Both the position numbers and the translations under genes were made by a program. From assembly GCA_021292105.1 (NCBI GenBank), contig CM037874.1, forward strand, positions 59,994,539 to 60,058,538: a stretch of 64,000 nt of DNA, in the 5' to 3' direction. The stretch is from Anadara kagoshimensis (Eukaryota > Mollusca > Bivalvia > Arcoida > Arcidae). The notes beneath the pieces were generated by a model. The model was not told the DNA's origin. It ran no database searches and was given only the letters and a program-made list of their open reading frames with translations. Of this stretch, positions 1-64,000 are shown one piece after another. Each line of letters begins with the position of its first letter. The stretch's first letter is position 1.

Positions 1-403
1 TCTCATTATCAACAAGTTTGACCATATATTAAGATTTTTCCATGAATGAATTTAAATTGGAAGCTAATATTAGACTGTAACTATGGATACATAATATAGA
101 AAAGTTTACATAATATGTTTTCATGCACATATTATATTTATAGAAAAAAGTATATTAATGAGAAAATTTTATTTATTATTTTATGTTAGACACAAAGTAA
201 ACTTGATTGCATGTATTTAAAACATACGTAATGGTGAATAAAGTTTATAAAGTCTGATTTAATTATACATATATATACATACATCACTCAGTGTAATAAC
301 AATGAAATTTCATATCTTTATCTCTGACGTTTAATGCATGATGACAAAACTTTGATGTAAAGACCAGATTTGATTTATCAATGAGACACAAACTATTTTT
401 TAC
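1..403. other. AT-rich intergenic DNA, nothing recognised
   Basis: I see no coding segment, RNA gene or structured repeat here. The stretch is AT-rich and lies downstream of the RPA1 gene. Confidence 0.5.
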
Positions 404-1032
404 AGTGAAAATGGTGAAACTATGTTACAGTATCATAGTGAAAAATATGGCATAGTGAACAATGGAAAATAGCGAATAATGTGATATAGTGAACAATGTG
501 AAAATAGTGAACAATGTGACATAGTGAACAATGATAAATAGTGAACAATGGAAAATAGTGAACAATGTGACATAGTGAACTATGTGAAAATAGTGAACAA
601 TGTGAAATAAAGTTAACAATGAAAAATAGAAACAATAGGAAATAAATTGTGAACAATAGAAATAGTGAACAATGTGACAAAGTGAACAATGAAATAGTGA
701 ACAATGTGCCATAGTGAACAATATGCCATAGTGAACAGTGTGAAATAGTGAACAATGTGACAGTAAACGAAGTGAAATAGTGAACAATGTGACATAGTGA
801 ACAATGATAAATAGTGAACAATGGAAAATAGTGAACAATGTGACAAAGTGAAAGTGAATAATGTGAAATAGTGAACAATGGAAAATAGTGAACAATGTGC
901 CATAGTGAATAATGTGAAATAGTGAACAATGGAAAATCGTGAACAATGTGAAATAGTGAAAAATGTGAAATAGTGAAAAATGTGTCATAGTGAACAATGT
1001 GACATGGTGAACATTGTGAAATAGTGTGTGAT
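404..1032. repeat. Minisatellite, about 17-bp unit (atagtgaacaatgtgac)
   Basis: The core atagtgaacaatg recurs some 35 times with 15-19 bp spacing and variable tails (gtgac, gaaa, gtgaa, ataaa). Spacing is irregular, so the array is old or evolves by small indels. The minus-strand reading frames rich in HCSLFHIVHY are produced by the repeat and have no flanking gene structure. It lies about 7 kb beyond the RPA1 stop codon. Confidence 0.9.
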
Positions 1033-2733
1033 AGAAAAGAGGTAGGAAGATAACATTTAAAGGTTGAAGAGAAACTGTACAGGGGAAATGGGAGAGAAAT
1101 ACCATATATATGTTGTATATTAATCAGAAAATATAGCCTGGTTTGTATTTTATATAACTGGAAAACTAATCTGAATTTATTTTTGTTATGGGCAGGAAGT
1201 AAAACTTTTGGGTATCAATTTGTCATCAAGTGTAAAGTTTATTTAGTCTTTTATAGAATACATTCAAAATTTAAAAATAAGTTAAAATGTCTTCAAAAAC
1301 GTAACTGAATTTATTCATTGTAAAATATGTTTCACGTTGTATACAGTTGACCCTGCACTTGTACAAGGACCATACACAACGATGAAACATGTTTTACAAC
1401 AAATGAAATCATTTATGTTTTAGAAGACATTTTACCTTACTTTTTAGTTTTAAATATGGTATATAAACTTACCTCACACAAAGGATAATCTTTAAGGACA
1501 AAATTGGAATTATATTATATCTTATATATATATAACAGGAAAGTTTTTTAAAGTTATGCTTAGGTATAAAACACAGATGACAGAAAAATCAGAAAATTTT
1601 TAAAGTTTCAAAAAAAAGTTGGTATTTAACTGTTTATGATGTCATGTCAAGGTTTAAAGAAGTATTGAAAGAATTGAAGGCTGGAAAACTTTGATTTATG
1701 TTAGAATAAGTATGATTATTGATACCCAGACTGAAAATCTTCCTGGTAAGATACCATAACTGATTCATTAACTCCCACAACACACAGATGATAACTGTCC
1801 TTACCAAAGCGGAAATAAATGTCAGATACTGGAAAATTGAAGAAAATGTTTTTATTTATGTAATATTTTAGACATTTATTTTAATACAATTTTCAACAAA
1901 TTTTCTCTTTGAATCACTAAGTATCAAACAAAAACTTTACATTGCCCAAGTAGATTAAAAAAAAAAGCATCCTCACTATACAAGGTTATATCTGAAAATT
2001 CCCATCTCACCATTAATGAACAGGGTATTTTCATAATTAAATTATTTTTCTCTAAACAAAATTCTAAAACTTTAAACAATGCAAGATAATCTAAATTTTT
2101 TAAATTTTTAATGGTTTAATTTTTAAAATCTTTAAAATCGATTCAGTTTTAATGATCAAAGTAGACAAGTGCACACTTGCATGCTAATTCAAGTTGATCT
2201 AAAAAAACTGCTGAAAACATTCCAGAAACTCTTTAAACTGTTATTTTTACATGAGTCATAGGGCGCATTGAATCAGTTGTGGTATTTAGGAAATATTTAT
2301 TTTTTAATAGATTTTGTGTTTATAAAAAGGTTATTGGAATTTATTGGTTTAATTACTTATTAATGTAATAGTTTAATTACTAATGTAAAGGTTGATACTA
2401 ATTAGGCCATACCAAATTAATTTGTAGTTCATCATACTCAACAGTAAAATATCAAAGTAGGAAAAAACTCAATTCTGTTTCAAATTGTTTTCCGCCTGTT
2501 CAAAAAAATCAACATGACAAACTTTGATCTATTTTCCATGCTCATGGTATGGAGTTTTTCAACATCAATAGTCTGTTTGGGACTAAATATACATAAACCA
2601 TGTCAGTGTTTGTTGTCCCACCACCAGGACTGTTATAGTAGTACCATAGTAACTATAATAAAGGGGAATTTGCCAGAATAGTGCATTCTATACTTTTATG
2701 ATCTATAATTGTACATTTGCTTTTTCATATAAC
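1033..2733. other. Intergenic AT-rich stretch without recognised genes
   Basis: No conserved protein segment or clear repeat was found. Several A/T runs are present. Nothing here can be tied to RPA1 apart from lying downstream of its stop codon. Confidence 0.45.
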
Positions 2734-2734
2734 T

Positions 2735-2828
2735 ATAGTCAAACCTGTCTATCAAGGGCACCAGTAAGAGTGAATTTTATGGGCAGGAGACCCTTGTATA
2801 GTGACCTTTAAGGCAGGTTGAACTGTAC
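2735..2828. mobile_element. Short TIR element (MITE-like)
   Basis: The left end reads tagtcaaacctgtctatc and the right end, reverse-complemented, reads gtacagttcaacctgcct, so the termini are imperfect inverted repeats around about 95 bp. A related copy lies at 13,145-13,314. There is no coding capacity. The class is unassigned. Confidence 0.5.
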
Positions 2829-3044
2829 ATGTTTGGGTATTTTTTTCTTGATCGCCCTGTTGGAATTTTGTGTCCCTAAAGAAAAAGAAACATTTTAAAT
2901 CACTTGCGTGCCTTTTTTTAACTGATGACCTTAAAATTAATTTGGTGTAGCCTTATCATAAAATTTATAGATTTTTTCTTTTCAATAAATGATGTGTGAT
3001 TCAATTCAATGTCTAATGTTTTACTTTAATGCTGTAATGACTTA

Positions 3045-3258
3045 AAATGTCACTCATAGAATGGAGTGTTATGTCCCAGTCAAGAAAGATGATGTAGGCA
3101 ATCATAGTTATCCCAGAACATCACCAACATTTGACAAGTGAACTGACGTGTTTACTAACACCAGGATAAGTTCTGAGGGATTCAAACTTAGAAGGTGAGA
3201 GGTGCTGCCATCAATAATCTGGTGCTTTAGACCACTTGGCCACTGAGGTCAACAATGT
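3045..3258 (-). mobile_element. tRNA-derived SINE, minus strand
   Basis: On the minus strand a tRNA-like head has an A-box-like TGGCCAAGTGGTC and a B-box-like GTTTGAATCCC about 45 bases later, followed by a non-tRNA body. The head is diverged and cannot fold as a complete tRNA, so this is a SINE copy and not a tRNA gene. Confidence 0.6.
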
Positions 3259-3494
3259 CTGATGGACCACCCAAACTGAAAAAGGTTACTTAGGTTAAAT
3301 TGAAGATGTCTAACTAATCTGTAACTATAGAAACACAAACATTAGTTTTGTTTTAAAGAATTTCATCCAAACTTGTCCTAGTTTTTTACACAGGAAAAAG
3401 AATTAGGAATAAAAAGGTAAAACATTGTGCAAGATTACTACATGCTGACTTGGCACCATTCCCACTAGACATATTCCATTTTCAAAATTTGATA

Positions 3495-3720
3495 TACTAA
3501 AAAGGGAGAAATTTTTGCGTGGGTGAAATTTTCGCTTATTTTGCAGTAAAAGAATTACTGCGAAATTTTTACCCACTCAAAAATGACAACTATACAGGTT
3601 TATATATCAGAATATATACCCACTCATATCAGCAACGAGAAAATTACATCCACCCGAAATGTCAGATTTCGGAAATTGTAAAATTTTCACCCCGCGAAAA
3701 TAATCCCCTTTACAGTATAT
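3495..3720. mobile_element. TIR element (MITE) with about 45-bp imperfect ends
   Basis: The left end (tactaaaaagggagaaattt) and the reverse complement of the right end (tactgtaaaggggattattt) match over about 45 bases with mismatches, and both junctions carry TA. The interior is about 230 bp with no transposase. A 111-codon open frame covering it has no recognisable domain and is not annotated as a gene. Confidence 0.55.
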
Positions 3721-3892
3721 CATTCCTTACCATCTCCAGTTTGATTAAAGATGTTCATCTAGTCAGTCATCATGAAATCTTTAATAAACACCCAAGTGCA
3801 TATTCTAGAAAGGGGCCATTGATTCCTTTTTTTGACAAAAATTCCCATTGTTAAGCCTTAGTGGGCCATATTTCACATATAAAGAGTTCAAC

Positions 3893-5866
3893 AAGAGGCC
3901 CATGGGCCTTAACGCTCACCTGAGGCAGAGTACATATCTTTTGCAGAGGTTCAATGATCAATGACATTAATAAAAGAGAATATCAAAATTTTCAGCAGTA
4001 AGGGCCAATAATATGCAAGTATTTTTGCAAATTATTTATAATAATTATTATATAAGTATGCTATATATAACATATCTAAAGTCTAGCTACAATATGTTAT
4101 TTATAAACAACTAAAACATCTGTATAATAAAATGCGCATTAGGCCTATACCTACAATATTCCAATATACATGCCTATACAAAGAGTTTATAGTTTTTAAG
4201 ATAATTAACTATTTAAGTATTCATTCGCATCTATGAGCTTGACCTTTGAACCCATGACCTTCAATCATCAAAATGATCGTTAGGCCAATACCTACAATAT
4301 TCCAATATACATGCCTATACAAAAAGTTTAGTTTTTGAGATAATTAACCATTTAAGTATTTGTTTGCATCTATGACCTTGACCTTTGAACCTATGACCTT
4401 CATTCATATATTAAAATGATCGCTGTGCAAATGCCTACAAGATTCTAATATACATCCCTATACAAAAAGTTTATAGTTTTTGAGATAATTAACCATTTTA
4501 ATATTCGTTTGCAGCTATGACCTTGACCTTTGAACCTATGACCTTCAATCATATATCAAAATGATTGTTAGGCCAATACCTACAATATTCCAATATACAT
4601 GCCTATACAAAAGTTTATAGTTTTGAGATAATTAACAATTTCAGTATTTGTTTGCATCTATGACCTTGACCTTTGAACCTATGACCTTCAATCATATATC
4701 AAAATGATCGTTGTGCAAATGCCTACAATATTCTAATATACATGCCTATACAAAAGGTTTATAGTTTTTGAGATAAATAATCATTTCAGAACTTAATCAC
4801 ATCTGTGACCTTGACCTTTGAACCCATAACCTTCATTCACATATCAAAATAGTTGTTAGGCTAATACCTACAATATTCTAATATACATGCATATACAAAA
4901 AGTTAACAGTTTTCAAGATAATTAACCATTCAGGTATTCATTCACATCTGTGACCTTGACCTTTGAACCCATGACCTATATTCATATATCAAAATGATTG
5001 TTAGGATAATACCTAAAATATTCTAATATACATGTCTATACAAAAGTCTATAGTTTTTGAGATAAATAATCATTTCAGTACTTGTTTAAATCTGTGACCT
5101 TGACCTTTGAACTCATGACCTTTATTCATATATCAAAATGACCATTGGGCCATTACCTACAATATTCTAATATACATGCCTATACAAAAAGTTCATAGTT
5201 TTGCAGATAATTAACTATTTTGGTAAACTTGTACATCTGTGACCTTGACCTTGGAACCCATGACCTTAATCGATATATCAAAATGATCGTCATGTCAATA
5301 CCTACAATTAACCAAAAATCCTACGTCATTATCACCAGAAATTTTAAAAAATAGCATTTTTTATCAAAGGTCAAAAACTGGGACATGACCTTGACATCAA
5401 TTGGAAGAAAATCGCAAGACAAGATCAACAGTGAAAACTCCATACAATTATCTTCAGCCATTATGAAGTTATAACAATAAATGTCTCATTTTAAAAATTA
5501 CATAATTTTACGCAAAAAACACGTAACCCATTTTTCGTCCAATTTTCATGAAAAACACAATTTTAATGTATCTAGGTATCCTGAATCCAAAAATCTAATC
5601 AAAATTTGCCTGCACCTTTTGGTTTCAGAGAAGAAGATTTTTTTGTCTTTTGGCTATTTATAGTAACGGCAGCCATATTGTTGGGCGTGGTCAAACCCCG
5701 AACACAATTTTGAAAGCCTGTTACCCAAGCATAATAATCACCAAGTTTCATCAAATTTGGCTCAGTAGTTTTGGAGGAGAAGATTAAAATGTAAAGTTTA
5801 TGCACGACGGACGGTGATAGATAGCAATAGCTCATCTGAGCCTTTTGGCTCAGGTGAGCTAAAAAT
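3893..5866. mobile_element. pearl/Helentron-like non-autonomous element with tandem core
   Basis: The left end carries caagaggcccatgggcc and then gctcacctgagg. The right end is the short hairpin gctcatctgagcc-tttt-ggctcaggtgagc followed by taaaaa. The centre (about 4,090-5,310) holds about eight copies of a 140-147 bp unit marked by tgaccttgacctttgaacc and tgcctatacaaaaagtttat. End hairpins plus a tandem core are known from bivalve pearl elements, later linked to Helentrons. The assignment is by architecture, since no Rep/helicase is present. Two related fragments may lie at 17,400-17,530 and 27,560-27,720. Confidence 0.65.
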
Positions 5867-6639
5867 ATTGATGTTATGGTGTTTTGAAAATGGCAAATTC
5901 CTACAATAAACACTGCATTCCATAGCAAAGGAAATAGACACCCCAGCTCTGTAAATTGTTAAGGTAGACTAAAGATAATTATACATAGATGTATCCAATA
6001 GTAGTTGCTATGAAGTGTACGTAAACGTCAGATTTTAATGTTATGAACACCTCCAGTTAAAATATGGATATGGTATGGTATATCTATATTTATGGTTCTG
6101 GTCTACCAGAAATTTTTAATTGAAGACATCAGATGTTTCACCGAGAGTTCTTATCAGATCAGAAATAACTTGGCATGTGACTGACACTCCTGTGGAGTAA
6201 GATTCTTGCCTTCAGAAAGAAGACTAACAAACTCCCCAGCACCAAGGTCTGCACAACTGGTTTTTGGAACATAGGCAGCAACTAGCACTGTGCTCAATAA
6301 GCTCTACGTTACACCACCCAGTAACCCACCTTACTATATTTACTGGTAACTTCATATATATATCCATTAACTAACACTTGTACTTTTCTAGTAGATTCCA
6401 ATTTTCACCCCCATGGAAAAGTCTCGAGGTATGTGTACATGTCCATCCTTTTTAGTAAGCTTTTCTCAAGATCATTCCATTTTCAGGACTTAATGGAAAT
6501 ATGAAGGTAAATACGCCATAAGTACATGTCTTTTTTTATACTTCTTGATTGGTCTTCCCCTGGTGTGTGTATTAATGTACAGGGTTTACTGCACTTCACT
6601 AAAGGTATGTTAAAATGTAACCACTTAATAGATTCATTT
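5867..6639. other. Intergenic stretch, nothing recognised
   Basis: I find no conserved protein segment, RNA gene or clear repeat. It lies between the pearl-like element and a dispersed repeat fragment. Confidence 0.4.
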
Positions 6640-6800
6640 ATTGAATGGATTTTTGCATCCAACTCAAGAATATTTCACTTATATTGAGACGTCACTAGCT
6701 ATAGGTGAAGTGGTAGCACTTTTTACGATTGAAGTGCTGCTTTTTGTACTTCCTATCCCTGCCGTGACATGGGGCATCAGTTTTTAAAGTCTCTTCTGAA
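6640..6800 (+). repeat. Dispersed molluscan repeat fragment
   Basis: The series caagaatatttcacttat, gacgtcact, gtgaagtggtagcac, then gtgacatggggcatc has the same order of blocks as copies at 13,500-13,620 and 36,860-37,060. It is a moderately diverged interspersed family whose class I cannot fix. No coding capacity is seen. Confidence 0.55.
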
Positions 6801-7171
6801 AAAACCTGTAAACGCATAAGCAACACCAAATAAACACATAAAACATAATGTAAACACATCAGACAACATCATGTAAACACATATTTATTATTCTGATTCA
6901 TATTTACATTGTACATGATTTTATTTTATATTTTCAGTTATAAATACAAATATGTGGTTAGAAAAAAAATTCAAGTTGTAGTACTCTTACAAAATCTGCA
7001 ATTACTTTAAGTTGAAACGTTGTCAAATTGAGGATAAAACTTCCTCAAATCCAATTCTTCAAAATCCCATTTTAACAATGTGCAGCATTGTAGTGTAGTG
7101 AATAATGTGAAATAATAAATGGAAATGTATGAAGTAGCTATGACTACAAAATACAAACAACTAAGTACTTC

Positions 7172-8040
7172 TCTAATGGCTACTTGTAAATTATGGCATT
7201 CCCAGGAGGAGGGGTACTTGTGAATTATGACATGTGCCAGGAGGATGGCTACTTGTAAATTATGGTATGTCCCAGGAGGAGGGCTACTTGTAAATTATGG
7301 TATGTCCCAGGAGAAGGGCTACTTGTGAATTATGACATGTCCCAGGAGGAGGGCTACTTGTAAATTATGGTATGTCCAAGGAGAAGGGCTACTTGTGAAT
7401 GATGACATGTCCCAGGAGGAGGGGTACTTGTAAATTATGGCATGTCCCAGTAAAAAGGGCTACTTGTAACATATGACATGTTCCAGGAGGAGGGGTACTT
7501 GTAAATTATGGCATGTCCCAGTAAAAAGGGCTACTTGTAACATATGACATGTTCCAGGAGGAGGGGTACTTGTAAATTATGGCATGTCCCAGGAGGAGGG
7601 CTACTTGTAACATATGACATGTTCCAGGAGGAGGGGTACTTGTAAATTATGGTATGTCCCAGGAGAAGGGCTACTTGTAACATATGACATGTTCCAGGAG
7701 GAGGGGTACTTGTAAATTATGGCATGTTCCAGGAGAAGGGCTACTTGTAACATATGACATGTTCCAGGAGGAGGGGTACTTGTAAATTATGGCATGTCCC
7801 AGGAGAAGGGCTACTTGTAACATATGACATGTTCCAGGAGGAGGGGTACTTGTAAATTATGGCATGTTCCAGGAGAAGGGCTACTTGTAACATATGACAT
7901 GTTCCAGGAGGAGGGGTACTTGTAAATTATGGCATGTCCCAGGAGAAGGGCTACTTGTAACATATGACACGTTCCAGGAGGAGGGGTACTTGTAAATTAT
8001 GGTATGTCCCACAAGGACTACTTGTAAATTATGGTATATC
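7172..8040. repeat. Minisatellite, about 70-bp dimeric unit
   Basis: Two related halves of about 35 bp alternate, one with gtacttgtaaattatggcat and one with ctacttgtaacatatgacat, joined by gtcccaggagaagg or gttccaggaggagg. There are about 12 double units, and the first 300 bp contains less regular single halves. It starts about 350 bp beyond the RPA1 stop codon, so part may fall in the 3' UTR, but no clear poly(A) signal settles this. Confidence 0.9.
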
Positions 8041-8392
8041 AAAGGAGAATGATGACTTTGGTATCCAGATTGTAATGAATCTAAAGCTGACTAGGATATA
8101 ATTTACATTACACCCCTCTTTCTTTCTGTCCCTACTAATGTAATACATATTTCTGTTATTATTGATTCCCTTAATATTGTGAACAGATAAACCAGTATTT
8201 TTAACAGAATACACTGTATGGTTAGTTTTACAGAGCACCGGAATTTAGTCTATTTCAGGTAGATAATAATGAAGTTGATTGATGTCTTTGTTTTCAACAC
8301 TGAATTGTTGTCTTACATTTAACTTAAGACCATCAAATCTCACTTCACCAAATGTAGAATGTCTAAATAAATATCACAATTATATGCATAAT

Positions 8393-8494
8393 TCAACCTG
8401 CCATACTCTGTATTTCATCAACAAGTCGTCGTCCATAATCTACAAAGTCCAGCGGAGTGGCGTTAACACAAACCGTCTTCAGTCTACTCTCATC
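8393..8494 (-). CDS. RPA1: RPA1 exon 18 (terminal), DBD-C C-terminus
   Basis: This exon encodes [16 protein letters not shown] then [17 protein letters not shown] and a TGA stop at 8,393-8,395. Human RPA1 ends [26 protein letters not shown]..., so family and end agree. The acceptor is tttgtag before GATGAG, phase 0, 34 codons including the stop. Confidence 0.95.
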   Translation of the reverse strand, partial: DESRLKTVCVNATPLDFVDYGRRLVDEIQSMAG

Positions 8495-11400
8495 CTACAA
8501 ACAATCATAAAATATCATATGTATTAATTCAGGTATTTCCTAACATTTATCAAAAAATAATATATGGGTTCTGTGAACTGGAATCCCAAGTCAGAGCCCA
8601 CCAGATCCAAGGCCAGAGAACACCAACGCAGTTCAGAGGACACCATACCCAGAGGCAGAATACACCAGACCCCAAGTCAGAGAACACCAGATCCCAGGTC
8701 ATAGAACACCAAATTCCAGGTCATAGAACAACAGATCCCAGGTCAAAGATCATCAGACCCTATGTCAGATAACACCAGATCCAAGACCAGAGAACACCAA
8801 CGCACAGTTCAGAGGACACCATACCCAGAGGCAGGATACACCAGACCCAAGTCAGAGAACACCAGATCCCAGGTCATAGAACAACAGATCCCAGGTCAAA
8901 GAACACCAAACCCCAGGTCAGAGAACACCAGACCCCTGGTCAGAGAACACCAGACCCAAAGTCAAAGAACAACAGATCCCAGGTCAGAGAACACCAGATA
9001 CCAGGTCAGAGAACACCAAATCCCAGGTCATAGAACACCAAATCCCAGGTCAGAGAACACCAGATCCCAGGCTAGAGAACACAAAATCACAAGTTAGAGA
9101 ACACTAAATCACAGGTCAGAGAGCACCAGATGACAGTTTAGACCACTAGATCCCAGGTCAGAGAACACCAGTTGACAGGTAAGAGACCACCAGATCCCAG
9201 GTACGAGACCACCAGATCCCAGGTCATAGAACACCGATCCCAGGTCAGAGATTTACTTTATAAACTGTTCATTTTTTCAGCAAATGCCCAATTTTTGTAA
9301 ATACCAAATGGCATTTAATAAGTGGAGTTATGGTGTTTACACCCAACTCCCTCAAGAAAATACAACATGGAGTAAATGATTCCAAAAGAAACCAGACACA
9401 TGTTCCAAGTCAAAATGGTGTTTTAGCACACATTCTTAAGCAATACAATTTTTATAACAAACCATGTGATGCAATTTACTCCAATGAAAATGTTTGAATA
9501 TGATTTGATAATAATAATACTTACATTGTAAGTCTCAACTTTAGCTCTAAGTTTGAAAATGTAAGATTTGAACATTGCATCCTGGAATACTTGATCAAAA
9601 GCTGCTTCATTCTAAAATCAAAGTAATTAGAAATTAAATTTTTGTATCAATTAATATATTCATGTGACTAGAATAAACAATAATATTGAAGCCTATATAA
9701 CTGGAAGTATTAACTCTGATTTAGTTTCCATGACAACAACATTTTTGTTCTGCTGTATAAAGGGTCAGTCTGCAAATCTTGTCATGTTACCAGCTTGAAG
9801 TTACAATTTTCCAATGCAAGAACTATAAGTGTGATTAGAAACTGGGTCAGATGTCATCAAACATTTGATCATAATTCCACATAACCAACGCCAATTGTTG
9901 TTCTGACATCAAATAACAGAACGCTTTGATATCCTGCAGGGTTTCAAAATTATTATCCAGGTACAAAATCAACACACAATTTTTATGTAATCAAACAGTC
10001 AAATCTACAAATCCATTATTAATGGATCAAATGATGGGGAAATAAAAGCTTATTTATAAGTTTTTAAATCTGTGCATTTATAAACTACTGGTTGTAAAAT
10101 TGGGGATAGTTGGGGGCCTTTTTAATAGTCCAGTGCCCATCTGAAGTTCAGACTTTTACCGGTATTATCATTGGTCCCATTGTTGTCTTTTTTGGTCCTG
10201 TTATGGCAGAAAAAACATTAAATGTAGTTGAGATGAATACCATATCTATAGAAGTATGAAAGGTCAGAAACTGTTTTAAAGAATTACTCATTATAACATG
10301 TGATAAGCTAATATTAAATTCTACATTAAAATGCTCACAGAATCTCTGAGATCACCTATCTCATCTGCTGGACGTCCAAGTAGCATTTCTGCTGACTCCT
10401 GGAAACATGTCACCCACTGGTTATCTGAAAAGTCGGCAAGATTTGCCTGAAATAAAAGAAATATTGCATCAAATGTTAAAATTTTAAGATAGGACAAATT
10501 CAAATAACAATGTAAATAAGAAAGTGAGTAATTCACATTTGTTTTATCTGTGTGTCCTCAGGAACAGTAAGTGCAATTGTTATGCACTGAATTTAAACAC
10601 AAATGTATATTACCACATATTTCCGTATATACGTCGCCCCGGTAGATACGTCGCACCCCCACCCCAGGCCAGCAAGCCCAGTATTTTCTAAAGGTCGTCT
10701 ACATACGTCGCAGCCAAAAATTTGCCAGAGAAAATTTAAGATTTGCTCAGCAAGAGCCATTGATTTTCAATTCCATGAATAAAGAAACAAAAGCTTTAAC
10801 CGGTGTTATTTATTATTTTTCTTCTTAATAAATATTGTTTGAATAGCTTGTGTGAATTAAACATGTATGTAGATATTATTTTTTACATGTATGGATACAA
10901 ATGATGTATATTGCTTAAATAAAACAGGTACTTTTTGGCTCCCGATCATGAGATCGGTAAATTCACATGTTGTTGTCACCGACAAAGGAAATCAAAGTTT
11001 GATCATGCGCAGAGGTTGCGATATGTATTGCATGATTTGTTTAAACAAGGGGTCGCTTATAGCGTTATTAGACTCATGTTCCAGATGTTATAATACTGGA
11101 CTGTCGGTATTATGTTAAAGTTGACGATCTATTGCTTACTCGGGGGTAAATATCGCCATTTTATATTGTTCAGAATGACATATGGTTTTGCATTCGAGAG
11201 TATTGGTCAATAACTAGGACGACCTTCGGTTGTTTGAACTTTTGTGAAGAATAATTTGTATTCATTTTTGTTGCGTTTAAAATCTAAACATGTCGTTGAA
11301 ATTGCAAATTAAATTTTAATAAATTTTATGAATATCCCGATCAGCGATTGTCCAATCCTGACATTTTTTACTCAAACCGAAAAATGCGAAAGTGCCGTAT

Positions 11401-14400
11401 GACCTCTGACATAGGAATATATAATTAGTGTTTGTAATGGCGGCGCTTTCTTCTTCAATATATAAACATAGGTACCGGTAAACATGGATGATTATATCAA
11501 TGGATAAGTTATCTGGAATGGCTTCAATCATTAAACAAGCAAGTCACACGCGAGGTGTTACCGGGAGGACTTGATTATTGAAAGTTAATTACAGGTGACC
11601 AGGTATTTACTTCTTTGCCGACGGCTATTTTGTTACACGTGACAACTTGAAAATGAGACTCATACTTACCTTAATTAATTAATTATTTGTTTATTTCAAA
11701 GACTTTATTGGTCAAATTTAATAATTAAAAAATATATCACATATAATAAAAATAATAACAAAAATACAATAAAGAGCAAAATTTACTTTCAACTAGAAAA
11801 TTACCTTAACTTTCCGTTTGTCGATCTTCTAAAATGCCTTGAAAATTCGAGACAGAATATCAAAATATTTTAATGTCGGCTAGTTAAGTCGCATTGCATT
11901 TTAAAATTTTAAAATTTAGTGAAAAAGTTGCGACGTATCTATGGAAATATACGGTAATCAAGAACTGGGATAAATCACTGTGTGCGGCATGCAGTGCATA
12001 AATGTTTATGTAAATGATGCACACTATACAGTGAAAAGTAACCTGAAAGTCTATACTGATCAACTTTACAAGGATATACCACTTGTACTATTTCAGTAAA
12101 TAAACAATGGACCAAGTGTTGGATGCAGTGGCTTACTGCTAAATGTAGTTACATTAGAGGTTGTAATCAAAGTTCTGAAACCACTACAATCAAATAAATA
12201 CATAAATAAATAATGGTACTCACAGACAAGATCATCCTGTATTTGAAGTTAGGAAATTCTTTATTACACTTCTCACATCTAAACATTCCGTTTCCTTGAT
12301 CTATGACTTTCTTGTTGCAGTTCTCAGTGGGGCAGGCCTACAGTATTTATATACAAATATCCAATATACATATACAGGAATAATCAACATTCATCATTTT
12401 ATTATTGGCTTCAATAGATAACATAGGCCAACATGATTTAATGATCTATAACCACAAAAATACTCAAACAAATGATCCAAAAATGGCAAGTAAGATAAAC
12501 TGTTATCTGTTTTGATTTATAAACTCCCCTATTATCATGCATGTTATACCAAAAACAAATGATCCAAAAATGGCCAGTAAGATAAACTGTTATCTGTTTT
12601 AATTTATAAATTCCCCTATTATCATGTTATTGTACAATAAATTATTTTCGGCAAATAATTGTTTTGGTGATTTTCTATCAATGACGCATGAACATTATAG
12701 TTATTGTTTATTGATGGGGTGATTATGGGATAATATGGACCCGACTGTTTGTTTGTTAGTTTGTTAATAAAATATCTCCATAGTTCAATTTTCATAAGCT
12801 GAACTTTATCAAACAAAAACTTATTATAATTACTAAAATGTATACTAAATGTTTTAGTTAACAGAAATAAGTGTGATTGATGAAGTAAGTCCCTAATTAT
12901 CACTATTAAACATACCTGATACATGCAGTTCTCTTTCCTTAAGAAAATAACTGTTCCTTTACTCGTAAAATAATCAGCTTTATCACCAGCTCCTAAATTC
13001 TCATTCTTCACCTGAGAGAAATGCTTCCAATTTGTAGCCGACCCTACATGTGTAAATACAGAAATGTCATCATTTAATAACAGATAAACATTTAATAAAT
13101 ATTAACTAGGGGTAAAAATAAACATTTTACTCTTAGTAAAGATAAACCTGCCTTAAAAACCACCTCTACATAAGGATCAGCTGCTTTTAAAGCCAGTAAA
13201 GTTGTTTTTTATTCATATTATTTGAACCTCTATACAAGGACCACTTGTCCATAAAGGCCACTTTTACTGGTTACCTTACGTGGTCCTTCTAGACAAGTTT
13301 GACTGTATCTAATTATAAAACTTTATGGCCAGTACATGTATTTATATCAAGGTGACGATAGATTTAATGATTGTGAAATACTTGGTAGTCAGAACAGTCA
13401 CTATTAAAATTGATCATAGTATATCTTGAAGTATTTTCTTGAAGAATGATACAAAACACCAGAGGACTTGTACCTTAAAGTAAATACAACCTCATTTTGA
13501 AGTAGGTGAAAGTTTGATTGATTGAACGATGTTTTACATCCTAAGCAAGAATATATCACTTATATAAAGATGTCAACGGCTATTGGGGAAGTAGCAGAGT
13601 ATTTTTTTTTTTTAACTTTGCAGTGGAATCATGGCAATATGCAGGGTGTGTACTCTAACAAACCAAACCTGCCGTAAAATATGTGCTGTAACAAGCCAAA
13701 CCTGTCGTGAAATGTGTGCTTTAACAAGCCAAACCTGCCATAAAATGTGTGCTTTAACAAGCCAAACCTGCCGTAAAATGTGTGCTTTAACAAGCCAAAC
13801 CTGCCGTAAAATGTGTGCTTTAACAAGCCAAACTTACCGTGAAATGTGTGCTTTAACAAGCCAAACCTGCCGTGAAATGTGTGCTTGAACAAGCCAAACC
13901 TGCCGTAAAATGTGTGCTTTAACAAACCAAACCTGCCGTAAACTGTATGCTTCAACAAGCCAAACCTGCCGTGAAATGTGTGCTTTAACGAGCCAAACCT
14001 GCCATGAAATGTGTGCTTTAACAAGCCAAACCTGCCGTGAAATGTGGGCTTTAACAAGCCAAACCTGCCGTAAAATGTGTGCTTTACCAAGCCAATCCTG
14101 CCGTAAAATGGCCATTGGTTTTGAAACTCTCTTTTACAGTACCTTTAATTTCTTAATGTCAAGTGCTTGGCAAAAGAACAGTCACTACCTATTTACATGT
14201 CTTGGTCAGACCCCCACAGGGTTTGAATTTATGACTTACCACATACAAAGTGAGCACTCTATCAAATGAGCTACCCTACTGTTAAGGTCATCCATCAGGC
14301 TACACATTTTATAAATACTTTATTATATAAGATCTAACCTCCACCAGCCACATTATCTCCCTTGAAGCTTTGGAAGTCCATATTCTGTCCATCTCGATCA

Positions 14401-14628
14401 TACCATCCTCGTAATAAATGTGATTCACGGATATCTGGGTTGACTATCAACTGACTACTAGCTAGTACAGATAATGAACGACCTGCAAAAAGTCAAATAT
14501 AAAATATATATATATAGGACAAACTGGGAACACATCACAAGAAAAAATATATTCACAGGCAAAAGATGCAACAGAATACCATTAAGGGAACATTTGAACT
14601 CTTGTGGAGAAGGAAATTACTGAGACTG

Positions 14629-14684
<56 letters not shown>

Positions 14685-17600
14685 GTGTGTGTATTTTATT
14701 CACCTCCAAATCAGACAACCTTGCTCCTTTGACTGCTACAACAGGACATGCAGAACCATCAAACTGTTGAGCCTAAGAATAAAGAAAGAATAAGAAGAGA
14801 CTTCCTGTAAAATTGTTTTTATTATGGTTACTTTTAATTTCAGAGTTTTATAACAAGAAATTGAAGAAATGTCTGTTGATCCCAATCATACATTAATTTT
14901 TGTTTTGTAATTTCAGCAATCACAGATTTAGTATTCAAGCTACATAAACTTTGTTTTATAATTTCAGCAATCACAGATTTCGTATTCAAGCTACATAAAC
15001 TTTGCTCTGTAGTTTCAGCAATCACAGATTTCGTATTCAAGCTACATAAACTTTTCTCTGTAGTTTCAGCAATCACAGATTTCGTATTCAAGCTACATAA
15101 ACTTTTCTCTGTAGTTTCAGCAATCACAGATTTCGTATTTCAGCTACATAAACTTTGTTCTGTAGTTTCAGCAATCACAGATTTCGTATTCCAGCTACAT
15201 AAACTTTGTTCTGTAGTTTCAGCAATCACAGATTTCGTATTCAAGCTACATAAACTTTGTTTTGTAGCTTCAGCAATCACAGATTTAGTATTTAAGCTAC
15301 ATTAACTTTTCTCTAGTTTCAGCAATCACAGATTTCGTATTCAAGCTACATAAACTTTGTTCTGTAGTTTCAGCAATCACAGATTTCGTATTCAAGCTAC
15401 ATAAACTTTGTTTTGTAGCTTCAGCAATCACAGATTTCACGTCTAATTGATATTTCACTATTCAGATAATAGTCTAAACAACACTAATCTGTGAAAATAT
15501 ACATAAAGACCCAATAATAGAAATAATCCATCAACCAACTTGGCTTAAATGTCACAGGTTAGTATTCCAATACCAACTAATCTTTCTCCATAGATTGGTG
15601 TTTATATTTTCATTTAGCCGTGGTCAAGATACTGATTTTCTTATATTTACTCATTTATGAAAAATTTATCTATAAAAAATATTAAATAAATTAATATTTT
15701 AAAATAAATCACATGCACACATGATTTAATATTTTAATTGACCGAAAAAATTTCAATAGTGACCACTGTAGTAGTACAAAAATGTGTTTAAATACGTACA
15801 TCATTACCCCACAGGGTTAAATTAACAACCATCCCGGACTGATCCACCAGTTGTAAATCTCTCTTTGTTATCTCCTTCTGACTGGCTTTACCAATCACTG
15901 TTCCTACATCACCACAATGTTTTACAATACCAACCACATCTGAAATATTTATAGCATTTCAATTATCACCATATTACAATGTGATTGTGTATTTCTGATG
16001 TCATGGAGTTTCAATTAAAGGGAGATAACATGATTTTCTCAATACTTGACTTCATTGAATGCCATACATGTATAATTACATCCTTGCCAACATTTTTTTT
16101 CAAGATCAGGAGTAAGTTTGAGTAAATTTTGATAGTAAGGAATTTGATCCCATTTTTCCTTCCTCACTTTTCTAGGCAGCTGAAGATCCTGATCATCATC
16201 ACTTTCATGATCACAACATTGAAGTATTTTTTATATAATTGTACAGGACTGGATCCTTGTTTTGCACAATTTTATAACATTGTTCTTTGTAAAAAAATAA
16301 ATTGAACTGATAATTGTAAAGTCTTTAATTTTAGCTTCAAACTTGTACAGTTAGGCAAATATGTAATCAGTTAACTCTATCAATTTTATAGAAATATTTA
16401 TTATATTTTATCTTCTGGTCACACTTACCTATTATGGCATTAGGCTGTTTATTATCAAGCTCATTAATCTTGGTAAAGTCAAATGTCATAGACGGCAGAC
16501 TGACATCCTCAGTACAAGGTTCTATCATTGTATCAGCGTTAAATGTCATCTCATAGTCATTATTAACAGATGAATACTGTTTGTTTGCTGTTTTTAACGT
16601 ACACTTACTAAAATAGAATATCTGGAATAGAAACAAATTTGTGACATTTTATATAGCTACAAAATCAACAGTTTATCATTAGCCACTTTCTATCTACCAC
16701 AATACAACAATGCAGGAGTCATTTCTAGTGATTCAAGATTTGACATTCAACTTGCAGTTTTTTCATTATTTTCTCTACATTTATACCATTATATCTAATA
16801 CATAATACAAGCTATAGAAGACTGTATTATTTTGTCAATAAGTGTTCCTATTTAAAAAGAAACAATTGTAGATGTGTTCCCATGGTAACTACAACCTGAT
16901 TTTAAATGTCTATGATAAAACTTGTGCAACTGCCATCAACACGGCTATTAGTAAAACTCATTGGTAACATTGGTAATTCTTTCTTGTCACCTTCATGGAA
17001 TCAAACTTGTAATGACCTTTTTTACATGTTATATATACCTTGTTGACCTCCAGAAGTTCATAAAATTTATCTATTGCTTCATTAAAACCAGTGGCTCTGA
17101 TCTCTCCTGATTCATCTACCAAGTTAACGTTAAACAAACGACCTTCACCCCTAGAATTACTCCAGGTTCTAATTGTAGATTTCTGTGTTACACGAGCTCT
17201 TATTCTCCACCTGTAATCATAAACATTCTGGTGTATGTCATAGTTATATACAGATTACTAAATATTTAGTTTTTATGATGAAATAATTTTAATCTCTCTA
17301 AAATACTTCACAAAGCTAATTAAATTTAATGACTAAAAAGATGTTTCATCACAGACAAGGTAAACTAGAACTGTTTCTCCAGAGCCAAATACCCCAGGCC
17401 AAGGGTTTAATGTATTCTTGCGTCTTTGACCTTTCTATGACCTTGGTTCAAGGTCATGACACACCTTTGGACAATGATGACTATTCATGTGAAGTTTTAT
17501 GTCAGTCATCCTTTATTTATAATAAAGCCTGAAAGTCAGGGCAGAAGTCAGATATACAGTGGAAAAGCCTTAAGAGAGGAGTAATTGAGTGTTATGCCCC

Positions 17601-18166
17601 ATGGATGGCAGAGGAAACTAGAGTGCTCAAAGAAAACCAACAACCTTTGGCAATTGAACCCACACAATTCCTCTCAGTAGGATCATTCCTAAGTGGGATT
17701 CAAACCTATCAGTAGTGCTACGACCTGTAAACTTGTGCTTTAGATGACTCTGCCCCACTGAGGTCCACTTCCAGACAGGAGAAACGATCTGTTGGCTAAA
17801 TTAGCATGTTATACTAGGGAACTAGCTTAACACAGGAGTATCTAAGTAACTGTGTTCAATATGAAAACATGTCCATCTTACCCTTGAGACTACAAAGGGG
17901 GTGGGTGTGTGGCTTAACACAGGGGCATCTAAGTAACTGTATGTGTCCAATATGAAGACATCTCCATCTGACCCTTGAGACTATAAGGGGGTGGGTGTGT
18001 GGCTTAACACAGGGGCATCTAAGTAACTGTATCCTGTGTCCAATATGAAGACATATCCATCTGACCCTTGAGACTACAAGAGGGTGGGTGTGTGGCTTAA
18101 CACAGGGGCATCTAAGTAACTGTATGTGTCCAATATGAAGACATCTCCATGACCCTTGAGACTACA

Positions 18167-18207
<41 letters not shown>

Positions 18208-21200
18208 ATTGTTATAATTTGAATAATGACTCCTGACTTAGGAAGAAGCACTTGTATTAACATGTATATGGGCAAACTGACAGATTTTAGGGAGGTCAAT
18301 TTGACAACTGTAGGACTGGATACATTGAATGTAAAGACAGGGGGAAATGATGTAGTGGTATGGTGTGAGGCTCATGATGGTGTGTACTAGGCTTGATCCT
18401 GGTGTAAATTAAACCTACCTGTTCTGCTATGGTGTGAGGCTCATGATGGTGTGTACTAGGGTTGGTCCTGGTGTAAATTAAACCTACCTGTTCTGGTATG
18501 GTGTGAGGCTCATGATGGTGTGTACTAGGGTTGGTCCTGGTGTAAATTAAACCTACCTGTTCTGCTATGGTGTGAGGCTCATGATGGTGTGTACTAGGGT
18601 TGGTCCTGGTGTAAATTAAACCTACCTGTTCTGGTAAGGTGTGAGGCTCATGATGGTGTGTACTAGGGTTGGTCCTGGTGTAAATTAAACCTACCTGTTC
18701 TGGTATGGTTTGAGGCTCATGATGGTGTGTACTAGGGTTGGTCCTGGTGTAAATTAAACCTACCTGTTCTGGTATGGTGTAAGGCTCATGATGGTGTGTA
18801 CTAGGGTTGATCCTGGTGTAAATTAAACCTACCTGTTCTGGTAAGGTGTGAGGCTCATGATGGTGTGTACTAGGGTTGATCCTAGTGTAAATTAAATCTA
18901 CCTGTTCTGGTAATATGTGAGGTTCATGATGGTGTGTACTAGGGTTGATCCTGGTGTAAATTAAACCTACCTGTTCTGGTATGGTGTGAGGCTCATGATG
19001 GTGTGTACTCGGGTTGATCCTGGTGTGAATTAAACCTACCTGTTCTGGTAAGGTGTGAGGCTCATGATGGTGTGTACAAGGGTTGATCCTGGTGTAAATT
19101 AAACCTACCTGTTCTGGTATGGTGTGAGGCTCATGATGGTGTGTACTAGGGTTGATCCTGGTGTAAATTAAACCTACCTGTTCTGGTATGGTGTGAGGCT
19201 CATGATGGTGTGTACTAGGGTTGATCCTGGTGTAAATTAAAACTACCTGTTCTGGTATGGTGTGAGGCTCATGATGGTGTGTACTAGGGTTGATCCTGGT
19301 GTAAATTAAACCTACCTGTTCTGGTAAGATGTGAGGCTCATGATGGTGTGTACTAGGGTTGATCCTGGTGTAAATTAAACCTACCTGTTCTGGTATGGTG
19401 TGAGGCTCATGATGGTGTGTACTAGGGTTGGTCCTGGTGTAAATTAAACCTACCTGTTCTGGTATGGTGTGAGGCTCATGATGGTGTGCACTAGGGTTGA
19501 TCCTGGTGTGAATTAAACCTACCTGTTCTGGTAAGGTGTGAGGCTCATGATGGTGTGTACTAGGTTGATCCTGGTGTAAATTAAACCTACCTGTTCTGGT
19601 ATGGTGTGAGGCTCATGATGGTGTGTACTAGGGTTGGTCCTGGTGTAAATTAAACCTACCTGTTCTGGTAAGATGTGAGGCTCATGATGGTGTGTACTAG
19701 GGTTGATCCTGGTGTAAATTAAACCTACCTGTTCTGGTATGGTGTGAGGCTCATGATGGTGTGTACTAGGGTTGGTCCTGGTGTAAATTAAACCTACCTG
19801 TTCTGGTATGGTGTGAGGCTCATGATGGTGTGTACTAGGTTGATCCTGGTGTAAATTAAACCTACCTGTTCTGGTATGGTGTGAGGCTCATGATGGTGTG
19901 TACTAGGGTTGGTCCTGGTGTAAATTAAACCTACCTGTTCTGGTATGGTGTGAGGCTCATGATGGTGTGCACTAGGGTTGATCCTGGTGTGAATTAAACC
20001 TACCTGTTCTGGTAAGGTGTGAGGCTCATGATGGTGTGTACTAGGTTGATCCTGGTGTAAATTAAACCTACCTGTTCTGGTATGGTGTGAGGCTCATGAT
20101 GGTGTGTACTAGGGTTGGTCCTGGTGTAAATTAAACCTACCTGTTCTGGTAAGATGTGAGGCTCATGATGGTGTGTACTAGGGTTGATCCTGGTGTAAAT
20201 TAAACCTACCTGTTCTGGTATGGTGTGAGGCTCATGATGGTGTGTACTAGGGTTGGTCCTGGTGTAAATTAAACCTACCTGTTCTGGTATGGTGTGAGGC
20301 TCATGATGGTGTGTACTAGGTTGATCCTGGTGTAAATTAAACCTACCTGTTCTGGTATGGTGTGAGGCTCATGATGGTGTGTACTAGGGTTGGTCCTGGT
20401 GTAAATTAAACCTACCTGTTCTGGTATGGTGTGTACTAGGGTTGATCCTGTTGTAAATTAAACCTACCTGTTCTGGTAAGGTGTGCGGCTCATGATGGTG
20501 TGTACTAGGGTTGGTCCTGGTGTAAATTAAACCTACCTGTTCTGGTATGGTGTGAGGCTCATGATGGTGTGTACTAGGATTGGTCCTGGTGTAAATTAAA
20601 CCTACCTGTTCTGGTAAGGTGTGCGGCTCATGATGGTGTGTACTAGGGTTGGTCCTGGTGTAAATTAAACCTACCTGTTCTGGTATGGTGTGAGGCTCAT
20701 GATGGTGTGTACTAGGGTTGATACTGGTGTAAATTAAACCTACCTGTTCTGGTAAGGTGTGAGACTCATGATGGTGTGTACTAGGGTTGGTCCTGGTGTA
20801 AATTAAACCTACCTGTTCTGGTAAGGTGTGTGGCTCATGATGGTGTGTACTAGGGTTGATCCTGGTGTAAATTAAACCTACCTGTTCTGGTATGGTGTGA
20901 GGCTCATGATGGTGTGTACTAGGATTGGTCCTGGTGTAAATTAAACCTACCTGTTCTGGTAAGGTGTGAGGCTCATGATGGTGTGTACTAGGGTTGGTCC
21001 TGGTGTAAATTAAACCTACCTGTTCTGGTATGGTGTGAGGCTCATGATGGTGTGTACTAGGGTTGATCGTGGTGTAAATTAAACCTACCTGTTCTGCTAT
21101 GGTGCGAGGCTCATGATGGTGTGTACTAGGGTTGATCCTGGTGTACATTAAACATACCTGTTCTGGTATGGTGTGAGGCTCATGATGGTGTGTACTAGGG

Positions 21201-24200
21201 TTGATCCTGGTGTGAATTAAACCTACCTGTTCTGGTATGGTGTGAGGCTCATATTGGTGTGTACTAGGGTTGATCCTGGTGTGAATTAAACCTACCTGTT
21301 CTGGTAAGGTGTGAGGCTCTCATGATGGTGTGTACTAGGGTTGATCCTGGTGTAATTTAAAACCTACCTGTTCTGGTATGGTGTGAGGCTCATGATGGTG
21401 TGTACTAGGGTTGGTCCTGGTGTAAATTAAACCTACCTGTTCTGGTAAGGTGTGAGGCTCATGATGGTGTGTACTAGGGTTGGTCCTGGTGTAAATTAAA
21501 CCTACCTGTTCTGGTATGGTGTGAGGCTCATGATGGTGTGTACTAGGGTTGGTCCTGGTGTAAATAAACCTACCTGTTCTGGTAAGGTGTGAGGCTCATG
21601 ATGGTGTGTACTAGGGTTGATCCTGGTGTAAATTAAACCTACCTGTTCTGGTAAGGTGTGAGGCTCATGATGGTGTGTACTAGGGTTGATACTGGTGTAA
21701 ATTAAACCTACCTGTTCTGGTATGGTGTGAGGCTCATGATGGTGTGTACTAGGGTTGGTCCTGGTGTAAATTAAACCTACCTGTTCTGGTATGGTGTGAG
21801 GCTCATGATGGTGTGTACTAGGGTTGATCCTGGTGTGAATTAAACCTACCTGTTCTGGTATGGTGTAAGGCTCATGATGGTGTGTACTAGGGTTGGTCCT
21901 GGTGTAAATTAAACCTACCTGTTCTGTTATGGTGTGAGGCTCATGATGGTGTGCACTAGGGTTGATCCTGGTGTGAATTAAACCTACCTGTTCTGGTATG
22001 GTGTGAGGCTCATGGTGGTGTGTACTAGGGTTGATCCTGGTGTAAATTAAACCTACCTGTTCTGGTATGGTGTGAGGCTCATGATGGTGTGTACTCTAGT
22101 TGATCCTGGAGTAGAAGGTGTACTGGGTTTTACGCTGTAACTGCTGTTAGATACATTACTGGAACCTGGGAATAACAAATACAAATATAGAGATGATTAT
22201 TATATACATGTAATGTTAAATTACATAAAATAAGAGACATGAGTTTTACCTGAGAAACTAGCTACTAGATTACAAGAGACAGAAACAGAGAAACAAGAAA
22301 AACCAGAGTGTGAGAGGAGACACAAAACCAAAGTACAAGAGGAGAGACCAGAGATCAAACCAGAGTATGAGGAGAGACAAAACCAAAGTACAAGAGGAGA
22401 GACCAGAGACAAAAACAGATACAAACCTTTATTATAAGGATTACTGACAGGTGGTTTTTGTTGCTGCTGCTGTATGGGTTTGTCTTGGTTATTATTCATC
22501 ACTCCTGCTAACATAAATAATTTGTTTGTAATTGTGTCAAAAATCATTTAATAACAGACACACCCGTTACATCACAAAATACATATACACTTATCACAAC
22601 ATCTCAATTTCTTCTATAAATTATGGTAGCTCTTTTGGTAGATAACCATGTACTATTTTTACTTTGAAAGGGTCATAATTCCTGAATTACCAATATGAGT
22701 ACTTATCCAGATTATTTTTAACACAGACTTGTCATTGTGTTTTCAGGGTTTGAATGTCTACAGAGACAATGGTTGTAAGTACAGAAATATGTTTATGGTT
22801 CACCGATGTAAAACAGGTTGAGATGTTACAGTTCTCTAATATTATTTGGAACAACAAGTTAAAAACCATTTTGTCAGTGTCAAAATTTATAAACCATTAA
22901 AATTACCCATGAAGCTTTGTCCTGTATTTCCTTCCTGTTTTGGCATCTGTGGGGGAAGCTGGGCAGAATCTGAATAATAAAATCAGAAAACAGATCAAAG
23001 TACTGAAGTACTGAAACCCCTAGACAGAGTCTGAATAACAAAATCAGAAAACCGATCAAAGTACTGAAGTACTGAAACCCCTAGACAGAATCTGAATAAT
23101 AAAATCAGAAAACAGATCAAAGTACTGAAGTACTGAAACCCCTAGACAGAATCTAAATAATAAAATCAGAAAACAGATCAAAGTACTGAAGTACTGAAAC
23201 CCCTAGACAGAATCTGAATAATAAAATCAGAAAACAGATCAAAGTACTGAAGTACTGAAACCCCTAGACAGAATCTGAATAATAAAATCAGAAAACAGAT
23301 CAAAGTACTGAAGTACTGAAACCCCTAGACAGAATCTGAATAATAAAATCAGAAAACAGATCAAAGTACTGAAGTACTGAAACCCCTAGACAGAGTCTGA
23401 ATAACAAAATCAGAAAACCGATCAAAGTACTGAAGTACTGAAACCCCTAGACAGAGTCTGAATAATAAAATCAGAAAAAAAAAAAAAAAAAAACATTATA
23501 AAATTTTTTTTAACATAAACGTGTTAAATGTTTTGGATCTGTAGTCGCGAGAGGCAATGTGATCTGTGGTGGTCAGAGGAAATGTGACATGTAGTGCACG
23601 TGGTCAGAGGCAATGTGATCTGTAGTGGTCAGAGGCAATGTGATCTGTAGTGGTCAGAGGAAATGTGATATGTGGTGGTCAGAGGAAATGTGACATGTAG
23701 TGGTAAGAGGCAATGTGATCTGTGGTGGTCAGAGGAAATGTGATCTGTAGTGGTGAGAGGCAATGTGATCTGTAGTGGTGAGAGACAATGTGATCAGTAG
23801 GCTAGTACTTTAATGCACTCCGAATAATGGTCTCACACAATTACAAATTATCATCCTTAAACTCTTTTGGTAGGCAGACAGGGCAATTTATATAACCCCA
23901 ATCCTTCAAACTGTTTGTCATTATATATAATTAATACTTACTATGTGAGGGTTGTTCTCCCGAACTTTTGTACTGTTGTGGATTACCAATTCGCTGACCC
24001 ACGTCTTCTCCCCGAGATAAAACAGCTACATCTAATAAAATCATAACTCTCCTGAAATTAACAAATAATAAATATTAATTATAAACTCTCGACTATTTGA
24101 GGAGACATGTGTGCATGGTCAGAGTATCAAAGGGTCACAAGTCCAAGTACCAGATTGGCTGCATGCTTTCTATCTGAGCAAGACATTTAATTCACATTTC

Positions 24201-27200
24201 TCCAGTCCATTCTGCTGCAGAGTGAATGGGTACAGGCAGATATACGCTGTTTGTAAACCTTGTTTTAGGGAAGTCACTACAGGCTATAGAAACCAGAATA
24301 ACAAACTAATATTGAACTTGACTCATATGTATATGTTCTCACCTGTCACCCTGGATTGTGTTACAATTCTATATGTATATGTTCTCACCTGTCACCCTGG
24401 ATTGTGTTACAATTCTATATGTATATGTTCTCACCTGTCACCCTGGATTGTGTTTCAGTTCTATATGTATATGTTCTCACCTGTCACCCTGGATTGTGTT
24501 ACAATTCTATATGTATATGTTCTCACCTGTCACCCTGGATTGTGTTACAATTCTATATGTATATGTTCTCACCTGTCACCCTGAATTGTGTTACAATTCT
24601 ATATGTATATGTTCTCACCTGTCACCCTGGGTTGTGTTACAATTCTATATGTATATGGTCTCACCTTTCACCCTGGATTGTGTTACAATTCTATATGTAT
24701 ATGTTCTCACCTGTTACCCTGGATTGTGTTACAATTCTATATGTATATGTTCTCACCTGTCACCCTGGATTGTGTTACAATTCTATATGTATATGTTCTC
24801 ACCTGTCACCCTGGATTGTGTTACAATTCTATATGTATATGTTCTCACCTGTCACCCTGGATTGTGTTACAATTCTATATGTATATGTTCTCACCTGTCA
24901 CCCTGGATTGTGTTACAATTCTATATGTATATGTTCTCACCTGTCACCCTGGATTGTGTTTCAGTTCTATATGTATATGTTCTCACCTGTCACCCTGGAT
25001 TGTGTTACAGTTCTATATGTATATGTTCTCACCTGTCACCCTGGATTATGTTACAGTTCTATATGTATATGTTCTCACCTGTCACCTGGATTGTGTTACA
25101 GTTCTATATGTATATGTTCTCACCTGTCACCCTGGATTGTGTTACAGTTCTATATGTATATGTTCTCACCTGTCACCCTGGATTGTGTTACAGTTCTATA
25201 TGTATATGTTCTCACCTGTCACCCTGGATTGTGTTACAGTTCTATATGTATATGTTCTCACCTGTCACCCTGGATTATGTTACAATTCTATATGTATATG
25301 TTCTCGCCTGTCACCCTGGATTGTGTTACAATTCTATATGTATATGTTCTCACCTGTCACCCTGGATTGTGTTACAATTCTATATGTATATGTTCTCACC
25401 TGTCACCCTGGATTGTGTTACAGTTCTATATGTATATGTTCTCACCTGTCACCCTGTATTGTGTTACCGTTCTATATGTATATGTTCTCACCTGTCACCC
25501 TGGGTTGTGTTACAATTCTATATGTATATGTTCTCACCTGTCACCTTGGATTATGTTACAGTTCTATATGTATATATTCTCACCTGTCGGCCTGGATTGT
25601 GTTTCAGTTCTATATGTATATGTTCTCACCTGTCACCCTGGATTGTGATACAATTCTATATGTATATGTTCTCACCTGTCACCCTGGATTGTGTTACAAT
25701 TCTATATGTATATGTTCTCGCCTGTCACCCTGGATTGTGTTACAATTCTATATGTATATATGTTCTCACCTGTCACCCTGGATTGTGTTACAGTTCTATA
25801 TGTATATGTTCTCACCTGTCACCCTGGATTGTGTTACAGTTCTATATGTATATGTTCTCACCTGTCACCCTGGATTGTGTTACAATTCTATATGTATATG
25901 TTCTCACCTGTCACCCCGGATTGTGTTACAGTTCTATATGTATATGTTCTCACCTGTCACCCTGGATTGTGTTACAGTTCTATATGTATATGTTCTCACC
26001 TGTCACCCTGGATTGTGTTACAGTTCTATATGTATATGTTCTCACCTGTCACCCTGGATTGTGTTACCGTTCTATATGTATATGTTCTCACCTGTCACCC
26101 TGGATTGTGTTACAATTCTATATGTATATGTTCTCACCTGTCACCCCGGATTGTGTTACAGTTCTATATGTATATGTTCTCACCTGTCACCCTGGATTGT
26201 GTTACAATTCTATATGTACATGTTCTCGCCTGTCACCCTGGATTGTGTTACAATTCTATATGTATATGTTCTCACCTGTCACCCTGAATTGTGTTACAAT
26301 TCTATATGTATATGTTCTCACCTGTCACCCTGGATTGTGTTACAATTCTATATGTACATGTTCTCGCCTGTCACCCTGGATTGTGTTACAGTTCTATATG
26401 TATATGTTCTCACCTGTCACCCTGGATTGTGTTACAGTTCTATATGTATATGTTCTCACCTGTCACCCTGGATTGTGTTACAGTTCTATATGTATATGTT
26501 CTCACCTGTCACCCTGGATTGTGTTACAATTCTATATGTACATGTTCTCGCCTGTCACCCTGGATTGTGTTACAGTTCTATATGTATATGTTCTCGCCTG
26601 TCACCCTGGATTGTGTTACAATTCTATATGTATAAGTTCTCACCTGTCACCCTGGATTGTGTTACAGTTCTATATGTATATGTTCTCACCTGTCACCCTG
26701 GATTATGTTACAGTTCTATATGTATATGTTCTCACCTGTCACCCTGGATTGTGTTACAGTTCTATATGTATATGTTCTCACCTGTCACCCTGGATTGTGT
26801 TACAGTTCTATATGTATATGTTCTCACCTGTCACCCTGGATTATGTTACAATTCTATATGTATATGTTCTCGCCTGTCACCCTGGATTGTGTTACAATTC
26901 TATATGTATATGTTCTCACCTGTCACCCTGGATTGTGTTACAATTCTATATGTATATGTTCTCACCTGTCACCCTGGATTGTGTTACAGTTCTATATGTA
27001 TATGTTCTCACCTGTCACCCTGGATTGTGTTACAGTTCTATATGTATATGTTCTCACCTGTCACCCTGGATTCTGTTACAGTTCTATATGTATATGTTCT
27101 CACCTGTCACCCTGGATTGTGTTACAATTCTATATGTATATGTTCTCACCTGTCACCCTGGATTGTGTTACAGTTCTATATGTATATGTTCTCACCTGTC

Positions 27201-30200
27201 ACCCTGGATTGTGTTACAGAGATATTTATCAACTTGGATGATTGACAGGTTGTCCATTTCACCTGTTTCCATCAAGGAGTTAAGCTGTGTTGCCAACATG
27301 GCATCTACAAAAAGTGACATATTTAATTATACTTTGTGTATCAATACATCAAGTTACAACTTCAGGGATTAAGACCAACAGGGACCCAGTACCCAGGACT
27401 CTTCAAAATAAGTCTGGAACCCTAAATTTTACATATTTAAACTATTTATTACCATTACAACTTCTTTTCTTAATTAAAATGCAACCCCCTTTCCAAGTAG
27501 TTAAGCTTTATCCCATAACTTGACTCATTAGAGATATCCTTATATAATAGGTAACAAATGTAAGACTTAACCTTGTGACCCTGGCCTTGTGACCTACACA
27601 ACTAAATTTGGTATGTAGCACATTGCCTCATGTTAGTTTACATTTGTACTAAGTTTGATGAAAATCCACTCATAGATATGACAGCTCTGGAATACAAACA
27701 ATATTGGGAGAGATTGAAGAACTCCTATATATCCCCTTAAACCCAGTTTACAAAGAGTACCAGATATAATAATTTTGATATTATTAAATATTAGATTGTG
27801 TAAGCATAGACAAATATATAGAAATCTTCATGTATACCTTTAAAGCAATACCTGTTTGACAACAACTTTAATCATAAAATGTCCATCAGATGACATTTGT
27901 CAATTGTGGTGCATGTCCCTAAACCCTAGATTAAACGTAATAATATTAGCAAAAGCATCTTTTCAAACCTATATTTAGAATTGCATTATCCTTAGAACTG
28001 AGGTAAATTTTTTTATATGGGCAAATATACCAAGAGACTGTAAAACTGGTACAAGTATGGTGAAGGCAATACAGAGAATATGTATAAATGTATGTATAGA
28101 CTTACGTGAATAACTGAGTTGTCCATCAGAGAGTAACAATCTGTATCTATCAGCACTAGAACCTTGAGCTGAGATCTTCTTAGAACTCTGAAATGTAAAG
28201 TAACAATCTGTATCTATCAGCACTAGAACCTTGAGCTGAGATCTTCTTAGAACTCTGAAATGTAAAGTAACAATCTGTATCTATCAGCACTAGAACCTTG
28301 AGCCGAGATCTTCTTAGAACTCTGAAATGTAAAGTAACAATCTGTATCTATCAGCACTAGAACCTTGAGCCGAGATCTTCTTAGAACTCTGAAATGTAAA
28401 GCAATAATCTGTATCTATCAGCACTAGAACCTTGAGCCGAGATCTTCTTAGAACTCTGAAATGTAAAGTAACAATCTGTATCTATCAGCACTAGAACCTT
28501 GAGCCGAGATCTTCTTAGAACTCTGAAATGTAAAGTAACAATCTGTATCTATCAGCACTAGAACCTTGAGCTGAGATCTTAGAACTCTGAAATGTAAAGT
28601 AAAAATCTGTATCTATCAGTACTAGAACCTTGAGCTGAGATCTTCTTAGAACTCTGAAATGTAATGTAAAATCTGTATCTATCAGCACTAGAACCTTGAG
28701 CAGAGATCTTCTTAGAACTCTGAAATGTAAAGTAATAATCTGTATCTATCAGCACTAGAACCTTGAGCCGAGATCTTCTTAGAACTCTGAAATGTAAAGT
28801 AACAATCTGTATCTATCAGCACTAGAACCTTGAGCTGAGATCTTCTTAGAACTCTGAAATGTAAAGTAACAATCTGTATCTATCAGCACTAGAACCTTGA
28901 GCTGAGATCTTAGAACTCTGAAATGTAAAGTAAAAATCTGTATCTATCAGTACTAGAACCTTGAGCTGAGATCTTCTTAGAACTCTGAAATGTAAAGTAA
29001 CAATCTGTATCTATCAGCACTAGAACCTTGAGCTGAGATCTACTTAGAACTCTGAAATGTAAAGTAACAATCTGTATCTATCAGCACTAGAACCTTGAGC
29101 TGAGATCTACTTAGAACTCTGAAATGTAAAGTAACAATCTGTATCTATCAGCACTAGAACCTTGAGCCGAGATCTTCTTAGAACTCTGAAATGTAAAGTA
29201 CAGTAGAACTTCGATAACTCGAAGTGCATGGGACTTCGATGATGACTTCGAGTTATCGGGGTGTTCGAGTTTTCGAAGTTGAAGAATGAGGTCTCAATGT
29301 AGACTTTCAATTTCATGCGAGAAATGTTGCATGGTATTAAACTGTTTACCGATACACTAGTGTCATATGTATTACATAAATACATGTAATAATAAACGAA
29401 ATATAATCAATTTAAAAATGATGTTTTATAAGGACTCCTGGCGACACAAAATATGTACATGTATTACCAAAACATAATCATTAAGCATTCAAAAAACTGA
29501 ATCAGATACAAATATTCATGTACATTGTATTTAATAATCATAATTATCACGATTATAATACATATGCAAGACAAGAGGCACATTTTATAGAAATTGTAAC
29601 ATTACTGTAGTGTGCGTACCACGTCTCTGTTACTGTAAACCGCTTTATATTAGCGCATACTTATTTTAGCGATTGATGACTGGTAAACATATTAGCGCAG
29701 TTTAATTTTAGCGTAATCAATTCCAGCCTGAACTGTTTAATTCGCCTAAAACCCACAACTTTTAACCAAAGAAATAAAATAAAATTTGAGAAGGGGATGC
29801 CAGGTTACAAGAAAATAATAAAAATAACTATGTAATGTTTCACTTTTACTGAGAGAAAATCTCCGTAACTGACCCAGGAAGTCACTAGACAGACAGATGT
29901 CTGCAGGAAGCTTTCATCATAATTTGACCCTCTCGTCGAATAGATATATTTAAATCAATAATAACCTATTTTGTTTTTATTCATTTAAATACCAACTTTA
30001 AAAATACAAATGTTTCGACACATTGTCGATGTATCCACGATAACAGCCGCTTAGATCATTATAGAGGTCAATAAGTAGGATTTATATTATGTTGCCGATA
30101 TCACAGAAAAAATAAACAATTTTCGCATAACGGGTCTAATTTGTTGATATAATTGTTAATATTTTAATGATTGAAGCCAACTACTGCTAAATTAAAATTA

Positions 30201-33200
30201 ATTACCTGAAAAAGGAGACGTGTCAGATTGTACGTATCGCATACAATGGCAAGTAATTAACAGCTATGCCAGTATTCCCTAATTTATCCGTTTGTCGGTG
30301 GTCAGTCTACCGGGTCTGGGTAATTAATCCCTAATTACTTACCATATGCGGGTATACCAGTGTCATTCAGAACTATTATTATTTTAACATTGACTATATA
30401 ACCATTTAACGTGCGTCCATACCAGGGGTCCGGAAACGGTCATATTTGCCGGACATGTCCGACAAAAAATTATTTTGACCGACGTGAAAAATCACCAGTC
30501 GGACATTTTTTGTTTTCGGACATTTTCAACTTTACAACAGGAATATTAAACAGACAAATCAGTTTTCCGACAAAAGTAAACTACCGCTAGTCTGTCTGTC
30601 GGTCTTTTAAACTCTACCTGACTTCACTAAGTGTATTGTCCTTCCACGTGTTTACCTTTCAACTACAACTCGATTTAATTTTTAGGTGATTGTTTATTAA
30701 TCAGTAAATACCTGTGGACTTAAGTAGTCGCGTGCCGCGTGTCTATTTCTTTTGTTTCCCAGTCCGAATCGTAATAACTTTCTTTAAACGTGTGTTTGTT
30801 TAATAATAAGTGCATGGTTGTAACTGTTGATTACGGAAGCCCTAACAAGTGTCGGTCAAGGGTGACGGTTTTTTTATCAAAGATGTTCCATGCGGGGTGT
30901 TGAAAATTACCTACTACGCGCTTCGTAACTGTTTCTTTATTAATAAATACAGAAACGCGATTAACTTTTATTTTAGGCATTAATATCTTTTATTTACATA
31001 AATATATTGGAACCTCGTCAAGCCGTTCTCGTTATATCGTGATACCTGAATTCCTATTTGAACCTCTCGATGATTGTATTAGAATTCGTGTATCATCGGA
31101 ATACGAAAATTCACGATTGTTAGTAAACAATATGGCGGACGTGCAATATGAAGCATCGTGGACAGTAACGCATATTGATAATAACAGCATATCACGGGAG
31201 CTTAGAAAAACAGTAAACGTCTTAGATTTCACCTAATACACACACAATAAACATTGTGGTCTAATAACGCACATGGATTAAAGTTATTAAAGTTGGCAAT
31301 CGCGGTATCTCAATAAAAAAAAAAATCGGTTGGTTTGACATATCCACAACATGCACGCATAGACAGCCCTGTGCCGACGACCTTTTTTTTTTTTTTTGGC
31401 TTGTACAAAAAATGTCCGACGGGCCGGACTGAAGTTTCCAAAGCCCTGGTCCATACCCATTCATAGTCACAGCAGCGCTGCACAGTACTAACCTTTTATG
31501 TTGTAATTTTAGCGGCATTTTTTATTTTAGCGCTGACACTCTTATCGCCAATTGCGCTAAAATAAAACTGCCGCTAAAAAAACATGGTTTACAGTATTAA
31601 AATCAAGCTTGGATAAATCACATGAAATTTTGCTGTTATCGCCAGCGGCAAAAAGACTTGGCTTCAACTAAGGGGGTACACGGTTACACTTCATCGCCCC
31701 TTTCGGCACAGAGTACTAATCCTTTAATTGATACTAATTAATACAGTAGCAGAACCTTTGATCTGTACCTCTCATTAATCGGATTATACGGAAGCCTATA
31801 GCCCATAACCGATTAATTTCTGTGATTTCACTGGTCGTTTTATTGATCACTCATTGTTAAATATATCGAGTTTTAGAAGGTGGTTTGTTATACAATTTTT
31901 AATTTGGCACCTTAACATTACTTCGAGTTATCGGGGGTATTCGAATTATAAGAGTTTGAGTTATCGAAGTTGCATATATATAGTTTATATAGAAAACCAG
32001 TCGGGACAAAATAATGACTTCGAGTTATCCGTGGTATTCGAGATATCGAAGTTCGAGTTATCGAAGTTCTACTGTAACAATCTGTATCTATCAGCACTAG
32101 AACCCCGAGCCAAGATCTTCTTAGAACTCTGAAATGTAAAGTAACAATCTGTATCTATCAGCACTAGAACCTTGAGCTGAGATCTTAGAACTTTGAAATG
32201 TAAAGTAACAATCTGTATCTATCAGCACTAGAACCTTGAGCTGAGATCTTAGAACTCTAAAAATGTAAAGTAACAATCTGTATCTATCAGCACTAGAACC
32301 TTGAGCTGAGATCTACTTAGAACTCTGAAATGTAAAGTAACAATCTGTATCTATCAGCACTAGAACCTTGAGCTGAGATCTACTTAGAACTCTGAAATGT
32401 AAAGTAACAATCTGTATCTATCAGCACTAGAACCTTGAGCTGAGATCTACTTAGAACTCTGAAATGTAAAGTAACAATCTGTATCTATCAGCACTAGAAC
32501 CTTGAGCTGAGATCTACTCAGAACTCTGAAATGTAAAGTAACAATCTGTATCTATCAGCACTAGAACCTTGAGCTGAGATCTACTTAGAACTCTGAAATG
32601 TAAAGTAACAATCTGTATCTATCAGCACTAGAACCTTGAGCTGAGATCTACTTAGAACTATGAAATGTAAAGTAACAATCTGTATCTATCAGCACTAGAA
32701 CCTTGAGCTGAGATCTTCTTAGAACTCTGAAATGTAAAGTAACAATCTGTATCTATCAGCACTAGAACCTTGAGCTGAGATCTTCTTAGAACTCTGAAAT
32801 GTAAAGTAACAATCTGTATCTATCAGCACTAGAACCTTGAGCTGAGATCTTCTTAGAACTATGAAATGTAAAGTAACAATCTGTATCTATCAGCACTAGA
32901 ACCTTGAGCTGAGATCTTCTTAGAACTCTGAAATGTAAAGTAACAATCTGTATCTATCAGCACTAGAACCTTGAGCCCAGATCTTCTTAGAACTCTGAAA
33001 TGTAAAGTAACAATCTGTATCTATCAGCACTAGAACCTTGAGCTGAGATCTTCTTAGAACTCTGAAATGTAAAGTAACAATCTGTATCTATCAGCACTAG
33101 AACCTTGAGCTGAGATCTACTTAGAACTATGAAATGTAAGTAACAATCTGTATCTATCAGCACTAGAACCTTGAGCTGAGATCTACTTAGAACTATGAAA

Positions 33201-36200
33201 TGTAAAGTAACAATCTGTATCTATCAGCACTAGAACCTTGAGCTGAGATCTTCTTAGAACTCTGAATGTAAAGTAACAATCTGTATCTATCAGCACTAGA
33301 ACCTTGAGCTGAGATCTTCTTAGAACTCTGAAATGTAAAGTAACAATCTGTATCTATCAGCACTAGAACCTTGAGCTGAGATCTTCTTAGAACTATGAAA
33401 TGTAAAGTAACAATCTGTATCTATCAGCACTAGAACCTTGAGCTGAGATCTTCTTAGAACTCTGAAATGTAAAGTAACAATCTGTATCTATCAGCACTAG
33501 AACCTTGAGCCCAGATCTTCTTAGAACTCTGAAATGTAAAGTAACAATCTGTATCTATCAGCACTAGAACCTTGAGCTGAGATCTTCTTAGAACTATGAA
33601 ATGTAAAGTAACAATCTGTATCTATCAGCACTAGAACCTTGAGCTGAGATCTACTTAGAACTATGAAATGTAAAGTAACAATCTGTATCTATCAGCACTA
33701 GAACCTTGAGCTGAGATCTACTTAGAACTATGAAATGTAAAGTAACAATCTGTATCTATCAGCACTAAAACCTTGAGCTGAGATCTTCTTAGAACTCTGA
33801 AATGTAAAGTAACAATCTGTATCTATCAGCACTAGAACCTTGAGCTGAGATCTTCTTAGAACTCTGAAATGTAAAGTAACAATCTGTATCTATCAGCACT
33901 AGAACCTTGAGCTGAGATCTTCTTAGAACTATGAAATGTAAAGTAACAATCTGTATCTATCAGCACTAGAACCTTGAGCTGAGATCTTCTTAGAACTCTG
34001 AAATGTAAAGTAACAATCTGTATCTATCAGCACTAGAACCTTGAGCTGAGATCTTCTTAGAACTCTGAAATGTAAAGTAACAATCTGTATCTATCAGCAC
34101 TAGAACCTTGAGCTGAGATCTTCTTAGAACTATGAAATGTAAAGTAACAATCTGTATCTATCAGTACTAGAACCTTGAGCCGAGATCTTCTTAGAACTCT
34201 GAAATGTAAAGTAACAATCTGTATCTATCAGCACTAGAACCTTGAGCTGAGATCTACTTAGAACTCTGAAATGTAAAGTAACAATCTGTATCTATCAGCA
34301 CTAGAACCTTGAGCTGAGATCTACTCAGAACTCTGAAATGTAAAGTAACAATCTGTATCTATCAGCACTAGAACCTTGAGCTGAGATCTACTTAGAACTC
34401 TGAAATGTAAAGTAACAATCTGTATCTATCAGCACTAGAACCTTGAGCTGAGATCTACTCAGAACTCTGAAATGTAAAGTAACAATCTGTATCTATCAGC
34501 ACTAGAACCTTGAGCTGAGATCTACTTAGAACTCTGAAATGTAAAGTAACAATCTGTATCTATCAGCACTAGAACCTTGAGCTGAGATCTTCTTAGAACT
34601 CTGAAATGTAAAGTAACAATCTGTATCTATCAGCACTAGAACCTTGAGCTGAGATCTACTCAGAACTCTGAAATGTAAAGTAACAATCTGTATCTATCAG
34701 CACTAGAACCTTGAGCTGAGATCTACTTAGAACTCTGAAATGTAAAGTAACAATCTGTATCTATCAGCACTAGAACCTTGAGCTGAGATCTTAGAACTCT
34801 GAAATGTAAAGTAACAATCTGTATCTATCAGCACTAGAACCTTGAGCTGAGATCTACTTAGAACTCTGAAATGTAAAGTAACAATCTGTATCTATCAGCA
34901 CTAGAACCTTGAGCTGAGATCTACTTAGAACTCTGAAATGTAAAGTAACAATCTGTATCTATCAGCACTAGAACCTTGAGCTGAGATCTTAGAACTCTGA
35001 AATGTAAAGTAACAATCTGTATCTATCAGCACTAGAACCTTGAGCTGAGATCTACTTAGAACTATGAAATGTAAAGTAACAATCTGTATCTATCAGCACT
35101 AGAACCTTGAGCTGAGATCTTAGAACTCTGAAATGTAAAGTAACAATCTGTATCTATCAGCACTAGAACCTTGAGCTGAGATCTACTTAGAACTCTGAAA
35201 TGTAAAGTAACAATCTGTATCTATCAGCACTAGAACCTTGAGCTGAGATCTACTCAGAACTCTGAAATGTAAAGTAACAATCTGTATCTATCAGCACTAG
35301 AACCTTGAGCTGAGATCTACTTAGAACTCTGAAATGTAAAGTAACAATCTGTATCTATCAGCACTAGAACCTTGAGCTGAGATCTACTCAGAACTCTGAA
35401 ATGTAAAGTAACAATCTGTATCTATCAGCACTAGAACCTTGAGCTGAGATCTACTTAGAACTCTGAAATGTAAAGTAACAATCTGTATCTATCAGCACTA
35501 GAACCTTGAGCTGAGATCTTAGAACTCTGAAATGTAAAGTAACAATCTGTATCTATCAGCACTAGAACCTTGAGCTGAGATCTACTTAGAACTCTGAAAT
35601 GTAAAGTAACAATCTGTATCTATCAGCACTAGAACCTTGAGCTGAGATCTACTTAGAACTCTGAAATGTAAAGTAACAATCTGTATCTATCAGCACTAGA
35701 ACCTTGAGCTGAGATCTACTTAGAACTATGAAATGTAAAGTAACAATCTGTATCTATCAGCACTAGAACCTTGAGCTGAGATCTTAGAACTCTGAAATGT
35801 AAAGTAACAATCTGTATCTATCAGCACTAGAACCTTGAGCTGAGATCTACTTAGAACTCTGAAATGTAAAGTAACAATCTGTATCTATCAGCACTAGAAC
35901 CTTGAGCTGAGATCTTCTTAGAACTCTGAAATGTAAAGTAACAATCTGTATCTATCAGCACTAGAACCTTGAGCTGAGATCTACTTAGAACTCTGAAATG
36001 TAAAGTAACAATCTGTATCTATCAGCACTAGAACCTTGAGCTGAGATCTACTCAGAACTCTGAAATGTAAAGTAACAATCTGTATCTATCAGCACTAGAA
36101 CCTTGAGCTGAGATCTACTTAGAACTCTGAAATGTAAAGTAACAATCTGTATCTATCAGCACTAGAACCTTGAGCTGAGATCTACTCAGAACTCTGAAAT

Positions 36201-39200
36201 GTAAAGTAACAATCTGTATCTATCAGCACTAGAACCTTGAGCTGAGATCTACTTAGAACTCTGAAATGTAAAGTAACAATCTGTATCTATCAGCACTAGA
36301 ACCTTGAGCTGAGATCTACTTAGAACTCTGAAATGTAAAGTAACAATCTGTATCTATCAGTACTAGAACCTTGAGCCGAGATCTTCTTAGAACTCTGAAA
36401 TTTTAATGGAACAATCTATAGTATTTATCAATTCTAGAACTTTGGGCATTGTTTAAGTTGACTGTAGATAATGTTTTGACAATTGAAAAGTTTGAATACA
36501 TACTTTACTGAGGCTGAATATTAGATATTTGTTACATAATAGATAATATTCTACAGCCTAGTTTTGAATTTTTATACTTAATTATCATACATTTAGTTTT
36601 GTTGTCTCATACATTTAGATATAATTTGCATAAATTGTCAGAGAAACAGGTTATGCAATGAAGCGGAATCTACTTTATACATTAAGATACTTACAATGAC
36701 TTGAAGTACAGGCTTGTCATAAGTCTGACCACTGATGATTGCCTAAAATTAAAACAAATAAAATAATAAAATCAGAAATTCATTGATGCTTTAAATGAAG
36801 TAACTTATGCAGTTTGAATAAATCTTAGTTGTGCAGGTTCTAAATGGGTTTATAGATGAGTTGAGTAATGGTGTTTAACGTCACTGTTAAGAATATGTCA
36901 CTTACATTGAGAAGTCACCATATATTAGCGAAGGTGCAGAAAATTTGCCTGTGCATTGTACTGATGGCATTATACAGCAAGGCTCTTTATTGTGCCATGC
37001 CTCTTGTGATATGGGGCCTCGTTTATATTAAGTTCCCCATGCGAAAGCTCTCGCTTGGTTGTTTTTGGGGCCAATTTTCTGTCCCATTCACAATTCAAAA
37101 TCATAGGGTATTTTCACAATCACTTTGCTTATTTTCACAAATTTGGCAATTTCAGCTTAAAAAAACAGTATTTTGGAGTTTCTTATCACTTTAATGTAGT
37201 TGTCAGGGGTTGAAAATTCTTCAAGTCTGACGCCCGGGACTAAAAAATAGACCAGCAGGACTTGGCAAAAATTTCACTGAAAAGCCTGTCAGGCTTAATA
37301 CCCAGTGGACTAATGAAATTAATTTTCGACTGTCTTCTTAAAATCTAAAAAAAACGATCTGTAGTCACGTTGCCCTGTTGTTGTTTACATTCATTCTTGA
37401 TCATTACAGCGCTTGTATGAAATGCTAGTTGTCGTGTAGGCGGGTCAAGCGTTCTGTTGATAAAGAAAATCTAGATTGCTATTGTGCTTGTAATCAATTG
37501 AAACGAGTTTGACATGTCGCTGTTCAAATTTAATTTCATGTCAAATAAGCAGTCAAGAGTCCGCATCCAGTGGCGAGTAAAAAAGAATTGCAAGAGAATA
37601 AAGATGCAAAATATGACAAAGAGAAGCGCGTCAGATTATTTCAGCAGTCGTGGGTGAACAAATTCCCATGGGTGGGTTAAGATGAAAATAAAGCAGGAAT
37701 GTTTTGTAAATATTGCCGAAAATATCCTCTGTCGGCCGATAAACATGATGCTCTTTGTCGCGGCACCAAAAATTTGTGTATTGACCCACTGAAAATATAT
37801 AATTCTAAACCGGAACACTTGGCATGTATAAAACACTGGTTTCAGGACCTGAATGAACCAGCAACACAGGATTATGGTACTGCAGGAACTTATCAAGGAT
37901 ATAATAATAGCTCAACAAATTTGTTACAGTTTATAATTTATGCACTGATGCTTTATATAAAGTTTACAATTAAAATTTGAACCTTATAATGGACATGAAT
38001 CACACTTTTAAGTTTTATAGAAAAATTTATAAAATTTTAGAAATAACATAGTCCATACACAGTTGAAAGGCCAGCTTCGATTTTTTCCGTTAAACCCGCG
38101 ATTTAATCTTCAGGGCCGTTCAAGGGGGGTAATTCAAATTTGGTCGGCAGATGGCGCTTTGTCGTCACCTCGAAGAATTTGCATTTTAGGGTTGACGCAA
38201 TAAATCATTAATTAAATGGTGTTTTTAACTTAAAACTATATATATTTTTGTATCCGTTTGATAGAAAATTGATTTTTCTAGACGATCACAACAATTAAAC
38301 ACTCCTTATAACTAATTAAAATGCTGGAATCATAGACATAAACTGCGGTATCGTGAAAGGTCAAAATCAAGTGGGCGGTGCATTCGGAGTTTATGCCCGG
38401 TAAATTGAATTGACAGAATCGCATCCCACACCGATTGGGTTAAAAATTATAGTCGTAATCGGTAGCATTTAGAACACCGGTCATTTTGATACCGGATAGA
38501 AACCATCACTCGCACCGGTTATTGCACAGAAAGATTGTCAAGTTGACCCTGCGTGCCGATGATTTGGAAAACAAAACTTGCTATTTATTGCGTCTAGACA
38601 TCTTCTAATTTGTTTATTTTTACTCTAGATATTTGTTGGTGTGTTTTTAATATAACCTTTAAACATTTTGTTTAATTTTAGTTCAATTTTGTAGAAAAAA
38701 TCCCACGAAAATCAAACATCCAGATCGCCCAGCTGGCCTCATGTAGTCACTATGTGACTCAGAAATCAGCTGATATTGGATTTTTTTACACTTTCATTAC
38801 ATTTAGAGTCACAAGAGGGACAGTTTGCTAGAAAACCATCTGAACAACAATTATCTGGTGTTGATTTAACTGCTGCAGTGCATGCAAATTTTAAAACTGT
38901 AATTTTAATGTTTCAGATCAGAAGTTGGCAGTTGTATCACATATTTACAGGTAGGCAGGCTGACAAAGAGCATAATTATAGTTTGTTAAATTTCAGAAAG
39001 TTTGCAGAAGAGGAGAAGTCATGATATGGAAAATTACATAAAATGTTTTCAATTACACTTTTCAGACTGAATATAACTTTAGTTTTTTTATTTTTTTTTT
39101 ATTTTTTTTTTTTTTTTTTTAGTAATTTGAAAAGTTTTGCCACTTCAAGGGGTTGAAGATGGATTTTAAATGCCAAAGTTCAGTTTAGTTATTCAGAAAC

Positions 39201-42200
39201 TGGTGATGGTGTTGGCAGATATTGAGGTACAGGTTGCAAATGCACAAATTGCAAAAATGTTGTAATTAATGCAATTCTAGATCCTTCAGCTATCACTACT
39301 GCTACTGTTGCTGATGATTCCACAGCTACAAATACCTATGAATAGGTTTTTAAAACATTGATGCTAATTTTGAATGTTTTCTCTCCACAGTAACCACAGC
39401 AAGTATGGATGTACCAGCAGAAAACATACTTGATAACACAGAAAATTCAGAAATGGATCACAAAGATTCTTGTACTACATGTATTAGATTTACTGTTCAA
39501 ACATTTCATATTTTTAAAGTTGTTACATGTACATGTATTTGAGCTTTTTATGAAATTTATCACAATATAACCCATTCACTTTTATTGTGCAAGAATCTAT
39601 GTAAATATCTTTTACCATATTTTAATTTGAGCCAAACTTTAAATCATGGATCATTGCTGCACACATCATGGCTAGTTCTGACAGTCCCACAGTATCATTC
39701 TTGTGTGGTGAATGATGTTATACTGGTACTACATTAAATTATTCTGTTTTAATTAATTTCTTTTTTATTTTCAAGAATGCAGAATATGTGTAGTTTATTT
39801 TCATATGATTTTATGATACATCACTAGGTTTCCATAAATTTGAAATAATTAGTAGCCAAATTTCTAAAATTTGTGAAAATATAGTCCTTTTTAAAGTATC
39901 TCTCCACAGATTTGCTAAAATAGGTTACTTTTTGAAAGAATTCCTCAGAAATTAGTAGCCAATGGCAATTTTGGCTACCAGGAATGGAAACATAGACATC
40001 ATACATGTATAATCATTTCAGTTGATTTTCAGATTACCAATACCTATACAGTTTATTTTCAGATTATGCATTCCTACAAGTTAATTTTTAGTTCATTTTA
40101 TTTACAGATAACTTTTTTATATTTATTGACAGGTGAAATGCATATTTCAAATTTTATTTACAAATTTGCCAACATTGTATTTTCAGATTATTCATAGATA
40201 ACATTTTTATTTGTAGATTAAATATTATTAATGCTATTGCTATGCTAAAAACAAGACAGAGACTACAGAATAAACAATGACTATGTTTGTTTGTTTTTTT
40301 TATTGCAGATAACATTACATGGTCAACACACAGTACAATGTCAATAAAGATGTTTTGCTTGCATTTTAAAATTATCATTACTTTAAGGAAAAATAAATGC
40401 TAATTGACATAATAAATGCATAATTATTTTTGTGCATTACACTGGCACCTGTCCAACATAACATTTGAAATATTGGTAGGGGCATGGCCTCTTACTGTAT
40501 AGGTTTGAATCTCATTCAGGACAGTTTTTGTGTGAGAAAGTTAGTCAGTTTGTTGTGGAATGTCGTTGGTTTTCTTTGGGCTCTACAGTTTTCTCCCCAT
40601 CTCTAAATATATTTGATAGTGAAAGAATCTTGACTTTTACTCTACTCCTTACCCTAAAAGACATGAAGCATCCTCTGGACTGAAGGTAGATACATGAACT
40701 TGATCCATGTCATTTTGGAGACAGTCAGAATTAGATTAATATTGCATCTGTGCATTAGTACTTTAGCTGCAAAAAGTCTACCAGCAGCACTTGATCTGTG
40801 AAAAAATGAACCACAGATACTAAAGAATTAACTGTTACACCCAGTAAAACTGACCTGACCATCTTATAGAAAGAGATTTTAATTTCTAGTTATTAACTTG
40901 GGGTGTGGAAACAGTATTTCTTCCTGTTCCACTGTCATGGTGCTGCTGTTGAATTTTTATTTAAATACTGCATTCAAAATCAGCACATAGCAACTAGTTG
41001 TCATATGCTGATTTTAAATTCATTATTTTAATAAAAATTTAAAATCAGCACATGACACCACTGAAAAGAAAATTATATAACTTTCTCTTGTGTATCAAAT
41101 TTGAAGAAATATTTCCCATGGAAAATAATTTTATTTGATTAAGATTAAAATGTTAAATGAAGCCAATTTTTTTAGATTTTATTTATTTTTTTATTTTTAT
41201 TTTATTTTATTTTTTAATTTCCCTACATTAAAACAAATATCAATCAATAAGACAGTAAAATCACTTTATTTCTATTCGCATACATACGAGAGACAGTGTA
41301 AACAAGGGAGATAATCATCATACGAAAAACAAAACAAAACAGAAGCAACACCTGCTGATTTCTTAACTGACAGAATCGCATCCCGCATCGATTTCGGACA
41401 TGTCTTTCATATGAATATGTTCAGAAATGAATATATTTTCAGAATTGAATTATTAGAACCCATCACTTGTCCTAATATTTAATAATTTGTGTCTGAAGCA
41501 CGAATGTCGGCCGACAGATGTGAACCAAACCCCGCAAAAGGAGCCACACCTGCCGTTTTCTCAACTGACAGAATCGCATCCCACACCGATTTCGGACATG
41601 TCTTTCATATGGATGTGTTCAGAAATGAATAAATTTTTAGAAAATAATTATTAGAACCCGTCACTCGCCCTAATATTTTCAAAAAATGTGTCTGAAGCGA
41701 GATCGTCGGCCGACAGCTGTGACACAACCTCCACTTTCAAGACGTATTACTCGTAATTTTCTGTATATAATTGGTTCTTTTTTACATAAATTGAAGGAAA
41801 AAATATTTATTGTTCAAAATATTTGATGATTTTAAGTAATAACGATCCCATTTAAAAGTATACTTAAATTTTCGAGACCTACTACCATTTCCGATTGCGT
41901 ACCAAAATTTGAACTGAAAATCACGTGACTAAAGTGATTAAAAATCAGCCATATTGGAAGCTGGCCTTTCGACTGATACATAAGTTCCGACAGTGGCGAA
42001 AAAACAATTGAAGTGGTGACAATCCTGTCAATTTCTATAAGAGACCCAGATCGAAACACTGGTAACCAAATTATGACAATGATCTATGGTATACCTCAAA
42101 GTAATAGTGTAGATTTCACGTCAATGTTTTTATTTCAGTGTAATTTTATATATTTTAACTTTGTTCATTCATACAATATCACTAACCCCCCCCCCCCTTT

Positions 42201-42304
42201 TTGTGTTGATGACCATCTTAAAATCAACACTTCTACTTTTATCTAACAATGAACTACTTAAAAATCATTACCTCTATGGCTCCTGTAGTTAATTGCGCAA
42301 CCAT
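8393..42304 (-). CDS. RPA1: Replication protein A 70 kDa subunit (RPA1), whole gene, 18 coding exons
   Basis: RPA1 is the large subunit of the heterotrimeric nuclear single-strand DNA-binding protein used in replication, repair and recombination. The 18 exons listed separately join in phase, all with GT-AG introns, to about 629 residues (human 616). Order: N-terminal protein-interaction OB fold (residues about 1-115, exons 1-5), Q-rich linker (exons 6-7), DBD-A (exons 8-11), DBD-B (exons 11-13, with LTLWGND holding the stacking Trp) and DBD-C (exons 14-18) with the C-x4-C-x13-C-x2-C zinc ribbon CPTENC...CEKC. It ends [16 protein letters not shown]. Exon 12 lacks one T at a conserved Phe codon, the only break. 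Introns are swollen by tandem arrays anchored at exons 3, 4, 6 and 8 and by several transposons. Identity is certain; exact UTRs are not visible. Confidence 0.96.
8585..9250. repeat. Minisatellite, about 22-bp unit, in last RPA1 intron
   Basis: The unit cagagaacaccagatcccag(gt) recurs about 30 times with substitutions, and a longer block with ttcagaggacaccatacc occurs twice. It sits between exons 17 and 18. Neither exon edge shares the motif, so this array is not junction-derived. The plus-strand open frame rich in REHQ is a by-product of the repeat. Confidence 0.9.
9525..9611 (-). CDS. RPA1: RPA1 exon 17, DBD-C
   Basis: It encodes [17 protein letters not shown] then [12 protein letters not shown] (human [29 protein letters not shown]). 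29 codons, phase 0 at both ends, donor gtaagt, acceptor gattttag. Confidence 0.95.
10339..10446 (-). CDS. RPA1: RPA1 exon 16, DBD-C
   Basis: It encodes [20 protein letters not shown] then [16 protein letters not shown]. The block [12 protein letters not shown] is identical to human RPA1. 36 codons, phase 0, donor gtgagc, acceptor tatttcag. Confidence 0.95.
10613..11954. mobile_element. TA-flanked TIR DNA transposon, non-autonomous, about 1.34 kb
   Basis: The left end ccacatatttccgtatatac and the reverse complement of the right end (ccgtatatttccatagatac) are imperfect inverted repeats, flanked by TA at 10,611 and 11,955. The motif tagatacgtcgc is repeated just inside the ends. Tc1/mariner/pogo elements duplicate TA. 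I see no transposase; two short internal open frames have no recognisable domain. It lies in the intron between RPA1 exons 15 and 16. Confidence 0.65.
12224..12337 (-). CDS. RPA1: RPA1 exon 15, DBD-C zinc ribbon
   Basis: It encodes [17 protein letters not shown] then [21 protein letters not shown]. The four zinc-binding cysteines C-x4-C-x13-C-x2-C are intact, as in human RPA1 (CPTQDCNKK...CEKC). 38 codons, phase 0, donor gtgagt, acceptor tactgtag. Confidence 0.96.
12466..12639. repeat. 87-bp direct duplication (two copies)
   Basis: Two adjacent copies beginning acaaatgatccaaaaatggc and ending near cccctattatcatg differ at only a few sites, so the duplication is recent. It lies in the intron between RPA1 exons 14 and 15 and could be the first step of an array. 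Confidence 0.85.
12916..13043 (-). CDS. RPA1: RPA1 exon 14, start of DBD-C
   Basis: It encodes [19 protein letters not shown] then [20 protein letters not shown] and MYQ. Human has [40 protein letters not shown]. 128 nt; the first two bases complete a Gly codon begun by exon 13. Donor gtatgt, acceptor catgtag. Confidence 0.95.
13145..13314. mobile_element. Small TIR element, related to that at 2,735-2,828
   Basis: The left end aaacctgccttaaaaaccac and the right end, reverse-complemented as agtcaaacttgtctagaagg, form imperfect inverted repeats. The interior repeats variants of 'ataaggaccac'. No coding capacity. Confidence 0.45.
13500..13620 (+). repeat. Dispersed molluscan repeat fragment
   Basis: The order gatgttttacatcc, caagaatatatcacttat, gatgtcaacggctat, gaagtagcag parallels the copies at 6,640 and 36,860. 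It abuts the 33-bp minisatellite that follows. Confidence 0.45.
13630..14112. repeat. Minisatellite, 33-bp unit, about 14 copies
   Basis: The unit aacaagccaaacctgccgta then aaatgtgtgcttt repeats about 14.5 times. Because 33 is a multiple of three, several frames stay open on both strands (for example [11 protein letters not shown] repeats), but no splice or gene context supports a protein. It lies between RPA1 exons 13 and 14 and matches neither exon edge. Confidence 0.92.
14155..14285 (-). mobile_element. Possible decayed SINE, minus strand
   Basis: On the minus strand a tRNA-like head (tagggtagctcatttgatag, then a B-box-like ATTCAAACCC) is followed by a SINE-like body. It is strongly diverged, so the call rests mainly on the box spacing. 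Confidence 0.35.
14339..14482 (-). CDS. RPA1: RPA1 exon 13, end of DBD-B and linker to DBD-C
   Basis: It encodes [20 protein letters not shown] then [20 protein letters not shown] and GDNVAGG. Human has [32 protein letters not shown]. 144 nt; it starts with two bases of a split Gly codon and ends with one base of the next. Donor gttaga, acceptor tttgcag. Confidence 0.95.
14628..14682. repeat. Compound microsatellite (AT)n(AG)n
   Basis: About 12 AT units run into about 15 AG units, just downstream of the RPA1 exon 12 donor on the minus strand. The minus-strand reading is a CT-rich then AT tract. Confidence 0.95.
14704..14772 (-). CDS. RPA1: RPA1 exon 12, DBD-B, with a one-base T loss
   Basis: It encodes [21 protein letters not shown] (human [21 protein letters not shown]), then the genome reads GATTTGGAG before the donor gtgaat. 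Phase with exon 13 requires GAT TTT GGA G, so one T of a T-run is missing. The affected codon corresponds to human Phe386, a DNA-stacking residue of DBD-B. Sequence before and after is fully conserved, so I favour a homopolymer read error over real loss. Acceptor attcttag, phase 0 start. Confidence 0.92.
14872..15440. repeat. Minisatellite, 51-bp unit, about 11 copies
   Basis: The unit tttcagcaatcacagatttc, gtattcaagctacataaact, ttgttctgtag repeats about 11 times. It lies in the intron between RPA1 exons 11 and 12, about 100 bp from exon 12, and shares no clear sequence with it. The 95-codon minus-strand open frame is repeat-driven. Confidence 0.92.
15800..15939 (-). CDS. RPA1: RPA1 exon 11, DBD-A end to DBD-B start
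   Basis: It encodes [38 protein letters not shown] and NLTLWGND. Human has [20 protein letters not shown]...[24 protein letters not shown]. The Trp of LTLWGND matches the DBD-B stacking residue (human Trp361). 140 nt, two split-codon bases at the start, donor gtacgt, acceptor atttcag. Confidence 0.95.
16429..16621 (-). CDS. RPA1: RPA1 exon 10, DBD-A
   Basis: It encodes [38 protein letters not shown] and [19 protein letters not shown]. Human has [31 protein letters not shown]...LPTVQFDFTGIDDLE. 193 nt, phase 0 start, one split base at the end. Donor gtaagt, acceptor attccag. Confidence 0.96.
17039..17210 (-). CDS. RPA1: RPA1 exon 9, DBD-A core
   Basis: It encodes [40 protein letters not shown] and [27 protein letters not shown] and [11 protein letters not shown] match human RPA1 exactly. 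172 nt; the first G completes the Arg codon split with exon 8. Donor gtatat, acceptor attacag. Confidence 0.97.
17565..17775 (-). mobile_element. tRNA-derived SINE, minus strand, diverged
   Basis: Reading the minus strand, a tRNA-like head (gtggggcagagtcatctaaa, then the B-box-like GGTTTGAATCCC) is followed by a body ending near ggggcataacactc. It lies in the intron between RPA1 exons 8 and 9. Confidence 0.5.
17820..18205. repeat. Minisatellite, about 90-bp unit (4 copies) plus (GT)n
   Basis: Four copies marked by cttaacacaggggcatctaa and cccttgagactacaaggggg follow at about 90-bp spacing and end in a (GT)n run at about 18,168-18,203. No exon match. Confidence 0.88.
18357..22056 (-). repeat. 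Tandem array of the RPA1 exon 8 donor junction, 69-bp unit, about 53 copies
   Basis: On the minus strand each unit reads exon-like sequence AGTACACACCATCATGAGCC, TCACACCATACCAGAACAG, then the donor and intron start gtaggtttaatttacacc. The last copy is the 3' half of exon 8 itself, which differs only over its outer part. Each unit therefore carries about 50 bases of exon, a complete 5' splice site and about 18 bases of intron. Variants (tatggt/aaggt, ttgatcc/ttggtcc) are interspersed, and blocks around 19.4-20.4 kb look duplicated as multi-unit sets. Reading on past the native donor meets TAG at once in the exon frame, so downstream donors should give truncated products. The 254-codon HHHEPHT-type open frame is another frame of the array and is not a gene. 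Confidence 0.95.
22057..22165 (-). CDS. RPA1: RPA1 exon 8, linker to DBD-A
   Basis: It encodes [20 protein letters not shown] then [16 protein letters not shown]. Human has PIASLTPYQ at this point, just before the first DBD-A strand. 109 nt, starts with two split-codon bases and ends AG, completed by G of exon 9. Its 3' half plus donor gtaggt is the founder of the adjoining 69-bp array. Acceptor attcccag. Confidence 0.95.
22427..22504 (-). CDS. RPA1: RPA1 exon 7, Q-rich linker
   Basis: It encodes [19 protein letters not shown] then SNPYNKG. The flexible linker between the N-terminal domain and DBD-A is poorly conserved in RPA1, so the call rests on open phase, GT-AG sites (gtttgt; gttagcag) and exact phase match to both neighbours. 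A run of five Gln is present. Confidence 0.85.
22907..22969 (-). CDS. RPA1: RPA1 exon 6, linker
   Basis: It encodes [20 protein letters not shown] with split codons on both sides, in phase with exons 5 and 7. Acceptor ttattattcag, donor gtaatt. Linker sequence is not conserved, so support is phase and splice sites. Its acceptor is the founder of the 61-bp array beside it. Confidence 0.85.
22970..23476 (-). repeat. Tandem array of the RPA1 exon 6 acceptor junction, 61-bp unit, about 8 copies
   Basis: On the minus strand each unit ends ctgattttattattcag followed by ATTCTG, which is the native polypyrimidine/acceptor and the first six bases of exon 6, then ctaggggtttcagtacttca and intron sequence. 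Most of this unit is intronic, unlike the exon-rich units elsewhere. Copies are nearly identical except two that read gagtctgaataac. It ends in an A-run at 23,477-23,492. Confidence 0.9.
23545..23800. repeat. Minisatellite, about 25-bp unit
   Basis: The unit gtggtcagaggcaatgtgat(ctgta) recurs about 10 times with substitutions (aaatgtga, gtgagagg). It lies between exons 5 and 6 of RPA1. No exon match seen. Confidence 0.88.
23942..24051 (-). CDS. RPA1: RPA1 exon 5, end of N-terminal domain
   Basis: It encodes [36 protein letters not shown]. Human has [31 protein letters not shown]. 110 nt; first base completes Arg split with exon 4, last base begins Asn with exon 6. Donor gtaagt, acceptor atttcag. 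Confidence 0.95.
24100..24305 (+). mobile_element. Decayed SINE with V/Meta-like core
   Basis: The block atctgagcaagacatttaat, then ttctccagtccattctgctg and gaatgggtac aligns with the core of the well-kept SINE at 53,072-53,364. The tRNA head is eroded (ggtcagagtatc...gtccaagtaccag). It sits between RPA1 exons 4 and 5, next to the exon 4 array. Confidence 0.6.
24318..27195 (-). repeat. Tandem array of the RPA1 exon 4 donor junction, 46-bp unit, about 63 copies
   Basis: On the minus strand each unit reads TGTAACACAATCCAGGGTG, ACAG, then gtgagaacatatacatatag. The first 23 bases equal the last 23 of exon 4, and the rest is the donor and first intron bases. In the exon frame read-through meets TGA immediately after the native donor. 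Copies differ mainly at acaatt/acagtt and cacctg/cgcctg. Because the unit is 46 bp with no plus-strand stop, all three plus frames stay open across it, one for 1,004 codons ([18 protein letters not shown] type). This is an effect of the repeat and not a gene. Confidence 0.95.
27196..27304 (-). CDS. RPA1: RPA1 exon 4, N-terminal OB fold
   Basis: It encodes [19 protein letters not shown] then [17 protein letters not shown]. Human has [36 protein letters not shown]. 109 nt, split codons at both ends in phase with exons 3 and 5. Its last 23 bases plus donor gtgaga found the 46-bp array. Acceptor tttttgtag. Confidence 0.95.
27305..28105 (-). other. RPA1 intron 3, repeat-poor
   Basis: This intron has no array. 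A stretch at about 27,560-27,720 (gtgaccctggccttgtgacc... tttgatgaaaatccactcat) resembles the arms of pearl/Helentron-like elements and may be a fragment. Otherwise nothing is recognised. Confidence 0.5.
28106..28187 (-). CDS. RPA1: RPA1 exon 3, N-terminal OB fold
   Basis: It encodes [20 protein letters not shown] then DGQLSYS. Human has [21 protein letters not shown]. 82 nt, phase 0 start, one split base at the end. Donor gtaagt, acceptor tttacatttcag. Its 5' part with the acceptor founds the very large 67-bp array. Confidence 0.95.
29633..31594. mobile_element. Second TA-flanked TIR element nested in the pogo-like element
   Basis: The left end ctgtaaaccgctttatatta and the right end, reverse-complemented as ctgtaaaccatgttttttta, share the outer nine bases exactly and then variants of 'tttagcgc' on both sides. 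TA flanks at 29,631 and 31,595. No coding region recognised. It is itself split by a hAT-like element. Confidence 0.65.
30423..31448. mobile_element. hAT-like non-autonomous element, innermost of the nest
   Basis: The left end caggggtccggaaac and right end gtttccaaagccctg are inverted repeats, and the perfect 8-bp duplication gtccatac flanks both sides (30,415-30,422; 31,449-31,456). CAGGG ends with an 8-bp duplication are typical of hAT. The motif tgtccgac is repeated near both ends. Two overlapping 65-residue frames near 31,040-31,236 have no recognised domain. Confidence 0.8.
36695..36742 (-). CDS. RPA1: RPA1 exon 2, N-terminal OB fold
   Basis: It encodes [16 protein letters not shown]. 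Human has [20 protein letters not shown]. 16 codons, phase 0 both ends, donor gtaagt, acceptor aattttag. Confidence 0.93.
36860..37060 (+). repeat. Dispersed molluscan repeat, best of three copies
   Basis: The blocks tggtgtttaacgtcactgtt, aagaatatgtcacttaca, gagaagtcaccatat, gcgaaggtgcagaaaa and tgtgatatggggcctcg follow the same order as at 6,640 and 13,500. A 108-codon open frame spanning it has no domain and is not called. Confidence 0.55.
37540..37980 (+). pseudogene. Fragment of a ZNF862/C17orf113-like TTF-type zinc-finger gene
   Basis: The intact part reads [35 protein letters not shown] then [12 protein letters not shown]. This resembles the TTF/BED-like zinc-finger head of hAT-derived proteins such as ZNF862 and C17orf113 (pattern CxxC..., DPL, H...C). 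Immediately upstream, in another continuity, [18 protein letters not shown] matches the segment that normally precedes it, but a TAA separates the two and the more N-terminal part is out of frame. Downstream the dimerisation/DDE-like part is missing. It lies in RPA1 intron 1 and is best read as a broken copy. Confidence 0.6.
39160..39350 (+). pseudogene. Possible coding remnant with CKCTNCKN cysteine motif
   Basis: One frame reads [13 protein letters not shown], a stop, then [20 protein letters not shown] motif CxCxxCxN at a protein C-terminus recalls CXC/tesmin-like tails seen in several animal repeat-associated proteins. A 3' splice-like ttttctctccacag follows at 39,385. It is too short and broken for a family call. 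Confidence 0.3.
40470..40640 (+). mobile_element. SINE fragment, plus strand
   Basis: A tRNA-like head (ggcatggcctcttactgtat, B-box-like ggtttgaatctc) is followed by ttggttttctttgggctcta and gttttctccccatct, a body common to invertebrate SINEs. It is an insertion within the 38,060-41,975 element. Confidence 0.5.
41340..41740. repeat. 198-bp direct duplication inside the 3.9-kb element
   Basis: Two copies share cacctgc, aactgacagaatcgcatccc, atttcggacatgtctttcat, gtcggccgaca. They are about 85-90% alike, so the duplication is older than the 87-bp one at 12.5 kb. It probably belongs to the element's subterminal region. Confidence 0.8.
42272..42304 (-). CDS. RPA1: RPA1 exon 1, start codon
   Basis: It encodes [11 protein letters not shown] (human MVGQLSEGAIAAI). 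ATG at 42,302-42,304 is preceded on the minus strand by tcctgac. Donor gtaatg. 11 codons, phase 0, in frame with exon 2. Confidence 0.95.
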
Positions 42305-42439
42305 GTCAGGAAACAAATTCAAAAATATTTAACAAAAAATAACAAAAAATGCTTCGTAAACAAAATGAATGAGTTGTCTGTCTATTTCCCGCTATTTTGC
42401 TTCAGATTCTAAACCGAAAGTACACTTGCGTGGTGACCC

Positions 42440-42460
42440 GAGTGAACTTCCGGAAACTGT
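42440..42460 (-). promoter_or_regulatory. ETS-type motif upstream of RPA1
   Basis: ACTTCCGGAA (42,446-42,455) contains CCGGAAGT on the minus strand, about 145 bp before the RPA1 ATG. ETS sites near the start are common in TATA-less housekeeping promoters. No TATA box is evident. This is motif-level evidence only. Confidence 0.4.
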
Positions 42461-42567
42461 AAAACTTGACTATAGTATCTATTAGTGCCCACTGTGACTA
42501 TGTTACCTATGTGAAACAATTTTAGTGCTACCATTGTATGGTTACCCAGTTTATTCTTTGTTAAGCT

Positions 42568-42569
<2 letters not shown>

Positions 42570-42627
<58 letters not shown>

Positions 42628-42720
42628 TCTTTATTGCTCAAAATCAATTACATTAATTGGTTATGCCACATATAAACAATAATACAATTATTAACATAAT
42701 GAAAATGAAATCATAAAGGA
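42570..42720 (-). mobile_element. LINE-like 3' end with (ATT)n tail, minus strand
   Basis: On the minus strand the sequence reads ttgattttgagcaataaaga tgttatt and then about 18 ATT units. A poly(A)-signal-like AATAAA running into a short simple repeat is typical of the 3' ends of CR1/L2/RTE-type LINEs. No reverse-transcriptase segment is present, so it is a 5'-truncated copy or a plain microsatellite. Confidence 0.45.
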
Positions 42721-42770
42721 ACATATAAGTAATACATACATATATAACAGATGACTAATTAGTAAAAAAA

Positions 42771-42888
42771 ATGATCATATATCAGTGTATATTATCAACT
42801 TATTACTACTATGGAGTTTATAAGCTTAAATGATCATATATCAGTGTATATTATCAACTTATTACTACTACGGAGTTTATAAGCTTGA
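42771..42888. repeat. 59-bp direct duplication (two copies)
   Basis: Two adjacent copies of atgatcatatatcagtgtat ... ggagtttataagctt differ at one or two sites. A recent tandem duplication in the RPA1-NF2 intergenic region. Confidence 0.85.
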
Positions 42889-44572
42889 ATGTTTGAAGAT
42901 TTGGTATCAAAGGATGCAGAATTGAATGTACTCCATCATGATATACTTGAATTTTTAATATCAGTAAAAATAAATACTAGTTACTCGTCTTGGATGTTAC
43001 GTTTATATGAAAAATATTTGTACTATATTCGGTACAAGAAAATGTTCGGCGTTTTGCGGAAGTAATGATCCATTTGTAAATTCCAAAAGTAATAAGTTGC
43101 TAATATCTGAATAGATAATAATTTTTCCAAAAGTGTCCAGCAGCTTCTCCACAAGTAACTGACTACTAGTTGCTAACTTTTTTCTACAAGCAAAAACGGT
43201 TACCAGTAGGTAACTTTACCTATCTGTATAAGTTTGTGCGTTATCAGATTTTATAGAGGACTATCGTGAATACCCATATGCTATCAAATCCCTCGAACGT
43301 TTTGGCCGGCAGTTAAACCCTCCTGAATGTTACCCGCCATAGAATAATGAAGATTTTGATGCGGACATTGTTATGCCTTGAAAAGAAGTGGGTGCGCATC
43401 TAGGGATCTTAAAAATACCTGATAACTTTTTTTCTACAGAATTGGATTCTATGTGACAGCCCAAGTAGAAATCTCATCTACGAGACGAACTGAAAATGAC
43501 AGTCTGAGGAATCAAGACAGTAAAACTACGTCATGATGACGTCGCGCCAAGTTGTGCACTGCACCTGTTCACTCGGAATCTTACATTATTTCTTATGAAT
43601 CTTCAGTGAAAAACAATACATTACACATGCATGCGTGTTCTTTCGCATGTTGCCGTTTTAAAAAAAAAATGTTATTTATGTTTGTTGACGACGTCATTAC
43701 TCACCCGCGTACATGATAAACGTAATTTATGTATAGCTAAAAGATTTAAAAAATGACTGACCTTTGGCCTTTGTATTTTTATGTTTAAAAATAAATTATG
43801 ACAAACTCCGAGTTAACATTAAATTTCAGATATAGTGCCTTTGTTATCATATTTAAATTAAAAAATTAATTTGTTCCATAGATGCCATCATGGGACATGA
43901 TTTCTACTTGGAGCTGTCACCTATAATCAGCTGATAATAATTCTAATTAAAGCACCATTGACGTCAGGCGTTAAAGTTCAGAAAGTATGGATGGAAAAGA
44001 CAGTATTATTCAATTCAAAGTGCATAATTTAAATTATATTTGGATATAGATATAATTAACGACACGGTGCACTTAACGCATGTGTATTATACACGTATAC
44101 TTACAGATGGAATTATTACCCTCTGTATCCATGACACCAAGTTGTTGTTCATTAAATTTTAAATTCCACAATGAACTCGAATAGATTATTGTAGAACAGG
44201 ATAATTCAATCATATTTATTGGGCATGTTTGAAGTTAAAATAAATTGAATTGACGCCGAAAAAAACTCCAAGTGGTTAGGACACCAATGACCATATATCA
44301 GTTACCTTTAGCATCTATAATTGTTTTTCGAAGCCGCTGTAAAATACCTTTAACATCTCGATCTTTTGAACGTTTGAAATCAGAAAGATTATGAGATCGT
44401 CATTAAAAAGGAATCTTGACCCAGAACTTGTCAAAACTTCTGATGGGGTTTTGCCAATCAGATCGAAATCAAGTTAAAATGTAGCCAGCTACGAAGATGT
44501 AATAGACGTGAGATAAATATAAACATTTACAGTTTTAGACTGTACAAATTTTATCGATAAACAGAATCCAAA
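42889..44572. promoter_or_regulatory. RPA1-NF2 intergenic region, candidate shared regulatory DNA
   Basis: The two start codons are divergent and 2.27 kb apart. The region holds TGACGTCG directly followed by CGCGCCAA (43,537-43,550; CRE-like then E2F-like) and a full CRE TGACGTCA at 43,959-43,966. E2F control of RPA genes is known in animals. Which motif serves which gene, or whether either acts, cannot be told from sequence. No third gene is visible. Confidence 0.4.
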
Positions 44573-44680
44573 ATGCCCTTTGTAAACATAAAGAAGGCTG
44601 GCCAAGCCACGGGGAGTACGAAGAGTTTCTCAGTGAGAGTTACTACGATGGATGCGGAACTTGAGTTTGCAAACATTGAT
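44573..44680 (+). CDS. NF2: NF2 (merlin) exon 1, start of FERM domain
   Basis: It encodes [20 protein letters not shown] then [16 protein letters not shown]. VRxxTMDAExEF begins the FERM F1 lobe in merlin and ERM proteins, and the extended N-terminus before it fits merlin, not ezrin/moesin (which start MPK.INVRV). 36 codons, donor gtaagt. Merlin is a membrane-cortex scaffold that feeds the Hippo pathway. The gene continues at 56,301 after an 11.6-kb intron carrying a gypsy element. Confidence 0.93.
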
Positions 44681-47600
44681 GTAAGTATTTCTTTGTTTGA
44701 AATTTGACAAACAGTATTTTTCAGGTTTTGAAAATAAGAATTGTTCATATACTACGAAAAATGATATAATATCCTCGACCGTCCGTGATTCGAGACTCTA
44801 ATAGAAAACGAACTAAATTTGCTAATGTAGCGTAACCTCGAGCTGTTTCTTTCTTAATATATTTTATGGACGCCACCGGACTTATTGCCGAGTTAACAAG
44901 ACCTGCGGAATGGCGTAGCTGCGAATATTATTGACCAAGTCTTGTCTTGTCCTCCACTGCGAGCTATGTACCCTTTCTCTTAATTGCCGAGCGTTGCTGT
45001 ACACGTGGTTTCGTGTGCTTTACCACGTTACTGTGCGGTGCGTCCCACTTTGTTGTGCACTTCGTCCACCGATACCGTGCGCTGCTCCGTCACACTTCAC
45101 TGTGCGCTGCGTCCCACGTTGCTGTGCACCTTCCCACGTTGCCGTGCGTTGTGTTACTGCGTTGCCGTGCAATGCGTCCAACGTTGCCGTGCACTTTCTT
45201 CTACGCTGACGTGCGTTGTGTTATTGCGTTGCTGTGTAATGCGTTATCAGGGCTTAGATTCACCGGGCCTACCACTGGTGAAACCTTAGCTTGTGCCGGG
45301 CTAAACCTCTGGCACCTTCCAACGCTTTTCAACACCGGGGTTTCCACTGGTGCCCTTTTCTTCTCTGTACCACAGATGAACGTCCAAGGTCACAAACCTT
45401 TGTGTGCCTTGCCTTGACGCTTTATCCAAGCGACCGGGTCTCCCAGCGGCGCTTTTCCCTAATATTTTATTATATTAGAAGCTTACCTTTATATCTTTAG
45501 CTTTGTCTTTTAACGCAGACTGTAGACTGTTCAGAACAGAATGATCAATCTGATCTGAAGCACCCCTTATATACCCGTAATGTGTGATGAGTCTGTAGTC
45601 ATCCGCCAATTAAGATAGTCCTATCACTGATTATAAAACTCATTAACTAGTACCTAATACCTTGGTATTCTGATATCTTTGGAATCATAAATCAGGGAAT
45701 CGAATCACAATGAATTTATCTGCATTTTAATGATGGAATTATTGCATTTAATCAAAATATAAACCAGGAAGTTTAATTCATCTTGTTAAAATTACTCCGC
45801 CACCTTGGCTGTTCAATTTAACCTCCCTCTGTAAATGACCATATCTTGGCTATTCCAAATTACTCCCGCTGAGTACAATGATTCGTCACATTGCCCCCCT
45901 CTCATGGAAAATGCGTCCCGCATTTTATCTTCCAATATTATCAACAAATTTTGATTCTCATATCCATTTATATCTTAACATCACACATCCAACAATAATA
46001 CATTACATCTAATTAAACATGGACATTTTACTTGAAATCATCTAAATTAACATAATCGGTCCACCACGCCGGTGGTTTTCTATTTCTACATGACTTTCTT
46101 GTTATATCAACACTGGGTGCTGGTTCTTCTCTATTTTCGTCAATTTTTGATTTACTTTTCGTTTTCTTTGGCACGGTTTCTTCTTCATCATTTAACGACA
46201 CATCTTCAGTATCGTCCATGATATCCATAAGCCCTTCACCCAACAATACTTGTTCTTTGCACGGCTTTAATCTGTCTAGGTGCACTATTTGTGGATCTCC
46301 CTGTCTACCACAGTTGACCTCAAAATTACTGGACCCATCCGTCGAAGTACGTCATATGGTCCCCTCCAGAAACTTGTGAACTTTGATGTACCCCCATCAG
46401 GTACCCGCGGAAAGAACACAAATACTTTGTCTCCAACTTGTATCTTGTATTCAGACCGTTTAGAATCATGAAGATTCTTCTGTCGCTTCATTGCGGTTTC
46501 TAAGTTCTCTCTTACAATTCTGTGTGTTTCCTGCATTCTATTCTGCATATCCTCTACCCATTTACTACAATTATTTGAATCAATATGTGCCGAAAACTGA
46601 ATATCTAATGGCGTTCTCACCTCGCGTCCGAGCATCATTTGATTTGGTGTAAACTGTGTAGATTCTTGGACTGCGCTCCGATATGCCATCATCACAAGTG
46701 GAAGGTATTTGTCCCATTCGTGATGGTCGTCCGCCACATATTTGGCAAGCATATTTTCAAGGGTCCTATTGAATCGCTCGACTAACCCATCACACTGTGG
46801 GTGATACGGCGACGTTCGTGTTTTCTTTATGTCCAGAATCTCGCACATTGACTGAAACACTGATGACTCGAACTGGGCCCCCTGATCACTATGGATGCAC
46901 ATAGGAGTTCCAAATCTTGTGATCACTTCTTTTACCAGAATGTCGGCAACAGTGATGGCTTCCATATTTTGCATTGGAAATGCCTCAGTCCACTTCGTAT
47001 AGTAATCTGCAATTACTAATATGTATTTATTACCCCTTTCTGTAACTGGTAACGGCCCCATTATGTCTATCGCCAAACGTTGCATAGGCTCTCCTACCTG
47101 ATCTGTTTGCATAGAAGCCCTTAATTTCCTAGGTGGGTTATTTCGCTTATTGCATGCCATACAGTTGCGTATGTATAAATCAACATCCTTCCTCAACCCA
47201 GGCCAATAGTAGCGCTGGCGTATTTTGTCATACGTCTTTCTGATACCAAGATGTCCACCTATTGGTCCATCATGAAGGGCCTCAAAAATAACTTTCCTCA
47301 TTGAAAGTGGCACTATAGCTTGTTTCAATGTTTGTGATATCTCCGCTTTTAGTCTATACAAAATCCCATTTTCTATCTTCAAGGTAAAAAATTGATTCCA
47401 GAGACTTTTTATAAACCTATTGTTCTTGGCAATATCCTGATATGCCGGCGGCGATTTTCCTTCTTCAACCCAGCTCCGTACCAACTGTAAATCAGCATCA
47501 CTTGTCTGAATTTGACGTAAATCATAATCGTGTTTCCCAATCTTGACAGAGGCTACAACGTGAGGGGTGTCTCTCTCCCAACCTTGGTAAATTCCACATT

Positions 47601-50600
47601 GACCACAAGGCCTTCGACTAAGTCCATCTGCATTTTTATGTCTAATACCCGACCGGTGTTCAATTGTCATGTTATACGAAGCGAGAACCTCTAGCCATCG
47701 GGCTAATTGTCCCTCCGGTTCACGAAAATGAAATAACCACCGTAATGACCCATGATCGGTGCGTAGTAAGAATTCTCTGCCGAACAAGTAGGGTTTGAAA
47801 TGTTTAACAAAGGTTACGACCGCTAGCAATTCCTTGCGTGTCACGCAATATCTCTTCTCTGTTTTGCTTAAGCTACGGCTACCGTAGGCAATGACATGCT
47901 CCTTCCCATCAATAATCTGTGAAAGAACTCCACCGATTGCGGAATCGCTTGCATCTGTGTCCAGTATGAAACGTTTGGTAAAATCCGGATGAGCCAGTAT
48001 AGGAGCAGTAACTAACCTGTCCCTTAATTGTTCGAATGATGTCTGACATTCCGCAGACCATTTAAACTCCTGGTTCTTCTCCATCAATTTGTGTAAAGGC
48101 TTCGCTATTCTGGCAAAGTCCTGTATGAATTTACGATAGTAACTGCAAAATCCTATAAAGGATCGTACATCTGTTACGGAACATGGTACAGGCCATTGGG
48201 CTACAGCCTCTATCTTTTCAGGATCTGCGCTTATGCCTTTGCCAGAAACTAAGTGTCCAAGAAACGTTACCTCCTTCGCTAAAAGATTGCACTTTTTAGC
48301 CTTTAGCTTAAGTCCAGCATTTTCAAAGCATTTGAATACTTTCTCTAAATTCTGCAGCATATCATCAAACGATTTACCTATGACAATAACGTCGTCAAGA
48401 TAAATCAAACAGATCTCCCAATTCAATCCTGCCAGGATAGTCTCCATCAACCTTTGGAACGTGCCAGGAGCATTGCATAAACCAAAAGGCATGACGTTAA
48501 ATTGGAACAATCCACGCCTTGTAGCAAACGCAGTTTTCTGCTTATCATCAGGTTCTACTTCAACCTGCCAGTAACCGGAAAACAAATCAAGGGTACTGAA
48601 CCAGTCATTACCCTGCAGCTGACTAAGTGCATCATCAATACGTGGAAGCGGGTATGCATCCTTAAGGGTAACATCGTTTAACCTTCTGTAATCCACACAC
48701 ATGCGCAAACTCCCGTCTTTCTTTTGCACCAACACTATTCCTGAAGCCCAAGGACTGATTGACGGTTCTATTACTCCTTGTTTAACATAGTGTCCAATTC
48801 TTATTGACCTGGGGCGCTAACGCTCTGGTACTCTAGGTGGTTGTTTAATGGGCCTGGCGTCTGCAGTTTCTATTTTGTGCCGGATAACATCAGTCCTGCC
48901 CAGCGAATCTCCGTCTAAAGCAAAGAGAACGTCATATTTTTCTATTAAATCTTTGGCCTTTCGGAACTGTTCATCTGTCAAATTTGACCTTGCACCTTTT
49001 AACAGTATATCTTGTAACTGCCTGTGTCTTTCTACCTCACGATTTTCAACTTTATTGTTGGCCGTCATTACTTTAACAGTATTAAACTCGCCAATTACAG
49101 TGTCCTTCTTGATAACTTTAATTTCCTCTGATGGATTCAGTAATCGAACTGGGAATGTGTTCTGTCCTGATACCAATGTTCGTGCAACTAGTGCTCTATC
49201 TGAATTGGTAAATTCTTCCACTGGCTCTATAAGCCCTTCCAAAGACTCTGTGTTTTCAGTACATGCTTTGCCTATCACTATGATTTCACTCCGCGGTGGT
49301 AAAGATACTGTCTCCGAAGTTGCAATTCGAAAGCAACCTATTGGACCCTGTACATAGAGGTTAACAGTTTCACTGCCGATAAGCAACTTTTCACTAACAA
49401 TGTCTACTGTGCACGAGTTCTGGCGCATAAAGTCTAATCCTATCACACCATCTACAGATATATCCGTTATAATGCATTTTACCGTGTGATTAGTTTTTCC
49501 CAACTCCATGTTAAAGTCTGCCTGTCCAACTGTTACTAACGTCTCACCTCCTGCAGTTATAATTGTTTGTTGTACTGACTGTAGTTGTGGTCGATGTTCA
49601 GGAAGAAGTTTGTCCAAGAATTGCCGTGATAACAATGTCACAGTAGCGCCTGTATCAACCAGAAATTTTCCACCGACTCCATTAATTCTACCTTGCACAT
49701 AAATTCCTCCTTCTAGCTTATTCTCCCTACTACCTATAGAGCATCTTGCTCTTTGTTGCCTGTTTCGTAACATGTGGTTATAGCCCAGAGTTTCATTCTG
49801 CTGGTCACTGCTGAACCAGTCTCTGTATTGACAATCTGTTTTGTTTGACAGTCTCGTTTGATATGTCCTTTCTCTCCACATTTATAACAGGTGATCGGTG
49901 GTCTCAGGTTTTTCCGACAATCTTTCTTGATATGTCCCTTTTTACCACATTTGAAGCACTTACTTTTAGTGTTAAACCTATGTGTGCTTGGCACTGCTTC
50001 TGCAGAATATTGGTTTTGGCGTATATCAGCTAATCTAGAATTAAACATCTTCATTTGCTTTAGTTGATCTTGATTTAACTTATGTATCTTTTACTTCTCT
50101 TTCCAGCTGTTCTACTTTATTTTCTTCTGATACGCATCTTCCCCTTGATTCCTCTGGTCTGCCCTTGTTTAATTGTAATGTTCTTAGACTTCTTTCACTT
50201 TCCTGGCGCCGACTCTCGCTCTTAATCACTGCCTCCAGTTCAACAGCAATACTTACAGCATTGTTTAAATCATTAGGTTTTGCTTGTATTACCCGTATTC
50301 TGACATCCCGATTGTATAACTTATCGATGAATTTCTCCTTTGCCAGAGTATCACGCATCTCCGCTTGTGCTGATGGATACGTCATATTCACTAGTCTCAA
50401 TATGTCTTGTGCAAGTTCAGGCAATGATTCACCTGGTCTTTGCGTTCTCTCTTTGAGTTGTGCACGGTACAACTCAACTTGGCTCGGAGGTGCAAATCTC
50501 TTCTAATCTCTCTATTAAAGTATCGTAATTCTGTCTTTCCTTATGATTCATGTTGCTTAGCACAGATTGTGCTTGTCCACGCAATGCCATTGCAAGCTGC

Positions 50601-53600
50601 AATCCCTTATCTTCCTTGGTCCATTTGTTATTAATGGCGCACATGTCAAAATGTGTTTTATAGTCTTGCCATGACTCTTTGCCGTCAAATGTTGCAGGTT
50701 TTACCCGATGTGTTGCTTTGTCACTAAATGTGTAATGACTCTCACCATGCAACTTCGTACTTTGCTTTAATCCTTCAAAATCATGCACATTTTGTTTCCT
50801 GGTATTATCATCACGTGATTTACGTCCACTTATCGGTGGTCGGATCTCGATTTCTTCATCTAGTTGATGATATTTCCTGGCCTGTTCTTTCCTATCTGTA
50901 TCATAATTTCTTGATTCTGGACTTGACCTTATTTCTGAAAATGTTTGTGACGTTGGCGTAGTCTCATGAGCAACTGCTCCTCCTCTAGTCTCAGACACTT
51001 GTATATTTGTCGCCAATTTCCTATCGATTTCTTCTGTTATACTTTTACGCATGTCTCTTATAGCTTCAACTAACATTTCCTGTGACTTTATCTGAGCATC
51101 ATACATTTTCTGCTGTAGCATTTCTTGTTCTTGTGACTTCACTTGTGCATCATGTAGTTGCTTCTGTAATATTTCCTGTGACTTCTTCTGTAATATTTCC
51201 TGTGTCTTCATTGTGTCTCATACATTTCTTTTTGTTGTACCAAAGTCTTCTCCATCATATCAAATTTCTTCCATAATTCGTCATGTTCCCTCTTCCCTTT
51301 ATCCTGTTCATTTTGCATAAACAAGAAGCAATCCAGACTCTCCTCTGTACTCCTGCGCATGTTGACGCCAGAATCGGGAGTAGATTCATACTTGGGCCGT
51401 GCCCTTTACTCATAAAATCTGGCAATAAATCATCAAATAAAACATCTTTATCTTTCTTTGCCTTCTTCTCTGTCATGTCTAAATCAACAAGTGAATGTGC
51501 ATTCATCTGCTGGGCTGTCGAAAACATTCTTACAGTTTCTTCTGCGTGAAATTTGTTTTCAGTGTCCGTGCCGGATCTTTTCCCAAATTGTATCACACTA
51601 TCTTCAAATTCCTCCATATCCACAGAGTGTAAGTCCGTTTGTTGCTGAAATGCTGTGATGGGCGTTTCAATTCAAAGGCAACAAATCCCAACCGCTGCCA
51701 CCAAATTTATGTAGCGTAACCTCGAGCTGTTTCTTTCTTAATATATTTTATGGACGCCACCGGACTTATTGCCGAGTTAACAAGACCTGCGGAATGGCGT
51801 AGCTGCGAATATTATTGACCAAGTCTTGTCTTGTCCTCCACTGCCGAGCTATGTACCCTTTCTCTTAATTGCCGAGCGTTGCTGTACACGTGGTTTCGTG
51901 TGCTGTACCACGTTACTGTGCGGTGCGTCCCACTTTGTTGTGCACTTCGTCCACCGATACCGTGCGCTGCGCCGTCACACTTCACTGTGCGCTGCGTCCC
52001 ACGTTGCTGTGCACCTTCCCACGTTGCCGTGCGTTGTGTTACTGCGTTGCCGTGCAATGCGTCCAACGTTGCCGTGCACTTTCTTCTACGCTGACGTGCG
52101 TTGTGTTATTGCGTTGCTGTGTAATGCGTTATCAGGGCTTAGATTCACCGGGCCTACCACTGGTGAAACCTTAGCTTGTGCCGGGCTAAACCTCTGGCAC
52201 CTTCCAACGCTTTTCAACACCGGGGTTTCCACTGGTGCCCTTTTCTTCTCTGTACCACAGATGAACGTCCAAGGTCACAAACCTTTGTGTGCCTTGCCTT
52301 GACGCTTTATCCAAGCGACCGGGTCTCCCAGCGGCGCTTTTCCCTAATATTTTATTATATTAGAAGCTTACCTTTATATCTTTAGCTTTGTCTTTAACAG
52401 ACTTGTAGACTGTTCAGAACAGAATGATCAATCTGATCTGAAGCACCCCTTATATACCCGTAATGTGTGATGAGTCTGTAGTCATCCCCAATTAAGATAG
52501 TCCTATCACTGATTATAAAACTCATTAACTAGTACCTAATACCTTGGTATTCTGATATCTTTGGAATCATATTAAATCAGGGAATCGAATCACAATGAAT
52601 TTATCTGCATTTTAATGATGGAATTATTGCATTTAATCAAAATATAAACCAGGAAGTTTAATTCATCTTGTTAAAATTACTCCGCCACCTTGGCTGTTCA
52701 ATTTAACCTCCCTCTGTAAATGACCATATCTTGGCTATTCCAAATTACTCCCGCTGAGTACAATAATTCGTCACACTTACACAACAAGAATTTGAGAGCT
52801 GAAAAATAGACAACTGATTTTTCTGGATAGTTTCACAGTAAATACCTAAATTTTTTCTTTAATGCATGAAATCGTCACTGCAGAGCCGATACTCGCGTAT
52901 AATAACTGAAAACAAAAATGGCCTCGAATCTTAGGACGCTCTCGATTTTAGGACGGTCGACGATAATGGTCATAGCATACAAATTAAGCATTGTCAATTC
53001 AAAATTATAATGAGACAAATCAATATAAACCGTAGCTAATATACAGTAACTTTTTAGGATATGCATATGACGGAAGCGCGTGGCCTAGTGGTTAAGGCGT
53101 TGGACTCATGATTCGAAGGTCGTGGGTTCGATCCCTGGACCGGGCGATGTGTTGTGTCCTTGAGCAAGACACTTAATTTCACGTTGTTCCAGTTCACTCA
53201 GCTGAAAAATAAATGAGTACCAGCAAAATGCTGGGGGTTAACCCTGCGATGGACGGGCGTCCCATTCAGGGGAGAGTCTTGTACTCTCAGTCGCTTAACG
53301 CCACCGAAACCGGGATAAGCTCCGACCTGATGGACCTAATGGCTAGGGACAGACTTTAACTTTAATATGACAATATTGTTTTAACCCCATTGAAAATCTG
53401 TATCCACTATTGAAAAATACTGTTTTAATTCATCAGTGAAAAAGACTATCATGTTTTTATGAGGCGCCGTTTCAATATTTATTCACTATTTTCACATAAC
53501 CATAAATCGATTTATGGATATCCAAAAATAGCCAGTATTTTTACATATCCAAAAATCGATTTATGGATATCCAAAAATCGAATTATGGATATCCATAAAT

Positions 53601-56600
53601 TGAATTATGGATATGCAAAAATAGCCAGTATTTTACATATCCAAAAATCGATTTATGAATATCCAAAATTAAATTTTGGAAATTCCAAAATACTGAGTTC
53701 TCCCCATATATCAATCCCGAAGTGAATACTGTTGGTACATTGAATTAATAAAAAAATATTCATCCTCGCAAATAAAAATCATATTTTTACAATAGGGAAT
53801 ATAAATGCGTTTTTCATCGACTTTTGTTAAACATGTAAACTTGTGTATATTTTAAGATTTTTTTCTTTCCTGCAGTGCCCACGCGGTACGCGCGTCGCGT
53901 CTTAGAATCCAACATGGCTGCTACAGAAAGTAATGGAAAGAACGAACATTTGGCTAATATGTAGTAATATTAAACGCAATGTGATGTTTTGAAAGTGAAG
54001 ATATCGACTGTAACCGTATTTTGATAGAGTTAAGACAATCACAACGATGTCTGTCTTTAATGCAACTGTTGACTTAGCTTTTCTGCGTACTTGACAATTT
54101 CCCGCGTAAATAGTAAAACAGTCCCGCACTGTATATTTGGGGAGAAATCATTTCGCACTCTCGATTTATGGATATCCATAAATCAATTTTTGCATATGTA
54201 AAAATACTGACTATTTTTGCATATGTAAAAATACTGACTATTTTTGCATATGCAAAAATCGAATAATGGATATCCAAAATTCGATTTATGGATATCCATA
54301 AATCAATTTTTAGATATCCAAAAATAGTCAGCATTTTTACATATGCAAAATTCGATTTATGGATATCCATAAATCGAATTTTGGATATCCATAAATCGAT
54401 TTTTGCATATGCAAAATTATTTTTAGATATCTAAAAATATTTTTACATATGTTAAATTCGATTTATGGATATCCATAAATGAATTATGGATATCCATAAA
54501 TGAATTATGCATATGTAAAAATAGTGAATAAATATAGAAACGGCGCCTCATATGTTTTAACCCCCAATGAAAATATGTCAATATAGTGGTTGAACTCCAC
54601 CTGTGAAAAAGGACAATATTGTGTTTGAATCCCCTTTGAGAAATATGACAGTATCAATCATGTTTTAACCCCCCTATTGAAAACAATGCTATAACTCTGT
54701 CAAAAATAGTGTCTTATAGGTGATGAAATGTTATTGCTTTTCTAAAATATGACAGTATCAACTATGCCCCACACTCAGTGAAAACTTTTTTTGTCAAAAA
54801 CCTTGTCTAATACTAGTAGGTGATGAAAGGTTACTGCTGCACCATCAGATAACATTATATATCACATAACCCTCCTGTTTATTGATGGAATAAAACGGTG
54901 TAATATTTTTCATATTACACAGGTACCCATGTCATATCACTTGATTGTGACGTAATCAGTTATCACGCTTCTTATTTACGTAGAGGTCGTGCCTAATGAC
55001 GTCATATGAAAACTGTGTCAGTCTGTTGTTTATTTTAGACTTTGAAGACTTTCCGATTCTTGAAAAATAATTTTGATGCATTCGGAAAATAATTATGATT
55101 TAAACTTACATACTGATTATGTCTTTTTTTCTAGGTGATTAATTTACTTTTACTATAACTAAATAGAACTATATTCTTACTTGCGCAGTTAATTTGGAGG
55201 TGATTTGTCTGACCCAGATAGAAATCGTCTGTTTCTATTTGGCATCAAATAATATGTACATGTCATTATGCCTCGGTATTTTGAGTTATGTGATATATAG
55301 AATCTTAGACTCGTGAGGGTTTAATATGAAATTTATTAAACTCGTTCAATAATTAAATATGCCACTCGCCAAGGCTCGTGGCATATTTAATTATTAAACT
55401 CGTTTAATAAATTTCATATTAAACCCCACTCGTCTAAGATCCTCTATGTAATCAATTTGTCATCGCAATGTAATGATTATATTTGTACAATTGGCAGCAT
55501 TCTTTTTTTAATTTTTTTTAAATGTCTCTCAAGTTATTTGTCTACCATTCAAGATTAAGTGCTGATTACATTTTTTAACATTCACAACACAATTCAAAAT
55601 CCTTACTATCAGTAGTTTTTGTTTTCAACTAATTTGACAGCAAGGTTACCAGTGGTGATCATATAATGAAAGTCCCAAGGCTTAAATACAATCTTTAACA
55701 ACTTGGTAAAATCGGACAGAAAAATTAATAAATAAATAAAACCAGAAAAGACAAATGTGCTGTTTTACTTATTCAAATGTTGTCTTATTATTTGACTTTG
55801 ACTACCAGTACTTTGCTTATTTGGTAAACCAAAAAGTCTACTTCAAAGCTATTTACTGACAAGATATATAAAACCTTTCTGCTAGTCAGATTGTTTGCAT
55901 TGTTCTATAACTGATTTACCTGTAGCCTTTACATGCCCCTATCTCTTTGCACATGAATAGCATCCCAAAACTTCTCTTGTTATACAGTTAGTTTCTTATA
56001 ACTCTTTATTAAATGTTGCCAGATGGAATTTTTACTGGGTGGGTTAAAACACATGTTTGCAACCTTTTTTCTATCTGATGTTTATGCTGCTTTCTACTAG
56101 ACTAAATAAATGCAAAATGTCACAATTTTGCCCATGGAAGATGAGGTCAGGTCTGGTCTAGTCCTGTCTGTTTAATTCTCCAATTACTTCAGTTTTTGCT
56201 GCATATATAATCTAAATTTGCCTACAAATGGCTTTTTGATTCTTTAAGATATCTTTTGACTGTTTTCCTATACCATGTAGTAATTTGATTTATATTTTAG
56301 CACAAAGCAGCTGGTAAAGATCTGTTTGAGTTGGTTGTAGAACAATAGGATTAAGAGAAACTATTTATTTTGGTCTTCAGTTTATTGATTCTAAAGGCTA
56401 CATATCCTGGCTCAAGTTTGACAAAAAGGTAATAAAATGATGATAACATAAAAGTTATACATTGTATATATACCATAGATAAAGTACAGTAATTTCAGCA
56501 AAATGACCCTGACAAACAGGGATCTATTTTTCACTAACTCTGCCACTACTTTTTGGTTATAATTTGATAAAAAGAATATATGATAATTTTGTTCAGAATG

Positions 56601-57146
56601 CCAATATCATTGACTTGAGGTGTCACAAAGACTCTTTTTCTGTAAGCTCAAATATTCCCCTCACCTGTCCTCTTCATCCCTGGTGGGACATAAGGCCATA
56701 AGCTCGAATATTAGTATTGTTCTATTTATATTATTCAATTAAGTAGATTACAATTTAAATAAATGCATTATACATTTTACTGTTTTTGATGGACAACACT
56801 AAATCACAAGTCCTTCTTTTACTGTCAGTTTTTATATCTATCATTCTAGTGTCTTAGATAAAATTATGTAATTTTTCTCTCTATTTCATTTATTAATTTT
56901 TGTTACTTTATTTATTATTATTTATATTTTTTATTTCAGGTTTTAGACCAGGATGTACCAAAGGAATCCCCCGTACCATTTCTATTTTTAGCCAAATTTT
57001 ATCCAGAGGATTTATCAGAAGAACTTATACAGGAAATAACACAACATTTATTCTTCCTACAAGTTAAACAGTCCATTCTAAATATGGATATATATTGTCC
57101 ACCAGAAGCCTCAGTACTCCTAGCATCATATGCTGTCCAAGCTAAG
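44573..57146 (+). CDS. NF2: Merlin (NF2), partial gene: exons 1-3, runs off the window
   Basis: Three exons give the FERM F1 lobe and the start of F2, about 148 residues of an expected 600 or so. The segment [52 protein letters not shown] is far closer to human merlin ([31 protein letters not shown]) than to ezrin (DITQKLFFLQVK, IYCPPETAVLLGSYAVQAK). Exon 2 lacks one T (see its entry). Human merlin splits exon 3 after LFFLQ; here those two exons are one. Intron 3 begins with the 62-bp array and continues past the edge, so FERM F2/F3, the coiled coil and the C-terminal domain lie outside. Confidence 0.92.
44826..45890 (-). repeat. 3' LTR of the gypsy element
   Basis: About 1,065 bp, paired with the copy at 51,710-52,775. 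It contains repeated cacgttgctgtgc/cgttgccgtgc stretches that create cysteine-rich open frames on the plus strand; these are not genes. Confidence 0.95.
46030..48800 (-). mobile_element. pol region of the gypsy element (RT, RNase H, integrase)
   Basis: Fossil region by domain, in order on the minus strand: RT with [15 protein letters not shown] and YLDDVIVIG; RNase H with [16 protein letters not shown]; integrase zinc finger [10 protein letters not shown]...CMACNKRN; integrase core with [17 protein letters not shown] and [18 protein letters not shown]; a GPY/F-type module [14 protein letters not shown] near the end. All motifs are those of Ty3/gypsy elements. Confidence 0.95.
48800..51650 (-). 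mobile_element. gag and protease region of the gypsy element
   Basis: Fossil region. The gag part has a glutamine/lysine-rich helical segment ([15 protein letters not shown]) and two CCHC zinc knuckles, [14 protein letters not shown] and [14 protein letters not shown], the usual nucleocapsid signature. Protease follows with [13 protein letters not shown]. The order gag-protease agrees with Ty3/gypsy. Confidence 0.9.
51710..52775 (-). repeat. 5' LTR of the gypsy element
   Basis: About 1,066 bp, nearly identical to the 3' LTR. In element sense it is upstream of gag, and the primer-binding-like site follows its end at 51,709 and below. Confidence 0.95.
53072..53364 (+). mobile_element. tRNA-derived SINE with V/Meta-like core, well preserved
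   Basis: The head has an A-box-like GTGGCCTAGTGG and a B-box GGTTCGATCCC at normal tRNA spacing. The core reads tgtccttgagcaagacactt, then ttccagttcactcagctg. A 7-bp repeat atatgac flanks both ends (53,065-53,071; 53,365-53,371). V-type and MetaSINE cores of this kind are known in bivalves. It is not a tRNA gene. Confidence 0.8.
53460..54550. mobile_element. TA-flanked TIR element built of short palindromes, 1.09 kb
   Basis: The left end tgaggcgccgtttcaatatt and the right end (reverse complement tgaggcgccgtttctatatt) are inverted repeats of about 40 bases, flanked by TA (53,458; 54,551). Both arms, about 300 and 400 bp, consist almost wholly of small perfect palindromes such as TTTATGGATATCCATAAA, TTTTGCATATGCAAAA and TTTTACATATGTAAAA, centred on GATATC or CATATG. 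The middle (about 53,740-54,150) is ordinary sequence with no recognised gene. Confidence 0.8.
54551..54730. repeat. Degenerate tandem repeat split by the palindromic element
   Basis: Loose units of about 35 bp (tgttttaaccccaatgaaaa, tatgacaatattgtgtttga) occur on both sides of the 53,460-54,550 element (left part 53,365-53,457). The element therefore landed in a pre-existing array. Confidence 0.6.
55295..55450. mobile_element. Foldback hairpin element, about 65-bp arms
   Basis: The left arm taatatgaaatttattaaac, aattaaatatgccactcg is complemented by cgtggcatatttaattatta, gtttaataaatttcatatta after a short loop. Outer parts atcttagac / gtctaagat also pair. A hairpin MITE in NF2 intron 1. Confidence 0.75.
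55451..56300 (+). other. 3' part of NF2 intron 1, nothing recognised
   Basis: AT-rich intron sequence ending in tttatattttag before exon 2. No repeat family or conserved coding segment seen. Confidence 0.5.
56301..56428 (+). CDS. NF2: NF2 exon 2, FERM F1 lobe, with a one-base T loss
   Basis: It encodes [12 protein letters not shown], then after the break [17 protein letters not shown] and [13 protein letters not shown]. Human merlin reads [25 protein letters not shown]. The genome has GTTGTAGAACA where GTTTGTAGAACA (V C R T) is expected, so one T of a T-run is missing. 128 nt against 129 needed for phase. Flanking residues are fully conserved, so a read error is likelier than a pseudogene. 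Acceptor atattttag, donor gtaata. Confidence 0.9.
56429..56939 (+). other. NF2 intron 2, repeat-free
   Basis: About 510 bp of AT-rich intron with canonical ends (gtaata ... tttatttcag). No repeat recognised. Confidence 0.6.
56940..57146 (+). CDS. NF2: NF2 exon 3, end of FERM F1 and start of F2
   Basis: It encodes [50 protein letters not shown] and [19 protein letters not shown], 69 codons in phase 0. The last 19 residues are identical to human merlin. Donor gtataa follows AAG. The last 57 or so bases with the donor found the 62-bp array that fills the start of intron 3. Confidence 0.95.
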
Positions 57147-60100
57147 GTATAATATATTGTCCACCAGAAGCCTCAGTACTCCTAGCATCATATGCTGTCC
57201 AAACTAAGGTATAATATATTGTCCACCAGAAGCCTCAGTACTCTTAGCATCATATGCTGTCCAAGCTAAGGTATAATATATTGTCCACCAGAAGCCTCAG
57301 TACTCTTAGCATCATATGCTGTCCAAGCTAAGGTATAATATATTGTCCACCAGAAGCCTCAGTACTCCTAACATCATATGCTGTCCAAACTAAGGTATAA
57401 TATATTGTCCACCAGAAGCCTCAGTACTCCTAGCATCATATGCTGTCCAAGCTAAGGTATAATATATTGTCCACCAGAAGCCTCAGTACTCTTAGCATCA
57501 TATGCTGTCCAAGCTAAGGTATAATATATTGTCCACCAGAAGCCTCAGTACTCCTAACATCATATGCTGTCCAAGCTAAGGTATAATATATTGTCCACCA
57601 GAAGCCTCAGTACTCCTAACATCGTATGCTGTCCAAGCTAAGGTATAATATATTGTCCACCAGAAGCCTCAGTACTCCTAGCATCATATGCTGTCCAAGC
57701 TAAGGTATAATATATTGTCCACCAGAAGCCTCAGTACTCCTAACATCATATGCTGTCCAAGCTAAGGTATAATATATTGTCCACCAGAAGCCTCAGTACT
57801 CTTAGCATCATATGCTGTCCAAGCTAAGGTATAATATATTGTCCACCAGAAGCCTCAGTACTCCTAGCATCATATGCTGTCCAAGCTAAGGTATAATATA
57901 TTGTCCACCAGAAGCCTCAGTACTCCTAGCATCATATGCTGTCCAAGCTAAGGTATAATATATTGTCTGCTAGAAGCCTCAGTACTCCTAGCATAATATG
58001 CTGTCCAAGCTAAGGTATAATATATTGTCCACCAGAAGCCTCAGTACTCCTAACATCATATGCTGTCCAAGCTAAGGTATAATATATTGTCTGCTAGAAG
58101 CCTCAGTACTCTTAGCATCATATGCTGTCCAAGCTAAGGTATAATATATTGTCCACCAGAAGCCTCAGTACTCCTAACATCATATGCTGTCCAAGCTAAG
58201 GTATAATATATTGTCTGCTAGAAGCCTCAGTACTCTTAGCATCATATGCTGTCCAAGCTAAGGTATAATATATTGTCACCAAAAGCCTCAGTACTCCTAG
58301 CATTATATCTGTCCAAGCTAAGGTATAATATATTGTCCACCAAAAGCCTCAGTACTCCTAGCATATTGCTGTCCAAGCTAAGGTATAATATATTGTCCAC
58401 CAGAAGCCTCAGTACTCCTAGCATAATATGCTGTCCAAGCTAAGGTATAATATATTGTCTACCAGAAGCCTCAGTACTCCTAGCATAATATGCTGTCCAA
58501 GCTAAGGTATAATATATTGTCCACCAGAAGCCTCAGTACTCCTAGCATCATATGCTGTCCAAGCTAAGGTATAATATATTGTCCACCAGAAGCCTCAGTA
58601 CTCCTAGCATCATATGCTGTCCAAGCTAAGGTATAATATATTGTCCACCAGAAGCCTCAGTACTCCTACATCATATGCTGTCCAAGCTAAGGTATAATAT
58701 ATTGTCCTACCAGAAGCCTCAGTACTCTAGCATCATATGCTGTCCAAGCTAAGGTATAATATATTGTCTGCAGAAGCCTCAGTACTCTAGCATCATATGC
58801 TGTCCAAGCTAAGGTATAATATATTGTCCACCAGAAGCCTCAGTACTCCTAGCATCATATGCTGTCCAAGCTAAGGTATAATATATTGTCCACCAGAAGC
58901 CTCAGTACTCTTAGCATCATATGCTGTCCAAGCTAAGGTATAATATATTGTCCACCAGAAGCCTCAGTACTCTAGCATCATATGCTGTCCAAGCTAAGGT
59001 ATAATATATTGTCCACCAGAAGCCTCAGTACTCCTAGCATCATATGCTGTCCAAGCTAAGGTATAATATATTGTCGAGAAGCCTCAGTACTCCTAAGCAT
59101 CATATGCTGTCCAAGCTAAGGTATAATATATTGTCTGCTAGAAGCCTCAGTACTCCTAACATAATATGCTGTCCAAGCTAAGGTATAATATATTGTCTGC
59201 TAGAAGCCTCAGTACTCCTAGCATAATATGCTGTCCAAGCTAAGGTATTATAAGTTATACAGGGCTTTGGCAGGTTACACGGCCCCATGTACCCCGTCAA
59301 AGATTTATGTACCCTGAGCCGCAGGCGAAGGGTACATTCATCTTTGACGGGGTACATGGGGCCGTGTAACCTGCCAAAGCCCTGTATAACGTTTTTGTCA
59401 CCCTTCAAAGCGTAACCAGTTGGATCTTTTTAACTTTCATTTCGTATTTTGTGTGACTTGCGTACGTTGTCGCCATCTTTGTTTACGGTAACTAGACGTC
59501 AGAGATGTACGAGTTACTTCCGTTTTACCGCTAAACGTCGCGTGCGTTCATGTACCCCGGCAGATTTCCGAACATAGTTCCATGTACCCCGGCAAGTTAA
59601 CCAATCAGCATGCGAGAAATTTCTTTGAAGGGTGACAAAATATATTGTCTGCTAGAAGCCTCAGTACTCCTAACATCATATGCTGTCCAAGCTAAGGTAT
59701 AATATATTGTCTGCTAGAAGCCTCAGTACTCCTAGCATCATATGCTGTCCAAGCTAAGGTATAATATATTGTCCACCAGAAGCCCCAGTACTCCTAGCAT
59801 CATATGCTGTCCAAGCTAAGATATAATATATTGTCCACCAGAAGCCTCAGTACTCCTAGCATCATATGTTGTCCAAGCTAAGGTATGCTATATTGTCCAC
59901 CAGAAGCCTCAGTACTCCTAGCATCATATGCTGTCCAAGCTAAGGTATAATATATTGTCCACCAGAAGCCTCAGTACTCCTAGCATCATATGCTGTCCAA
60001 GCTAAGGTATGCTATATTGTCCACCAGAAGCCTCAGTACTCCTACATCATATGCTGTCCAAGCTAAGGTATAATATATTGTCCACCAGAAGCCTCAGTAC

Positions 60101-63100
60101 TCCTAGCATCATATGTTGTCCAAGCTAAGGTATGCTATATTGTCCACCAGAAGCCTCAGTACTCCTAGCATCATATGCTGTCCAAGCTAAGGTATAATAT
60201 ATTGTCCACCAGAAGCCTCAGTACTCCTAGCATCATATGCTGTCCAAGCTAAGGTATGCTATATTGTCCACCAGAAGCCTCAGTACTCCTAACATCATAT
60301 GCTGTCCAAGCTAAGGTATAATATATTGTCCACCAGAAGCCTCAGTACTCTTAGCATCATATGCTGTCCAAGCTAAGGTATAATATATTGTCCACCAGAA
60401 GCCTCAGTACTCCTAACATCATATGCTGTCCAAGCTAAGGTATAATATATTGTCCACCAGAAGCCTCAGTACTCCTAACATCATATGCTGTCCAAGCTAA
60501 GGTATAATATATTGTCTGCTAGAAGCCTCAGTACTCTTAGCATCATATGCTGTCCAAGCTAAGGTATAATATATTGTCCACCAGAAGCCTCAGTACTCCT
60601 AACATCATATGCTGTCCAAGCTAAGGTATAATATATTGTCCACAGAAGCCTCAGTACTCCTAACATCATATGCTGTCCAAGCTAAGGTATAATATATTGT
60701 CTGCTAGAAGCCTCAGTACTCTTAGCATCATATGCTGTCCAAGCTAAGGTATAATATATTGTCTGCTAGAAGCCTCAGTACTCCTAGCATCATATGCTGT
60801 CCAAGCTAAGGTATAATATATTGTCCAGAAGCCTCAGTACTCCTAACATCATATGCTGTCCAAGCTAAGGTATAATATATTGTCTGCTAGAAGCCTCAGT
60901 ACTCCTAGCATAATATGCTGTCCAAGCTAAGGTATAATATATTGTCTACCAGAAGCCTCAGTACTCCTAGCATCATATGCTGTCCAAGCTAAGGTATAAT
61001 ATATTGTCCACCAAAAGCCTCAGTACTCCTAGCATAATATTCTGTCGAAGCTAAGGTATAATATATTGTCCACCAAAAGCCTCAGTACTCCTAGCATAAT
61101 ATGCTGTCCAAGCTAAGGTATAATATATTGTCCACCAGAAGCCTCAGTACTCCTAGCATCATATGCTGTCCAAGCTAAGGTATAATATATTGTCCACCAG
61201 AAGCCTCAGTACTCTTAGCATCATATGCTGTCCAAGCTAAGGTATAATATATTGTCCACCAGAAGCCTCAGTACTCCTAACATCATATGCTGTACAAGCT
61301 AAGGTATAATATATTGTCCACCAGAAGCCTCAGTACTCCTAACATCATATGCTGTCCAAGCTAAGGTATAATATATTGTCTGCTAGAAGCCTCAGTACTT
61401 AGCATCATATGCTGTCCAAGCTAAGGTATAATATATTGTCCACCAAAAGCCTCAGTACTCCTAGCATAATATGCTGTCCAAGCTAAGGTATAATATATTG
61501 TCTACCAGAAGCCTCAGTACTCCTAGCATCATATGCTGTCCAAGCTAAGGTATAATATATTGTCTACCAGAAGCCTCAGTACTCCTAGCATCATATGCTG
61601 TCCAAGCTAAGGTATAATATATTGTCCACCAGAAGCCTCAGTACTCCTAACATCATATGCTGTCCAAGCTAAGGTATAATATATTGTCCACCAGAAGCCT
61701 CAGTACTCCTAGCATCATATGCTGTCCAAGCTAAGGTATAATATATTGTCCACCAGAAGCCTCAGTACTCCTAACATCATATGCTGTCCAAGCTAAGGTA
61801 TAATATATTGTCCACCAGAAGCCTCAGTACTCTAGCATCATATGCTGTCCAAGCTAAGGTATAATATATTGTCCACCAGAAGCCTCAGTACTCCTAGCAT
61901 CATATGCTGTCCAAGCTAAGGTATAATTATTGTCTGCTAGAAGCCTCAGTACTCCTAGCATAATAAGCTGTCCAAGCTAAGGTATAATATATTGTCCACC
62001 AGAAGCCTCAGTACTCCTAACATCATATGCTGTCCAAGCTAAGGTATAATATATTGTCTGCTAGAAGCCTCAGTACTCTTAGCATCATATGCTGTCCAAG
62101 CTAAGGTATAATATATTGTCCACCAGAAGCCTCAGTACTCCTAACATCATATGCTGTCCAAGCTAAGGTATAATATATTGTCCACCAGAAGCCTCAGTAC
62201 TCCTAACATCATATGCTGTCCAAGCTAAGGTATAATATATTGTCTGCTAGAAGCCTCAGTACTCTTAGCATCATATGCTGTCCAAGCTAAGGTATAATAT
62301 ATTGTCTGCTAGAAGCCTCAGTACTCCTAGCATCATATGCTGTCCAAGCTAAGGTATAATATATTGTCCACCAGAAGCCTCAGTACTCCTAGCATCATAT
62401 GCTGTCCAAGCTAAGGTATAATATATTGTCCACCAGAAGCCTCAGTACTCCTAACATCATATGCTGTCCAAGCTAAGGTATAATATATTGTCTACCAGAA
62501 GCCTCAGTACTCCTAACATCATATGCTGTCCAAGCTAAGGTATAATATATTGTCTGCTAGAAGCCTCAGTACTCCTAGCATAATATGCTGTCCAAGCTAA
62601 GGTATAATATATTGTCCACCAGAAGCCTCAGTACTCCTAACATCATATGCTGTCCAAGCTAAGGTATAATATATTGTCTACCAGAAGCCTCAGTACTCCT
62701 AACATCATATGCTGTCCAAGCTAAGGTATAATATATTGTCTGCTAGAAGCCTCAGTACTCCTAGCATAATATGCTGTCCAAGCTAAGGTATAATATATTG
62801 TCTACCAGAAGCCTCAGTACTCCTAGCATCATATGCTGTCCAAGCTAAGGTATAATATATTGTCTACCAGAAGCCTCAGTACTCCTAGCATCATATGCTG
62901 TCCAAGCTAAGGTATAATATATTGTCCACCAGAAGCCTCAGTACTCTTAGCATCATATGCTGTCCAAGCTAAGGTATAATATATTGTCTGCTAGAAGCCT
63001 CAATACTCCTAACATCATATGCTGTCCAAGCTAAGGTATAATATATTGTCTGCTAGAAGCCTCAGTACTCCTAACATCATATGCTGTCCAAGCTAAGGTA

Positions 63101-64000
63101 TAATATATTGTCCACCAGAAGCCTCAGTACTCCTAGCATCATATGCTGTCCAAGCTAAGGTATATATATTGTCCACCAGAAGCCTCAGTACTCTTAGCAT
63201 CATATGCTGTCCAAGCTAAGGTATAATATATTGTCTGCTAGAAGCCTCAGTACTCCTAACATCATATGCTGTCCAAGCTAAGGTATAATATATTGTCTGC
63301 TAGAAGCCTCAGTACTCCTAGCATCATATACTGTCCAAACTAAGGTATAATATATTGTCCACCAGAAGCCTCAGTACTCCTAGCATCATATGCTGTCCAA
63401 GCTAAGGTATAATATATTGTCCACCAGAAGCCTCAGTACTCCTAGCATCATATGCTGTCCAAGCTAAGGTATAATATATTGTCCACCAGAAGCCTCAGTA
63501 CTCCTAACATCATATGCTGTCCAAGCTAAGGTATAATATATTGTCTGCTAGAAGCCTCAGTACTCCTAGCATATATGCTGTCCAAGCTAAGGTATAATAT
63601 ATTGTCCACCAGAAGCCTCAGTACTCCTAGCATCATATGCTGTCCAAGCTAAGGTATAATATATTGTCCACCAGAAGCCTCAGTACTCCTAGCATCATAT
63701 GCTGTCCAAGCTAAGGTATAATATATTGTCCACCAGAAGCCTCAGTACTCCTAGCATCATATGCTGTCCAAGCTAAGGTATAATATATTGTCTGCTAGAA
63801 GCCTCAGTACTCCTAACATCATATGCTGTCCAAGCTAAGGTATAATATATTGTCCACCAGAAGCCTCAGTACTCCTAGCATCATATGCTGTCCAAGCTAA
63901 GGTATAATATATGTCCACCAAAAGCCTCAGTACTCCTAGCAATATGCTGTCCAAGCTAAGGTATAATATATTGTCTACCAGAAGCCTCAGTACTCCTAGC
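57147..64000 (+). repeat. Tandem array of the NF2 exon 3 donor junction, 62-bp unit, over 100 copies
   Basis: Each unit reads the donor and intron start gtata, then atatattgtccaccagaagc, ctcagtactcctagcatcat, atgctgtccaagctaag, a copy of the end of exon 3 (codons for [18 protein letters not shown]). Every unit is thus an exon end plus a 5' splice site. About 104 copies fit between the exon and the window edge, where the array is still running. Two main subtypes (gtccaccag and gtctgctag) and lesser ones (gtctaccag; actcct/actctt; ctagc/ctaac) are mixed along the array, and some runs of subtypes recur. In the exon frame the first bases after the native donor give TAA, so use of later copies would truncate merlin. 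Confidence 0.97.
59245..59640. mobile_element. Foldback insertion inside the NF2 array
   Basis: A long hairpin (59,253-59,391) pairs ttatacagggctttggcagg, ttacacggccccatgtaccc with its complement around a short centre. A second inverted pair, ttttgtcacccttcaaag (59,394) and ctttgaagggtgacaaaa (59,623-59,640), bounds the rest. The motif atgtaccccggca occurs twice more in that rest. The exact ends and duplication cannot be fixed because the target (gtataatatatt) is itself AT-rich. No coding capacity. Confidence 0.75.

Follow-up and report, generated by a model that had tools for sequence, protein, structure and literature searches.

Tandem arrays whose repeat unit spans an exon-intron boundary are known from amphioxus under the name of mirages, the original paper on which reportedly appeared in Nucleic Acids Research in 2002. 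Mirage minisatellites occur in amphioxus Adh3 and in the globins BflGb6 and BflGb9 (PMC3087553), to which a troponin C mirage and imperfect repeats in PGBD5 have been added (PMC3902484). According to the accessible parts of these two papers, the units measure 10-160 bp and the interior of an array is homogenised with the edges excluded (PMC3087553, PMC3902484), and the authors consider that RT-PCR and Adh3 data suggest regular splicing to be undisturbed (PMC3087553). Copies are few among the copy numbers given in the same excerpts, with 6 and 3 in two haplotypes of BflGb6 and 2-7 in PGBD5.

Here we describe five arrays of this kind in a 64,000-nucleotide stretch of DNA from the bivalve Anadara kagoshimensis, which was analysed as a whole and is referred to as the window. 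As in mirages, the tandem unit spans the exon-intron boundary in all five arrays, both 5' and 3' boundaries are affected (three donors and two acceptors), and many, albeit not all, copies keep their AG or GT. As regards the homogenised interior and excluded edges of mirages, neighbour similarity is significant only in the intron-side part of one array, the free edge of which is 19% diverged, and in one further array, and exon edges are undiverged in four of five arrays under strict alignment and in two of five under permissive alignment. Unlike the amphioxus cases, as far as these are covered by the accessible text, four of the arrays are located in one gene and the fifth in the neighbouring gene, and they hold from 8 to more than 111 copies and extend over up to more than 6.9 kb. 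A preceding sequence-only reading of the window knew of no named class for such arrays; the available parts of the amphioxus papers describe mirages of matching anatomy (PMC3087553, PMC3902484), and hence the class is known and what is new here is size and number. No mollusc arrays of the junction-spanning kind were found in the partial library of literature that was searched, and mirage-type arrays are probably new in this phylum.

Several other systems share individual features with the locus, as judged from the portions of the respective reports at hand. A duplication across an intron-exon boundary, as here, underlies intron gain in the potato RdRp gene, in which a new intron arose, whereas the present locus offers only introns that contain arrays (PMC4974935). 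In human segmental duplications, minisatellite expansion at exon edges is likewise described, with a report of 27 intron modifications, however with units of about 30 bp and a mean of 4 repeats that vary between paralogs, unlike here (PMC2812944). The dual-specific AGGT sites in the tandem repeats of UBC and VCX3A have a form in common with the three donor arrays, yet their use is reported, while use of the next copy here would meet a stop codon (PMC10809524). Earthworm metallothionein genes carry an intronic tandem repeat of 10-19 kb that resembles the long arrays here; it is compared as an intronic repeat, junction spanning being the feature of the present arrays (PMC12783039). The Pacific oyster, also a bivalve, possesses dispersed short tandem arrays borne by Helentrons, i.e. 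on mobile elements, in contrast to the unit here, which derives from the adjoining exon (PMC7492417). Introner-like mobile elements, for which one related element is distributed across many introns, are not seen within the window, where the five units differ from each other and each matches its own exon edge.

Gene models and anatomy of the junction-spanning arrays

The window contains two genes arranged head to head. RPA1 was modelled on the minus strand with 18 coding exons running from 42304 down to 8393, exons 2-10 of which match the 70 kDa subunit of RPA in the PDB (E 3e-79), and a gene of NF2/ERM type, hereafter the FERM gene, is represented on the plus strand by its first 3 modelled exons. 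Since radixin (7e-44) and moesin (5e-42) score slightly above merlin (1e-41), the name NF2 used by the sequence-only reading is plausible rather than settled against ERM. Exon ends of both models were set by hand; AG or GT is present at all 39 coding junctions, the reading frame is open across RPA1 exons 1-12 with no stop at the joins, and FERM exon 3 continues the frame of the second part of exon 2. We note two frame breaks, one at 14339-14772 between RPA1 exons 12 and 13 (the frame is open within exons 1-12 and again within exons 13-18) and one at 56301-56428 inside FERM exon 2, possibly representing assembly base errors, real frameshifts or, for RPA1 only, a wrongly set exon end. A search for relatives of a 123-residue stretch of RPA1 in two non-eukaryote collections, genome_contigs and viral_contigs, returned 113 and 3 pattern matches, none of which was confirmed.

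Arrays were called with TRF (62 rows) and kept if they scored 300 or higher and had 3 or more copies; joining of the two insert-split halves of the RPA1 exon-3 array then yielded 13 arrays in the window. Outside these 13 are repeats internal to an LTR element, AT-rich arrays at 53496-54523 and two-copy repeats at 12466 and 42769. Five of the 13 arrays hold exactly one of the 39 coding junctions each, namely the donors of RPA1 exon 8, RPA1 exon 4 and FERM exon 3 and the acceptors of RPA1 exons 6 and 3, and the remaining eight hold none. TRF and the gene models hence agree with the earlier claim of three donors and two acceptors repeated together with their exon edges. With units of 46-69 bp the five arrays sum to 19,522 bp, or 30.5% of the window (insert excluded), close to the 19 kb and 30% first estimated. 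Each of the four arrays that combine a unit of 46 bp or longer with over 20 copies is anchored at a junction, as had been asserted, though the arrays without such an anchor number eight under the above thresholds and not six; the exon-6 array spans its junction, but with 8.4 copies and six exonic bases only.

The three donor arrays each repeat the 3' edge of an exon, with one unit end lying inside the exon and the other in the intron, at 5, 12 and 22 bases from the splice site. On the minus strand, the exon-8 array (18356-22113; 69-bp unit, 54.5 copies) comprises the edge of RPA1 exon 8 (22057-22165, with the true donor at its low end) and 12 intron bases, 57 of the 69 bases in the exon-bearing copy being exonic, and its donor CAG/GTAGGT (splice site at the slash) is present as 51 exact 9-mers including the true site. 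The exon-4 array (24325-27219, minus strand; 46-bp unit, 62.9 copies) adjoins RPA1 exon 4 (27196-27304, minus strand), from which 24 of 46 bases in the exon-bearing copy originate, with 55 exact 9-mers of the donor CAG/GTGAGA including the true one. On the plus strand, the FERM array (57090-64000; 62-bp unit, at least 111.5 copies) starts at the NF2-type exon 3 (56940-57146), which accounts for 57 of the 62 bases in the exon-bearing copy, and leaves the window; its donor AAG/GTATAA is found as 98 exact 9-mers, again counting the true site. The unit patterns of the exon-8 and FERM arrays gave 0 matches each in viral contigs.

Both acceptor arrays are located on the minus strand. The exon-6 array (22964-23478; 61-bp unit, 8.4 copies) takes only 6 of 61 bases from RPA1 exon 6 (22907-22969), and about 34 bp of its unit are without counterpart in the adjacent flanks. 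The RPA1 exon-3 array has a 67-bp unit that covers the acceptor and the 5' edge of exon 3 (28106-28187), with 56 of 67 bases exonic in the exon-bearing copy, and consists of an exon-side part (28132-29200, 16.0 copies) and an intron-side part (32074-36447, 65.3 copies), the free end of the latter being a degenerate copy that is 18-19% diverged. Every junction array runs unbroken from inside the exon, across the splice site and into the intron; further out, the RPA1 exon-3 array alone is cut, by a transposon-like insert (29201-32074, no strand assigned) that may be Pogo/Tigger-like. The inverted ends of the insert, 25 nt including the flanking TA (29199-32076), are 100% complementary. Further inverted ends, 80% complementary to each other, lie at 29631-29655 and 31572-31596 and may delimit an element nested within the insert.

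Junction overlap, chance and possible seeding

Random placement served as the null model, in which each array was collapsed to one unit and 13 units, or 10 within genes, were distributed over the window. With arrays collapsed, the window has a GC of 0.326, a low value that is unlike amphioxus. Twelve versions were run, eight with and without the LTR element at two overlap margins, in which exon 7 was one base off, and four that were GC-matched and used the corrected gene model. Between 0.50 and 0.94 junction-spanning arrays are expected and five are observed, in a window chosen post hoc, with P(≥5) ranging from 4e-5 to 1.3e-3 over the 12 nulls, higher with GC matching and uncorrected for the choice of window. 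As the window was picked for looking odd, these P values overstate the surprise. For units of at least 46 bp the chance of overlap is 7-20% per array, and for all four of the long arrays (unit ≥46 bp, over 20 copies) to lie across a junction, the product of chances is 7e-5. Compared to the eight non-spanning arrays, the five spanning ones are longer (Mann-Whitney P 0.03) and higher in copy number (P 0.045), the difference in unit length being not significant (P 0.22).

The earlier statement that random overlap with five splice sites is unlikely is thereby supported within the window. Chance in combination with window selection nevertheless retains some weight, for a minisatellite-rich genome may somewhere have several arrays that overlap exon edges; 13 arrays and 39 coding junctions meet in this one window, the overlap chance of a single array is appreciable, and the test is post hoc and confined to the same window. 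Set against this are the excess over all placement models and the consideration that selection against exon repeats should reduce overlap, not increase it. Taken together, we judge coincidence to be possible, though the less probable account of the excess.

Alternatively, exon-intron junctions may actively seed minisatellites, via R-loops, splicing-linked breaks or reinserted circular exon-intron products. The excess over the placement models and the greater length and copy number of the junction arrays would be in line with such seeding, but the unit ends, located away from the splice sites, are not, and neither is the base composition. R-loops need a G-rich transcript strand, and the transcript-strand GC skew is -0.35 in the exon-8 array and -0.23 in the FERM array, as compared to +0.08 to +0.11 in the other three. 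R-loop seeding, put forward in the sequence-only reading, is consequently rejected as a general cause, the skew having the wrong sign at two arrays. As to hairpins, the folding of every unit dimer stays within 2 standard deviations of 100 shuffled versions; GGG or CCC, the sole criterion looked at for G-quadruplexes, is present in three of the five units.

The other junctions tested also speak against active seeding, in that no clear degenerate exon-edge copies were detected there. For each of 19 introns, up to 60 bases of the exon at either end served as probes against that intron (n=38, the FERM exon 3 donor, with its intron incomplete in the window, being excluded), with shuffles scored on up to 6000 of the first intron bases. 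Among the best 22 of 38 probes by z, three matches are strong and all three represent known arrays; next are the acceptors of exon 6 (z 4.0) and exon 4 (z 3.6), whose scores exceed the top value among 60 shuffles by 2 points each and which we attribute to chance. Insertion of circular intron-exon products, also suggested earlier, is disfavoured because the ends of such products are expected at splice sites, while the units here end inside exon and intron, and because every array joins its own exon without a break and in register. Overall, active seeding appears improbable.

Copied splice sites and splice-site choice

The copied splice sites are largely intact, with GT in 54/54 copies of the exon-8 array, 56/63 of the exon-4 array and 106/111 of the FERM array, and AG in 9/9 copies of the exon-6 array and 68/81 of the RPA1 exon-3 array. 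Such preservation would be compatible with the copied sites being maintained as decoys through which splicing or intron retention is regulated, as the sequence-only reading had also considered. However, in all five arrays the variability of the splice-site positions is not significantly different from that of the other unit positions (P 0.34-0.39). The copied sites thus show no extra conservation, and there is no sign of retention for function. In the exon-4 array, 44 of 46 dinucleotide positions are at least as intact as the GT, and in the RPA1 exon-3 array 63 of 67 are at least as intact as the AG, placing both sites among the least intact dinucleotides of their units, with 7/63 exon-4 donors and 13/81 exon-3 acceptors not intact; at most this indicates a weak tendency toward splice-site loss in these two arrays. 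Selection for decoys is accordingly rejected for lack of extra conservation, and we regard it as very unlikely. We note that the non-intact exon-4 donors are, by eye, mostly GC, a minor natural donor.

Splicing to the next copy, considering the nearest copy only, would introduce a stop codon at each of the five junctions. In the three donor arrays the stop occurs no more than 2 codons past the true exon end, and for the acceptors it is reached within 4 (exon 6) and 25 (exon 3) codons of the new start. Normal splicing must therefore pick the exon-bearing site among up to 111 or more rivals, and presumably does so. Dozens of near-identical splice sites in series constitute a natural experiment on site choice by the spliceosome, and the arrays also bear on intron growth and on the origin of introns by boundary duplication.

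Copy divergence and proposed origin

Mean pairwise identity between units ranges from 0.91 to 0.98 across the arrays. The number of distinct sequences among full units is 34 of 54 in the exon-8 array, 3 of 8 in the exon-6 array, 21 of 62 in the exon-4 array, 8 of 16 and 15 of 65 in the exon-side and intron-side parts of the RPA1 exon-3 array, respectively, and 46 of 111 in the FERM array. Adjacent copies resemble each other more closely than after shuffling of their order in the intron-side exon-3 part and the FERM array (0/300 shuffles each), and not significantly so in the exon-8 array, the exon-4 array and the exon-side exon-3 part (239/300, 24/300 and 95/300). Assembly artefacts, for which the two one-base frame breaks in or beside coding exons might speak, as base errors are possible, are hardly credible as an explanation of the arrays in light of this neighbour similarity, and are rejected on the variation between units inside every array and on the insert with intact inverted ends that is lodged in one of them.

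Under strict alignment, the copy at the exon edge matches the majority sequence of its array without differences in four of five arrays, that of the exon-8 array differing at about 6% of positions, and all 18 free edges (11 arrays) differ from their majority; exon and free edges are separated in their ratio to interior divergence (P 0.015). These edge tests omit 4139-5308 in the strict and 4139-5308 together with 17825-18183 in the permissive version, and the far end of the FERM array is outside the window. Permissive alignment weakens the contrast, with exon-edge divergence of 0.058 (exon 8), 0.033 (exon 6), 0 (exon 4), 0 (RPA1 exon 3) and 0.226 (FERM), i.e. two of five exon edges without differences, and the exon-8 copy differs both ways; the FERM value is high probably because the alignment extended into unique exon sequence. 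The plain reading is that the exon represents the founder copy, held unchanged by selection. Copies of the exon-4 array end in register with the intron continuing beyond, as expected for a simple tandem duplication whose seam is 4 bases long. The distal end of the exon-8 array is out of phase with such a duplication, and this phase and the approximately 34 bp in the exon-6 unit that lack a counterpart in the flanks mean that extra steps are needed.

Based on these analyses we propose, with a probability of roughly 0.8, that the five arrays are independent mirage-type minisatellites, each generated by local tandem duplication across a junction and neutral expansion, and tolerated owing to the true site on the exon. 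A short segment across the exon-intron junction would initially be duplicated locally in tandem, and the array would then expand into the intron via replication slippage or unequal exchange, either of which fits, in agreement with the slippage suggested in the original reading. The outermost copy would correspond to the real exon edge, held by selection on protein and splice site, with the remaining copies as intronic passengers that carry unselected duplicate splice sites, and the gene would survive because splicing uses the exon-bearing site. Ordinary tandem-repeat growth is the most likely mechanism. As for the junction excess, we favour that a duplication at an exon edge would be harmless when the splice site is copied along, and that the exon copy, constant under selection, would persist as an undecayed founder. 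What is directly seen is the anatomy, the exon register, neighbour similarity in two arrays, the lack of special conservation of copied sites and the next-copy stops, whereas the duplication mechanism, correct splicing and the cause of the junction over-representation are inferred. That exon-intron junctions are a preferred genome-wide birthplace of large minisatellites in the Anadara kagoshimensis lineage, with arrays of splice sites in tens to hundreds of copies forming a normal and major part of introns and the selected exon edge serving as a lasting founder copy, is a wider proposition that we consider doubtful. Were the junction excess to hold genome-wide, it would contribute to intron length and bias the sites at which minisatellites originate; otherwise, the arrays would be a conspicuous local cluster of a type already described.

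Intron 1 of the FERM gene also harbours an LTR retrotransposon of Ty3 type (44826-52380, ends approximate) with reverse transcriptase, RNase H, integrase and aspartyl protease domains, the terminal repeats of which are near-identical by eye and start at about 44826 and 51712. A tRNA-like match at 53079-53142 (30.3 bits at a threshold of 29, with no call by ARAGORN) is perhaps a tRNA-derived short interspersed element. The two AT-rich arrays at 53496-54523, likewise in FERM intron 1, have palindrome-like 22-bp units and are perhaps the two ends of a single mobile element.
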